Assembly: GCA_002794785.1 (NCBI GenBank)
Contig: NBBA01000006.1
Location: forward strand, 992,001 to 1,056,000
DNA length: 64,000 nucleotides
From: Coniferiporia sulphurascens
Taxonomy: Eukaryota; Basidiomycota; Agaricomycetes; Hymenochaetales; Hymenochaetaceae
Reading direction: 5' to 3'
The notes under the pieces were generated by a model, which saw nothing but the letters and a program-made list of their open reading frames with translations, was not told the DNA's origin and did no database searches. Position 1 is the stretch's first letter. Every line of letters begins with the position of its first letter. Shown one piece after another: positions 1-64,000 of this stretch. The translations under genes and the position numbers were made by a program.

Positions 1-86
1 GTTATGTAGTTAGGGCCCCCCCTTTGGGGGGGCAGCTTGTAATTATGTAATACTGCAGGAATAATAAATAAAATAAAAAATAAAAA
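1..86 (+). mobile_element. 3' end of a LINE-A copy entering from the left edge
   Basis: The window opens inside the LINE-A 3' terminus. It holds the GC hairpin (a run of C, TTT loop, run of G at 14-33), the conserved TACTGCAGGAATAAT block and an A-rich tail of AATAAA/AAAAT type ending near 86. The same terminus recurs more than ten times in the window, for example at 5338-5414 and 13400-13493. The rest of this copy lies outside the window. Confidence 0.9.
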
Positions 87-207
87 GCCTTTGTAGATGC
101 CGAGAATCCATCTGCATGCCGTGTTTTGCACAGCTTGCAGGCGGCTTACTAAGGTTTTTTGGTGACGGCCATGGTACCAAACCAGCACGCCCCATGTGAG
201 GACTGAG
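87..207 (-). mobile_element. Short antisense LINE-A ORF2 fragment
   Basis: This stretch is the reverse complement of the LINE-A region lying just downstream of the reverse transcriptase core; compare about 1685-1810. It lies head-to-head with the sense LINE-A copy that starts at 208. The inverted piece comes from a part of ORF2 that is 3' of the sense breakpoint, so it does not fit a simple twin-priming inversion. It is more likely an independent fragment or a rearrangement. Confidence 0.8.
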
Positions 208-2627
208 CGGAGGTGGACCCCGACCTGCAAATCACTCCTCCAGGCGATTTCAACGGCCTCCACCCCCCTCCAGTGGTCAGCAGCCTGCCATGCATTCAAG
301 TGTGGTGTCCAGGCGGCAAAGCGGCATTTTTATGCTGAGCAGGCTGACCAAGCAGACGCCTCCAACATTTGGGGCTGGGCCAAATGAGGCCTCGGCAACC
401 GACCTACACCAATCCCCTCACTCAAAAAGTGTGACGGTTCCTTCACCCAATCGGATGACGAAAAAGGTGAGCTCTTCCGCACTACCTTCTTTATGCCCCC
501 ACCCCCCCAACAAGCAGCCAACACCCCGCCACCTCCCCCCCAACCAGCTGCCCCACCTATACTCCTATCGGAGCTTACAGGGGCACTGTCCAACACCTCC
601 AACTTGTCAGCTCCGGGCCTCTCGAGGATCGGCTATCGCCCACTTAAATGGGTGGTAGATGCCTACCCTGAAGAGATCCTCGCCCTCTTCAACGACTGTC
701 TGCGCATGGGGCACCACCCCAAGTGCTGGTGGGCAGCAAAAGTCATGATGCTCCGGAAGCCAAACAAGAAGGACCCCTTCTCGCTGCAATTGTACCGGCC
801 CATTACCCTTGAGGAGACCTTAGGGAAACTCCTCGAAAAGATCATTGCTAACTGGCTCCAGTTCCTCACCAACACGCAGGACTGGCTGCCACCTAACCAA
901 TATGGGGGGCGTCAAGGACATTCTGTCTACAACACCACCCAGCACCTCTTACAGATTGCAGAGCGAGCCCATGCCAAGGGCCACATATGCTCGGTCCTAG
1001 CGGTTGACATACAGGGTTTCTTTGACTCAGTACACCCACAACTCCTCCACCAGCAACTGTTGGACCTCCAGTGCCTGCCTGATATGGCGGACTGGTGCCT
1101 GTCCTTCATGACGGACCAGCAGGTCGCCATCGCGTTCGACAGCACCACCCTCCCAACAGCCCAGAAACCAGACCTCGGCACCCCCCAAGGGTTGCCAGTC
1201 TCCCCGATCCTCTCGACTATATTTGCAGGCATGGTCCTCCGGAAATTTCACCAAACCAGCACCACTGCCCTCACATATGTAGACAACCACCTCCTTGTGT
1301 GCGTCGGACCCAGCGTGGCATCCAACTGCCAACAATTGTCTAATGCCTACCATCAACTCAACGCCCATTTCAGTGCCATCAGTCTCAACATCAAAGCTGC
1401 CAAAATGGAGTGCCTCCACTTCCACCCACCCAGACACCGCTCAGCTGCCTACACCAACTGGGACTCTGCCGGGGTGTGGGTTGCCCCCACCACACTCATC
1501 CGACCCTCTATCCCACTCTGCTGGCTGGGAATATGGTGGGACCCCACCCTTACCTTCAAAGCCCATGTGGAATGCATGCACTCCAAAGGCCTCTCCACCC
1601 CCGCCACCCTCTGCATTCTCGGCAACACCGAACATGGAATCTTGGCCCTCCTCCTATGCCGACTGTATACCGCCTGTGTCCGCTCCGTCCTCATGTGGGG
1701 CGCCCCGGTATGGTATCATGGCCGGCGCCAAAAAACATTAGTAAGCCATCTGCAGGCTGTGCAAAACACGGCATGTAGATGGATACTGGGCATCTATAAG
1801 GGCGCCTCTCCCTTCTCCACAAATTTTCTTTGTTCCCTCCCCCCTCTTTCTTATTATTTTGAATATGCTAAAACCCTCCACTCTCTGTGCCTCTGGTGCA
1901 CCCCGCACTCCATTGGTAGAAAACGTTATTATAAATCTGTAACTAACTGTCCCTTTTCCACTTCTCTGCAGGTCCGGGTCCCTCGGGTTCAACCGGTTCC
2001 AGCATACACTCATCCCCCTTGGATGGACCCTCTGGCATTTACGAATGGGAGAGTCTTGTTCGCCACTCCTATCACTCTGGTCAGCGAGGACACCTGCAAA
2101 GAATTTGTGGCTGCCACACACTCCCTGAGCACCCTCCCCCACCTCCAGGTGTTTACTGATGGCTCCCACATAGGTTCTCACTCTGGATCGGCTGTCTGCG
2201 CCATGCTAGGCCTCACCCACCTCAAGTCTTGCTGGCTAGCCTCTCCCACCTGCGCAACAGCTACGGATGCGGAGATCTTCTCCCTCACCTCCACACCAAG
2301 CTGGGCCGCACACCACCTCCAGGAGCTCTTGCCTGTCGCATCCGACATCTTCTTTTTGTTGGATTCACTGACGGCACTCCACCTGATCCGCACATGGGCG
2401 CCAGTACCAGGTGCTCATCTCCTCCATCAATGGAAGGTGGGGGTCTAGACCCTATTGGACTCTTACCTGGATCTTTCTGTCCATTTTGTATGGTGCCTGG
2501 GTCACTCCGACATCCCCAGGAATGAATGGGCAGACCACAAGGCAAAGTTTGCAATGAACCTACCTCCATCCTCCCTCACACCCTCCACCTCTGCACTGAA
2601 AGAGGCCGCTGTCAACACTCTCATGGA
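208..2627 (+). pseudogene. LINE-A ORF2, reverse transcriptase and RNase H part (copy 1)
   Basis: One frame runs through this segment with only two stops: TGA at 385 (CGA in sister copies) and TAG at 2446 (CAG in sister copies). It encodes the RT domain: the KPNKKDP region, motif A with VDIQGFFDSV, motif B with GTPQGLPVSP, and motif C reading YVDN. The catalytic YVDD has therefore lost its second Asp, which should abolish polymerisation. RNase H follows with FTDGS, ATDAEIF and LLDSLTAL. The endonuclease domain is missing because of 5' truncation. The frame continues at 4481 once C1 and its duplication are removed. The segment would act in target-primed reverse transcription if it were intact. 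Confidence 0.9.
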
Positions 2628-3954
2628 CATCCCTTCTTGTCCTCTTACCACCACCATCTCTGGTTTTCACTGGGGGTCATCTCGGGGTTCGTCGCAGCAA
2701 CCCATGCTCTGGTCTGGTATTCTACTGGGTCGACATGAGAGAAGGTTCCCGACTGTGCACCTTTTATAAAGGAGCGCTGCTCACTGGTCGCCGAGGCGCT
2801 GTAGCGGCGTCATCTGATGGCGCGAAAGGGGCTCACACCCACCAGGGGGTTCGCAACCCGTTGTTAACATTGCATTGGGGGGGGATGGCTCAGTGAGTAC
2901 CAAGATCCTCTCTCACATCTGCCATGCTCTCTTGGGGCATGGTGCTCGGCTGGTCCGCCTCTCGGCAGCGCAAGGGGTGCATGCCTGCCAGTCGGGGGGG
3001 GACACGATGTTAACGTCCCCACACCCACGTGGGGGGGGGTAACTCTCTGCCCTTCAGTGGTCGGCTTCGGTTGGGAGACCTCAGGTTTGGGGAAACTCGG
3101 ATCTGACCTTCGGGTCAGGACTTAAAATCCTGGGGCTGCATTGTCCCTGGCATGACAAACCATAAAAACTGCCACCCCAAATCCCAAAAGGGTCTCTTGA
3201 TGACGGCACTAGTTGCTATAAGGAGATAGGGGCTTCATAACACATGGCATTGTGGTAAGAACCAGCCAACATGAAAGCGACAGGCCACCATGGGCCTCTT
3301 GGGGGGATAACGCTGGGGCTCACCTAGCAATCACAGGAAGTCCCTGGTAGCTGGCCCTCTCCCATCGAAGTGGGAAGGACGCTGGTAACCCTCGAGAGGT
3401 GGTTAGTCTGAGCGGACTCCCTGGCGGCTGTAACAAGTGCTGGGGTCCAAGTGAGGGCAACATGTCAACTCCGGTATGCCGCGGATCCAGAAGCGGGCCT
3501 TGTGCCTGAGTATTCCCCTTCGGGGCTCTGAAGCATGTGCCGGGGAACAGGAAACTCCAGGGGGGCCTAGGAAACCCCTCCATTATGGAGCAAGCTGTAG
3601 CGGTGGGGGATAGTTCCCTCCACTGGCTCCAGAGCACTAAATCTGGCGTGGGTGCACATAGGAGTAAGTCCTATTGCATGCTTAAGTTGATTCCCAGAAA
3701 CAAGCGGCACTCTACAATGGAAAGTGGGGTAAGGGGGGGAATGTGTAGGGTAGGGGGGGCACCCAATGGGTGGGGCAGTGCCTACAGTGCCACAACCCCC
3801 ACTCAGAATGTCTCCCTGGTGCGGTATGCCCTTCCCAATCCAGCGCGTTGTAGAGGACAGCATGTCGGGTGTAAGTCCTACTGGTCAGGCTTCTATGTCA
3901 CAAGGAAGGTGCACATGTAGTGGGGCCCTGCAAGGGCGCTCTTTAATTCTGGCC
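2628..3954 (+). repeat. Module M in C1, non-coding, about 1.33 kb
   Basis: It starts with CATCCCTTCTTG (a one-base variant of CATCCTTCTTG) and ends with TTAATTCTGGCC. No long ORF is conserved between copies. The sequence is G-rich with many short GC hairpins, for example CCCCTTCGGGG near 3507, and it carries long G runs. Other copies are at 26006, 30114, 43857, 55321 and 60517, with partial copies at 13494 and 25489 (inverted). The first 35 bases resemble the LINE-A 5' end. It could be a structured non-coding RNA captured by the LINE machinery. No known RNA family is recognised. Confidence 0.85.
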
Positions 3955-4148
3955 TCTTGGACCGGACCTCAGGAGCCATCCGGCTGGCATTTGCCACCAT
4001 GGACCTAGACGGCCACCCCACTGACGAGGATATGGACCTGGACCTCCTACAGGAATACATGTGTTGTATGCTCGGACCTCGAACCCAGGACTTGGACCTA
4101 GCCCTTTTGGAGCTCTCAGGTACGCTCCCTCATTTTCCTTCTGATTAA
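3955..4148 (+). pseudogene. LINE-A ORF2 C-terminal tail inside C1
   Basis: This encodes only the last 60 or so residues of ORF2: the acidic TDEDMDLDLL block and the LLELSGTLP terminus, ending at a TAA at 4146-4148. It follows the M junction directly and has no start codon of its own. It is passenger sequence of the truncated LINE cDNA, not a separate gene. Confidence 0.85.
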
Positions 4149-4468
4149 CACCTGCCTTTCAAATTCCTATGAATACACACTGGCCAGCACTCTCACCTCC
4201 CCTTTTCCCATTCTAAGCTTCCTACTTTAACCTGCCCTCATCAGCTTGGTTTGTTCATAGCAATATGTATTCCTCCCTCTTGGCTTCATTCATTCCACTA
4301 AATAGGGACTCTTCACACTCTGGCACCCTTAGGGGAGCAGAGACCCCACCCAGTTTTGTGTGATGTGCAATGACGGGTGCCTCCATTGTTATGTAGTTAG
4401 AGCCCCCCCTTCGGGGGAGCAGCTTGTAATTATGTAATACTGCAGGAATAATTAAAAAAAAAAAAAAA

Positions 4469-5102
4469 CACTCTCATGGAGCACTGGTCCCTCTCACTCA
4501 CCCACCCACTTGCCTTGACAGCCGACAAGTACCTGGCCATCAACGGCATCCCATCCCACTGACCACACAAGCTGCTCACACAGTTGGTTGACCACCCTCA
4601 CCACAAACTCTCTGCAGTCGCCCAGGTCCTCTGCCATGCTGGTCCCTATGGGGGATACTGGCTGAGCTTTGACTCAGCCTACCAGCACCGGCATGGCCTG
4701 ATCTCACACTGCAGGTGGCACAACCACCCCCCCTAGCTGGCCCAGTCGACCGCCCACATCTTGGGTGGGTGTCACACATTCCGACCTTGGATCCGCAAGG
4801 TCTGGCCCCCCTGTGACCCACTCCCAACCCACCACACTGAGTGGGCCGACGAAAACCACCTCCAGGTTCTGCGCCACTGGCTTAAGCTGACAGGACACAT
4901 GAACTGCCTCTCCAACCATACCTCTGCCACTATTCACCTGGCCTTCACCGCAATGGAGCTGGAGGGACACCCCACCAATGAAGATATGGACCTGGACCTC
5001 CTCAGGGATTACATGAGTCATATGCTTGGACCCCGAACCCTGGACCCAGACCCAGCTCTCTTGGAGCTTTCAGGTGTGCTTCCTCCCTTTTCCTCTGTCT
5101 AG
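4469..5102 (+). pseudogene. LINE-A ORF2, end of RNase H and C-terminal domain (copy 1)
   Basis: This continues the ORF2 frame of 208-2627 after the C1 insertion. Stops are at 4560 (TGA, CGA in sisters) and near 4735 (TAG for a Trp codon). The C-terminal domain has a Cys/His-rich stretch, with HCRWHNHPP and an AHILGGC-like block, that resembles the zinc-binding region found after RT or RNase H in many LINEs. An acidic TNEDMDLDLL segment follows. The ORF ends with TAG at 5100-5102. Confidence 0.88.
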
Positions 5103-5414
5103 TGCCTGCCCTTTGGACTCCCCATCATATGTCCTGGCCGGTGCTCTCACCCTCCCTTTCCGATTCTAAACTACCCCATTTGCCTGCTCTCATCCGTTTG
5201 GCTGTGCCATAGCGAAATGTATTCCTCCCTCTTTCTGCTTCTCTCATACTAATAGGGGCCCCCCACACCTTGGCACCCTTCGGGGAGCAGGGCCCCCACC
5301 CAGTTTTGTGCATTGTGCGATGACAGGTGCCTCTGTTGTTATGTAGTTAGGGCCCCCCCTTCGGGGGAGCAGCTTGTAATTATGTAATACTGCAGGAATA
5401 ATAAAATTTTAAAA
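5103..5414 (+). other. LINE-A 3' UTR, terminal hairpin and tail (copy 1)
   Basis: No coding potential is seen. The UTR has a GGCACCCTTCGGGGAGCAG element near 5272 and then the terminal GC hairpin at 5350-5370 (C run, TTC, G run). TTGTAATTATGTAATACTG and an A/T tail follow. The same order occurs in every LINE-A copy. The hairpin is the natural candidate for the RT recognition site in target-primed reverse transcription (inference). Confidence 0.85.
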
Positions 5415-5630
5415 GACTCTCTGACAGCAATAGGCCTCTTTTGCACATGGCCCTCAGCTTCAGGGGCCCAACTCCTCCCCCTTTGGAAGGTGGGGGTTGG
5501 GACCCTCCTTGACTCCTTCCTGAACCTGACCATTCATTTCCAGTGGTGCCCGGGCCATGAGGCCATCCCTGGAAACGAATGGGTGGACTCCGAGGCGAAG
5601 TTAGCTACTCAGCTTCCCCTGTCTACCCTT

Positions 5631-6366
5631 TTTTTTTAATTTTAAAAAAAAATTATTCCTGCAGTATTACATAATTACAAGCTGCCCCCCCAAAGGGGGG
5701 GCCCTAACTACATAACAACAGAGGTGCCTGTCATCGCACAATGCATGAAACTGGGCAGGGACCCTGCTCCCTGAAGGGTGCCAAGGTGGGAAGGGCCCCT
5801 ATTTAAAAGAGGACGATGGGAAAGGGAGAGGAATACATATCGCTATGACAAAACCAAGTGGATGAGGGCAGGTAATGGGGGTAACTTAGAATTGGAAAGG
5901 GAGGGCGAGAGCACTGGCCAGGACATGTGCAGGGGAGTCTGAAAGGTGGTCACAGAGTGGAGGAAAGGGGAGGAAGCGCACCTGAGAGCTCCAAGAGAGC
6001 CGGGTCCGGGTCCTGGGAGCGGGGTCCAAGCATACGACTCATGTAATCCCGGAGGAGGTCCAAGTCCATATCTTCATCGGTCGGGTGTCCCTCCAACTCC
6101 ATCGCGGCGAAGGCCAAGCGGATGGTGGCAGAGGTGCGGTTGGAGAGGCGGTTCATGTGTCCTGTCAGCTTAAGCCAGCGATGCAGAGCCTGAAGGCGGT
6201 TTTCATCGGCCCACTCAGTGTGGTGGGTTGGAAGAGGGTCATGGGGGGCCAGACCTTATGGATCCATGGCCGGAAAGTACGGCAGCCGCCCAGGATGTGG
6301 GCGGTGGATTGAGCGGGCCAGGGGGGGTGGTTGTGCCATCTGCGGTGCGAGATCAGACCATGCCTG
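5631..6366 (-). mobile_element. Antisense LINE-A 3' fragment inserted in LINE-B
   Basis: On the minus strand this is the last 0.7 kb of LINE-A: the C-terminal Cys/His domain, the acidic block, the 3' UTR, the hairpin (5684-5705) and an oligo(A) tail (T-rich at 5631-5655). The perfect 15-bp duplication CCCCTGTCTACCCTT on both sides proves retrotransposition into LINE-B. It is severely 5'-truncated and has no functional ORF. Confidence 0.92.
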
Positions 6367-6381
6367 CCCCTGTCTACCCTT

Positions 6382-7050
6382 GCCCCCTCTATCTCTGCTC
6401 TGAAGGAAGTGGCAACGTGCACTCTAAGCGAGCGCTGGTCCCTCCAGCTGGCCCGCCCCCTAGCATCTACAGCCAATAAATACTTGGCAGTCACAGGCCC
6501 CCCAACTCATCAACCATGGAAGATCCTCACCGTCTCAACCAACCACCCCTGCTCTGAGCTCACTGCCATGGCACAGGTCCTCTGTTGTGCCGGTCCCTAC
6601 AGGGGCTACTGGCTGAGCTTCGACTCAGCCTACCAGCGCAGACACAGCCTGATCTCCCACTGCAGGTGGCACAACCACCCACCCTGGCCGGCACAGTCAA
6701 CCTCCCATGCCCTAGGCGGATGCGAAACCTTCCAGCCCTGGATACAACATGTTTGGCCCAAAAACGACCCCCCCAGTCCACCATACTGAATGGGCAGACG
6801 AAAACCACCTCCTGGTCCTAAGGCGCTGGCTACACCTGACAGGCCACCTCAACCAAATGTCCAACTGCACAGCTGGGGCGATTTGCCTCGCCTTTGCGGC
6901 CATGGACTTGGACGGTCTCCCCACAGACAATGACCTCGACTTGGACACCCTCTGGGGCTACATGTGCAGGTTGCTCGGATCCAGGACTCAGGATGTGGAC
7001 CCAGCCCTTTTGGAGCTCTCAGGTACACTCCCACCATTTCCCTCTGACTC
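6382..7050 (+). pseudogene. LINE-B ORF2 C-terminal region (copy 1)
   Basis: This encodes the end of RNase H and the Cys/His-rich C-terminal domain of LINE-B (SHCRWHNHPPW, SHALGGCETFQPW), then LDTLWGYMCR and LLELSGTLPPF. LINE-B differs from LINE-A by reading GLPTDNDLDLDTL where LINE-A has GHPTDEDMDLDLL. A frameshift lies near 6770, around the VWPKNDPP segment. The last codons run into the 5' UTR of the next LINE. Confidence 0.82.
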
Positions 7051-7109
7051 CCATCCTTCTTGACCAGTAACCACCACCATCGACTAGTGCAGGCAGCTAA
7101 AACTCCCCC
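7051..7109 (+). promoter_or_regulatory. LINE-A 5' UTR and presumed internal promoter
   Basis: The 58 bases before the ORF1 ATG begin CCATCCTTCTTGACCAG and include ACCACCACCATC. The same start occurs at 14376, which defines the true 5' end of the family. Module M begins with the same CATCCTTCTTG and also has TACCACCACCATC about 17 bases in. A promoter or initiator role is inferred from its fixed position only. Confidence 0.6.
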
Positions 7110-9177
7110 ATGTCAAACCCTAGTGACTACCAGAATGCTCTACATTGTACTCAACAACCCCTCCCGCCACCCTCCTCGGCCAGCAATGTGGCCAACCAGG
7201 CAGCCAGGGCCACCGCCAACTGGGTGGCCGCCGGTGCCAATGCAACCACCCTTGTTCAAGACGTGGCCGCCCCCACCACCCCCAACAGAGAACCCCTCTC
7301 CGGCTTCCCACCAATGACCTCCTCCCCAGATGTATTGGCACCCTCCCCAGCCCTCAACGACTCCCAGCTGATATCGGCCTACGACTTCACCGCCCAAGCG
7401 TGCAATGAAGCGAGGCAAGCATCCCAAGCAGGCTCTCCAGCCGCCTCGGTAGGGTCCATCCATGGATCCAATGAATTCGGCGAAATGGCCCCAGAAATGG
7501 TGGTCGACCCCCACACCCCCCCGCAACAGGTGGGAGGTGCAAGCCTCGGGCAGAAGCGCTCCTCCGCCGCCATGTCGCCCCTCACCCCAAGAGGACCCCC
7601 TACCCAACAAAGGCACAAACCCCACACCTCAGGGTTCATGTACTCCCTATCGCGTGCCCTGGAAGACTTTGACAAGGAAACAGCGGATGCCTCCATCACC
7701 AACATCGACATCAAGGCAGCACAGTTTGTCAGCGATCTCCTCTGGAATGTCCAAACCATGCTGTCCAACATTGCGCAAGAAAGGAAAGACCCCCAACACA
7801 TCATCTACTGCAACACAGTAATGGCCTACAACTTTGCAAGGGAGGGGATGGAAATCATCCTCCCAGAACCCTTTTCCCCAGCTCGCCCCCCCCAAAGGGC
7901 CCCAGCCACCACTGGGACCCCTGGCACCACCCCCGTGACCCCAGAAATGAGGGTGCTGACAGATGCAGTCAAGCGCCTGACTACTGACGTAGCTTCTATC
8001 TCATGTCAGATGGCTTCCATCAGCTCTAGGCCCACCCAACATCAACAGCAACAACAACAACAACAGCAACTGGCCCCCCAAGCCGCCATCCAGGCCACCC
8101 CCACCTCCTTTGCCCAAGTGGCTGCAGCAGTGGTCCCCCCAACAACCGCCAACCCATCTCCGGTAGCCCCGGCAGCCGGAACAGTCATCAAACCAGCACA
8201 GAAGAAGAAGAAGCACCAACGTAAGGTGCCCCCCCCCCCACAATGTACACCAAGGACCCAACCTTGGTCCTCACCCCAACGGTCAGCATACAGGCCGAAA
8301 ATCAGAAATCAGCAATGGCCCTGACCAAGACATCCCGTGAGTTCCTCGCCTCTCTCCCCACCGCAGACCAAGTCCCGGTCCTCTCTGCTTCATATAATGT
8401 AAAGGGGAACATCATGACCACATTCGCAACGTGACCATCCTCAGCTAACCTGACCACAGAAATGATCATTGATTGTCACTCCACAGCATACACATCCCAT
8501 ATGTGCACAGAGTGCATCACAGCGGGAATTAACATCCCCATCACATTCTCCCTAACCCCATCCAGAGTCTGTCCCCAGTCTGCCCTCCACATCTCCATGG
8601 TGCCCTGCAAGGACTTTTTGTTTGGCCAGAATGGACACACCATATCCAAGAAGGCTCTTATGGCCGAAATCCAGCACAACCCGACACTCCGCAACCTCGA
8701 CTTTGTCATCACCCCCCACTTCACCACCACCGAGGACCACCTGCCAATGCTCAACAGGTGCCCAGTGGTCTTCTCATTCATCAACCCCAATGGCTCCATA
8801 TGTGAATGCCTCCTCAAGAGGCCCCGAGTCTGGATGTTCGGATCCGCCCTCCGACTCTTGGTCCCACCTGTCTGCCCCACTCTCACACAATGTGAGTGGT
8901 GCCGGGCCTCGGCCATGGAACCAAGGGCTGCCGTGCCCAACCTTGTTGCGTGGACTGCGTGGGTGCTCACTTAACCCACAATCACCACAAATTGTGCACC
9001 CACTGCACAACAGATGCAGTGCCCGAAGGCGACACATGCCCCCACCCCTGCCTCTGCAACAACTGCAAGGGCGACCACCCAGCCACCCTGCCAGCATGCC
9101 CCAAGAAGAGGCGATACCACCAAATCGAAGAGGCCCTTGCCACCAACCCCACTGACGATCAGATGGAGGAAATATGA
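7110..9177 (+). pseudogene. LINE-A ORF1, gag-like nucleic-acid-binding protein
   Basis: The ORF starts at ATG 7110 (MSNPSDYQ), conserved at 14435. The N-terminal two thirds is Pro/Ala/Gln-rich with a conserved block from GFMYSLSRALEDFD to the AREG motif. A polyglutamine stretch follows near 8040-8070. The C-terminus carries zinc knuckles: CEWC...GHGTKGC (split by a frameshift near 8905), a CCVDC cluster, and CNNCKGDHPATLPAC near 9055-9100. Such ORF1 proteins package LINE RNA into RNPs. The damage is a frameshift near 8240, TGA at 8432, and a frameshift near 8905. The terminal TGA overlaps the ORF2 ATG. Confidence 0.88.
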
Positions 9178-12100
9178 TAGAGAAGCTCTCTGTCCTGCAG
9201 TGGAACACCGCACGCTCATTAGTGGCGATACATTCCCTAATCCCTGTCCTTACAACTGACCCATCCCCCCCACACCTAATCCTTATCCAGGAACCCCCCT
9301 GGTACCAAATAGGACTGCAACCCTCGCTCACTGACCCAGCTGGTACCCCGGTTATCAATGTCCCCACTATCCCAGGCTACGTACCTGTTCTGCCACCCGA
9401 GACTCGACCTCAAGTAGTCACGTACATATCCCAGGCCCTCCCCCCCACCTCATGGTCAATTCTTGGAGCCGCGTCCCACGGCACTGATGTGCTGACAGTG
9501 GAGGTACGATCACAACTCACCATCTGGGTGTGCAACTACTACGGCATGCACCCCCCGGATCGAGAGAACGCCTCCCCCAGTACCCAGGTGAGTCCTTTCT
9601 TTTCTCACTACCCTCGGTGCTAGCCACCACTCTACTCGTGGTGGGCGACTTCAACTGTCGCCACCACATGTGGTCCAAACTCGCAGCCGCATGGCGAGAT
9701 GACTTGGGGGCACAACCCCTCGATGACTTCTTCCATGGGCATGGCCTGGCGCCTGCCCATATACCCGACTCTGACTCACGGCCCAATGGCAATCACCATC
9801 AGTGCCCTATTGACATGATATGGGCCCCACCCTCAGTCAACCCCAACTCTATTATAGATCCGGCTACCTCCGACCCCTCACCTCTGTCCGACCATGCCAT
9901 CTTGCACTGGTCCCTGCCGTTTCGGCCCCCCCCTCCTGTCCTAAAGACACGCCAGTTGCTACCAGCTGACAGGGAGGAATGGACCGACATAGCCTTCCCG
10001 TTACTCGTCGAAGCCTTCCGCCTCCCAGGGCTCGACACCCAAGCCTTGGACATCAAAGCAAAGGCAGTCATCAACGCAATGGTCACTGCCCTCCAGCCGT
10101 TCACCCATCTCTCCAAGCCGTCAAAAGCGGAAGTCCCATGGTGGTCCCCCCACTGCAAGACCCTCCTATCCACCATCTCAACGGCAACCACCCCACTCCA
10201 GCAGTCCTCAGCCCGACGCACCTTCAAAAGAGGCGTCAGGACAGCCAAATGGCAGTTCTATGCCGATCAGGCAGTGGAAGCGGACACATCCAACATCTGG
10301 AACTGGGCCAAGCGAGGCCTCGGAAACCAACCAACACCCATCCCCTCGCTCAAGCGGCGAGATGGTTCCTTCACCCAGACGGATGATGAAAAAGGTGAGC
10401 TCTTTCGAGAAACTTTCTTCATGCCCCCCCCACCCCAGGCAGTGGTCGAGACCATGCCACCACCAACCCAACCAGCTGCCCCACCTATCCTCCTTACAGA
10501 GCTTACAGGGGCACTGGCCGACACATCCAACCTGTCAGTGCCGGGCCTCTTGGGAATAGGCTACTGCCCCTTAAAATGGGTGGTGGACACCTACCCCGAT
10601 GAGATACTTACACTTTTCAACAACTGCCTGTGCTTGGGACACCACCCAGAGTGCTGGCGGGCGGCAAAAGTCATAATGCTCAGGAAGCCAAACAAGAAGG
10701 ACCCATTCTCACCATGTTCATACCAGCCCATTACCCTCAAGGAGACCCTAGGGAAACTCCTCGAAAAGATCATAGCTAACTGGCTCCAGTTCCTCACCAA
10801 CACAAGAGGCTGGTTGCCACCTAACCAGTATGGGGGGTGCCAAGGCCACTCGGTCTACGACGCTGCCCAACACCTTCTACAGATTGCAGAGCATGCCCAC
10901 TTGGAGGGCCTTGTTTGTTCGGTCCTAGCAGTCAACATCCAGGGCTTCTTTGACTCAGTACACCCCCAACTCCTCCACCAATGACTGTTGGATCTTGGTT
11001 GTGCCCCAGATATGGCCAACTGGTGCTTATCCTTCATGATGGACCGGCAGGTCGCTATCACCTTCGACAGCACCACCCTCCCTACCTCTCCCAAACCCGA
11101 CTATGGCACCCCCCAGGGATCGCCAGTTTCTCCCATCTTGTCAACAATATTCACGGGGGTGGTCCTCCGGCACTTTCACCAAGCCGGCACCACTGCCCTG
11201 GCATACGTTGACGACCACTTACTTATATGTGTAGGACCCTCAGTGGCATCCAACTGCTGTGCCCTGGCCCGCACCTACCACCAACTCAACACCCTCTTCG
11301 GCACAATCGGGTTCAACATTGAAGCCACCAAGACGGAGTGTCTCCACTTCCACCCCCCTTGGTGACGCAACAGCTATGATGGCTGGGACACTGGCAGTGT
11401 CCAGGTCGACCCTGACACCCTGGTCCGCCCCTCAATCCCCCTTAGGTGGTTGGGGATATGGTGGGACCCAGGCCTTTCATTCAAGCCCCATGTCGAGCAC
11501 ATGCGCTCCAAGGGGCTCTCCACACTTGCCGCACTCCGCATTCTAGGCAATACTCAACGCGGAATCTTGGCCCTCCTCCTCCACTGCTTGTACACATCCT
11601 GCATCCATTCTGTCCTTTCTTGGGGCGCACCGGTCTGGTATCACAGCCGCTGCCAAAAAACCCTGGTAAACCACCTGCAGGCCATCCAAAACATGGCCTG
11701 TCACTGGATTCTCGGTGTCTTCAAGGGCGCCTCCCCCTACTCCACAAATTTTCTTTGCTCTGTTCCCCCCCTCTCTTTCTATTTTGAGTATATAAAGACT
11801 ACCCATTCCCTGCATCTGTGGCACACCCCTCACTCCATTGGCCGAAAATTATTTAAAAGCATAGCTAATAGACCCTTCTCCCTTTCTCTGCAGGTCCAAG
11901 CCCCCGGGTTCAACAGGTCCCTGCATACATGCATCCCCCATGGACGGATCCTCTGGCCTTCACACGAGGCCGTGTCCATTTCACCACCCCCGTCACTCTG
12001 GTTAGCGCTGACACCCGGAAATCCTTCATAACCACTGTGTGCCAACTAGGCCTCTCCCCTCACATCCAGGTATTCACCAATGGCTCCTGCATTGACAATA

Positions 12101-13170
12101 AGTTGGGCTCAGCCATCTGTGCCATGCTTGGCCACACCCGACTCCGGTCCCACAGACTGGAGTCCCCCACCTGTGCCACAGCCACAGACGCCGAGGAATT
12201 CTCCCTCGCCATGGCCCCGGGCTGGGTGGCTCGCCACCTCCCAATGCAACTGTGTGTCGCATTGGATATCTTCTTCTTGTCCGATTCGCTGACCGCTCTC
12301 CACCTCTTCCACACCTGGGCTGCCGCTCCCAGCACTCACCTCCTACACATCTGGAAAGTGGGTGTGGAGACTCTGCTGGACTCGTACCCCCAGCTCACCA
12401 TTCATTTCATATGGTGCCCTGGACACTCAGACATCCCCGGGAATGAATGGGCTGACACAGAAGCGAAGCTGGCTATGGAGCTCCCACCATCCGACCTTAA
12501 ACCTTCCATATCCGCACTAAAAGAGATTGCAGTACGCACACTCATGGAGCGCTGGACAATCTTGCTAGCCCGCCCCCTTGCCTCAACCACTGACAAATAC
12601 TTGGCAGTACACAGCCTCCCATCACACAGACCTTGAAAGCTACTCATGCATTCAGTTGACCACCCACACAGCGAGCTTGCTGCAGTGGCGCAAGTCCTCT
12701 GCCACGCCAGTCCCTACAGGGGTTACTGGCTGAGTTTTGACTCAACCTACTGCCACAGGCATGGCTTGATCTCACACTGCAGGTGGCACAACCACCCCCC
12801 CTGGCCCACACAGTCGACTGCCCACATCCTCGGCAGCTGTAGTACCTTCCACCCATGGATACGACGCATGTGGCCACCTCGGGACCCTCTCCTGGTCCAC
12901 CACTCAGAGTGGGCCGACGAAAACCACCTCCTGGTTTTGTGCTGCTGGCTAAAGCTGACAGGGCACCTTAACCGCCTTTCTGACCATGCTGCAGGAACCA
13001 TCCGGCTAGCCTTTGCTACGATGGACCTCGACGGCCACCCAACAGATGAGGATATGGACCTGGACCTCCTACAGGATTACATGCATCGTATGCTCAGACC
13101 CCAAACTCGGAACTCGGACCCAGCCCTTTTAGAGCTATCAGGTACACTCCCTCCCTTCCCACTCGAATAA
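9174..13170 (+). pseudogene. LINE-A ORF2: endonuclease, reverse transcriptase, RNase H
   Basis: The length is about 1,330 codons. The N-terminal APE-type endonuclease shows VLQWNTARS, LILIQEPPWY, GDFNCRH and SDH. RT follows with KPNKKDP, NIQGFFDSV (motif A, first Asp now Asn), GTPQGSPVSP and YVDD. RNase H has FTNGS (catalytic Asp now Asn), ATDAEEF, LSDSLTAL and HSDIPGNEWAD. The C-terminus is Cys/His-rich and then acidic. The ATG at 9174 overlaps the ORF1 stop in ATGA. The damage is frameshifts near 9580 and 11900, and TGA at 10982, 11363 and 12634; the last two match CGA in sister copies. The protein would nick target DNA and copy LINE RNA from the nick. It is inactive as it stands. Confidence 0.92.
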
Positions 13171-13493
13171 GTGCCTGCCTTTCGGACTCCCACAAGATAC
13201 ATCCCAGCCGGCACTCTCACCCACCCTTTCCAATTCTAAGCTTCTTACCCTAACCTGCCCACACGTGGTTTGTTCATAGCAATATGTATTCCTCCATCAT
13301 CTGTTTCTTACTAAATAGGGGCTCTCCACACTTCGGCACCCCCCTGGGGAGCAGAGCCCCTGCCCAGTTTTGTGCAATGCACAATGATGGGTGCCTCTGT
13401 TGTTATGTAGTTAGAGCCCCCCCTTTGGGGGGGCAGCTTGTAATTATGTAATACTGCAGGAATAATAATAATAAAAAATAATAAAAATAAAAA
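13171..13493 (+). other. LINE-A 3' UTR, hairpin and A-rich tail (full-length copy)
   Basis: No ORF is present. The UTR shows CACCCCCCTGGGGAGCAG near 13340. The terminal hairpin is at 13417-13437, a seven-base C run and G run around a TTT loop. The TACTGCAGGAATAAT block and a mixed AATAAT/AAAAT tail to 13493 follow. The order matches all other copies. Confidence 0.85.
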
Positions 13494-14375
13494 TGCGGCA
13501 GGAAAGGGGTGTGGAGCTCGCCGGCTGGCTTGGCAACCCGTCAAAAACATTGCCTCTGGATTGATGACTCAGTGAGGATGATTCTTTCTGGTGTCTGCAC
13601 TGTTCTCTCAGGGAAGTGTGCTCATTGGGCCTGCATTGTATGTGGGCTCAGCAGGGGGGGACATGATGTTAATGTCCTCACAGGGGGGGGGAAACCCCCT
13701 GCCTTGCAGCAGGCGACTTTGGTCAGGAGACCTCGGTTTGGGGCAACTCGGATCGCGCCTTTGGGTGCTGAGCTCTGTCCTCCTGGGCACCTCGGAGCCT
13801 GCATTGTCCCTAACATGACAAATCAAAAACTGTTCCACCAAGTCCCAGCAGGGTCTCTGATGATGGCATTTAATGCTAAAAGGAGATAGGCGGCTTGTAA
13901 CACATGTCTATTGTGGGTTATAACCACCTGAGCCCAGCAGGGCACAGGGCAGCATGGGCCAGCTGGGTTGTTCCATCTCCCAGTTTGGTGGTTAGTATGG
14001 CAGACTCCTCAGGCCGGCTCTGCCACTGGGGTCAAGCTATGCGAGGCAGAGATCCTGGTATGATCACAGATCCAGAAGTGGGGGTGCCGGGTTGACTGGG
14101 CGTTTGTCGCTCATGACTGGGGCCTCTGAGTATTCTGGGCTGTAACGGCCTGTTTCTGAAGCGCATGCCAGGGAACGGGAAACAGCCATCATGGAGCATG
14201 AGTCAGCATTCTGGCTTGCTGAAGTGGTGTGTCATGGGCCGTAGTGCTGTGTGAGAGTTGCATACAGTGGCTCGAGAGGACTAAATCCTTTGTCAGTGCG
14301 TGTCGGGGTAATTCCGACTGTGTCGCTTAAGTTGATTCCCAGAAGCGCAGTGGTGCTCTCCAGGACCTCTATGGT
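13494..14375 (+). repeat. Module M fragment, variant 2
   Basis: This lacks the 5' third of M and ends where the next LINE-A 5' end begins (GACCTCTATGGT then CCATCCTT). It matches the C5 module at about 55490-56362 better than the other M copies, for example GGCATTTAATGCTAAAAGG and GTTGATTCCCAGAAGCGCAG. Nothing protein-coding is conserved. The LINE at 14376 seems to have inserted into or recombined with this M copy, but the 3' half of M is not found beyond that LINE. Confidence 0.75.
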
Positions 14376-14434
14376 CCATCCTTCTTGACCAGTAACCACC
14401 ACCATCGACTAGTGCGGGCAGCTAAAACTCCCCC

Positions 14435-15083
14435 ATGTCAAACCCCAGTGGATACAGGAATGCTCTATGACTGACTCGACCACCCCTCCCACCCCCCTCA
14501 ACGGCTAGTCTAGCCGCTGCAAGGGCTGCCGAGGCCACCGCTTCCGCTCTACACGAAATGACCCCTGTCCCCTATGCCCAAATCGACCCAGGCCTCCCAG
14601 CATCATCCCCAAACACTCTCCATCTCGCCCTGTCCCCTGTCATCAGAGTCTCGAACACTGCATTCACTCGTGCATTCAAACACATCAGCCATCCCCCCTC
14701 TACAGGATCCAAGGTCTCAGAAGAAGTCCAAGGACGCAAAATGGAGGACATCCTCAAGAACCCACACACTCCCTCACCGCCACTTACCCACAAGTGCTCG
14801 TCCGAAGCCCTCTCCCCGCACACCCCCCAACCCCACCCTCGAGCCCCGTTCGAGCAGCACACATCGGGCTTTATGTACTCCCTCTCCTGCATGCTTGAGG
14901 ACTTCGACAGGAAGACTCACCATGCCAGCATCGCAGAGACCGATCGGGCAGCCAGCCAGTTTGTGGGCAACCTCCTCTGGAACGTCCAACGGACCATTGC
15001 CGGCATTTTGAGGGATGAGAAGGACCCCCAGCACATCATCTCCCACAACTTGGAGATGGCCTACAACATTGCAAGGGAGGGGG
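14435..15083 (+). pseudogene. ORF1 first part of the deleted LINE-A
   Basis: ATG 14435 starts MSNPSGYRN like the full-length copy. One TGA at 14468 interrupts it; the frame then stays open to the gypsy insertion at 15083. It contains the conserved ORF1 block (GFMYSLSCMLEDFD, QFVGNLLWNVQ, KDPQHIIS, AREG). After removing 15084-23273, a multiple of three bases, the frame joins exactly to 23274. A gene prediction that ignores the insertion would add a false tail read from the LTR. Confidence 0.85.
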
Positions 15084-15642
15084 TGTTACAATTTTCCTTT
15101 ACTTTCCCTTACTGTGCTGACTCACTTCCTCTTTGTCATCATCAGTCAGCGCAACTCCCCCATTTCTCTGTCTTACTCATCCTTATTCACCTCGCGCCAT
15201 AAGACACCATGATGATGCCTTATTGCACCATCATGACATGCTTTGCTTACTGATCACCATACTTGTATTACCAAGGCCTTCCTTGAGTTTCCATGACCTT
15301 CCATAGTCTGGTAAACACACCTAACCAAGTTGCTACAGTAGCAAACACATAGAGTAGCATATAAGCATGTAACTTCAATAGCACAAGCCCTAAGCTTGTG
15401 CTCTTTCGTTCATACAAGCCCATTATCTGTTACCACCAGTCTACTGTACACCATTGTGTCACCAGCAGCTTCATCATAACCCGACCCCACTCAGAAGCTT
15501 ACCGCGCCCACATCGTCAATCAGGAAGCCCCACTGACGATCACTATCGACTTATGACATCTAGGAAGCCCCGTTGCTGTACCATCAGTCTCGACAATCAG
15601 GAAGCACCAACGTCGATCATCGCGTAACCGTTGAGCTTAACA
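15084..15642 (+). repeat. 5' LTR of Gyp1 element 1
   Basis: It begins TGTTACAATTTTCC and ends TTGAGCTTAACA, 559 bp, the same length as the 3' LTR. It holds a TATA-like ATATAAG at 15359 and the inverted repeat AGCACAAG/CTTGTGCT at 15380-15402. Closely related LTRs are at 18609, 22710, 37884, 42339, 43070, 46604 and 53678. Confidence 0.95.
15359..15402 (+). promoter_or_regulatory. Candidate LTR promoter and self-primer (TATA box plus AAGCTTGTGCT)
   Basis: ATATAAG at 15359-15365 lies about 30 bases before AAGCTTGTGCT at 15392-15402. That 11-mer is the exact reverse complement of the sequence just after the LTR (15645-15655). If transcription starts near 15392, the RNA 5' end can fold onto the primer-binding site, as in Tf1. 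The start site is inferred, not shown. Confidence 0.6.
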
Positions 15643-15644
15643 CT

Positions 15645-15655
15645 AGCACAAGCTT
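15645..15655 (+). promoter_or_regulatory. Primer-binding site, self-priming type
   Basis: AGCACAAGCTT begins two bases after the 5' LTR end. It is the exact complement of 15392-15402 inside the LTR. No initiator tRNA-like PBS (TGG...) is found here. The same arrangement is present in element 2 (minus strand, next to 53678) and in the right-edge element (next to 63571). Confidence 0.7.
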
Positions 15656-15956
15656 TCCCAAATTTTTTTGCTGACATATCCAACATCCAAGCACCAACCC
15701 TCTGCCCAACCTGTCGAAACTCGCCCAACCACAGCCTGTCTACCCCCTCGTTGGAGGAACCTGGGACCACGACCTCAAGTGCTTTAAGAAAAAACAGACC
15801 AACTCGAACAACTACAACTACTACTTGTGGTTAGAAAACACCAACAGAGACTTTCAGTGGTTCAAAGCCAACGACACTGAAGACGCACGCATCACCTTTG
15901 CGCAAAACGTACCTAACTACCGAACACTTTTCCCAAAAACCCAGACTCCACTTCCA

Positions 15957-16955
15957 ATGTCGTCAACTCCAGCACCCAAAGAAATCAACCTTGCCCATCC
16001 CAACACCTTCGATGGAGACCGCAAATACGCTCGCCGTTTCCTATCCAGTTGTGAAGCATACCTCCACATCAACCACCACGTATACACCACCGATGAATTG
16101 AAAGTCAACTTCGTCCTCTCCTATATGCAGACAGGGACTGCAGGAGATTGGGCCATCAACCGCGAGACACTCGCATCAGCCTTCGCCAAAGACCCCAGCG
16201 GCAAGGCTCTCACCACCCTCGTTGGATATGGCACGTGGGGCGACTTCAAATGCGACTTCCGCAACACGTTCATCACCACCGATGATGTTGCCGAAGCCTC
16301 TCAGGAGATCATGACGCTTCAACAGATCGGATTGGCCGACGACTATAACAGTTGATCCCAGTCCCTCATAACCCAAGCAGGCATGTCAGGAGACAACAAC
16401 CTCATTCCCATCTACGAGAAAGGCCTTAAACATGGCCTTCTAGCATGAGTTCTGGCAAGCGCCAAGACGCCCACCACTATCGAGGAATGGTACCGAGAGG
16501 CCTCCAAACAGGACGCCATCTACCAGCGACTCAAAGCCCTCCGTGGCCCAGGACAAACCCCCATTAAACAAGAAAATCGTTTCTGCAACCTCGGAAACAA
16601 CCAGCAATGTTGCCCATATCAGCCTAACCAGCGTACTACACACGGCACAACTCCTAACCGCCCACCACGACTCTCCAAAGAAGAATGTGCCAAATGCATG
16701 CGTGAAGGACATTGTCTTGCCTGCAGAGAAAAAGGCCACAATGCTCGCAACTGTACCAAGTACCAGCAGGGACCCAGCCAACAATGCATGGTGCGCACCA
16801 TTGACAACGCATTCCCAATTGTTGAGACACCAGAACCATCCCCGGAAAGCACCACTCCCGAGCACATCGCTGTGAGCATCTGTAACTTGCTTAGTCAATT
16901 CGACGAGATAAAGAAAGACGAAATCTTCGACATCCTGGACACACAGGGTTTTTAA
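15957..16955 (+). pseudogene. gag: Gyp1 element 1 Gag
   Basis: This encodes a Ty3-type capsid region (NLAHPNTFDGDRKYA, INHHVYTTDELKV, LSYMQTGTAGDW) and one zinc knuckle, CLACREKGHNARNC (CX2CX4HX4C), near the C-terminus. ATG 15957 is conserved in element 2 and in the right-edge element. The frame is open and conserved upstream to about 15670 (KCFKKKQ, WDHDLK), so a non-AUG or earlier start is possible. Stops are TGA at 16354 and TGA near 16447; the second is an Arg codon in element 2. The ORF ends at TAA 16953. The protein would form the particle and bind element RNA. Confidence 0.88.
16946..16952 (+). promoter_or_regulatory. Candidate -1 ribosomal frameshift heptamer GGGTTTT
   Basis: In the gag frame it reads caG GGT TTT taa, which fits X-XXY-YYZ exactly and lies directly before the gag stop. 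The -1 frame is open from here through the pol ATG at 16994. The heptamer, the stop and the open -1 frame are all kept in element 2 (52367-52373). It would give a Gag-Pol fusion. Reinitiation at 16994 is the alternative. Confidence 0.55.
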
Positions 16956-16993
16956 AGAGGAAGCTTAGACGGACGTTAAGTCTTCCTATTACC

Positions 16994-19900
16994 ATGTCTC
17001 CAATTGTAAATTCTGATCCTTCGCTCCCTGCAATGAAGATCCCAATTTCTATGATTGCCTATGACCAAACCATCCCCACCAAAGCACTCATTGATTCTGG
17101 TGCTGAAGGCCAGTTTATCGATGCCAAATTCATTATCAAGCATCGCATACCAACGCGAACACTTGCTCGTCCCATTATGATCCTCAATGCGGATGGATCC
17201 ACCAACGAACATGGAACCATCACCAAATACACTTGGCGATTAGCTTGCATCAAAGGGAAATCTCTCCCCTTAAAGCTGCTTGTAACTTCCCTAGGCAAGG
17301 AAGACATTATCCTTGGCCTGCCATGGTTAAAAAACCATAACCTGGTTATCGATTGGAATAAAGGCACTCTCACTATCGCAAAAGTCACCACCGCTACCTC
17401 ACTCGCTCAGGGATAGGTTAAAGAAACAAAACCTGTAGAACAAATGATTCCCCCTGAATACCATGGGTACCTTGACATCTTTCACAAAAAAGCGGTGGAA
17501 CGATTCCCAATTTCCAGAATTTATGACCACGCCATCGATCTCAAACCGGACTTCATACCACGTGACTGTAAGGTCTACCCATTGGCACCCAAAGAACTAG
17601 CAGCACTCAACAAATTCCTAGATGAAAATCTTCGCAAAGGATACATCCGCCCATCCAAGTCACCTATGGCATTGCCCTTCTTCTTTGTCGGAAAGAAGGA
17701 CACCAGCCTCCGAGGATGCCAAGACTACCGAGCCCTTAATGAAGGAACCATTAAAAATGCATATCCATTACCCTTGATCAGCGACCTCATGGATAAACTC
17801 AAAGGAGCCAAATATTTTATGAAACTCAACCTCAGATCGGGATATAATAATATTTGGATAAAAGATGGCGATCAATGGAAAGCCACTTTTAAAACTCCTT
17901 GAGGACTATTCGAACCAACCATCATGTTCTTTGGCTTATGCAACTTGCCCACCACATTCCAGGCCTTCATGGATGACACCTTTTGCTTCATAATACTCGA
18001 AGACGGAACCATGATTTACATGGATGACGTACTCATCCCAGCCAACTCAATGGAAGAACTATATCAATGCACATACCGAGTTCTTGAAATATGCGCTGCC
18101 AACGATCTCTACTGCAAACCGGAGAAGTGCATTTTCGGTGCACAACATGTCGAGTTTTTAGGAATGATCATCACCCCGGATAATATTCATATGGATCCCA
18201 TCAAACTTGCCGGAATCGCCAATTGTCCCACCCCACGTACCATTAAACAGCTCCGAAGTTTTATGGGATTCTGTAATTATTACAGGCGTTTTATTCCCAA
18301 CTTTTCGGATATCATATATCCGCTCAACGAACTTACCCACACCAATAAACAATGGAAATGGACACTTGAACAAGACCAAGTGTTTACAAAACTTAAAACA
18401 CTTTTCCTTGACAAACCGGCCCTACTCGTACCCAATCCCACCAAACCATTTATCCTCGAAACAGATGCATCCAAGGTGGCCTCTGGGGCAGTACTCTACC
18501 AAGCAAACTCAAATGGCGATTTACAGCCGTGTGGATACATTTTGGAAACGTTCGGACCAGCCCAACAGCGCTATGAGGTTTATGACAGGGAACTCCTCAG
18601 GATAATACTGTTAAGCTCAATGGTTACACGATGATCGACGTTGGGGCTTCCTGATCGTCTAGTCTGATGGTACGGCAACGGGGCTTCCTAGATGTCGTAA
18701 GTCGAGGGAGATCGTCGATGGGGCTTCCTGATCGGCGATGTGGACGCGGTAGGCTTCTATAGCGAGTTGGGTTACAACAAAGTGACTGATGGCACACTGG
18801 TGCACAGTAGACTGGTGATAGCAGATAATGGGCTTGTATGAACAAAGAGCACAAGCTTAGGGCTTGTGCTACTGAAGTTACATGCTTATATGCTACTCTA
18901 TGTGTTTGCTACTGTAGCGACTTGGTTAGGTATGTTTACCAGACTATGGAATGTCATGGAAACTCAAGGGAAGCCTTGGTAATACAAGTACGGTGATCAG
19001 TAAGCAAAGCATGTCATGATGGTGCATAAAGGCATCATCATGGCGTCTTATGGCGCAAGGCGAATAAGGATGAGTAAAGCAGGGAAATGGGGGAGTTGCG
19101 CTGACTGATGATGATGAAAGGGGAAATGAGTCAGCGCATTAAGGAGAAGTACAGGAAAATTGTAACAAATACGTGGCCTCGAAGCATGGCGCCACTACCT
19201 CCTCGGCAATCCACATACAACCACGATTTGGTGTGACCACAAAAACCTGTCGTACTTCAGATCGGAACACTGCTTAACCCCGAGACAATCACGATGGAAT
19301 CTATTCCTATCCCAATTCAATTGTGTAATCACGCACTGCCCAGGAAAGTCCATTCCCAGTGCTGATGCACTATCTCAACACCCTGATCATGGTGAAGAAC
19401 CACTAGAAGAACATATTATGCTGCCGCACACACTATTTATCGGAACCATTAATGTGGATCTTCAAAATCGTATCAGGGATGCCCAAGAAGGAGACTCATT
19501 TGCGAAAACGATCCAAGATGCATGGGCTTTAAAAATTCCGTCTCCTTTCAGATTTTCCCTCAAAGACTGGACCATCGATTCCGGTCTCCTCCGCTACCAG
19601 AAACGGGTCTATGTACCAGACAATGTGGAAATCAAACAGGAAATTTTACAAATGTTCCACAATCTCCCGTCATTCGGCCACCCAGGGATATTCAAAACCT
19701 CCCAATTAGTGCGACAACACTATTGGTGGCCCGGGTTAACAGTCTTCATAGGAAACTATGTCAAGGGATGTGCCACGTGTCAACAGATGAAAATCAACAC
19801 ACACCCAACCAAGCCACCAATGCTCCCAATACCTGTGGATGCGTCCATGCTTCCATTCCAGTCAGTATCCATGGATTTCATCACTGACTTACCAGCATCA

Positions 19901-20902
19901 AATGGATATGACTCCATAATGGTAATAGTGGACCATGATGCTTCCAAAGGAATTGTTCTTATTCCCTGCCACAAAACCATTGACGCACTCAGAACAGCAA
20001 AGTGTTACCATGACAATGTATACAGATGTTTCGGACTTCCCAAACGCATCATCTCGGATAGGGGGCCCCAATTCGCATCACAGGTTTTCCAGACACTATG
20101 CAAACGCCTCGGGATTGAGTCTAAACTGTCAACGGCATACCACCCTCAAACTGACGGACAAACTGAACATGCCAATCAGGAAGTGGAAGCTTATCTGCGC
20201 ATTTATTGCAGCACATCACATTCCTGGGCTGACTCACTTACAGACCTGGAATTCTCACACAATATTCAGACCCATTCAGTTACCAAGACCTTGCCATTCA
20301 CCATCATGCTAGGATACAACCCTATACCCATTCCCTCGGTGATAGAAGATACTGATCTCCCGTCTCTCTCACAGCGCCTGCGCCTTCTTTCATCAATCAG
20401 AAAAGAAGCGCTCACTGCCCACAACCTCGCCCACACCCATATGGCACATTTTGGGGCACAAGGCTTCAAACCATTCAAACTCGGCGATAAAGTTTGGTTA
20501 GAAGCCACCAATTTACATTTTCCTAACTGATCCCGCAAATTATCACCTAAATGGGAGGGACCATTTCCCATAATCCAGGTACTATCACCCCTAAATTATC
20601 GCCTCAAATTACCCGAGGCATGGCATATCCACCCTGTTTTCCACACCTCACTTCTTTCAGCATACTCAGAGACCGAAGCACACAGACCTCCATTCAGTCA
20701 ACCACCACCTGACCTGATAGAGGATCAGCAGGAATACGAAATTGAGGCCATTGTCTCACACAAGGGCACCGGAAACAGACGGCATTTCCTAGTCAAGTGG
20801 GCCGGCTATCCGACATCCGAAAATCAATGGATGGCCGAAAAAGATTTTTCACATGCTTCCGATATCCTAAACACATATAAAAACCTCAAAAAAATCACCT
20901 AA
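16994..20902 (+). pseudogene. pol: Gyp1 element 1 Pol with C-terminal chromodomain
   Basis: The order is aspartic protease (LIDSGAEGQFID), RT ([18 protein letters not shown]), RNase H ([24 protein letters not shown]), integrase (HHCC-type zinc region with GCATCQQMK; catalytic MDFITDLP and ISDRGPQF with YHPQTDGQTE), then a chromodomain near the end (EYEIEAIVSH, HFLVKWAGYP). Most RT and integrase signatures are intact. Damage: TAG at 17414, TGA near 17900 and 20528 (Arg codons in element 2 for the last two), and a solo LTR inserted at 18609-19167. The chromodomain suggests targeting to silent chromatin. The ORF ends at TAA 20900. Confidence 0.92.
18609..19167 (-). repeat. Solo Gyp1 LTR inserted in pol of element 1
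   Basis: On the minus strand it begins TGTTACAATTTTCC and ends AACA, 559 bp. The duplication AATAC is at 18604-18608 and 19168-19172. It splits the RNase H region of pol, and the reading frame resumes at 19173 (GLEAWRHYLLGN-type sequence). It shows that a second Gyp1 insertion happened within the first and later collapsed by LTR recombination. Confidence 0.93.
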
Positions 20903-20930
20903 CTTCCTTCATCCACCTTCATCTCCTCGC

Positions 20931-21403
20931 ATGCCCACCGCCTACATCACCACCAACAACCACCTCTGGTACCTCGCCATCATCATACCTGGAGGTCTCT
21001 TTGTCTTTGTCTGCGCTCTTACCACCACCATCTGTGCTCGCACACATCGCACTCCACACATCCGATATCCCACTGTCGCCAACCGCCAACCTCTCTCTCC
21101 AACTCTCCCTATTCAAAACCCTCCGGCAGAAATCCGTCACCAAGAATACCAACCCCACAGATCTGCCCCCACTCGCCAGGACGTCATAAACCAACTCTGA
21201 CGCACCTTCCCGCAGGACTTCATCCAACCCTCGGACCTCACTGAAATTGAATTCGAGATTGAAGGACTAGAAAACCAGCTAAGTCGCACCAACCCACCCT
21301 CAGTCGACCTACTCCTTCACCTCGCCAATCTCCACGACCAGGCAGTCATCTTCCATGAGCTCGCACTCGCAGCCCAACTCCAGGAGCAGTGGAACCAATG
21401 CAG
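20931..21403 (+). pseudogene. Gyp1 ORF3: small protein with an N-terminal membrane segment
   Basis: ATG 20931 lies 28 bases after the pol stop; element 2 keeps this spacing (ATG at 48948). The product of about 155 residues starts MPTAYITTNNHLWYLAII, followed by one hydrophobic stretch of about 20 residues ending near ALTTTI, then an acidic, possibly helical C-terminal half (LTEIEFEIEGLENQL). A TGA at 21198 corresponds to an Arg codon in element 2. The presumed original stop near 21403 is lost in this copy. No family is recognised. An envelope-like or membrane-anchoring role is conceivable but unsupported. Confidence 0.6.
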
Positions 21404-22263
21404 AGTACCGTCGCCGACACCACCTAGCAACTCGTCACCGATACCCAGTACACGACCTGAACCGGCAAACCGCACCCCTCCTCCCGCATACCATCCTCCA
21501 ACATGTTCTCGCAGCCCCAGACCTGGATACGGACATCAACCGGATTCTTTCCACCCACCCCAGGTCGTCCCAGATCAACCGGATGCATCAACACCTACGG
21601 ACACTGGAGGACATGCAGCGCCTGGTGTGGTATGCCCAGGAAATCACGGAGATGCTGGACTCTCACCTAAGTAATCTGGTTGACGATCTCCGGCTCTTGC
21701 GCAACACGGACTATGAATCGCTCGAGGAAGAAGGTATTCATACAGTACTCATTCCTCTTCATCCTCAGGCGCATCTCTACTGTCCCGCACCAGCTCCTCC
21801 GCTTATCCCAATGGTTCCATCCTCGCCTGTGGTCACTTGTCACAACTCCATGACTCAGACCAAACCACTCCCGGTCCAAGTCCCTCACCCATCGCAATCA
21901 TCGTCCTCGTCATCCTCTCACACCCACTGCTCAGCATGCATGTCTCTGGCTCATCTTACCACCTACTGTGTGCAGTACACCTGTCCCTGGTGCAATAAGA
22001 CAGCACCTCGACACACCCCAGGAGAATGTCCTCAACACGTACAACAGTCGGCATCACCCCCTCCACTCGCACCCACATCCACCCCAGATGAAAACAGGCC
22101 ACCATCTCCACCAGCAGCAAACGCACCAAACGGTAGACGCATGGTACGACTCTCAGATCTAGGGGCTCGCGTTCTTCTCCAGTCATACATGGACGACATC
22201 GCAGCAGGCATTAACATCAATGACGTCGATATGGGGTCCAACAATGACGACCACTCCAACTGA
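21355..22263 (+). CDS. Gyp1 ORF4: protein with two zinc knuckles, overlapping ORF3
   Basis: This is an open frame of 302 codons from ATG 21355 to TGA 22261, overlapping the end of ORF3 in another frame. The N-terminal half is Arg/His/Leu-rich with a helical look (HLRTLEDMQRL, SNLVDDLRLLRN). A serine run precedes CSACMSLAHLTTYC (CX2CX4HX4C, residues 192-205) and CPWCNKTAPRHTPGEC (CX2CX6HX4C, residues 210-225). The C-terminus has the conserved LSDLGARVLLQSYMDDIAAG. Element 2 retains it with a frameshift. It looks like a second nucleocapsid-like RNA-binding protein. That function is inferred from the knuckles only. Confidence 0.7.
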   Translation: MSSHSQPNSRSSGTNAEYRRRHHLATRHRYPVHDLNRQTAPLLPHTILQHVLAAPDLDTDINRILSTHPRSSQINRMHQHLRTLEDMQRLVWYAQEITEMLDSHLSNLVDDLRLLRNTDYESLEEEGIHTVLIPLHPQAHLYCPAPAPPLIPMVPSSPVVTCHNSMTQTKPLPVQVPHPSQSSSSSSSHTHCSACMSLAHLTTYCVQYTCPWCNKTAPRHTPGECPQHVQQSASPPPLAPTSTPDENRPPSPPAANAPNGRRMVRLSDLGARVLLQSYMDDIAAGININDVDMGSNNDDHSN

Positions 22264-22305
22264 GGATTCTTAGTCTGCAATGACCCTAAACTACTACTCC
22301 TGGGT

Positions 22306-22650
22306 ATGACCTTAAAAGGCCCACTAGTGCATTTCTTCATTCTTTTTCTATGCCCACTTCTCTGCCTGTTATCGTCCTTCTTGGCAGTTTGCCTTCTCCT
22401 TATTGTTTATTGGCCTTCACTTGGCCCTATAGGTGCCTATGACTTGCAATCTGGGTTAGGGATTCTTTTTGCATCGATTTTCCGCTTTTTCACCGTCTTC
22501 GGACATCATACCATTAATATTGGTGAAAGACCTGGATTAGGTACCAAAGAGTGTGGTAACAAACTCTGCGGTGAACCTAGCATTACACTTAAAGACCTGC
22601 TAGGCCGGCATCTTGATACACTTGGAATTTTTTTCTCTCTCTCTTTATGA
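22306..22650 (+). CDS. Possible small hydrophobic ORF upstream of the 3' LTR
   Basis: 114 codons from ATG. The first 40 residues are strongly hydrophobic (FFILFLCPLLCLLSSFLAV), followed by a polar part (NIGERPGLGTKE). Element 2 keeps much of the polar part but a shorter N-terminus. It may be coding or simply conserved 3' UTR; the closeness of the two copies does not let me distinguish these. Confidence 0.25.
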   Translation: MTLKGPLVHFFILFLCPLLCLLSSFLAVCLLLIVYWPSLGPIGAYDLQSGLGILFASIFRFFTVFGHHTINIGERPGLGTKECGNKLCGEPSITLKDLLGRHLDTLGIFFSLSL

Positions 22651-22700
22651 CTCGTCTTTATATTTTATTCTGACAATTCGGTGACTTGTCGATCCTAAAT

Positions 22701-22709
22701 GGGAGGCAA
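22701..22709 (+). promoter_or_regulatory. Polypurine tract of Gyp1 element 1
   Basis: GGGAGGCAA lies directly before the 3' LTR. The same sequence is next to the internal LTR border of element 2 (47163, minus strand). It is the expected plus-strand primer site. Confidence 0.65.
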
Positions 22710-23268
22710 TGTTACAATTTTCCTTTACTTTCCCTTACTGCGCTGACTCACTTCCTCTTTGTCATCATCAGTCAGCGCAACTCCCCCATTTCTCTGTCTT
22801 ACTCATCCTTATTCACCTCGCGCCATAAGACGCCATGATGATGCCTTATTGCACCATCATGACATGCTTTACTTACTGATCACTGTACTTGTATTACCAA
22901 GGCCTTCCTTGAGTTTCCATGACCTTCCATAGTCTGGTAAACACACCTAACCAAGTTGCTACAGTAGCAAACACATAGAGTAGCATATAAGCATGTAACT
23001 TCAATAGCACAAGCCCTAAGCTTGTGCTCTTTCGTTCATACAAGCCCATTATCTGTTACCACCAGTCTACTGTACGCCATTGTGTCACCAGCAGCTTCAT
23101 CGTAACCCAACCCCACTCAGAAGCTTACTGTGCCCACATCGTTGATCAGGAAGCCCCACCGACGATCACTATCGACTTACGACATCTAGGAAACCCCATT
23201 GCTGTACCATCAGTCTCGATGATCAGGAAGCACCAACATTGATCATTGCATAACCGTTGAGCTTAACA
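22710..23268 (+). repeat. 3' LTR of Gyp1 element 1
   Basis: 559 bp, colinear with the 5' LTR without indels. By eye about 20 differences, all transitions, mostly where one copy has CpG and the other TpG or CpA. It is followed by the GGGGG duplication. Confidence 0.94.
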
Positions 23269-23273
23269 GGGGG

Positions 23274-25177
23274 CAGTAGCCTCCCTGCCAGCGCCCTTCG
23301 CCCCAGCTCCCCCCCTGCAAAGGACCCCGGCCACTGCTAACCAACCCTCTGCCCCTACCAGGACCCCCGGAACCGCCAACATGTCACCCAATGTGGCTGC
23401 GCTGACTAACATTGTTAAACAGCTCTCCACAGAAGTCGCCACCATCTCCCGGCAAGTCTCAATCCTTGTCAACTGGCCCACACCCCGTGCCCCACAGGCC
23501 CAGAAGGCCCAGGCCCCCACCACCACCACCCAGGCTGCTATCACCATGGCACCAACCTCATACGCCCAGGTGGCAGCCGCCCCTGCTCCGCCCACCGCCT
23601 CCAACCCCAACCCCGCTGCCCTGGCTCCAGGCACAGTCTTCACAACTGTGACCCACAAGAAGAGGAAGCAGCACCAGGTCCCGCCCCCGCCCCCGATGTA
23701 TGCCAAGGACCCGACTCTGGTCCTCCTACCGACTATCATGATAAAATCCAAGGTCCAACTCCCAGCCATGTGCCTAACCGCCACAGCCCATGAGTTTTTC
23801 TCCTCCCTCCCCACCACTGACCAGGTCATGGTCTTGGCTTCCTCCTTCAATGTAAAGGGGAACCTTGTGACCTTGTTTGCCAAGTGCCCCTCCTCCGCCA
23901 CCCTGGCCACAGACACAATCATCGATCGGCACTCTGCAGCCTTCCCGTGGATGGATCCTCTGGCATTTACAAATGGAGGAGTCTCATTCGCCACTCCTAT
24001 CACTCTGGTAAGCAAAGACACCCAAAAGGAATTCATGGCTGCCACGTGCTCCCTGAGCACCCTCCCCCACCTCCAAATGTTTGCCGATGGCTCATGCATG
24101 GGTACTAACTCTGGATCAGCCGTCTGTGCAATGAGGGGCCTCACCCACCTCAACTCGTGCCGGCTCGCCTCCCCCACCTGCACCACAGCAATGGACGCGG
24201 AGATTTTCTCCCTCACCTCTGCACCAAGCTGGGCTGCCCACCAACTCTGGGACCACCTGCCTGTCACATCCAACATCTTCTTTCTGTCAGATTTGCTGAC
24301 AGCACTCCACCTTATCCGCACTTGGGCGCCAGTACTGGGTGCCCATCTCCTTCACCAATGGAAGGCCAGGGTCCAGACCCTTCTGGACTCATATCCAGAT
24401 CTTTCCATCCACTTCATGTGGTGCCTGGGTCACTCCGACATCCCCAGAAACGAATGGGCAGACCGTGAGGCAAAGTTCACAATGAATTTACCTCCATCTT
24501 CACTTGCACCCTCCACCTCCGCTTTGAAGGAGGCCGCCATTAACACCCTCATGGAGCGCTGGTCCCTCTCACTTGCCCGCCCCCTAGCCTCGACAGCCAA
24601 CAAGTACCTCGCTGTCAACGGTATCCCTTCCCGCCGCCCACAAAAGCTTATCACACAATTGGTTGACCACCCCCGCCGGGAGCTTTCTGCAGTCACCCAG
24701 GTCCTATGTTGTGCCGGTCCCTATGGGGGCTACTGGCTGAGCTTCGACTCAGCCTACTGGCGCAGGCATGGCCTGATCTCACACTGCAGATGGCACAACC
24801 ACCCCCCCTGGCCGGCCCAGTCAACTGCCCATGTATTAGGCAGGTGTCACACATTCCGTCCCTGGATCCGCAAGGTCTGGCCCCCCTGTGACCCACTCCT
24901 GACCCACCACACCGAGTGGGCGGATGAAAACCGTCTTCAGGTTCTGTGCCACTGGCTGAAGCTGACAGGGCACTTGAACCGCCTCTCCGACTGCACCTCT
25001 GCCATCCGCCTGGCTTTTGCTGCGATGGAGCTGGAGGGACACCTGACCGATGAAGATATGGACTTGGACCTCCTCTGGGACTACATGAGTCGTATGCTTG
25101 GACCCCATTCCCAGGACCCAGACCCAGCTCTCTTGGAGCTTTCAGGTGTGCTTCCCCCCTTTTCCTTTGATCTATGA
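23274..25177 (+). CDS. LINE-A ORF1 C-terminal part fused in frame to RNase H (deleted LINE-A)
   Basis: The frame is continuous from the gypsy border to TGA 25175 without a stop. Residues up to about codon 223 match ORF1 (PTSYAQVAAAPAPP, MYAKDPTLVL, FNVKGNLVTLF). At about 23944 the sequence jumps to ORF2 just before RNase H (WMDPLAFTNG). It then carries FADGS, AMDAEIF, LSDLLTAL and HSDIPRNEWAD, followed by the Cys/His C-terminal domain and LLELSGVLPPF. The first RNase H Asp is kept (ADGS). Together with 14435-15083 it would form one ORF with a single stop near the start. It lacks endonuclease and RT, so it could only move with help. A trans-acting role for the fusion is speculative. Confidence 0.85.
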
Positions 25178-25488
25178 TTGTCTTTCGGACTCTCCTGCAT
25201 ATGTCCCGGCTGGTGCTCTCGCCCACCCTTTCCAATTCTAAGCTACCCCCTTTTGCCTGATGTTGTCTGTTTGGCTTGGCCATAGTGATATGTACTCCTC
25301 CCTCTTTCTTTTTCACATACTAATAGGGGCCCTTCACACCTTGGCACCCTTTGGGGAGCAGGGCCCCCACCCAGTTTCATGCATTGCGCAATGACAGGCG
25401 CCTCTGTTGTTATGTAGTTAGGGCCCCCCCTTTGGGGGGGCAGCTTGTAATTATGTAATACTGCAGGAATAATAATAATAATAATAAA
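25178..25488 (+). other. 3' UTR, hairpin and tail of the deleted LINE-A
   Basis: A standard LINE-A 3' end: a TTTGGGGAGCAGGGCCC element near 25350, the terminal hairpin at 25424-25442, and an AATAAT tail. No coding sequence is seen. Confidence 0.85.
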
Positions 25489-25974
25489 TGCAAGCGCATC
25501 AATCCCAGAGGATTAGACCCGACTTTCGCTGAGCCCGAGGTTTCCTGGTTTTCACTGACCGCTAGTGGGCAGAGGGTTTCCCAACTCCCATGGAAACATT
25601 ATCGTTGTGTTCCCCCCCAACTGGCGCACTTTGCACCTTGCGCTGCTGACCGGGCCCAAGGGCACGACCAGCAGACCAGTCAAGGCACCCCACCCCAAGA
25701 GGGTGTGGCAGATGTGAAGAGGAATCATCCTCACCAAGTTATCCCCCCAATGCAACGTTAACGACAGGTTGCATACCCTCTGGCGAGCCCTAGAGCCCCT
25801 CATGCATCTTCGAAACCGCCATTACAGTGACTGGATGACCAGTGTGCAGTTGGTAGCCTTCTCTCATATCAACCCAGTAGTATACCAGACCAGAGTATGG
25901 GTTGCTGCGATGAACCCCTAGACGACCCCCAGTGAAAACCAGAGATGGTGGTGGTAAGAGGACGAGAAGGATGG
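25489..25974 (-). repeat. Inverted module M fragment containing the M 5' end
   Basis: On the minus strand it starts CCATCCTTCTCGTCCTCTTACC and follows the first 0.45 kb of M, with more divergence than other copies. Its 5' end abuts a sense LINE fragment beginning CTCCAAAGGCC at 25975. An inverted 5' segment with the RNA 5' end facing a sense 3' segment is the geometry expected from twin priming of an M-LINE chimeric RNA. Confidence 0.72.
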
Positions 25975-26005
25975 CTCCAAAGGCCTTTCAACACTGGCAG
26001 CCCTT

Positions 26006-27830
26006 TGCATCCTTCTTGTCCTCTTACCACCACCATCTCTGGATTTCACCAGGGGTCATCTGGGGGTTCATCACAGCAACCTGTGCTCTGGTCTGGTATT
26101 CTACTGGGTCGACACGAGAGAAGGCGCTCCAACTGCCCACCTGTATAGGGAGGGCTGCTGGCTGGTCGCCGAGGCGCTGTAGCGGCATCGCTGGATGGTG
26201 GGAAACGGGCGCTTGCATTCGCCGGCTGGCATGAAGACCTGTCGTTAACATCTTCATGGGGGGGGTAACTCGGTGAGGATGATCCTTCTTCACGTCTGCT
26301 GTGTTCTCTTGGGGCATGGTGCTTGCTGGTCCGCCTTTCGGTGGTGCAAGGGGCGCATGCCTGCCAGTCGGGGGGGGACATGACGTTAATGTCCCCACAC
26401 CCACGCGGGGGGGGGGGGGGGCAACCCTCTGCCCTTCAGCAGTCGGCTTTGGTTGGGAGACCTCGGGTTTGGGGAGACTCGGATCTGACCTTTGGGTCGG
26501 GACTTAAAATCCTGGGGCCGCGTTGTCCCTGGCATGACAAACCATAAAAACTGCTGCCCCAAACCCCAAAAGGGTCTCTGATGACATCACTAGTTGATAT
26601 AAGGAGATAGGGGCTTCATAACACATGGCGTTGCGGTAAGAACCAGCCGACGTGAAAGCGACAGGCCACCATGGGCCTCTTGGGGGAGTAATGCTGGGGC
26701 CCACCCTGCAGTCATGGGAGGTTCTTGGTAGCTGGCCCCACACCATTGTGGTTGGGTGCTGGTACCCCTTGAGAGGTGGTTAGTCTGAGCGGACTCCCTG
26801 GTGGCTGTAACAATCGCTGGGGTCCAAGCAAGGGCAACACGTCAACTCCGGTATGCCGCAGATCCAGAAGCAGGCCTTGTGCCTGAGTATTCCCCTTTGG
26901 GGCTCTGAAGCGTGTGCTGGGGAACAGGAAACTCCGGGGGGGCCTAGGAAACCCCTCCATCATGGAGTGAGCTGTAGCAGTGGGGGATAGTTCCCTCCAC
27001 TGGCTCCAGAGCACTAAATCTGGCATGGGTGCATGTAGGAGTAAGTCCTATTGCATGCTTAAGTTGATTCCCAGAAACTAGTGGCACTCTACAGTGGAAA
27101 GCAGGGTAAGGGGGGGAATGTGTAGGGTAGGGGGGGCACCCAATGGGTGGGGTAGTGCCTATGGCACCATGACCCCTACTCAGAATGTCTCCCTGGCGCG
27201 GCACGCCCTTCCCAATCCAGCGCGCCATAGAGGACAGCATGTTGGGTATAAGTCCTACTGGTCAGGCATCTATGTCACAAGGAAGGTGCATGCATAGTGG
27301 GGTCCCGCAAGGGTGCCCTTTAATTCTGGCCATCTGCTTGGCCTATGCTGTGATGGAGTTGGAAGGACACTCGACCGATGAAGATATGGACTTGGACCTC
27401 CTCTGGGACTACATGAGTCGTATGCTTGGACCCCGTTCCCAGGACCCAGACCCAGCTCTCTTGGAGCTCTCAGGTGCGCTTCCTCCCCTTTCCTCTACTC
27501 AGTGATCGCCTTTCGGACTCTCCCACGTATGTCCCGGCCGGCACTCTCGCCCTCCCTTTCCAATTCTAAGTTACCCCCATTACCTGCCCTCATCTGCTTG
27601 GTTTTGTCATAGCGATATGTATTCCTCTCCCCTTCCCATCATTCCCTTTTTAAATAGGGGCCCTTCCCACCTTGGCACCCTTCAGGGAGCAGGGCCCCCA
27701 CCCAGTTTCATGTGCTGTGTGATGATGGGCGCCTCTGTTGTTATGTAGTTAGGGCCCCCCCTTTGGGGGGGCAGCTTGTAATTATGTAATACTGCAGGAA
27801 TAATAAAATAAAAATAAAAATAAAATAAAA
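26006..27830 (+). mobile_element. Composite C2: module M fused to a LINE-A 3' end
   Basis: Module M spans 26006-27331 and ends CTTTAATTCTGGCC. It is followed at once by LINE-A starting ATCTGCTTGGCC, which encodes only the final 57 residues (to 27505), then the 3' UTR, hairpin and AAAAT tail. The flanking duplication CTGGCAGCCCTT (25994-26005, 27831-27842) is perfect. The LINE join differs from that in C1, although the M end is the same. Two extra bases (TG) precede CATCCTTCTTG at the 5' end, a common feature of LINE 5' junctions. Confidence 0.9.
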
Positions 27831-27905
27831 CTGGCAGCCCTTCGGATTCTTGGTAACACTGAGAGGGGCCTGTCCGCCATCCACCTCCAGCGACTCTATA
27901 CTGCC

Positions 27906-28721
27906 TTTTTTTTATTTTTAATTATTATTCCTGCAGTATTACATAATTACAAGCTGCCCCCCCAAAGGGGGGGCCCTAACTACATAACAACAGAGGCGCC
28001 CATCATCACACAGTGCACGAAACTGGGTGGGGGCCCTGCTCCCCGAGGGGTGCCGAAGTGTGAAGAGTCCCTATTTAGTATGGTAGGAGGTAGAAGGAGG
28101 AATACATATTGCTACAAATATACCAAGCGGGTTAGGGCAGGCAAAGTAAGAAGCTTAGAATTGGAAAGGGGATGGCGAGAGTGCTGGCTGAGACATATTC
28201 ATGGGAATTCGAAAGGCTGGCATTAGAGCAGGGGGAGGGGGGGAGCGTACCTGAAAGCTCCAAAAGGGCTGGGTCCGAGTCCTGGGTTCATGGTCCGAGC
28301 ATACGACACATGTAGTCCCTTAGGAGGTCCAAGTCCATATCCTCATCGGTTGGGTGACCATCAAGGTCCATCGCGGCAAATGCTAGCTTGATGGCCCCCA
28401 AGGTCTGGTTGGAGAGGCGGTTTAGGTGACCCATCAGCCTAAGCCAATGGCGCAAAACTGGGAGGCGGTTTTTGTCAGCCCACTCTGAGTGGTGGACTGG
28501 GAGAGGGTCCCAAGGTGGCCATACACAACGTATCCACAGGTGGAAGGTGCTACAGCCGCCTAAGATATGGGCGGTCGACTGCACGGGCCAGGGGGGGGTG
28601 GTTGTGCCATCTGCAGTGTGAGATAAGGCCATGTCTGTGCCGGTAGGCTGAGTTGAAGCTCAGCCAGCATCCCCCATAGGGACCAGCATGACAGAGGACC
28701 TGCACAACTGCAGATAGCTCG
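27906..28721 (-). mobile_element. Antisense LINE-A 3' fragment inserted in LINE-B copy 2
   Basis: About 0.8 kb on the minus strand: the Cys/His C-terminal domain of ORF2, the acidic block, the 3' UTR and hairpin, and a T-rich (tail) border at 27906. The duplication of 14 bp has one C/T difference. The ORF2 end encoded here, for example 28288-28632, reads through the Cys/His block into TDEDMDLDLL. Confidence 0.9.
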
Positions 28722-28735
28722 GACTCTATACCGCC

Positions 28736-30113
28736 TGCGTGCACACTGTCCTAGCATGGGGTGCACCAGTGTGGTACCATGGACGTTGTCAAAAAAACAC
28801 TAGTCAACTGACTACAGGCTGTGCAGAACACTGCTTGCCGTTGGATCTTAGGCATCTACAAGGGCGTGTCACCATATTCCACTAATTTTCTCTGTTCCAC
28901 CCCCCCTTTCTTTGCTTATTTCAAATATTTAAAGACCACTCATGCCTTGTGCCTATGGTGCACCCCCCACCACATAGGGCAGAAAAAGTTTAATCCCAAT
29001 GCTAACGCCCCCTTCTCCCTTTTGTTGCAGGTCCACATCCCCCGAGTCCAACGGATCCCAGCATACATGCACCCCCCCTGGACGGACCCCCTTGCCTTCA
29101 GTCAAGGCCGAATCGTCTTCTCAGCCCCAAGACAGCCAGTTTCCTCTGAGATGTGTGACAGCTATGTTGCCCAGGCTAGAGCGTGCTGCACCAACTCATC
29201 CCTGCAGGTATTCACTGATGGTTCTCGCATTGGCAACGCCTCAGGATCCGCTATCTGCGGCATGAAAGGGGAGCTACACATCTCCTCCCTGTGCCTCACC
29301 TCCCCCACTTGCACAACAGCGACAGACACCAAGATCTTCTCCTTGGCAACTGCACCTGGATGGGCTGCTCACTGCCTCCAACACCTCCTGCCAGATGCCC
29401 AAGAAATCTATTTCCTCTCAGACTCGCTGACAGCACTCGGTCTTTTCCACACCTGGCCCTCTGCTTCGGGGGTCGAGACCCTTCTCAACTCATTTCCGCA
29501 TTTGACCATTCATTTCCGATGGTGCCCAGGCCACAAGGACATCCCTGGGAACGAATGGGCCGACACCGAGGCGAAGCTAGCAACCAAGCTTCCCCCCTCT
29601 TCCCTTGCCCCCTCAATCTCTGCTCTGAAGGAAGTAGCAACTCGCACACTCAGCAAGCGTTGGTCCCTCCAGCTGGCCCGCCCCCTAGCCTCCACTGCCG
29701 ACAAGTACTTGGCAGTAACGGGGCCTCCCACTCGACAGCCGAGAAAGCTAATCACAATCTCAGTCGACCACCCTCGCTTGGAGCTTACCGCAGTTGTGCA
29801 GGTCCTCTGTTGTGCCGGTCCCTATGGGGGTTACTGGCTGAGCTTCGACTCAGCCTACCAACACAGGCATGGCCTGATCATGCACTGTAGGTGGCACAAC
29901 CACCCCCCATGGCCGGCACAGTCTACCTCCCACATCCTAGGCGGATGTGAAACCTTCCAGCCCTGGATATGCTGTGTATGGCCCAAGAGCGACCCCCTCC
30001 CAGTCCACCATACTGAATGGGTGGACAAAAACCACCTCCTGGTCTTAAGGCGCTGGCTGCATCTTACAGGCCACATCAACTGGATGTCCAACCACACAGC
30101 AGGGGCAATTTGC
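28736..30113 (+). pseudogene. LINE-B ORF2: post-RT region, RNase H and C-terminal domain (copy 2)
   Basis: The best LINE-B coding stretch. After a frameshift near the run of A at 28791, a frame is open from 28821 to the M junction. RNase H motifs are FTDGSRI, ATDTKIF, LSDSLTAL and HKDIPGNEWAD; three of the usual acidic residues are present and the ATDTK Glu is replaced by Lys. A short deletion follows SASG compared with copy 56593-58112. The Cys/His domain has HCRWHNHPPWP and SHILGGCETF. After 30113 the open frame continues into M by chance. Confidence 0.85.
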
Positions 30114-30690
30114 ATCCTTCTTATCCTCTTACCACCACCATCTCACCTTCGCTCTGGGGTCATCTCTGGTCAGTCACAGCAACCCATGTCTCACTTTGAT
30201 ATACTACTGGGGCAACATGAGAGAAGGCTCTCTGACTGCCCACCCTTATAGGGAGGGCAGCTGGCTGGTCACCGAGGCGCTGTAGTGGCATTGTTGGATG
30301 GTGGGAGATGGGCGCTTGCATTCACCGGCTGGCACGAGGACCCGTCGTTAACGTCCTCCTGGGGGGGGAGACTCGGTGAGGATGATCCTCTCTCATGTCT
30401 GCACTGACCTTCTCGAGGATGGTGTACTTGCTGGTCCGCCTCTCAGTGGTGCAAGGGGCGCATGCCTGCCAGTCGGGGGGGACACGACATTAACGTCCCC
30501 ACACCCACGCAGGGGGGGGTAACCCTCTGCCCTTCAGTGGTCGGCTTCAGCCAGGAGACCTCAGGTTCAGGGAAACTCGGATCTGACCTTCAGGTTGGGA
30601 CTTAAAATCCTGGGGCCACATTGTCCCTGGCATGACAAACCATAAAAACTGCTGCCCCAAATCCCGAAAGGGTCTCTGATGATGTCACTA

Positions 30691-31329
30691 CAGTCGAAAG
30701 CATCAAGAACCCGCACCTCGGTAAGTTCCGAAACGACCAAAAATTGTAACTGTATCTAGTCCACGAATACATCCTATATACCTATGAAACTTAGTGAAAT
30801 GGATAGCAATAAGGTTCCTTTATAGATCTTGTTGATTTAAATCCTAGAATTTGGGGGAGTGAAAACTTTCCTTGGAAAATTTGACACAAAATATTAAATT
30901 ATTTAAAAATGATTTAATTTAATTATTTAATTACCCATATACAGAAGGTTACATAAGTTTAGCACCCACTTAGCATCCAGCGGCTGTTTCCGGATATTGA
31001 TTTGATGGGATCCCTTACTCTTAGCAAAAACGGTAGAGTCCATAGGTTGCTTAACCAACTTCTCTTAGGCAATCCTGCTTGTGCACAGTTGCAGGATTGT
31101 CAAGAGCAGGCACTTATAGTACACCAGCAAGTCTCTCAGTTATTTTTAGAATTTATTATTATTTATTTTTCTCAAAAAATTTGACACACTTGGTCTATTT
31201 TTAGAAAATATCTGAAAATGCGAGATCTCGCATTTCTTGGTTACTTTTCGGTTTAAATTTTCAATTTCAGCCACCAATTCGGTATTTCCCGGGCCCGGCA
31301 GAGGCGCAGCTTTATCATGCTTTCAACTG
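30691..31329 (+). mobile_element. Tc1/mariner-like MITE (639 bp) with TA duplication
   Basis: A distinctly AT-rich insert that breaks module M between GTCACTA and GTTGATA. Its ends are CAGTCGAAAGCAT and, on the other strand, CAGTTGAAAGCAT, with imperfect inverted similarity for about 30 bases. The TA dinucleotide is duplicated on both sides (30689-30690, 31330-31331). CAGT ends and a TA target are typical of the Tc1/mariner/pogo superfamily. No transposase is encoded, so it is non-autonomous. It is the only DNA transposon I find in the window. Confidence 0.85.
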
Positions 31330-32072
31330 TAGTTGATATAAGGAGATTGGGGCTTCATAACACATGGCGTTGTAGTAAGAACCAGCTGATGCGAAAGTGA
31401 CAGGCCACCATGGGCCTCTTGGGGGGACAATGCTGGGGCTCACCTAGCAGTTGTGGGAAGTCCCTGGTAGCTGGCCCTCTCCCATCAAAGTGGGAAGGAT
31501 GCTGGTACCCCTTGAGAGGTGGTTAGTCTGAGCGGACTCCCTGGTGGCTGTAACAATCACTGGGGTCCAAGCAAGGGCAACATGTCAACTCTGGTATGCT
31601 GTGGATCCAGAAGCGGGCCTTGTGCCTGAGTATTCCCCTTTGGGGCTCTGAAGCATGTGCTGGGGAACAGGAAACTCCAGGGGGGCCTAGGAAACCCCTC
31701 CATTATGGAGTGAGCTGTAGCAGTGGGGGATAGTTCCCTCCACTGGCTCCAGAGCACTAAATCTGGCATGGGTGCATGTAGGAGTAAGTCCTACTGCATG
31801 CTTAAGTTGATTCCCAGAAACTAGCGGCACTCTACAGTGGAAAGCAGGGTAAGGGGGGGAATGTGTAGGGTAGGGGGGGCACCCAATGGGTGGGGTAGTG
31901 CCTATGGCACCACGACCCCCACTCAGAATGTCTCCCTGGCATGGCACGCCCTTCCCAATCCAGTGCGCCATAGAGGACAGTGTGTCGGGTATAAGTCCTA
32001 CCGGTCAGGCATCTATGTCATGAGGAAGGTGTACATGTAGTGGGGTCCCACAAGGGCGCCCTTTAATTCTGG

Positions 32073-32749
32073 ACCTAAAGCCCTCCACCTCCGCACTAAA
32101 AGAAGTCGCAGTCCGCACCCTCATGGACAGGTGGACGTTCTCGCTTGCCTGCCCACTGGCCTCAACTGCCAACAAATATCTGGCAGTACATGGCCTCCCT
32201 TCTCAACGACCCAGGAAGCTACTCCTGCACTTGGTCGACCACCCACGCAGCGAGCTATCTGCAGTCGCTCAGGCCCTCTGTCACGCTGGTCCCTACAGGG
32301 GTTACTGGCTGAGCTTCGACTCAGCCTACCGACACAGACACAGCCTTATTTCGCACTGCAGATGGCACAACCATCCCCCCTGGCCCGCGCAGTCGACTGC
32401 CCACATCTTAGGTGGCTATAGCACCTTCCACTCATGGATACAACACATATGGCCACCTCGGGACCCTCTCCCAGTCCACCACTCAGAGTGGGCTGACAAA
32501 AACCGCCTCCCAGTTTTGTGCCATTGGCTTAGGCTGACAGGTCACCTAAACCACCTTTCTGACCGGACCTCTGGGGTCATCCGGCTAGCGTTTGCCGTGA
32601 TGGACCTTGATGGCCACCCAACCGATGAAGATATGGACTTGGACCTCCTAAGGGACTACATGCGTTGTATGCTCGGACCCCGAACCCAGGACTCGGACCC
32701 AGCCCTTTTGGAGCTCTCAGGTACGCCTCCCCCCTTTCCTCTGGTCTAA
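32073..32749 (+). pseudogene. LINE-A ORF2 C-terminal third within C3
   Basis: An open frame from the M junction to TAA at 32747. It covers the end of RNase H (STSALKEVAV-like), the connecting region, the Cys/His block (HCRWHNHPPWPAQSTAHILGG) and the acidic terminus (TDEDMDLDLLRDYM). One Cys of the block is Tyr (GGYSTF). It has no start codon of its own and is passenger sequence. Confidence 0.82.
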
Positions 32750-33368
32750 ATGCCTGCCTTTCGAATTCCAATGAATACGTCCCGGCCAGTGCTCTTGCCA
32801 TCCCCTTTCCACTTCTAAGCTCCTAACTTTACCTGCCCTCATCCACTTGGTCTGCTAGTAGCAATATGTATTCCTCCTTCTCCCTCTTTCCGTACTAAAT
32901 AGGGACTCTTCACACACCGGCACCTTTCAGGGAGCAGAGACCCCACCCAGTTTTGTGTGATGCGCAATGATGGGTGCCTCCATTGTTATGTAGTTAGGGC
33001 CCCCCCTTCGGGGGGGCAGCTTGTAATTATGTAATACTGCAGGAATAAAAATAAAAATAAAAATAAAAATAAATAAAAAAAAGCTAACTGGCTCCAGTTC
33101 CTTGCCAACATGTGGGACTGGCTGCCAAGTGCCTCCATTTCCACCCCCCCCCTGGCGACGCACTGGTTATGATGGCTGGGCCACCGCTGGGGTCCAGGTC
33201 GACCCCAACACCCTGATTCACCCCTCAATCCCATTGCGATGGCTGGGGATTTGGTGGGATCCGGGCCTCTCTTTCAAGCCCCACATTGAGCACATGCACT
33301 CCAAGGGGCTATCTACACTAGCTGCCCTCTGCATCCTGGGCAACACCCAATGCGGTATCTTGGCCCTC

Positions 33369-33794
33369 TGTTAAGCCTACTGATTAGGTAAGGCTTAATA
33401 AGCGATCAACGAGGATCAACCGAGTAAGACGAGGTAGAGACAAGATGATAATTGAGCAAGGGTTTCCCCAAGGACTAGTAGACTGGTGGCCTGGTGACTG
33501 GTGACTTAATATCCCACAGAGGAGATAGTGAATGAGTAGGCTCTATTGAATGAAGAGCACAAGCTTAAGGCTTAGTGCTCTGAAAGTGAGTTCTTATATA
33601 CATGAGTAGAAGCCTATGGAACATGATGGAACACTGACTGAGCAAAGACAAAGGTCAGTCAGCATGGAAGGGAATAGAAACTGGTAGAAGAGTCTGACTG
33701 ATCATGAGACTAGGATCAGTCAGCATATGAATAGAATTAGTCAGTGAAGATGACTAATGCTAATAAAGGCGATGAGTAAGGGAAATTTGTAACA
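33369..33794 (-). repeat. Solo LTR of a second gypsy family (426 bp)
   Basis: On the minus strand it begins TGTTACAAATTTCC and ends TTAACA, with a CCCTC duplication at 33364-33368 and 33795-33799. It is clearly different from the 559-bp Gyp1 LTR over most of its length. It keeps TTAAGCTTGTGCTCTTCATT on the minus strand, the self-primer region of Gyp1, so it probably comes from a related self-priming family. Confidence 0.88.
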
Positions 33795-34565
33795 CCCTCT
33801 TCCTCCACTGCCTCTATACCTCCTGTGTATGCTCTGTCCTGTCATGGGGGGCGCCAGTTTGGTATCATGGCGGCTGCCAAAAAACTCTGGTAAACCGCCT
33901 CCAGGCTGTGCAAAACATGGCTTGCCGCTGGATTCTGGGCATCTTCAAGGGCACCTCCCCCCATTCCACCAATTTTCTTTGCTCTGTTCCCCCCCTCTCT
34001 TTCTATTTCGAATATATAAAGACTACCCATTTTCTGTGCCTCTGGTGCACCCCTCACCCTATTGGCCATAAATTATTTAAAAACATAGCTAACAGACCTT
34101 TCTCCCTTTCTTTGCAGGTCTGAGCCCCTAGGGTTCAACAAGTCCCCACATACACACATCCCCCATGGACGGATCCTCTGGCCTTCACTCAGGGCCGTGT
34201 CTGCTTTACCACCCCTGCCACCCCAGTTAGCGCTGATACCCACAAGTCATTTGTGACAGCGGCACACGAACTCGGTTCCACCCCCCACATCCAGGTATTC
34301 ACTGATGGCTCCCACATTGACAATAAGTCAGGCTCGGCCATCTGTGCAATGCTAGGCCATACCCGACTCTGATCATGCCGACTGGAGTCCCCCACCTGCG
34401 CCACAGCCACGGATGCCGAGGAGTTCTCTCTTGCCATGGCCCCTGGCTGGGTAGCGTGCCGCCTCCCAGCCCAACTGCGCATCGCATTGGATATCTTCTT
34501 TCTGTCCGATTCACTGACTGCCCTTCACCTCTTCCGCACCTGGGCCGCCACCCCCAGCACCCACC

Positions 34566-36289
34566 ATCATTTTGATACAGGAACCTCCCTGGTACCAAAT
34601 TGGTCTCCAACCCTCCCTTACTGACCCCACTGGTACGCTGGTCCTTAACGTTCCATCCCTCCCGGGGTACACTGCTGTACTTCCCCTGGCCACTTGGCCA
34701 AGGGTTGTGACATATGTGTCCCGAGCCATACCCTCAACCACATGGTCAGTTCTTGGGGCAGCCTCCTCCAGCACCAATATCCTCACCATCAAGATCCGCT
34801 CCCACCTAACAATCCACCTGTGCAACTACTATGGCATGCATGTGCCAGACTGCACCACTGCCACCCCCCACTACCCTGGTGAGTTGTTCCTTTTCACAAT
34901 CCCACCGGCCCTGGCCTCCACTCTACTTGTGGCAGGCAACTTCAACCATCACCACCATTTGTGGTCCGAACTCCTCACCACTCGGCAGGAGGACTTGAGG
35001 GCACAACCCCTTGATGACTTCTTCTGGGAGCATGGCCTCGTGCCAGCTCACCTCCTGGACTCTGACTCACAGCCCATTGACATGATCTGGTCCCCCCCTG
35101 TGATCAATCCCGACTCAATTATGGATTCGGGCACCTCCCCCACCTCCCCACTGTCCAACCATGCCATGCTGTGCTGGTCCTTGCTGTCTCAGCCCCCACC
35201 TCCAGTCATCAAAACCCACCGGCTTCTCCTGGCCGACAAGGAAGAGTGGACCGACATTGCCTTTCCACTACTCGAAGCCACATTTCTCCTTCTGGCAGTT
35301 AACACCATCACCCTTGATGTTAAGGTGCAGGCAGTGGTCGACTCCATGATCGCCACCCTTGCCTCCTTCACCAGACTTGCCAAGCCATCCAAGACTGAGG
35401 TGCCCTGGTGGACCCCGACTTGCAAGTCACTTCTCCATGCGATTTCGATGGCATCCACCCCCCTTCAGCAATCCGCAGCCCACTGCACATTCAAGCGTGG
35501 CATCTGGGCAGCCAAGCGGCAGTTCTATGCCGATCAGGCCGACCAAGCAGACACCTCCAACATCTGGAGCTGGGCCAAGCGTGGCCTTGGCAACTGACCC
35601 ACACCCATCCCATCTTTAAAAAAGAGGGATGGCACCTTCACCCAATCAGATGATGAGAAAGGTGAGCTGTTCTGCAACACCTTCTTCATGCCCCCCCCAC
35701 CCCAACAAGTGGCTGACACCCTGCTGCCTCCCCTCCAACCAGCTGCCCCACCCATACTCCTCTCGGAGCTTATGGGGGCACTGTCCAACACCTCCAACTT
35801 GTTGGCTCTGGGCCTCTTGGGCATCAGTTACCACCCCCTGAAATGGGTGGTGGATGCCTACCCTGATGAGATCCTCACCCTTTTCAATGACTGTCTGTGC
35901 ATGGGGCACCACCCCAAGTGCTGGCAGGCAGCAAAAGTGGTGATGCTCAGGAAGCCAAACAAGAAGGACCCCTTCTCACCAAGATCTTATCAGCCCATCA
36001 CCCTCAAAGAGACCTTAGGGAAACTCCTCGAAAAGATAAATGCTAACTGGCTCCAATTCCTCACAAACATGAGGGATTGGCTGCCACCTAACCAATATGG
36101 GGGGCGTCAAGGGCACTCAGTCTACAACACCACCCAGCACCTCTTACAGATTGCAGAGCATGCCTATGCTGAGGGACATGTATGTTCAGTCCTAGTGGTC
36201 GACATACAGGGTTTCTTCAACTTGGTTCACCCACAACTCCTCCACCCACAACTACTGGACCTCCAGTGCCCACCCAACATGGCAGACTG
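34566..36289 (+). pseudogene. LINE-A ORF2: endonuclease and first part of RT (copy 4)
   Basis: The best-preserved endonuclease in the window: an open frame from 34572 to TGA at 35595, which is CGA-like in sisters. Motifs are LIQEPPWYQIG, CNYYGMH, a degenerate GNFNHHHHLW (GDFN in the full-length copy) and IDMIW. The frame then continues into RT (KPNKKDPFSPRSY, VDIQGFFN with the usual Asp after FF changed to Asn) up to the insertion at 36290. The start is a truncation, not an initiation codon. Confidence 0.86.
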
Positions 36290-36667
36290 TATTAAGCGCA
36301 GTGAATGAAAGACTAGACTTAGTCTGGGCAATCACACTGAGTCCAGTGATGAGTGTACAAGATATATTGAGGGGACTGTGCTACAATACCTGAGTCCAGT
36401 GATGAGTGTACAAGATAAGGGACACTACTACTGGGCTGCCGCTTTGTAGCTACATAGTCATGTGACTAGCTGGTCCACTGGATGCGTCCAGTGGACCTTG
36501 GGTCATGTGACAAGCCAAATGACAAAGGACAAGCCACTGGATGTGTCTGGTGGATAATTTCCTTAATAGGAAGGTGGCTCGTCATAATAAAGAAAATAGA
36601 AAGAAAATAAAGGGAATATAAAGAGAGACCATGGGCTATCTACTGACAGAAATCAATAGCTCTAATA
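36290..36667. repeat. LTR-like element with TATTA...TAATA ends and GACTG duplication
   Basis: 378 bp inserted in LINE-A RT with GACTG at 36285-36289 and 36668-36672. The ends are TATTAAGC and CTCTAATA, an inverted TATTA instead of TG...CA. Inside there is a direct repeat of GAGTCCAGTGATGAGTGTAC (36339, 36391) and an A-rich stretch (36588-36625). The 5-bp duplication and size suggest a solo LTR with non-canonical ends. A small TIR element is the alternative. No other copy is in the window. Confidence 0.65.
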
Positions 36668-36754
36668 GACTGGTGTCTGTCCTTTATGACGGACTGACAG
36701 GTTGCCATCACCTTCAATGGCACCACCCTCCCAACCACCCAGAAACCCAATCTC

Positions 36755-38639
36755 TTTTATTATTATTATTATTATTCCTGCAGTATTACATAATTACAAG
36801 CTGCCCCCCCAAAGGGGGGGCCCTAACTACATAACAACAGAGGCGCCCATCATTGCGCATCACACAAAACTGGGCAGGGGCTCTGCTCCCTTAGAGGGTG
36901 CCGAAGTGTGAAGAAGCCCCTATTAGTGAAATAAGGCACCAAAGAAGGAGGGATACATATCGCTACGAACCAACCAAGCAGATAAGGGCAGGTTAAAGTA
37001 AGAAGCTTAGAAGTGGAAAGGGAGGGTGAGAGCACTGGCCAAGACGTATTCCAGGGAATTCGAAAGGCAGACATTTACTCAGAAGGGAAGGGAGGAAGCA
37101 TACCTGAGAGCTCCAAAAGGGCTGGGTCTGAGTCCTGGGTTTGAGGTCCGAGCATACAATGCATGTATCCCCATAGGAGGTCCAAGTCCATATCCTTGTC
37201 GGTTGGGTGGCCGTCTAAGTCCATTGCAGCAAAAGAAAGCCGGATGGCGCCTGCGGTGCGGTCGGAAAGGCGGTTTAGGTGCCCTGTCAGCTTTAGCCAG
37301 CAGCGCAAAACCGGGAGGCGGTTTTCGTCAGCCCACTCTGAGTGGTGGACTGAGAGAGGGTCCCGAGGTGGCCATACACAACGTATCCATGGGTGGAAGG
37401 TGCTGCAGCTGCCTAGGATGTGGGCAGTCAACTGCACAGGCCAGGGGGGGTGGTTGTGCCACCTGCAATGCGAAATCAGGCCATGTCTGCGCCAGTAGGT
37501 TGAGTCGAAGCTCAGCCAGTAGCCCCCATAGGGACCGGCATGACAGAGGACCTGTGCGACTGCAGATAGCTCACTGCATGGGTGGTCAACTGAATGCATG
37601 AGTAGCTTTCTAGGTCGGTGAGAAGGGAGGCCATGTACCACCAGATATTTGTTGGTGGTGGAGGTGAGTGGGCAGGTGAGCGAGAGCGTCCACCAGTCCA
37701 TGAGGGTGCAGACAGCCACTTCTTTTAGTGCGGAGGTGGAGGGCTTTAGGTCAGATGGGGGGAGCTCTGTTGCCAGTTTTGCTTCTGTGTCAGCCCATTC
37801 ATTGCCAGGGATGTCCAAGTGTCCAGGGCACCATATGAAATGAATGGTGAGCTGGGGGTATGAGTCCAGCAGGGTCTCCACACTGTTAAGCTCAACGGTT
37901 ATGCGGTGATCGATGTCGGGGCTTCCTGATCGTCGGGACTGATGGTACGGCAACGGGGCTTCCTAGATGTCGTAAGTCGAAGAGGGATCGTCGATGGGGC
38001 TTCCTGATCGGCGATGAGACGTGGTAGGCTTCTGAGAGCGAGTCGGGTTACGACGAAGCGACTAGTGGCTCAGTGGCTCACAGTGGACTGATGGTAGCAG
38101 ATAATGGGCTTGTATGAACAAAGAGCACAAGCTTAGGGCTTGTGCTACTGAAGTTACATGCTTATATGCTACTCTATGTGTTTGCTACTGTAGCAACTTG
38201 GTTAGGTGTGTTTACCAGACTAAGGAAGGTCATGGAAACTCAAGGAAGGCCTTGGTAATACAAGTATGGTGATCAGTAAGCAAAGCACGTCATGATGGTG
38301 CAATAAGGCGTCATCATGGCGTCTTATGGCGTAAGGCGAGTGAGGATGAGTAAGACAGAGAAATGGGGGAGTTGTGCTGACTGATGATGATGAAGAGGAA
38401 GTGAGTCAGCGCATAAGGGAAAGTAAGGGAAAAATTGTAACACACACCCGCTTTCCAGATGTGGAGGAGGTGGGCACCAGGGACGGCGGCCCACATGCGG
38501 AAAAGGTGGAGTGCAGTCAGCGAATTGGACAGGAAGAAGATGTCTGATGCGACATGCAACTGCGTGGGGAGGCGGCGCACTACCCAGCCCGGGGCTGTGG
38601 CGAGGGAGAACTCCTTGGCATCCGTGGCTGTGGCACAGG
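36755..38639 (-). mobile_element. Antisense LINE-A fragment (about 1.3 kb) with a solo LTR inside
   Basis: On the minus strand it runs from mid RNase H (38639) through the C-terminal domain (37953 to 37075) to the 3' hairpin near 36800 and the AAT tail at 36755. The flanking duplication is 14 bp with two transition differences. A Gyp1 solo LTR at 37884-38442 splits its RNase H region. The open frame at 37075-37880 is a fairly intact C-terminal third of ORF2. Confidence 0.88.
37884..38442 (-). repeat. Solo Gyp1 LTR
   Basis: 559 bp, TG...CA ends, duplication CACAC at 37879-37883 and 38443-38447. It sits in the antisense LINE-A of 36755-38639, so it is younger than that LINE, which in turn is younger than LINE-A copy 4. 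Confidence 0.93.
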
Positions 38640-39546
38640 AGAAACCTGATCTCGGCACCCCCCAAGGGTTGCCAGTATCCCTGATCCTCTCGACCATATT
38701 TGCAGGCATGGTCCTCTGGAAGTTTCACCAAACTGGCACCACCACCCTTGCATATGTAGATGACCACCTCCTAGTGTGTGTCGGACCCAGCATGGCAGCC
38801 AACTGCCAGCAACTGTCTAATGCATACCACCAACTCAACGTGCACTTTGGCACCATCAGTCTCAACATCGAAGCCGCCAAAACCAAGTGCCTGCACTTCC
38901 ACCCACCCTGATGCCGATCTACAGCCTACACCAGCTGGGACACCACCGGGGTTTGGGTAGCCCCTACCACACTCATCCGACCATCCATCCCACTCCACTG
39001 GCTAGGGATATGGTGGGACCACACCCTCACCTTCAAGGCCCACATTGAGCACATGCATTCCAAAGGCCTCTCCACCCTTGCTGCCCTCCGCATTCTTGGC
39101 AACACAGAACGCGGCATCTCGGCCCTCCTCCTCCACCGGTTGTACACCGCCTGCATCTGCTCAGTCCTCACATGGGGTGCACCAGTGTGGTATCATGGCT
39201 GGCACCAAAAAACCCTAGTAAGCTGCCTGCAGGCTATGCAAAACATGGCATGCAGATGGATCCTTGGCATCTATAAAGGCACCTCCCCCTTCTCCACAAA
39301 TTTCCCTTGTTCCCTCCCCCCTCTTTCTTATTATTTTGAATATGCAAAGACCCTTCACTCTCTGTGCCTCTGGCACACCCTGCACTCCATCAGTAGAAAA
39401 TGATATTATAAAACCATAACTAACTGTCCCTTTTCCACTTCTCTGCAGGTCCAGGTCCCTCGGGTTCAACCGGTCCCTGCATACACTCATCCCCCATGGA
39501 CAGATCCTCTGGCATTTATGACTGGATGAGTTTTGTTTGCCACTCC

Positions 39547-39891
39547 CCCCTCCTTTCCCTCTGTTTAATGCCTGCCCTTCAGACTCCCACCCATATGTCC
39601 CAGCTGGCACTCTTGCCCTCCCTTTCCTATTCTAAGCTACCCCATTTGCCTGCAACCATCCATTTGGCTGTGCCGTAGTGAAATGTACTCCTCCCTCTCT
39701 CTTCCCTTCCGTTACTAATAGGGACCCTACACACCTTGGCACCCTTCAGGGAGCAGGGCCCCCACCCAGTTTCATGCATTGTGCGATGACAGGCACCTCT
39801 GTTGTTATGTAGTTAGGGCCCCCCCTTTGGGGGGGCAGCTTGTAATTAGGTAATACTGCAGGAATAATTTAAAAAAAAAAAAAAAAAAAAA
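39547..39891 (+). mobile_element. Very short LINE-A 3' UTR insertion (345 bp)
   Basis: It contains only the last codons, the 3' UTR, hairpin and oligo(A) of LINE-A. It is flanked by a perfect 12-bp duplication, GTTTGCCACTCC, at 39535-39546 and 39892-39903. It shows that the 3' UTR alone suffices for integration of a heavily truncated copy. Confidence 0.93.
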
Positions 39892-40827
39892 GTTTGCCAC
39901 TCCTATCACTCTGGTAAGCAAGGACACCCACAATGAATTTGTGACCACCACGTGCTCCCTGAGCACCCTCCCCCATCTCCAGGTTTTCACCGATAGCTCC
40001 CACATGGATTCTAAGTCTGGATCAGCTGTCTGCACCATGAAGGGCCTTACCCGCCTCAAGTCCCACCGGCTGGCCTCCCCCACCTGCACAACAGCCATGG
40101 ATGCAGAGATTTTCTCCCTCACCTCCACACCAAGCTGGGCTGCACACCACCTCTGGGATCTTCTGCCTGTCACATCTGACATCTTCTTTCTGTCAGATTC
40201 ACTGACGGCACTCCACCTCATCCACACATGGGCGCCAGTTCCAGGCACCCATCTCCTCCATCAATGGAAGGCAGGGGTCCAGACTCTTCTGGACTCATAC
40301 CCGGATCTTTCCATCCATTTTGTATGGTGCCCAGGTCACTCCAACATCCCCAGGAATGAATGGGCAGACCACAAGGCAAAGTTCACAATGAACCTACCCC
40401 TGTCTTCCCTCACACCCTCCACCTCTGCACTGAAAGAGGCCACTGTCAACACCCTTATGGAGCGCTGGTCCCTCTCACTCACCACCCCCTGGCCTTGACA
40501 GCTGACAAATATCTGGCTGTCAATGGTATCCCCTCATGCTGTTCCCTCAAGCTTCTCATGCAGTCGGTCAACCACCCTCGCCAGGAGCTGTCTGCAGTTG
40601 CCCAGGTCCTCTGTCACACCGGTCCCTATGGGGGCTACTGGCTGAGCTTTGACTCAGCCTACCAGCACAGGCATGGCCTGATCTCACACTGCAGATGGCA
40701 CAACCACCCCCCCTGGCCAGCCCAGTCAACCACTCATGTACTGGGTGGATGTTGCACATTCCGACCATGGATCCACAAGGTCTGGCCTCCCCGCCTCCCA
40801 CTCCCGACCCACCACACTGAGTGGGCC

Positions 40828-41583
40828 TTTTTTTAAATTTATTATTATTATTCCTGCAGCATTACATAATTACAAGCTGCCCCCCCAAAGGGGGGGCCCT
40901 AACTACATAACAACGGAGGCACCCATCATTGCACAACGCACAAAACTGGGCAGGGGCCCTGCTCCCCAAAGGGTGCCAAGGTGTGGAGGGCCCCTATTAG
41001 TAAGAGAGGAGAAGAAAGAGGGAGGAATACATTTTGCTATGGCACAGCCAAACAGATGAGAGCAGGCAAATGGTGTAGTTTAGAATTGGAAAGGGGGGGC
41101 GAGAGCGCCAGCTGGGACATGTGATGGGGAGTCCAAAAGGCAGGCACTAGTCAGAGGGAAATGGAGGAAGCATACCTGAAAGCTCCAAGAGAGCTGGGTC
41201 TGGGTCCAGGGTTCGAGGTCCAAGCATACGACTCATGTATTCCCGGAGGAGGCCAAGTCCATATCTTCATCAGTCAGGTGTCCCTCCAGCTCCATTGCTG
41301 CAAAGGCCAGGCAGATGGTGGCGGAGGTATGGTCGGAGAGGCGGTTCAAGTGTCCCGTCAGCTTCAGCCAGCAGCGCAGAACCTGGAGATGGTTTTCATC
41401 GGCCCACTCGGCGTGGTGGGTCAGGAGCGGGTCATGGGGGGGCCAGACCTTGTGGATCCAGGGGCAGAATGTATGACACCTGCCCAAGATGTGGGCGGTC
41501 GACTGGGCCGGCCAGGGGGGGTGGTTGTGCCACCTGCAGTGCGAGATCAAGCCATGCCGGTACCGGTAGGCTGAGTCAAAGCT
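40828..41583 (-). mobile_element. Antisense LINE-A 3' fragment (756 bp)
   Basis: On the minus strand: the Cys/His domain and acidic C-terminus of ORF2 (with a frameshift near 41253), 3' UTR, hairpin and T-rich tail border. The perfect 15-bp duplication CACACTGAGTGGGCC is at 40813-40827 and 41584-41598. The host frame of LINE-A copy 4 resumes directly afterwards. Confidence 0.93.
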
Positions 41584-42338
41584 CACACTGAGTGGGCCAA
41601 CGAAAACCACCTCCAGGTTCTACACCACTGGCTTAAACTCACAGAGCACTCAAACCGCCTATCCGACCGTACCTCAGCCGCCATCTGCCTGGCCTTTGCT
41701 GTGATGGAACTGGAGGGACACCCAACCGACAAAGATATGGACTTGGACCTCCTTCGGGAACACATGAGTCGTATGCTTGGACCCCGTTCCCAGGACCTGG
41801 ACCCGGCTCTCTTGGAGCTTTCAGGTGTGCTTCCTCCCTTTTCCTCTGACTAGTGCCTGCCCTTCAGACTCCCACCCATATGTCCCAGCCGGCGCTCTTG
41901 CCCCCCCTTTCCCATTCTAAGCTACCCCTTTTGCCTGCCTTCATCCATTTAGTATCATTGTAGCGATATGTATTCCTCCCACTGCCTTTCTTCCATACTA
42001 ATAGGGGCCCTTCACCCTTGGCTCCCCTTGGGGAGCAGGGCCCCCGCCCAGTTTTGTGCATTTTACAATGATGGGCACCTCCGTTGTTATGTAGTTAGGG
42101 CCCCCCCTTTGGGGGGGGCAGCTTGTAATTATGTAATACTGCAGGAATAATTAAAAAATTAAAAAAATTAAAAAAAACATCTGGAAGGCAGGTGTGGAGA
42201 TTCTGCTGGACTCGTACCCCCAGCTCACCGTCCATTTCGTATGGTGTCCCAGACACTCGGACATCCTTGGCAATGAATGGGCTGACACAGAAGCAAAACT
42301 GGCAACAGAGCTCCCTCCATCTGACTTAAAGCCCTCCA

Positions 42339-42897
42339 TGTTAAGCTCAACAGTTACGCGATGATTGACATTGGGGTTTCCTGATCGTCGAGACTGATGG
42401 TACAGCAACGGGGCTTCCTAGATGTTGTAAGTCGAAGGTGATCGTCGGTGGGGCTTCCTGATCGACGATGTGGACACAGTAGGCTTCTGATTGGAGTCGG
42501 GTTACGACGAAGCAACTGGTGACACAATGGCACACAGTAGACTGGTGATAGCAGATAATGGGCTTGTATGAACAAAGAGCACAAGCTTAGGGCTTGTGCT
42601 ACTGAAGTTACATGCTTATATGCTACTCTATGTGTTTGCTACTGTAGCAACTTGGTTAGGTGTGTTTACCAGACTATGGAAGGTCATGGAAACTCAAGGA
42701 AGGCCTTGGTAATACAAGTACAGTGATCAGTAAGCAAAGCATGTCATGATGGTGCAATAAGGCATCATCATGGCATCTTATGGCGCAAGGCGGATAAGGA
42801 TGAGTAAGGCAGAGAAATGGGGGAGTTGTGCTGACTGATGATGACGAAGAGGAAGTGAGTCAGCGCAGTAAGGGGAAAGTAAAGGAAAATTGTAACA
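42339..42897 (-). repeat. Solo Gyp1 LTR
   Basis: 559 bp with TG...CA ends and duplication CTCCA at 42334-42338 and 42898-42902, in RNase H of LINE-A copy 3. It contains the AGCACAAGCTTAGGGCTTGT inverted repeat. Confidence 0.93.
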
Positions 42898-43069
42898 CTC
42901 CACCTCCACACTAAAAGAAGTTGCCATCCACACCCTCATGGACAGGTGGACCCTCTTGCTTGCTTGCCCCCTTGCCTCCACCACTGATAAATACCTGGCA
43001 GTGCATGGCATCCCATCTCGCTGACCTCAAAAGCTCCTCATGCACTCAGTCAACCACCCACACCATGAG

Positions 43070-43632
43070 TGTTAAGCTCAACGGTTACACAGTGATTGAC
43101 ATCAGGGCTTCCTGATCATCGAGGCAGGTGTTACGGCAACGGGGCTTCCTAGATGTCATAGATCGAAGGTGATTGTCAATGGGGCTTCCTGATCGATGGT
43201 GTGGACACAGTAGGCTTCTTTAGAAGAGTCGGGTTACGACGAAGTGCCAGATGATGAGGTAGAGCACACAGAGGGCACTGAGGCACATATAATGGGCTTG
43301 TATGAACAAAGAGCACAAGCTTAGGACTTGTGCTACCAAAGTTACATGCTTATATGCTACTCTACGTGTTTACTACTGTAGGGTCATTGTATAAGGTCAT
43401 TTACATGGCTATGGAAAGTCATGGAAACCCAAGGAAGGTCTTGGTCATACAGGTGAAGGTATCAGTAAGCAAAGCATGTCATGATGGTGTGATATGGTGA
43501 CATCATGGTGTCTTATGGTGTAATGTGAATGGGGATGAGTAAGGAAGAGAAATGGGGGAGTTGTGCTGACCAGTGATGATGAAAGGGAAGTGAGTCAGCA
43601 CAATAAGGGAAGAGTAAAGGAAAATTGTAACA
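43070..43632 (-). repeat. Solo Gyp1 LTR, diverged
   Basis: About 563 bp, duplication ATGAG at 43065-43069 and 43633-43637. It is more diverged than the other Gyp1 LTRs, especially at 43380-43550, and may represent an older subfamily. Confidence 0.9.
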
Positions 43633-43856
43633 ATGAGCTCTCTGCAGTTGCACAGGTCCTCTGCTGTGCCAGTCCCTACCGGGGCTACTGGCTGAGCCTC
43701 GACTCAGCCTACCGGCACAGGCATGGCCTGATCTCACACTGCAGGTGGCACAACCACCCCCCCTGGCCTGTGCAGTTGACTGCCCACATCCTAGGCGGCT
43801 GCAGCACCTTCCACCCGTGGATATGACATGTATGGCCACCTCAGGACCCCCTCTCC

Positions 43857-45704
43857 CATCCTTCTTGTCCTCTTACCACCACCATCTCTGGTTTTCACTG
43901 GGGGTTGTCTTGGGGTTTGTCGCAGCAACCCATGCTCTGGTCTGGTATTCTACTGGGTCAACATGAGAGAAGGTTCCCAACTGCACACCTTTTATAAAGG
44001 AGTGCTGCTTGCTGGTTGCCGAGGCGCTGTAGCAGCATCGTCTGATGGCACAAAAGGGGCTCACACCCGCCAGGGGGTATGCAACCTGTTGTTAATGTTG
44101 CAGTGGGGGGGGGGATGGCTCAGTGAGTACCAAGATCCTCTCTCACGTCTGCCATGCTCTCCCAGGGCATGGTGCTCAGCTGGTCCGCCTCTCGGCAGCG
44201 CAAGGGGTGCATGCCTGCCAGTTGGGGGGGGACATGACGTTAACGTCCCCACACCCATGCAGGGGGGGGTAACCCTCTGCCCTTCAGCAGTCGGCTTCGG
44301 TCAGGAGACCTCGGGTTCAGGGAGACTCGGATCTGACCTTCGGGTCGGGACTTAAAATCCTGGGGCCACATTGTCCCTGGCAAGACAAACCATAAAAACT
44401 GCTGCCCCAAATCCTGAAAGGGTCTCTGATGATGGCACTAGTTGCTATAAGGAGATAGGGGCTTCATAACACATGGTGTTGTGGTAAGAACCAGCCGACA
44501 CGAAAGCGACAGGCCACCATGGGCCTTTTTGGGGGGTGTGGCTGGCCCTAGCCCTTTTGAGGGTAGGCGTTGGTGCCCCCCGAGAGGTGGTTAGTCAAGT
44601 GGACTCCCTGGCAACCTCGGAAGAGATAGGCCGGGGTCCAAGCCTCTGGCAACACATCAACTCCGGTATGCCGCGGATCCAGAAGTGGGCCTTGTGCCTG
44701 AGTATTCCCCTTCAGGGCTCTGAAGCGTGTGCCAGGGAACAGGAAACTCTGGGGGGCCTAGGAAACCCCTCCACTATGGAGCGAGCTGTAGCAGTGGGGG
44801 ATAGTTCCCTCCACTGGCTCCAGAGCACTAAATCTGGCATGGGTGCACATAGGAGTAAGTCCTATTGTGTGCTTAAGTTGATTCCCAGAAACGAGCGGCA
44901 CTCTACAAGGGTAAGCAGGGTAAGGGGGGAATGTGTAGGGTAGGGGGGGCACCCAATGGGTGGGGTAGTGCCTGTGGCGCCGCAACCCTCACTCGGAATG
45001 TCTCCCTGGCGCGGCATGCCCTTCCCAATCCAGCGCACCATAGAGGACAGCATGTCGGGTGTAAGTCCTACCGGCCAGGCATCTATGTCATGAGGAAGGT
45101 GCACGCGTAGTGGGGCCCCACAAGGGCGCTCTTTAATTCTGGCCTTCAGGCTCTGTGTCGCTGGCTTAAGCTGACAGGACACATGAACTGCCTCTCCGAC
45201 TGCACCTCTGCCACCATCTGCTTGGCCTTCGCCACAATGGAGTTGGAGGGACACCCAACTGACGAAGATATGGACTTGGACCTCCTCTGGGATTACATGA
45301 GTCGTATGCTTGGACCCCGTTCCCAGGACCTGGACCCGGCTCTCTTGGAGCTTTCAGGTGCACTTCTTCCCCTTTCCTCCACTCTGTGACCGCCTTTCGG
45401 ACTCCCCCATGTTAGTCCCAGCCAGTGCTCTCGCCATCCCTTTCCAATTCTAAGTTACCCCCATTACCTGCCCTCATCCGCTTGGTTTTGTCGTAGCGAT
45501 ATGTACTCCTCTCCCTTTCCCATCATCCTCTTTTAAATAGGGGCCCTTCCCACCTTGGCACCCTTTGGGGAGCAGGGTCCCTGCCCAGTTTCATGCATTG
45601 TGTGATGACAGGTGCCTCCATTGTTATGTAGTTAGGGCCCCCCCTTTGGGGGGGCAGCTTGTAATTATGTAATACTGCAGGAATAATTTAAAAAAAAAAA
45701 AAAA
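43857..45704 (+). mobile_element. Composite C4: module M fused to a LINE-A 3' end
   Basis: M spans 43857-45144 (CATCCTTCTTGTCC to TTAATTCTGGCC). LINE-A follows from TTCAGGCTCTG: the last 80 or so residues of ORF2 (to TGA 45387), 3' UTR, hairpin and oligo(A) to 45704. No duplication is evident, since the left flank is the LINE-A copy 3 Cys/His region and the right flank is an RNase H start. The LINE join lies at yet another LINE position while the M end is constant. Confidence 0.85.
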
Positions 45705-46603
45705 GGTCCCTGCATACACACATCCCCCATGGACAGACCCCCTGGCCTTCACCAACGGCCAAGTCCACTTCACCACCCCCATCACCCCAGTTAGTGCTGA
45801 CGTGTGCAAGCAATTCATGAGTGCCGCTCAAGCCCTTGGATCCACCCCTCATGTCCAAGTCTTCACAGACGGCTCATGCATCGACAACAAGTCAGGCTCG
45901 GCCATCTGCGCAATGCTAGGCCCCACCCATCTCCAGTCCTGCTGACTGGAGTCCCCCACATGTGCTACAGCCACGGATGCTGAGGAGTTCTCCCTCACCA
46001 TGGCCCCTGGCTGGGTAGCTCACCGCCTCCCAGCACAACTGCATGTCGCATCGGACATCTTCTTCCTGTCTGATTTGCTGACTGCACTGCACCTATTCCG
46101 TACGTGGGCTGCCGTGCCAGGTGCCCACCTCCTCTACATATGGAAAGCGGGTGTGGAGACCCTCCTGGACTCGTACCCCCAGATCACCGTTCACTTCATA
46201 TGGTGTCCTGGTCACTCAGACATCCCTGGAAATGAATGGGCTGACTTGGAAGCAAAGCTAGCAATGGAGCTCCCCCCATCCGACCTAAAGCCGTCCACCT
46301 CCGCACTGAAAGAAGTGGCTGTCTGCACCCTCATGGACCGGTGGACCTCTTCGCTCGCCCACCCCTCGCCTCCACTGCCGACAAATACCTGGCAGTACAC
46401 GGCACCCCATCTTGCCGACCTTGAAAGCTCCTCATGCATTCGGTTGACCACCCACGCCAGGAGCTCTCTGCAGTTGCGCAGGTCCTCTGCCATGCCGGTC
46501 CCTACGGGGGCTACTGGCTGAGCTTTGACTCAACCTACTGGCGCAGACATGGCCTGATTTCGCATTGCAGGTGGCACAACCACCCCCCCTGGCCTGCGCA
46601 GTC
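45705..46603 (+). pseudogene. LINE-A ORF2: RNase H and Cys/His domain, left part (copy 5)
   Basis: RNase H shows FTDGSCI, ATDAEEF, LSDLLTAL and HSDIPGNEWAD, with the acidic residues kept. Stops and frameshifts: TGA near 45945, a one-base deletion near 46366, TGA near 46423. The Cys/His block is cut by the gypsy insertion and continues at 54242-54596, where the C-terminus ends with TAG. It is not functional. Confidence 0.85.
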
Positions 46604-47162
46604 TGTTAAGCTCAACGGTTACGCGATGATCGACACCGGTGCTTCCTGATCGTCAGAATGGGTTGTATGGCAATGGGGCTTCCTAGATGTCATAAGTCGA
46701 AGATGATCGTTGATGAGGCTTCCTGATCAATGATGTGAACATGGTAGGCTTCTGAATGGAGTCGGGTTACGACGAAGAGACTGATGGCACGGCAGCGCAC
46801 AGTAGACTGGTGGTAGCAGATAATGGGCTTGTATGAACAAAGAGCACAAGCTTAGGGCTTGTGCTACTGAAGTTACATGCTTATATGCTACTCTATGTGT
46901 TTGCTACTGTAGCAACTTGGTTAGGTGTGTTTACCAGACTATGGAAGGTCATGGAAACTCAAGGAAGGCCTTGGTAATACAAGTACGGTGATCAGTAAGC
47001 AAAGCACATCATGATGGTGCAATAAGGCGTCATCATGGCATCTTATGGCACATGGTGAATAAGGATGAGTAAGGCAGAGAAATGGGGGAGTTGTGCTGAC
47101 TGATGATGACAAAGGGGAAGTGAGTCAGCGCAGTAAGGGAAAAGTAAAGGAAAATTGTAACA
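46604..47162 (-). repeat. 3' LTR of Gyp1 element 2
   Basis: 559 bp; minus-strand ends TGTTACAATTTTCC and GAGCTTAACA. It adjoins the polypurine tract (47163-47171). Confidence 0.94.
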
Positions 47163-47625
47163 TTGCCTCCCATTTAGGATCAACAAGTCACTGAATTGTC
47201 AAAAATAAACAAAAATAAACGAGGGAAATAAAATCCAGGTGTATCAAGATGCCGGCCTAGCAGGTCTTTAAGTGTAATGCTAGGTTCACCGCAGAGTTTG
47301 TTACTGCGCTCTTTGGTACCTAATCCAGGTCTTTCACCAAAATTAATGGTATGATGTCCGAAGATGGTGAAAAAGCAGAAAAAAGATGCAAAAAGAATCC
47401 CTAACCTGGATTGCAAGTCATAGTAACCTATAGGGCCAAGTGAAGGCCAATAAACGATAAGGAAAAGGCAAGCTGCCAAATAAGGACAATAACAAGCAGG
47501 GAGGTGGGCGTAAAAAAAAAGAAGAGGAAACGCACTAGTGGGCCTTTTAAGGTCATACCCAGGAGTAGTAGTTTAGGGTCATTGCGGACACACACTAGTT
47601 TTCTGTCATTGCGGACTAGAGATCC

Positions 47626-48526
47626 TCAGTTGGATTGGTCATCGTTGTTAGACCCCATATTGATGTTGTCGATATTGATGCCTGCTGCGATGTTATCCAT
47701 GTATGACTGAAGGAGAACCCAGGCCCCTAGATCCGAGAGGCATACCGTCTGTCTACCATTTGGTACCGAAGGGGATGGTGGTCTGTTCTCGTCCGGAGTA
47801 GACGCTGGTGCGAGTGGGGGGGGGTGTCGGTGATCGTTGTCCGTGTTGAGGACATTCTCCAGGGGGGTGACGCGGTGCTGCCTTCCTGCACCATGGACAG
47901 ATGTACTGTACACAGTAGGTGGTGAGGTGGGCTGGGGACATGCACGCTGAGCAATGGGTGTGTGAAGATGACGAGGACGATGTTTGGGACAGGGGTTGAA
48001 CCTGGATGGGTAATGGTTCCGTTTGCATTGCGGAGTTGCGACGAGTGACTGTAGGGGACGACGGGACCGTTGGAACGAGTGTAGGTGCCGGTGTCGGGTG
48101 ATAGAGATGTGCTTGGGGATGGAGAGGGATGAGGACCACGTGAATACCTTCTTCCTCCAATGCCTCATAATCCGTGTTGCGCAAAAGTCTGAGGTCGTCT
48201 ACCAGGTTACTCAGCCGGGAGTCTAGCATCTCCGTGATTTCCTGTGCATGCCATGCTAGGCGCTGCATGTCCTCCAGCGTCCTCAGGCGTTGGCGCATCC
48301 TGTTGACCTGATGCACTCTTGGGTGGGATGCGAGAAGTCGGTTGACATCTGTATCCAGGTCGGGGGCTGCGAGTACGTGCTGGAGGATGGTATGCGGGAG
48401 GAGGGGTGCGGTTTGCCGGTTCAGGTCGTGTACTGGAAAGCAACGGCAGGTCACTAGGTGGTGTTGGCGTCGGTACTCAGCGCTGGTTCCACTGCTCCTG
48501 GAGTTGGGCTGCGAGTGCGAGTTCAT
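47626..48526 (-). pseudogene. Gyp1 element 2 ORF4, zinc-knuckle protein
   Basis: ATG at 48526 corresponds to 21355 of element 1. It has the same helical N-terminus, a CSAC...TTYC knuckle and CPWCRKAAPRHPPGEC, and the C-terminal LSDLGAWVLLQSYMDN. A frameshift near 47820 separates the knuckles from the C-terminus. Survival of the knuckle cysteines and histidines in a second, independently mutated copy supports a real protein. Confidence 0.68.
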
Positions 48527-48948
48527 GGAAGATGACTGCCTGGTTGTGTAAATTGGTGAGGTGAAGGAGTAGATCAACGGAGGGTGGGTCAGTGTGGCTT
48601 AGCTGGTTTTCCAGTCCCTCTATTTCAAACTCGATTTCAGTGAGGTCCGAGGGTTGGATGAAATCTTCTGGGAAGGTGCGTCGGAGTTGTTCGATGATGT
48701 CCTGACAGGTGGGAGCGGATCCACGGGGTTGATATTCTTGGTGACAAATTTCAACCAGGGGATTCTGGATGGGGAGTGTTGGAGAGAGGTCGGCGGTTGG
48801 CGACAGTGGGATAGCGTATGTGTGGGGTGCGGTGTGTGTGAGCACGGATGGTGGTGGTAAGTGCGCAGACGAAGATGAAAAGACCACTGGGGATGGCGAT
48901 GGCGAGGTACCAGAGGTGGTTGTTGGTGGTGATGTAGGCGGTGGGCAT
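48477..48948 (-). pseudogene. Gyp1 element 2 ORF3, membrane-segment protein
   Basis: ATG 48948 lies 29 bases after the pol stop. It starts MPTAYITTNNHLWYLAIAIP, with the same hydrophobic segment as element 1. A frameshift near 48785 breaks it; the downstream frame encodes LTEIEFEIEGLENQL and ends at 48477 with the stop lost in element 1. It overlaps the ORF4 start by about 50 bases. Confidence 0.6.
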
Positions 48949-48977
48949 AAGAGAGGATGTAGAGTGGATGTAGGAAG

Positions 48978-51900
48978 TTAAGTGACTTTTTTGAGGTTTT
49001 TATACATATCTAGGATGTTGGAAGCATGTGATAGATCTTTTTCGGCCAACCATTGGTTTTCGGAAGATGGGTAGCCGGTCCACTTAACTAGGAAATGCCG
49101 TCGGTTTCCGGCACCCTTGTGAGAGACAATAGCCTCGATTTCGTATTCCTGCTGATCTTCTATCAGGTCAGGTGGTGGTTGACTGAATGGAGGTCTGTGT
49201 GCATCGGTCTCCGAATACGCTGAGAGAAGCGAGGCGTGGAAAATGGGGTGGATACGCCATGCTTTGGGTAGTTGGAGGCGATAATTCAGGGGTGATAGCA
49301 CCTGAATTATGGGAAATGGTCCCTCCCATTTAGGTGACAATTTGCGGGAGCGATTGGGGAAGTGCAAATTGGTGGCTTCTAACCAGACCTTGTCGCCCGT
49401 TTTGAATGGTTTGAAGCCTCGTGCTCCAAAACATGCCATATGGGTGTGGGCTAGGTCATGGGCGGCGAGCGCTTCTTTTCTGATTGATGAGAGCAGACAC
49501 AGGCGCTGTGAGAGAGATGGGAGATCAGTATCTTCTATCACTGCGGGAATGGGTATAGGGTTGTACCCTAGCATGATGGTGAACGGCGAGGTTTTGGTAA
49601 CTGAATGGGTCTGGATATTGTGTGAGAATTCCAGATCAGTGAGAGAGTCAGCCCAGGAATGAGGTGATGTTCCGCAGTAAATGCGTAGATAAGCTTCTAC
49701 TTCCTGGTTGGCGCGTTCAGTTTGTCCGTCCGTTTGAGGGTGGTATGCTGTTGACAGTTTCGACTTGATTCCGAGGCGTTTGCATAGTGTTTGAAACACC
49801 TGAGATGCAAATTGAGGTCCCCGATCAGAGATAATGTGTTTGGGTAGTCCGAACTGTCGATAGACATTGTCGTGGTAACACTTCGCTGTTCCGAGTGCGT
49901 CTATGGTTTTGTGGCAGGGAATGAGAACTATTCCTTTGGAAGCATCGTGATCTACAACAACCATTATGGAGTCATATCTGTTAGATGCGGGTAGGTCGGT
50001 AATGAAGTCCATTGATACCGATTGAAATGGAAGCATGGATGCGTCCGCGGGTATTGGGAGCATTGGCGGCTTGGTCGGGTGTGTGTTGATTTTCATCTGT
50101 TGGCACGCAGCACAGCCTTTGACATAGTTCCCTACAAATACCATTAATCCGGGCCACCAATAGTGTTGTCGCACCAGTTGGGAGGTTTTGAATACCCCTG
50201 GGTGGCCGAATGATGGAAGATCATGAAACATTTGTAGAATTTCTTGTTTGATTTCCGCATTGTCTGGTATGTAGACTTGTTTCTGGTATTGAAGAAGACC
50301 TGAATCTATGGTCCAGTCATCAAGAGAGAACCGAAAAGGGGATGGGATTTTTAATGCCCGTGCATCCTGGATCATTTTCGCAAATGAATCCCCTTCTTGG
50401 GCATCTCGGATGCAATTTTGGAGGTCCACATTAATGGTTCCAATAAACAGTGTTTCCGGTAGCATAATACATTCTTCTAGTGGTTCTTCACCATGATCTG
50501 GGCGTCTAGATAGTGCATCGGCACCCGGAATAGACTTTCCTGGTCGGTGTGTGATTACGCAATTGAACTGGGACAAAAATAGGTTCCATCATGATTGTCT
50601 CGGGGTTAAACGGCGTTTGGATCTGAAGTATGATAGGTTTTTGTGATCGCACCAGATTGTGTTTGTATGCGGGTTGCCAAGGAGGTAGTGGCACCATGTT
50701 TCGAGGCCTCATATTATGCCTAGAAGTTCTCTGTCATAGACTTCATAACGCTGTTGAGCTGGTCTGAACATTTCCGAAATATACCCACATGGTTGTAAGT
50801 CGCCATTTGAGTTTGTCTGGTAGAGTACCGCTCCAGAAGCCACTTTGGATGCATCCATTTTGGGGATGAACGGCTTGGTGGGGTCTGGTACGAGTAATGC
50901 CGGTTTGTCAAGGAAAAGCGTTTTAAGTTTCGTAAATGCTTGGTCTCTTTCTGGTGTCCATTTCCATTGCTTGTTGGTGCGGGTGAGCTCATTAAGCAGG
51001 TATATGATATCTGAGAAGCTGGGAATAAAGCGTCTGTAATAATTACAGAATCCCATAAAGCTTCGGAGCTGTTTGATGGTGCGTGGGGTAGGCCAATCAG
51101 CAATTCCTGCCAGTTTGACAGGGTCCATGTGGATATTATCTGGGGTAATAATCATTCCTAGGAATTCGATGTGTTGTACCCCAAATAGGCATTTTTCTGG
51201 TTTGCAATAAAGGTCATTGGCTGCACAGATGTCAAGAACGTGGCAAGTGCATTGGTAAAGTTCTTCCATTGAGTTGGCTAGGATAAGTATGTCATCCATG
51301 TAGATCAAGGTTCCGTCTTCAAGAATTACGAAGTGAAAGGTATTGTCCATGAAGGCCTGGAATGTGGCAGGCGAATTGCATAGTCCAAAGAACATGACGG
51401 TTGGTTCGAAAAGTCCTCGGGGAGTTTTAAAGGCGGCTTTCCATTGATCGCCATCTTTTATCCGAATGTTATTATATCCCAATCTAAGGTCAAGTTTCAT
51501 AAAATACTTGGCTCCTTTGAGTTTGTCCATGAGATCGCTGATTAGCAGTAATGGGTATGCATTCTTAATGGTTCCTTCATTGAGAGCTCAGTAATCCTGA
51601 CATCCTTGTAGGCTAGTGTCCTTTTTTCCTATGAAGAAGAAAGGGGATGCCATGGGTGATTTGGATGGTCGAATATAGCCTTTACGTAAGTTTTCATCTA
51701 GGAATTCATCAAGTGCTGCCAGTTCTTTGGGTGCCAGTGGGTAGACTTTACAGTCGCATGGTATGAAGTCCGGTTTGAGATCGATGGCGTGGTCGTAGGG
51801 TCTGGAGATTGGGAATCGTTCCGCCGATTTTTTATGAAAGATGTCAAGGTACCGGTGGTATTCAGGGGGAATTATCTGTTCCACAGGTTTTGTTTCTTTA

Positions 51901-52325
51901 ACCTGCTCCTGAGCGAGTGAGGTAGTGGTGGTGACCTTTGCGATAGCGAGAGTGCCTTTTTGCCAATTTATAACTGGATTATGGTTTTTTAACCATGGTA
52001 GGCCAAGAATAATGTCTTCCTTGCCTAGAGAAGTTACGAGTAGCTTCAGTGGGAGTGATTTCCCTTCGATGCGAGCCAATCGCCAAGTATACTTGGTGAT
52101 GGTTCCATGTTCATTGGTGGATCCATCCGCATTAAGAACCATAATGGGACGAGCAAGAGTTCGTGTTGGTATATGATGCTTGATGACGAATTTGGCATCA
52201 ATAAACTGGCCTTCAGCTCCAGAATCAATGAGTGTGTTGGTGGGGACAGTTTGGTCATAGACAATTATAGAAATTGGGATCTTCATTGCAGGAAGTGAAG
52301 GATCAGAATCTACAATTGGAGACAT
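48978..52325 (-). pseudogene. pol: Gyp1 element 2 Pol with chromodomain
   Basis: One frame from ATG 52325 to the stop at 48978, broken only by TGA near 51588, 50709 and 50579, all at CGN codons in element 1. Domains: protease (LIDSGAEGQFID), RT (LIYMDDILI), RNase H ([13 protein letters not shown] with the first acidic residue flanked by Met for Thr), integrase (MDFITDLP, ISDRGPQF) and chromodomain (EYEIEAIVSH, HFLVKWTGYP). This is the better reference for the family. It would cut, copy and integrate the element. Confidence 0.93.
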
Positions 52326-52363
52326 GGTAACAGGAAGACTTAATGTCTGTCTAAGCTTCCTCT

Positions 52364-53359
52364 TTAAAAACCCTGTTTGTCTAGGATGTTGAAGATCTCG
52401 TCTTTCTTTGTTTCATCAAATTGGTTGAGCAAGTTGCATATGCTCACAGCGATGTTTTCGGGAGTCTGATTCTCCAGATTGGGCTTGGGTGTTTCGACAA
52501 TTGGAAACGTGTTGTCGATTGTGCGAACTGTGCGTTGTTGGCTCGATCCCTGCTGGTATTTGGTACAATCGCAAGCATTGTGGCCTTTCTCTCTACAGGC
52601 GAGACAACGTCCTTCGCACATACATCTGGCACGTTCTTCCTCAGAGAGATGTGGTGGATGGTTGGTGGCGGTTCCCTGTGCCGCATGCTGATTGGGCTGG
52701 TAGGGATGGCGTTGTTGGTTGTTTCCGAGGTTACGGAAACGGTTCTCTTGTTTAGTGGGAGCTTGTCCTGGGCCTCGGAGGGCCTTGAGTCGCTGATATA
52801 CAGCATCCTGTTTGGAGGCCTTGTGGTACCATTCCTCTATGGTGTTGGGTGCTTTGGCACTTGCCAGAACACGTGCTAGAAGGCCATGCTTTAGACCCTT
52901 CTTGTATATGGGGATGAGATTGTTGTCCCCTGACATGCCAGCTTGTATTATGAGAGACTGGAAGTGACTATTATAGTCGTCTGCTGATCCCGTTTGTTGG
53001 AGCGTCATAATCTCTTGAGAAGCTTCAGCAACATCATCGGTGGTGATGAACGTGTTGCGGAAGTCGCATTTGAAGTCGCCCCATGTGCCATACCTGACAA
53101 GGGTGGTGAGGATCTTGCCGTTGAGGTCTTTGGCGAAGGCAGATGCGAGTGTTTCTCAGTTGATGGCCCAGTCTCCTGCAGTCCCTGTCTGCATGTAGGA
53201 GAGAATGAAGTTGACTTTCAACTCATCGGTGGTGTATATGTGGTGGTTGATGTGGAGGTATGCCTTGCAGCTGGATAGAAAGCGGCGAGCGTACTTGCAA
53301 TCCCTGTCGAAGGTGTTGGGATGGGCAAGGTTGATTTCCTTGGGTACTGGTTGTGACAT
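52364..53359 (-). pseudogene. gag: Gyp1 element 2 Gag
   Basis: ATG 53359 (MSQPVPKEIN) to TAA at 52364, with a single TGA near 53156. It has the capsid region and the zinc knuckle CLACREKGHNACDC. The stop is preceded by GGGTTTT (52367-52373), as in element 1, and the pol ATG follows after a 38-base gap, the same as in element 1. Confidence 0.88.
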
Positions 53360-53677
53360 CTGAGGAGGTGGTGTCTGAGTTTTCAGGAATAGTTGGCAGT
53401 AGTTGGGTATGTTTTGTGCGAAGGTTAGATGTGCGTCTTCAGCATCGTTAGCTTTGAACCACTGAAAATCTCCATTGGTGTTTTCTAACCATGAGTAGTA
53501 GTCGTGGTCGTTCGAGTTGGTTTGCTTTTTCTTAAAGCACTTGAGGTCGTGGTCCCAGGTTCCTCCAACGAGGGGGTATACTGGCTGTGGGCTGGCTAAT
53601 TTTGACAGGTTGGGCAGAGGGTTGGTGCTTGGACGTTGGATACATCAGCAAAAAAAATTTGGGAAAGCTTGTGCTAG

Positions 53678-54236
53678 TGTTAAGCTCAACAGTTATGCGA
53701 TGATCGACATCGGTGCTTCCTGATCGTCAGAACGGGTTGTACGGCAACGGGGCTTCCTAGATGTCGTAAGTCGAAGATGATCGTCAATGAGGCTTCCTGA
53801 TCAACGATGTGAACATGGTAGGCTTCTGAACGGAGTTGGGTTACGACGAAGAGACTGATGGCACGATGGCGCACAGTAGACTGGTGGTAGCAGATAATGG
53901 GCTTGTATGAACAAAGAGCACAAGCTTAGGGCTTGTGCTACTGAAGTTACATGCTTATATGCTACTCTATGTGTTTGCTACTGTAGCAACTTGGTTAGGT
54001 GTGTTTACCAGACTATGGAAGGTCATGGAAACTCAAGGAAGGCCTTGGTAATACAAGTACGGTGATCAGTAAGCAAAGCACGTCATGATGGTGCAATAAG
54101 GCATCATCATGGCATCTTATGGTGCACAATGAATAAGGATGAGTAAGGCAGAGAAATGGGGGAGTTGCGCTGACTGATGATGACGAAGGGGAAGTGAGTC
54201 AGCACAGTAAGGGAAAAGTAAAGGAAAATTGTAACA
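53678..54236 (-). repeat. 5' LTR of Gyp1 element 2
   Basis: 559 bp. The adjacent AAGCTTGTGCT on the plus strand at 53666-53676 is the self-priming PBS on the minus strand, complementary to the 11-mer inside the LTR. Confidence 0.94.
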
Positions 54237-54911
54237 CAGTCGACCACCCACATCCTAGGCGGCTGCAGCACCTTCCACCTGTGGATACATTGTGTATGGC
54301 CACCTTGGGACCCTCTCCCAGTCCACCACTCAGAGTGGGCTGACGAAAACTGCCTCCTGGTTTTGTGCTGCTGGCTAAAGCTGACAGGGCACTTAAACCG
54401 TCTTTCCAACCGTGCTGCAGGCGCCATCCGGCTTTCTTTTGCCACAATGGACTTAGACAGCCACCCAACCGACAAGGATATGGACTTGGACCTCTTACAG
54501 GATTACATGCATTGTATGCTCAGACCTCAAACTCGGGACTCGGACCCAGCCCTTTTGGAGCTATCAGGTACACTTCCTCCCTTCCCTCTTGATTAGTGCC
54601 TGCCCTTTGAATTCCCATGAATACATCCTGGCTGGCGCTCTCGCCCTCCCTTTCCACTTCTAAGCTTCCTACTTTAACCTGCCCTTATCCATTTGGTTTG
54701 TTCGTAGCGATATGTATCCCTCCTTCTTGTGTCTTTGTTACTCAATAGGGGCTCTTCACACTCTGGCACCCCTCAGGGAGCAGAGCCCCTGCCCAGTTTT
54801 GTGCAATGCGCAATGACAGGCGCCTCTGTTGTTATGTGGTTAGGGCCCCCCCTTCGGGGGGCAGCTTGTAATTATGTAATACTGCAGGAATAATTTAAAA
54901 AAAAAAAAAAA

Positions 54912-54974
54912 CCCCTCCCACCTCCCACATCAGCCAGTGCTGATGCTGACAGGGCTGCCTGAGCCGCCACCACC
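54912..54974 (+). pseudogene. Tiny LINE ORF1 N-terminal fragment
   Basis: About 60 bases resemble the start of ORF1 just after the ATG region (compare 14478-14540: CCCCTCCCACC and a GGGCTGCC block). It is wedged between the oligo(A) of LINE-A copy 5 and the tail of the antisense LINE-A, and is presumably the remains of a LINE target. Confidence 0.55.
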
Positions 54975-54993
54975 TTTTTTATTTTTATTTTTA

Positions 54994-55030
<37 letters not shown>

Positions 55031-56592
55031 CTGCAGTATTACATAATTATAAGCTGCCCCCCAAAGGGGGGGCCCTAACTACATAACAATGGAGGCGCCT
55101 GTCATTGCGCATTGCACAAAACTGGGCGGGGCTCTGCTCCCCGAAGGGTGCCAAAGTGTGAAGAGCCCCTATTTAGTGAGAAATAAGAGAGAAGGAGGAA
55201 TACATATCGCTATGAACAAACCAGGCAGACAAGGGCAGGTTAAAGTAAGAAGCTTAGAATTGAGAATGGGGAGGTGAGAGTGCCAGCCAAGACGTATCTG
55301 TAGGAATTCAAAAGACGGGCCACCCCTTCTTGTCCTCTTACCACCGCCATCTCGGTTTCACTCTGGGGTGCTCTTGGCAGTATGTCACAGCAACCTGACC
55401 TTGCACTGGGGCTTACACCTTGGTCATTGTATGAGAGAAGGCATCCGACTAACCTTGGTGCGCTGGGGTCATTCATCAGTCGCCATAATGTGGTGGGAAA
55501 CGGGCATGGAGCTCACCAGCTGGCTTGGCAACCTGTCGAAAACATTGCCTCTGGATTGATGACTTGGTGAGGATGATTCTTTCTGGTGTCTGTGCTGTTC
55601 TCTCGGGGTGGCGTGCTCATTGGGCCTGCATTGTATGTGGGCTCGGCAGGGGGGGGACACGACATTAATGTCCTCACAGGGGGGGGGAAACCCCCTGCCT
55701 CGCAGCAGGCGACTTCGGTCAGGAAACCTCAGTTCAAGGCAACCCGGATTGCACCTTTGGGTGCTGAGCACTGCCCTCCTGGGTACCTCGGAGCTCACGT
55801 TGTCCCTAGCATGACAAATCAAAAACTGCTCCCCCAAATTCCCAAAAGGGTCTCTGATGACAGCACCTAGTGCTAAAAGGAGATAGGGGGCTCATAACAC
55901 ATGGCATGGCAGTAAGAACCACCCGATGCCGAAAGGCAACAGGGTACCATGGGCCTCTTGGGTGGGTTGGACCCACTTGGGGTGGTTAGTATCCCTTACT
56001 CCCTGGGATGGCTTTGCCACCAGGGTCGGGTATGCGAGACAGAGATCCTGGTATGATCATGAATCCAGAAGCGGGGGCTGGGGGTTGACTGGGCGCTTGT
56101 CCCATGACCTCGGTTCCAGAGTATTCTGGCTGTAATGGCTGTTTCTGAAGTGCATGCCAGGGCACAGGAAAGGGCCTGCATGGAGTGTGTGTCAGCATCC
56201 CAGCGCACTGAAGTGTAGTGTCTTGGGCCATAGCACTGTGGGAGAGTTCCCCCCAGTGGCTCCAGAGGACTAAATCCTCCATTGGTTTGTGTGGGGGTAA
56301 TTCCCACTATGGGCTTAAGTTGATTCCCAGAAGCGCAGCGGTACTCTACAGGACCTCTATGGTCAGGGAGGGAATGTGTAGGGTAGGGGGGTCATTCCAT
56401 ATGGGTGTAGTAGTGCCTATGGTGCCGTGACCTGCACTTGGGGTGGCCTCCTGGCATGGCACACCTTACCCTAGTGCTCCAATATAGTGCCCATATGTCG
56501 TAGAGGACAGTGGGAGCAGTTTTGGTTGCTGCATATCCCAAGGAAGGTACACGCATTGCTTGAGTCCCACAAGGGTGCTCTTAATTCTGGCC

Positions 56593-58112
56593 AAAAAACC
56601 CTAGTCAACCGACTACAGGCTGTGCAGAACACTGCTTGCTGTTGGATTTTAGGCATCTATAAGGGCATGTCTCCACATTCCACTAATTTCTTATGTTCCA
56701 CCCCCCCTTTCTTCGCTTATTTCGAATATTTAAAGACCACTCACACCTTGCGCCTATGGCACACCCCCCACCATGTAGGGCAGAAAAAGTTTAATCCTAA
56801 TGCTAACACCCCTTTTTCCCTTTCATTTTAGGTCTGCATCCCCCAAGTCCAATGGATCCCAGCGTACACACACCCCCCCTGGATGGACCCCCTCGCCTTT
56901 GGTCAAGGCCAAATCGTCTTCACAGTTTCCAGACAGCCAGTCTCTGTGGACTTGTGTGAAACCTATGTAGCTCAAGCCAGGATTTGCTGCACCAATTCCT
57001 CCCTGCAGGTATTCACTGATGGTTCACACATCAGAAATGCCTCCGGATCAGCCATCTGTGGCATGAAGGGACCAAATTACATCAGATCCCTCGAGCTCAC
57101 CTCCCCCACTTGCGCTACAGCCACAGATGCCGAAGTATTCTCTCTGGCAACTGCCCCAGGCTGGGCCACAAGACACCTCCACCATCTGCTGCCAGATGTC
57201 CAGGAGATCTTTTTCCTCTCAGACTCTCTGATGGCACTCGGCCTCTTTCGCACCTGGCCCTCTGCATTGGGGGCCCAGCTCCTCCCCCTTTGGAAGGCGG
57301 GGGTCAAGACCCTTCTCGACTCGTTCCCAAATTTGACTGTGCATTTCTGATGGTGCCCGGGCCACGAGGACATCCCCAGGAATGAATGGGCAGACTCCAA
57401 GGCGAAGCTAGCAACTGAGCTTCCCCTATCTTCCCTCACCCCCTCTATCTCCGCTCTGAAGGAAGTGGCGACTCACACACTCAGTGAGCGTTGGTCCCTT
57501 CAGCTGGCCCGCCCCCTGGCCTCCACCACTGACAAGTACCTGGCAGTTACTGGGCCCCCCACTCAACAACTGAGAAAGCTAATCACCATCTCAGTCGACC
57601 ACCCCCACTCAGAGCTCACTGCAGTGGTGCAGGTCCTCTGTTGTGCCAGTCCCTATGGGGGCTACTGGCTGAGCTTTGACTCAGCCTACCAGCGCAGACA
57701 TGGCCTGATCTCCCACTGCAGGTGGCACAACCACCCACCCTGGCCGGCGCAGTCAACCTCCCATGTCCTTGGTGGATGCGAAACATTCCAACTGTGGATA
57801 CGACGAGTCTGGCCCAGAAGCGACCCCCTCCCAGTCCACCATACCGAATGGGTGGACAAAAACCACCTCCTGGTCCTAAGGTGCTGGCTACACCTTACCA
57901 GCCACCTCAATTGAATGTCCAACTGCACAGCTGGGGCAATCCACCTAGCCTTTGCAGCCATGGACTTGGATGGACTCCCGACCAATAACAACCTTAACTT
58001 GGACACCCTCCAGGGCTACATGCGTAGGTTGCTCGGATCCAGGACTCAGGACACGGACCCAGCTCTCTTGGAGCTTTCAGGTATGCTCCCACCATTTCCC
58101 TCTGACTCTTGA
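56593..58112 (+). pseudogene. LINE-B ORF2: post-RT region, RNase H, C-terminus (in C5)
   Basis: It starts at the M junction with KKTLVNRL-type sequence. RNase H motifs are FTDGSHI, ATDAEVF, LSDSLMAL and HEDIPRNEWAD. Stops: TAG at 56829 (CAG elsewhere), TGA at 57348 and 57912 (CGA-like). The Cys/His domain (SHCRWHNHPPWPAQ, GGCETFQLW) and LDTLQGYMRR precede TGA at 58110. This is the best reference for the LINE-B 3' half. Confidence 0.86.
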
Positions 58113-58454
58113 CTGCCATTCGGATTCCCCATCAGTTTCTTCTATGGCACTTGCAGCCACTCCTTTCCTCTTCTAAGGGACTCTCCTTTCCTGATCTCGC
58201 TTTTGGCCTGGTTTGGCTTTCTGTAGTCTCAATATGTATGCCTCCCTCTCCCTCCCTCTATTTATCCCTAATAGGGTGTGTAAGTTCACTAGGCCTCCTT
58301 TGGGAGGCACATGCCCCACCCAGTTTCACTCGATGAGCGATGACAGGCACCTCAGTAGTTAGGTAGTTTACAGGTGGCCCCTTCGGGGCTGCAGGTGTAT
58401 TATGTAGCTCAGTAGGAATAATAAAAATAAAAATAAAAATAAAAATAAAAATAA
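58113..58454 (+). other. LINE-B 3' UTR, terminal hairpin and tail
   Basis: It differs from the LINE-A UTR over most of its length, but the end is laid out alike: a GC hairpin GGCCCCTTCGGGGC (58375-58388), then TATTATGTAG, TAGGAATAAT and an AAAAT tail. The hairpin position is the same as in LINE-A with a different stem sequence. Confidence 0.8.
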
Positions 58455-60516
58455 TTTGAAAGATGGGTGCTAATCAGAGGGAAAGGGAGGGAGCATACCT
58501 GAGAGCTCCAAAAGGGCTGTGTCTGAGTCCTGGGTTCGGGGTCCGAGCATACGACACATGTAATCCTGTAGGAGGTCCAAGTCCATATCCTTGTCAGTTG
58601 GGTGGCCATCTAGGTCCATTGCAGCAAAGGCCAGCCGGATAGCACCTGCGGCACAGTTGGAGAGGCGGTTAAGATGCCCTGTCAGCTTTAGCCAGCGGCG
58701 CAGAACTGGGGGGCGGTTTTCATCAACCCACTCTAGTGGTGGACTGGGAGAGGGTCCCAAGGTGGCCATATGCATTGTATCCATGAGTGGAAGGTGCTAC
58801 AGCCACCTAAGATATGGGCAGTCGACTGCACAGGCCAGGGGGGTGGTTGTGCCACCTGCAGTGTGAGATCAGGCCATGTCTGCACTGGTAGGCTGAGTCA
58901 AAGCTCAGCCAGTAGCCCCCATAGGGACCAGTGCGACAGAGGACTTGAGCAACTGCAGATAGCTCGCTTCAGGGGTGGTCAACCAAGTGCATGAGCAGCT
59001 TCCTAGGGTGGCAGGAGGGAAGGCTGTGTACCGCCAAGTATTTGTTGGCGGTTGAGGCTAGGGGGCGGGCAAGTGAGAAAGTTCACTGGTCCATGAGGGT
59101 GTGGACACCAACTTCTTTTAGTGCAGAGGTGGAGGGCCATAAGTTGGATGGGGGGAGCTCCATCACCAGCTTCACTTCTGTGTCAGCCCATTCATTTCCA
59201 GGGATGTCCAAGTGACTGGGGCACCACATGAAATGGATGGTGAGCTGGGGGTATGAATCCAGCAGGGTCTCCACACCCACCTTCCAGATGTGAAGGAGGT
59301 GGGTGCCAGGAGTGGTGGCCCAGGTGTGGAAGAGGTGGATGGCGGTCAGTGAGTTGGACAAGAAAAAGATGTCCAATGTGACATGCAGTTGGGCTGGGAG
59401 GTGGCGCACTCCCCAGCCAGGGGCCGTGGCGAGGGAGAAATCCTCAGCCTCCGTGGTGGTGGCGCAGGTGGGGGACTCAAGTCGGCATGACCTGAGTCGG
59501 GTGGGGCCTAGCATGGCACAGATGGCCGACCCTGACTTATTGTTGATGCAGGAGCCATCAGTGAATACTTGGACATGGGGGGTGGAGCCTAGCTTGTGTG
59601 CTGCTCACACAAATTGTTTGCGAGTGTCTGTGCTGACCAGGGTGACAGGGGTGGCGAAGCGGATGCGGCCCTTAGTGAAGGCCAGAGGATCCATCCATGG
59701 GGGATGCATGTATGCAGGGACCTGTTGAACCCAGGGGGCTCGGACCTGCAGAGAAAGGGAAAAAGGTCTGTTAGCTATGTTTTTAAATAATTTGCAGCCA
59801 ATAGAGTGAGGGGTGCGCCAGAGGTGCAGGGAATGGGTAGTCTTTACATATTCGAAATAGAAAGAAAGGGGGGGAACAGAGCAAAGAAAATTTGTGGAGT
59901 GGGGGGAAGTGCCTTTGAAGATGCCCAGAATCCAGCAACAGGCCATGTTTTGCATGGCCTGTAGGCAGTTTACCAATGTTTTCTGGCAGCGGCCATGGTA
60001 CCATACTGGTGCTCCCCATGAAAGGATGGAGCAGACGCAGGAGGTGTACAGGTGGCGAAGGAGGAGGGCAGAGATGCCGCGTTGGGTGTTGCCCAGTATG
60101 CGGAGGGCGGTGAGGGTGGAGAGCCCCTTGGAGCACATGCACTTGATGTGGGGCTTGAAGGAGAGGCCCGGATCCCACCATATCCCCAGCCATTGCAGTG
60201 GGATAGAGGGGCGGATCAGGGTGCTATTGTCGATCTGGACCCCAGCGGTGGCCCAGCCATCGTAACCAGTGTGTTGCTGGGGGGGGTGGAAATGGAGGCA
60301 CTCTGTCTTGGCAGCTTCGATGTTGAGACCGATGGTGCCGAAGAGCATGTCGAGTTGGTGGTATGTGCTGGTGAGGGAGCAGCAGTTGGATGCTACAGAG
60401 GGGCCAACACAAATTAGTAGGTGGTCATCGACGTATGCGAGGGCAGTGGTGCTGGCTTGGTGAAAGTGCCAGAGGACCACACCTGCGAATATTGTCGACA
60501 AGATGGGGGAGACGGG
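58455..60516 (-). pseudogene. LINE-A ORF2: RT to C-terminus (copy 6)
   Basis: On the minus strand: RT motif B (PVSPILSTIFAGVV), an intact YVDD, the post-RT region, RNase H (FTDGS, EAEDFSL for the usual DAEEF, LSNSLTAI) and the Cys/His domain to the acidic terminus at 58470. Stops and frameshifts break it near 59600, 59090 and 58740. The long open frame reaching 60915 only continues into module M by chance and should not be taken as one protein. Confidence 0.85.
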
Positions 60517-63008
60517 CCATCCTTCTTGTCCTCTTACCACCACCATCTCACCTTCGCTCTGGGGTCGTCTCTGGTCAGTCACAGCAACCCATGCCCTGCT
60601 CTGGTATACTACTGGGGTGACATGAGAGAAGGCTATCCGACTGCCCACCTTGATAAGGAGGGCAGCTGGCCGGTCACTGAGGCGCTGTAATGGCGTCGTT
60701 GGATGGCGGGAGATGGGCGCTTGTGTCTGCCGGCTGGCACAGGGACCTGTCGTTAATGTCCTCTTGGGGGGGGAGACTTGGTGAGGATGATCCTCTCTCA
60801 CATCTGTGCTGACCTTCTTGAGGATGGCATGCCTGCTGGTCCACCTCTGGGCAGTGCAAGGGGCATATGCCTGCCAGTTAGGGGGGGGACACGATGTTAA
60901 CGTCCCCACACCCACACAGGGGGGGTAACCCTCTGCCCTTCAGCAGTTGGCTTCGGTCAGGAGACCTCAGGTTCAGGGAGACTCGGATCTGACCTTCGGG
61001 TCAGGACTTAAAATCCTGGGGCTGCATTGTCCCTGGCATGACAAACCATAAAAACTGCTGCCCCAAACCCCAAAAGGGTCTCTGATGACGTCACTAGTTG
61101 ATATAAGGAGATAGGGGCTTCTTAACACATGGCATTGTGGTAAGAACCAGCCGACACGAGAGCGACAGGCCACCATGGGCCTCTTGGGGGAGTAACGCTG
61201 GGGCCCACCCTGCAGTTGTGGGAGGTTCTTGGTAGCTGGCCCCACACCATCAAAGTGGTTGGGTGCTGGTACCCCTTGAGAGGTGGTTAGTCTGAGTGGA
61301 CTCCCTGGCGGCTGTAACAAGTGCTGGGGTCCAAGCGATGGTGACATGTCAACTCCAGTACATTGCGGATCCAGAAGCGGGCCCTGTGCCTGAGTATTCC
61401 CCCTCGGGGCTCTGAAGCATGTGCCAGGGAACAGGAAACTCCGGGGGGGCCTAGGAAACCCCTCCATTATGGAGCAAGCTGTAGTGGTGGGGGATAGTTC
61501 CCTCCACTGGCTCCAGAGCACTAAATCTGGCATGGGTGCATGTAGGAGTAAGTCCTACTGCATGCTTAAGTTGATTCCCAGAAACTAGCGGCACTCTACA
61601 GTGGAAGGCAGGGTAAGGGGGGGAATGTGTAGGGTAGGAGGGGCACCCAATGGGTGGGGTAGTGCCTATGGCGCCGCAACCCCCACTCGGAATGTCTCCC
61701 TGGCACAGCACACCCTTCCCAATCCAGCACACTGTAGAGGACAGCGTGTCGGGTATAAGTCCTACTGGTCAGGCATCTATGTCATGAGGAAGGTGCACAC
61801 ATAGTGGGGTCCCACAAGGGCGCCCTTTAATTCTGGCCACTCCCAGTGCTCACCTCCTACACATCTGGAAAGCGGGTGTGGAGACTCTGCTGGACTCATA
61901 CCCCCAGCTCACCATTCATTTCGTATGGTGCCCCAGACATTCAGACATCCCTGGGAATGAATGGGCTGGCACGGAAGCGAAGCTGGCTACGGAGCTCCCA
62001 CCATCCGACCTTAAACCTTCCATATCCGCACTAAAAGAGATTGCAGTATGCACACTCATGGAGTGCTGGACGATCTCGCTAGCCCACCCCCTTGCCTCAA
62101 CCGCCGACAAATACTTGGCAGTACACGGCCTCCCATCATGCAGACCTCGAAAGCTACTCATGCATTTGGTCGACCACCCACACAGCGAGCTTGCTGCAGT
62201 GGCGCAAGTCCTCTGCTGTGCTGGTCCCTATGGGGGTTACTGGCTGAGTTTTGACTCAACCTACCACTGCAGGCATGGCTTGATCTCACACTGCAGGTGG
62301 CACAACCACCCCCCCTGGCCTGCACAGTTGACCACCCACATCCTTGGCAGCTGTAGTACCTTCCACCCATGGATACGACGCGTGTGGCCACCTTGGGACC
62401 CTCTCCCAGTCCACCACTCAGAGTGGGCTGATGAAAACCACCTCCCAGTTTTGTGCCACTGGCTAAAGCTGACAGGGCACCTTAACTGCCTTTCTGACCG
62501 CACTGCAGGAACCATCCGGCTAGCCTTTGCTACGATGGACCTCAATGGCCACCCAACAGACGAGGATATGGACCTGGACCTCCTACAGGATTACATGCAT
62601 CATATGCTCGGACCCCAAACTCGGAACTCGGACCCAGCCCTTTTAGAGCTATCAGGTACACTCCCTCCCTTCCCACTCGAATAAGTGCCTGCCTTTTGGA
62701 CTCCCACAAGATACATCCCAGCCGGCACTCTCGCCCACCCTTTCCAATTCTAAGCTTCTTACCCTAACCTGCCCACACATGGTTTGTTTGTAGTGATATG
62801 TATTCCTCTGTCATCTGTTTCTTACTAAATAGGGGCTCTCCACACTTTGGCACCCCCCTGGGGAGCAGAGCCCCTGCCCAGTTTTGTGCAATGCGCAATT
62901 ACAGGCGCCTCTGTTGTTATGTAGTTAGGGCCCCCCCTCCAGGGGGGCAGCTTGTAATTATGTAATACTGCAGGAATAATAATAATAATAATCATAATAA
63001 TAATAAAA
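60517..63008 (+). mobile_element. Composite C6: module M fused to LINE-A
   Basis: M spans 60517-61838 (CATCCTTCTTGTCC to TTAATTCTGGCC). LINE-A follows at ACTCCCAGTGC in RNase H and runs 1.17 kb to an AAT-rich tail ending near 63008. The duplication of LINE-A copy 6 is ATGGGGGAGACGGG (60503) and ATGGGGGAGATGGG (63009), with one C/T difference. It is inserted in the opposite orientation to its target LINE. Confidence 0.9.
61839..62684 (+). pseudogene. LINE-A ORF2: late RNase H and C-terminal domain (in C6)
   Basis: The frame is open from the M junction to TAA 62682. It includes HSDIPGNEWAG, where the conserved Asp of NEWAD is Gly, the Cys/His block (HCRWHNHPPWPAQ, HILGSCSTFHPW) and the acidic terminus. 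It closely resembles 12320-13170 of the full-length copy, so both derive from one LINE-A subfamily. It has no initiation codon of its own. Confidence 0.84.
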
Positions 63009-63158
63009 ATGGGGGAGATGGGTGATCCTTGAGGGGTGCCTAGGTCAGGTTTAGGGGCAGTAGGGAGGGTGGTGCTGTCGAAGGTGACAGCAACCTGCCA
63101 GTCCGTCATGAAGGAGAGGCACCAGGCGGCCATGTCCAGTGTGCAACTGAGCTCCAAC

Positions 63159-63570
63159 GGCATATTTGCGGTCCCCATCAAAGGTGTTGGGATGGGCAAG
63201 ATTGATTTCTTTGGGTGCGGGTGGGTTGGATGACATGTCATCGTTAGAGTGGTCGTCTGGTATGGGTGTCTGGGTACAGGGAAAGTGGGTTTGATAGTCG
63301 GGAATGTTGGCTGCGAATGTGATATGGGCATCATCTGCATTGTTGGCTTTGGCCCACTGGTAATCACTGTGCTCATTCTGAAGCCAGGTGTAGTAGTTGT
63401 ATTCAGAGTTAGAGTTTGGCTGTTTCTTTTTGAAACACTTGAGTTCGTGATCCCAAGTGGCTCCGACGATTTGGAGGACAGGGAAGGGGGCCTTGCTAGA
63501 CAGGTTGGGCAGAGGGTTAGTGCTTGGACATTGGATACATCAGCAAAAAAAAAGGGAAAGCTTGTGCTAG
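63159..63570 (-). pseudogene. gag: Gag N-terminal part of a third gypsy element (truncated)
   Basis: The minus strand encodes WDHELKCFKKKQPN, NYYTWLQNEHSDYQW, and APKEINLAHPNTFDGDRKYA, after which the sequence switches to LINE-A RT. The region upstream of the conserved ATG (MSSNPPAPKE) is clearly coding-like in this family too. It is diverged from Gyp1 elements 1 and 2 and represents a sister family. Confidence 0.8.
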
Positions 63571-64000
63571 TGTTAAGCTTGGCTGGATGTGGATGATCGA
63601 CAACAGGGCTTCCTGATGTCGGTTAACTGAGTGGTCAGCATCAGTGCTTCCTGATGCCATTTACGAGGTTGATCAATGAAGGGGCTTCCTGATCGACAAT
63701 GATATGCAATGTCTTCCTTGATAGTGTTGGGTTACAACGAAGAGGTGATGGACTTGGTTAAAGCACGCAGTAGCTGGCGAGGTGTATATGATAGGCTTGT
63801 ATGAACAAAGAGCACAAGCTTAGGGCTTGTGCCTATCGACTTTACAGGCTTTTATACTACTCTGTGTGTTTACTACTGTAGCAGGTTGTCTGGGATGGTT
63901 TACATGACTATGGAAGGTCATGGAATGACTAAGAGCTATCAGCAAGCAGACGGTGTCCATGATGATGCAATAAGGCATCATCATGGTGTAATAGAGTGGG
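63571..64000 (-). repeat. 5' LTR of the third gypsy element, running off the right edge
   Basis: On the minus strand it ends AGCTTAACA at 63571, next to CTAGCACAAGCTTTCCC (the self-priming PBS). It keeps the AGCACAAGCTTAGGGCTTGT inverted repeat near 63811-63830 but is diverged elsewhere from the 559-bp Gyp1 LTR. The outer end lies beyond the window. Confidence 0.8.

Follow-up and report, generated by a model that had tools for sequence, protein, structure and literature searches.

Modules of one non-coding family are joined in sense to many different points of a LINE in Coniferiporia sulphurascens

In the stretch of DNA analysed here (the window, 64,000 nucleotides), a module termed M repeatedly stands directly upstream of the 3' part of a LINE. 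How can the end of one sequence come to be joined to a LINE at so many places? The preliminary description of this DNA claimed that the same module end is joined to six LINE points, and this is the case. The window contains TTAATTCTGG at exactly six places, always on the + strand (0.11 occurrences expected; none of 100 shuffles reached six), M-like sequence lies upstream of each site, and the LINE sequence downstream starts at six differing reference coordinates in the composites C1 to C6 (Table 1). Other sequence interrupts the M copy of C3 between 30690 and 31330, and the M copy of C5 belongs to a subfamily, M2, that is 64% identical to subfamily M1. The 5' end of M, also described as constant, is so from CCTTCTTGTCC onward, but the CAT ahead of it is changed in C1 and C5; the start of M is most likely CATCCTTCTTG.

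Table 1. Positions of M copies, LINE tails and associated features in the window
Feature	Positions	Strand	Remarks
C1 composite target-site duplication AACACTCTCATGGA, 5' copy	2614..2627	.	
M copy C1, subfamily M1, full length	2628..3952	+	starts CATCCCTTCTTG directly after the target-site duplication
CCAGAA in C1	3694..3699	+	pairs internally with the M 3'-terminal hexamer; follows GTTGATTC immediately
TTCTGG in C1	3947..3952	+	M 3'-terminal hexamer, paired with 3694-3699
C1 LINE 3' part and poly(A)	3953..4466	+	reference position 5925
C1 composite target-site duplication AACACTCTCATGGA, 3' copy	4467..4480	.	at poly(A) end
LINE used as reference	7052..13493	+	with 5' end and broken frames; script coordinates counted from 7051
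LINE ORF1, 404 codons	7110..8324	+	no Pfam match
M copy C2, M1	26008..27329	+	composite's target-site duplication has one mismatch, and two extra bases precede CATCC
C2 LINE tail	27330..27825	+	reference position 5948
M copy C3, M1, interrupted	30116..32072	+	pieces 30116-30690 and 31330-32072
C3 LINE tail	32073..33073	+	reference position 5444
M copy C4, M1	43857..45142	+	
C4 LINE tail	45143..45704	+	reference position 5877
M copy C5, diverged subfamily M2	55323..56590	+	
C5 LINE tail	56591..58452	+	reference position 4603
M copy C6, M1	60518..61836	+	
C6 LINE tail	61837..63017	+	reference position 5273

A target-site duplication (TSD) of 12-18 bp surrounds M, the LINE tail and the poly(A) together in seven composites: C1/L009, C2/L028 (with one mismatch), L012, L013, L017, L023 and L027, those in which none was found being uncounted. 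The TSD lies 0-2 bases before CATCC and is present again after the LINE poly(A). Thus, each of the seven represents one LINE-type insertion, in which M, the LINE tail and the poly(A) were inserted together, as target-primed reverse transcription would do. The reverse transcriptase frame of the LINE is 651 aa long. Similar proteins are found mainly in Coniferiporia weirii; among the matches listed, those of C. weirii are 54-79% identical to it. LINE 3' ends with no more than one mismatch number 866 across the genome.

M is 1.2-1.33 kb long and forms a family with at least four subfamilies; those other than M1 are 64-78% identical to M1, partly over pieces only. Among 14 chosen aligned copies, the 5' end is common and the sequence from CCTTCTTG to CATC hardly varies. 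The longest ATG frames, read on either strand of four M copies, are 90-162 aa, and M is accordingly treated as non-coding rather than coding. The earlier remark that M resembles nothing named agrees with Rfam, in which the window has no match at gathering score; the two matches to M are far below that score (E 2.3 and 4.3), and M is not taken as a member of a known RNA family. The consensus fold of the 14 chosen copies has 276 pairs, 72 of them changed on both sides (a raw count, with no shuffled control). Minimum-energy folding of the M 3' domain alone gives no support for structure (z 0.26). Thus, structural support for this domain comes from covariation only, not from folding energy.

The last six nt of M pair with a hexamer that immediately follows GTTGATTC and lies 194-265 nt before the M end. 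This closing helix exists in four fully paired forms: CCAGAA/UUCUGG, CCAUGA/UCGUGG, CCAAGA/UCUUGG and CCAACA/UGUUGG. The first is found in 37 of the 41 copies that bear the GTTGATTC anchor (M1 and M2); of the remaining four, one has five of six pairs, two M4 copies are fully paired with other letters, and one M3 copy has five of six pairs in a shifted register. Fourteen further M4 copies comprise twelve that are fully paired, G.U allowed, L203 with five of six pairs, and L201, in which no anchor was detected. The pairings seen in M4 are CCAUGA with UCGUGG, UCAUGG or UUGUGG; CUAUGA with UCGUGG; CCAACA/UGUUGG; and CCAAGA/UCUUGG. Four further M3 copies have five of six pairs in the shifted register and, by eye, four of six in the usual one, and M3 departs from the rule in all five copies seen. 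The join is the exact end of a helix that is kept through letter changes in M1, M2 and M4, and not cleanly in M3.

The genome searched for further M 3' ends comprises 39.3 Mb in 31 contigs. Two patterns covering the last 20-21 bases of M, with up to three mismatches, matched at 72 and 90 places; the reversed patterns matched at 4 and 2. Removal of three isolated 3-mismatch matches (two from the first pattern, one from the second) left 159 M 3' ends, all of which were read across the join. By their last bases, 70 belong to M1, 64 to M2, 6 to M3 and 19 to M4. The M end reads TGG in 157 and TAG in the other two. The tails of 156 align in sense to the LINE reference, at 93 distinct positions that span 8 to 6283; the remaining three (L083, L131 and L141) start, by eye, with LINE-like 3' sequence that is diverged or interrupted. 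Thus, as the preliminary description expected, the M 3' end is fixed while the LINE join varies, and the single shared junction that would mark one ancestral fusion is not seen. In one respect that description needs correction. It reported 2-4 bases common to M and the LINE at several junctions, but with M ending at GG they are mostly 0 or 1: among 158 joins genome-wide, M and the lost LINE bases have no base in common at 75, one at 81, two at one and three at one. The three bases GCC are shared only if the next CC is assigned to M.

Distinct joins relative to placed copies are 46/70 for M1, 50/62 for M2, 6/6 for M3 and 5/18 for M4, and 32 of the 93 LINE positions are joined more than once. 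Thirteen positions are joined by more than one M subfamily: 5925 by M1 (four times), M2 and M3; 5335 by M1 and M3; and the other eleven by M1 and M2. Such reuse indicates that joins recur independently and, since the LINE tails at these positions mostly differ in sequence, that the site itself matters. In M4, some pairs are 95-100% identical on both sides, perhaps reflecting duplicated or allelic contigs. The few distinct joins of M4 suggest that part of the composites may be copied whole.

No stand-alone M was found: all 159 3' ends run into LINE sequence (156 by alignment, three by eye), and the whole-M search behind this result scored 40 of 337 candidates. Ten further end-pattern places (the three dropped 3-mismatch matches, six exact TTAATTCTGGCC places outside the 159, and L001) have no clear M upstream in the short stretches that were read. 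Shuffles were run for nine of these: eight give values that shuffled sequence also reaches, and L214, at 0.54, is marginal, the highest shuffled value being 0.51. The tenth, L001, stands at 0.52. At the other end of the module, 13 copies that were picked by their 3' end and have long sequence upstream (the six in the window and L002-L008) include five with no visible M 5' end (L002, L003, L004, L005 and L007), which may reflect truncation or later rearrangement. In L192-L194, M stops at 702 or 1217. These were considered as imprecise M ends and set aside, as they resemble LINE insertions into M by eye (80 bases each read).

The LINE side of the join carries a motif. The lost LINE bases were read from the best LINE relative crossing each join, which stands in for the true donor, and counts refer to 95 distinct joins, L083 and L131 having been added by comparison with LINE relatives. 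Of the 95, 63 have YYR as the three lost bases (12.7 expected), compared with 4 and 6 in frames shifted by one. By position, -3 is a pyrimidine in 86, -2 a pyrimidine in 88 and -1 a purine in 72 and a pyrimidine in 23. The most enriched lost triplet is CCG (17; 1.1 expected), and its CpG-decay forms CCA (18; 3.5 expected) and CTG (12; 2.6 expected) are enriched as well. YYR is found in 34/46 M1, 36/52 M2, 4/6 M3 and 3/5 M4 joins, and in 15/26 when relatives of at least 90% identity are used. The first retained LINE base is C in 62 of 95 (33 expected), giving the motif YYR|C. Read across the join, CNG|C is present in 26 (2.1 expected), YG|C in 34 (3.1 expected) and CNG|CNG in 5 (0.4 expected). 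GCC at -3 to -1, as in the motif GCC*A/U of the Magnaporthe composite MINE, occurs at none of the 95 joins; GCC ending at +2 occurs at 18 (2.3 expected). LINE truncations without M formed a small control: 23 automatic matches less seven composites and seven judged by eye to be nested, weak or spurious left nine, of which two ambiguous ones were set aside; YYR is present, by eye, in one of the seven used. The unpaired probability at the joins is slightly raised (0.48-0.63 vs 0.49-0.51), which is not that of a loop, and a siting of joins in RNA loops is thus weakly founded.

Taken together, these results favor, with a probability of roughly 0.6, the view that M is a parasite of the LINE, in the form of a structured, non-coding RNA, and that its joins come about when reverse transcription repeatedly switches template, leaving LINE RNA for the 3' end of an M RNA. 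LINE reverse transcriptase would start target-primed reverse transcription from the poly(A) tail of the LINE, halt preferentially where YC/CC comes next in the template, and switch to the M RNA 3' end (...UUCUGG), aided at most by about one matching nucleotide (G). Copying M to its 5' end, CATCCUUCUUG, would then give an M-LINE composite flanked by a duplication. The join would arise during reverse transcription, at a site chosen by stalling before CC: if the G at -1 is copied before the switch and pairs with M's terminal G, the bases to be copied next would be C and C/T, and in MINE C and C, so that a stall before CC could serve both elements. M RNA would presumably be transcribed from composites through the LINE-like 5' terminus; indeed, if a stand-alone M is truly lacking, composites must be its source. 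The constant M 3' end may be set by processing, or by trimming as far as the closing helix. The template-switching reading, first offered in the preliminary description, is supported by the fixed M end, the varying sense joins, the TSD and poly(A) of seven composites, the reuse of sites across subfamilies, the motif, the helix of M1, M2 and M4, the 0-1 shared bases at 156 of 158 joins, the scarcity of AG before the join, and the like anatomy of MINE. However, if the motif marked plain polymerase stops, the M-free truncations should share it, and only one in seven does; the ends of those truncations may be picked by pairing with the target DNA. Other points against this reading are the use of LINE relatives in place of the donors for the motif, the few distinct joins of M4, the departure of M3 from the helix rule, and the five copies with no visible M 5' end.

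A live rival, if a rather unlikely one, places the joining at the RNA level. An endonuclease would cut LINE RNA at CYG|C-like sites, M RNA would be cut or trimmed at its closing helix, an RNA ligase would join M to the 3' LINE fragment, and the LINE machinery would copy the chimera as one template before insertion. The motif spans the join, and the excess of CNG|C on both sides of it could equally be the signature of RNA cleavage; it resembles the Ire1 sites given in the available text of one source, CNG|CNGN in Saccharomyces cerevisiae and UG|C in Schizosaccharomyces pombe (PMC6037481). The rarity of the motif at M-free truncations also fits, and RNA ligation by RtcB is one of two mechanisms named for U6/LINE-1 chimeras in the accessible part of another source (PMC13174262). 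However, the full yeast site is present at few joins, the near-constant pyrimidine at -2 is not required by the yeast Ire1 site, the joins show no clear loop, and the motif published for MINE, as far as that text is available, differs (PMC2104539). In a doubtful extension of RNA-level joining, M would be a tail-swapping RNA parasite without a gene of its own, released from composites at the closing helix and joined as RNA to freshly cut LINE RNA at CYG|C. If so, M would change its retrotransposition tail at nearly every generation, and MINE could be another instance, accounting for the absence of solo WEIRD, its 5' module. We regard template switching as more likely than RNA cleavage and ligation, and hold neither as established.

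Less probable by far is a docking of M, in which the switch still takes place at the cDNA level and the 3'-terminal UGG pairs with YYR in the LINE RNA, so that pairing instead of stalling picks the join. YYR is the partner set of UGG when G.U is allowed, the pyrimidine and purine preferences follow it position by position, the shifted frames show no enrichment, and nearly all M ends read TGG. However, there would be three pairs only, with UGG already paired inside M; the joint presence of CCG, CTG and CCA may be the decay of an ancestral CCG; and nearly a quarter of the joins have a pyrimidine at -1. It is more improbable again that the composites, formed long ago, multiply as fixed units while their joins decay later. 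The M4 counts, the near-identical pairs and the positions used more than once are in line with this, but the high proportions of distinct joins in M1, M2 and M3 refute it as a general explanation for these subfamilies, and the reach of the joins from LINE position 8 to 6283 also speaks against it. Finally, that M is a LINE 5' UTR or first exon, with composites as products of splicing or internal deletion, can hardly be credited: M agrees with the LINE 5' end at 26 of the first 30 nt, and therefore is not wholly foreign to the LINE, and L117 joins M2 to LINE position 8, but the full-length LINE start at 7052 (another LINE start lies at 14377) has a 5' UTR of ~58 nt preceded by LINE sequence, not M, L117 is the sole join within the LINE 5' UTR among the 156 placed, and AG precedes the join at 1 of 95 (4.3 expected), on which ground splicing is rejected. 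An ordinary 5' UTR, raised earlier as an objection, is thus rejected as the rule.

SINEs and other non-autonomous partners of LINEs are non-coding and are mobilised by LINE proteins. M is like them in being non-coding and apparently mobilised by LINE proteins; unlike SINEs, it was not seen to carry its own LINE-like 3' tail, and the tails of M1-M3 mostly vary among copies. A second likeness is to the U6/LINE-1 and other mammalian LINE-1 chimeras, in which, according to the accessible part of the source, full-length U6 lies in sense 5' of a truncated LINE flanked by TSDs (PMC13174262). For the origin of such chimeras both template switching by the polymerase and prior RNA ligation are offered there. 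They differ in that the acceptor is a host small nuclear RNA (PMC13174262), whereas no stand-alone gene was found for M. The many separate M-LINE joins are a natural record of chimera formation, and their more than 90 distinct positions, together with the constant acceptor end, the motif on the LINE side and the natural variants of the acceptor, make switching versus ligation directly testable.

By anatomy, M composites appear to work like MINE (WEIRD-MGL) of Magnaporthe grisea. In the available text on MINE, a full-length, non-coding 5' module of ~1.1 kb is fused in sense to a 5'-truncated LINE of varying length and the unit has TSDs; join sites are reused, the LINE side bears a short motif, GCC*A/U, the module has no solo copy, and the model given is template switching, no microhomology having been seen (PMC2104539). 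There are 159 M ends here and 31 MINEs there, M has at least four diverged subfamilies, and the LINE-side motif is YYR|C instead of GCC*A/U (PMC2104539). The agreement of M with the LINE 5' end and the covarying helix at its 3' end have no stated counterpart for WEIRD in that text (PMC2104539). Among literature titles and abstracts, where most subscription papers fall outside coverage, no other fungal case of the MINE kind was recognised besides PMC2104539. Set beside WEIRD by description only, and not by its sequence, the M-LINE arrangement would be a variant of the MINE kind. This suggests a MINE-like mode of existence, lacking a known source gene that stands alone, beyond the ascomycete Magnaporthe, in a basidiomycete.

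At the joins between the non-coding module (M) and the LINE, the two LINE bases lost on joining (positions -2 and -1, read from LINE relatives) are strongly biased: together, CG, CA, and TG account for 68 of the 94 joins, versus 18.9 expected. This excess is consistent with decay of CpG in the LINE copies from an ancestral CG. On the other side of the join, M1 and M2 prefer C(C) after the M end, unlike M4, in which the continuation differs between copies with different ends: A[C/T]A follows UCGUGG, TTC follows UGUUGG, and GCC follows UCUUGG. Either each M4 end and its continuation are copied as a unit, or the end is inherited from a parent composite.

M itself appears to be interrupted by LINEs. 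In the window, an M2-like sequence lacking its 3' end is followed immediately by a LINE whose 5' end is complete, an arrangement that looks like an insertion into M (table). Two genomic M copies on different contigs, L192 and L193, are both interrupted by LINE sequence near M position ~702, in sense orientation in one and antisense in the other; from these two copies, this position is a possible insertion hot spot. Other reading frames in the window, assigned by eye, look like LTR retrotransposon parts (integrase, reverse transcriptase, and gag-like).

Retroelement features in the window
Feature	Position
M2-like sequence, 3' end missing	13494-14376
LINE, complete 5' end	starts at 14377
LTR retrotransposon-like frame	19418-20530
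LTR retrotransposon-like frame	21355-22263
LTR retrotransposon-like frame	47753-48577
LTR retrotransposon-like frame	48978-51530

Among the matches listed, LINE 3' ends are confined to a single block on each of two host contigs, 1.33-1.58 Mb on C1 (4.98 Mb) and 1.51-1.73 Mb on C2 (3.02 Mb); this suggests that the blocks are centromeric or pericentromeric. Composites on the contig pairs C14/C26, C16/C28, and C10/C29 share a join, with 95-100% identity on either side, as though small contigs were present as duplicates or alleles.
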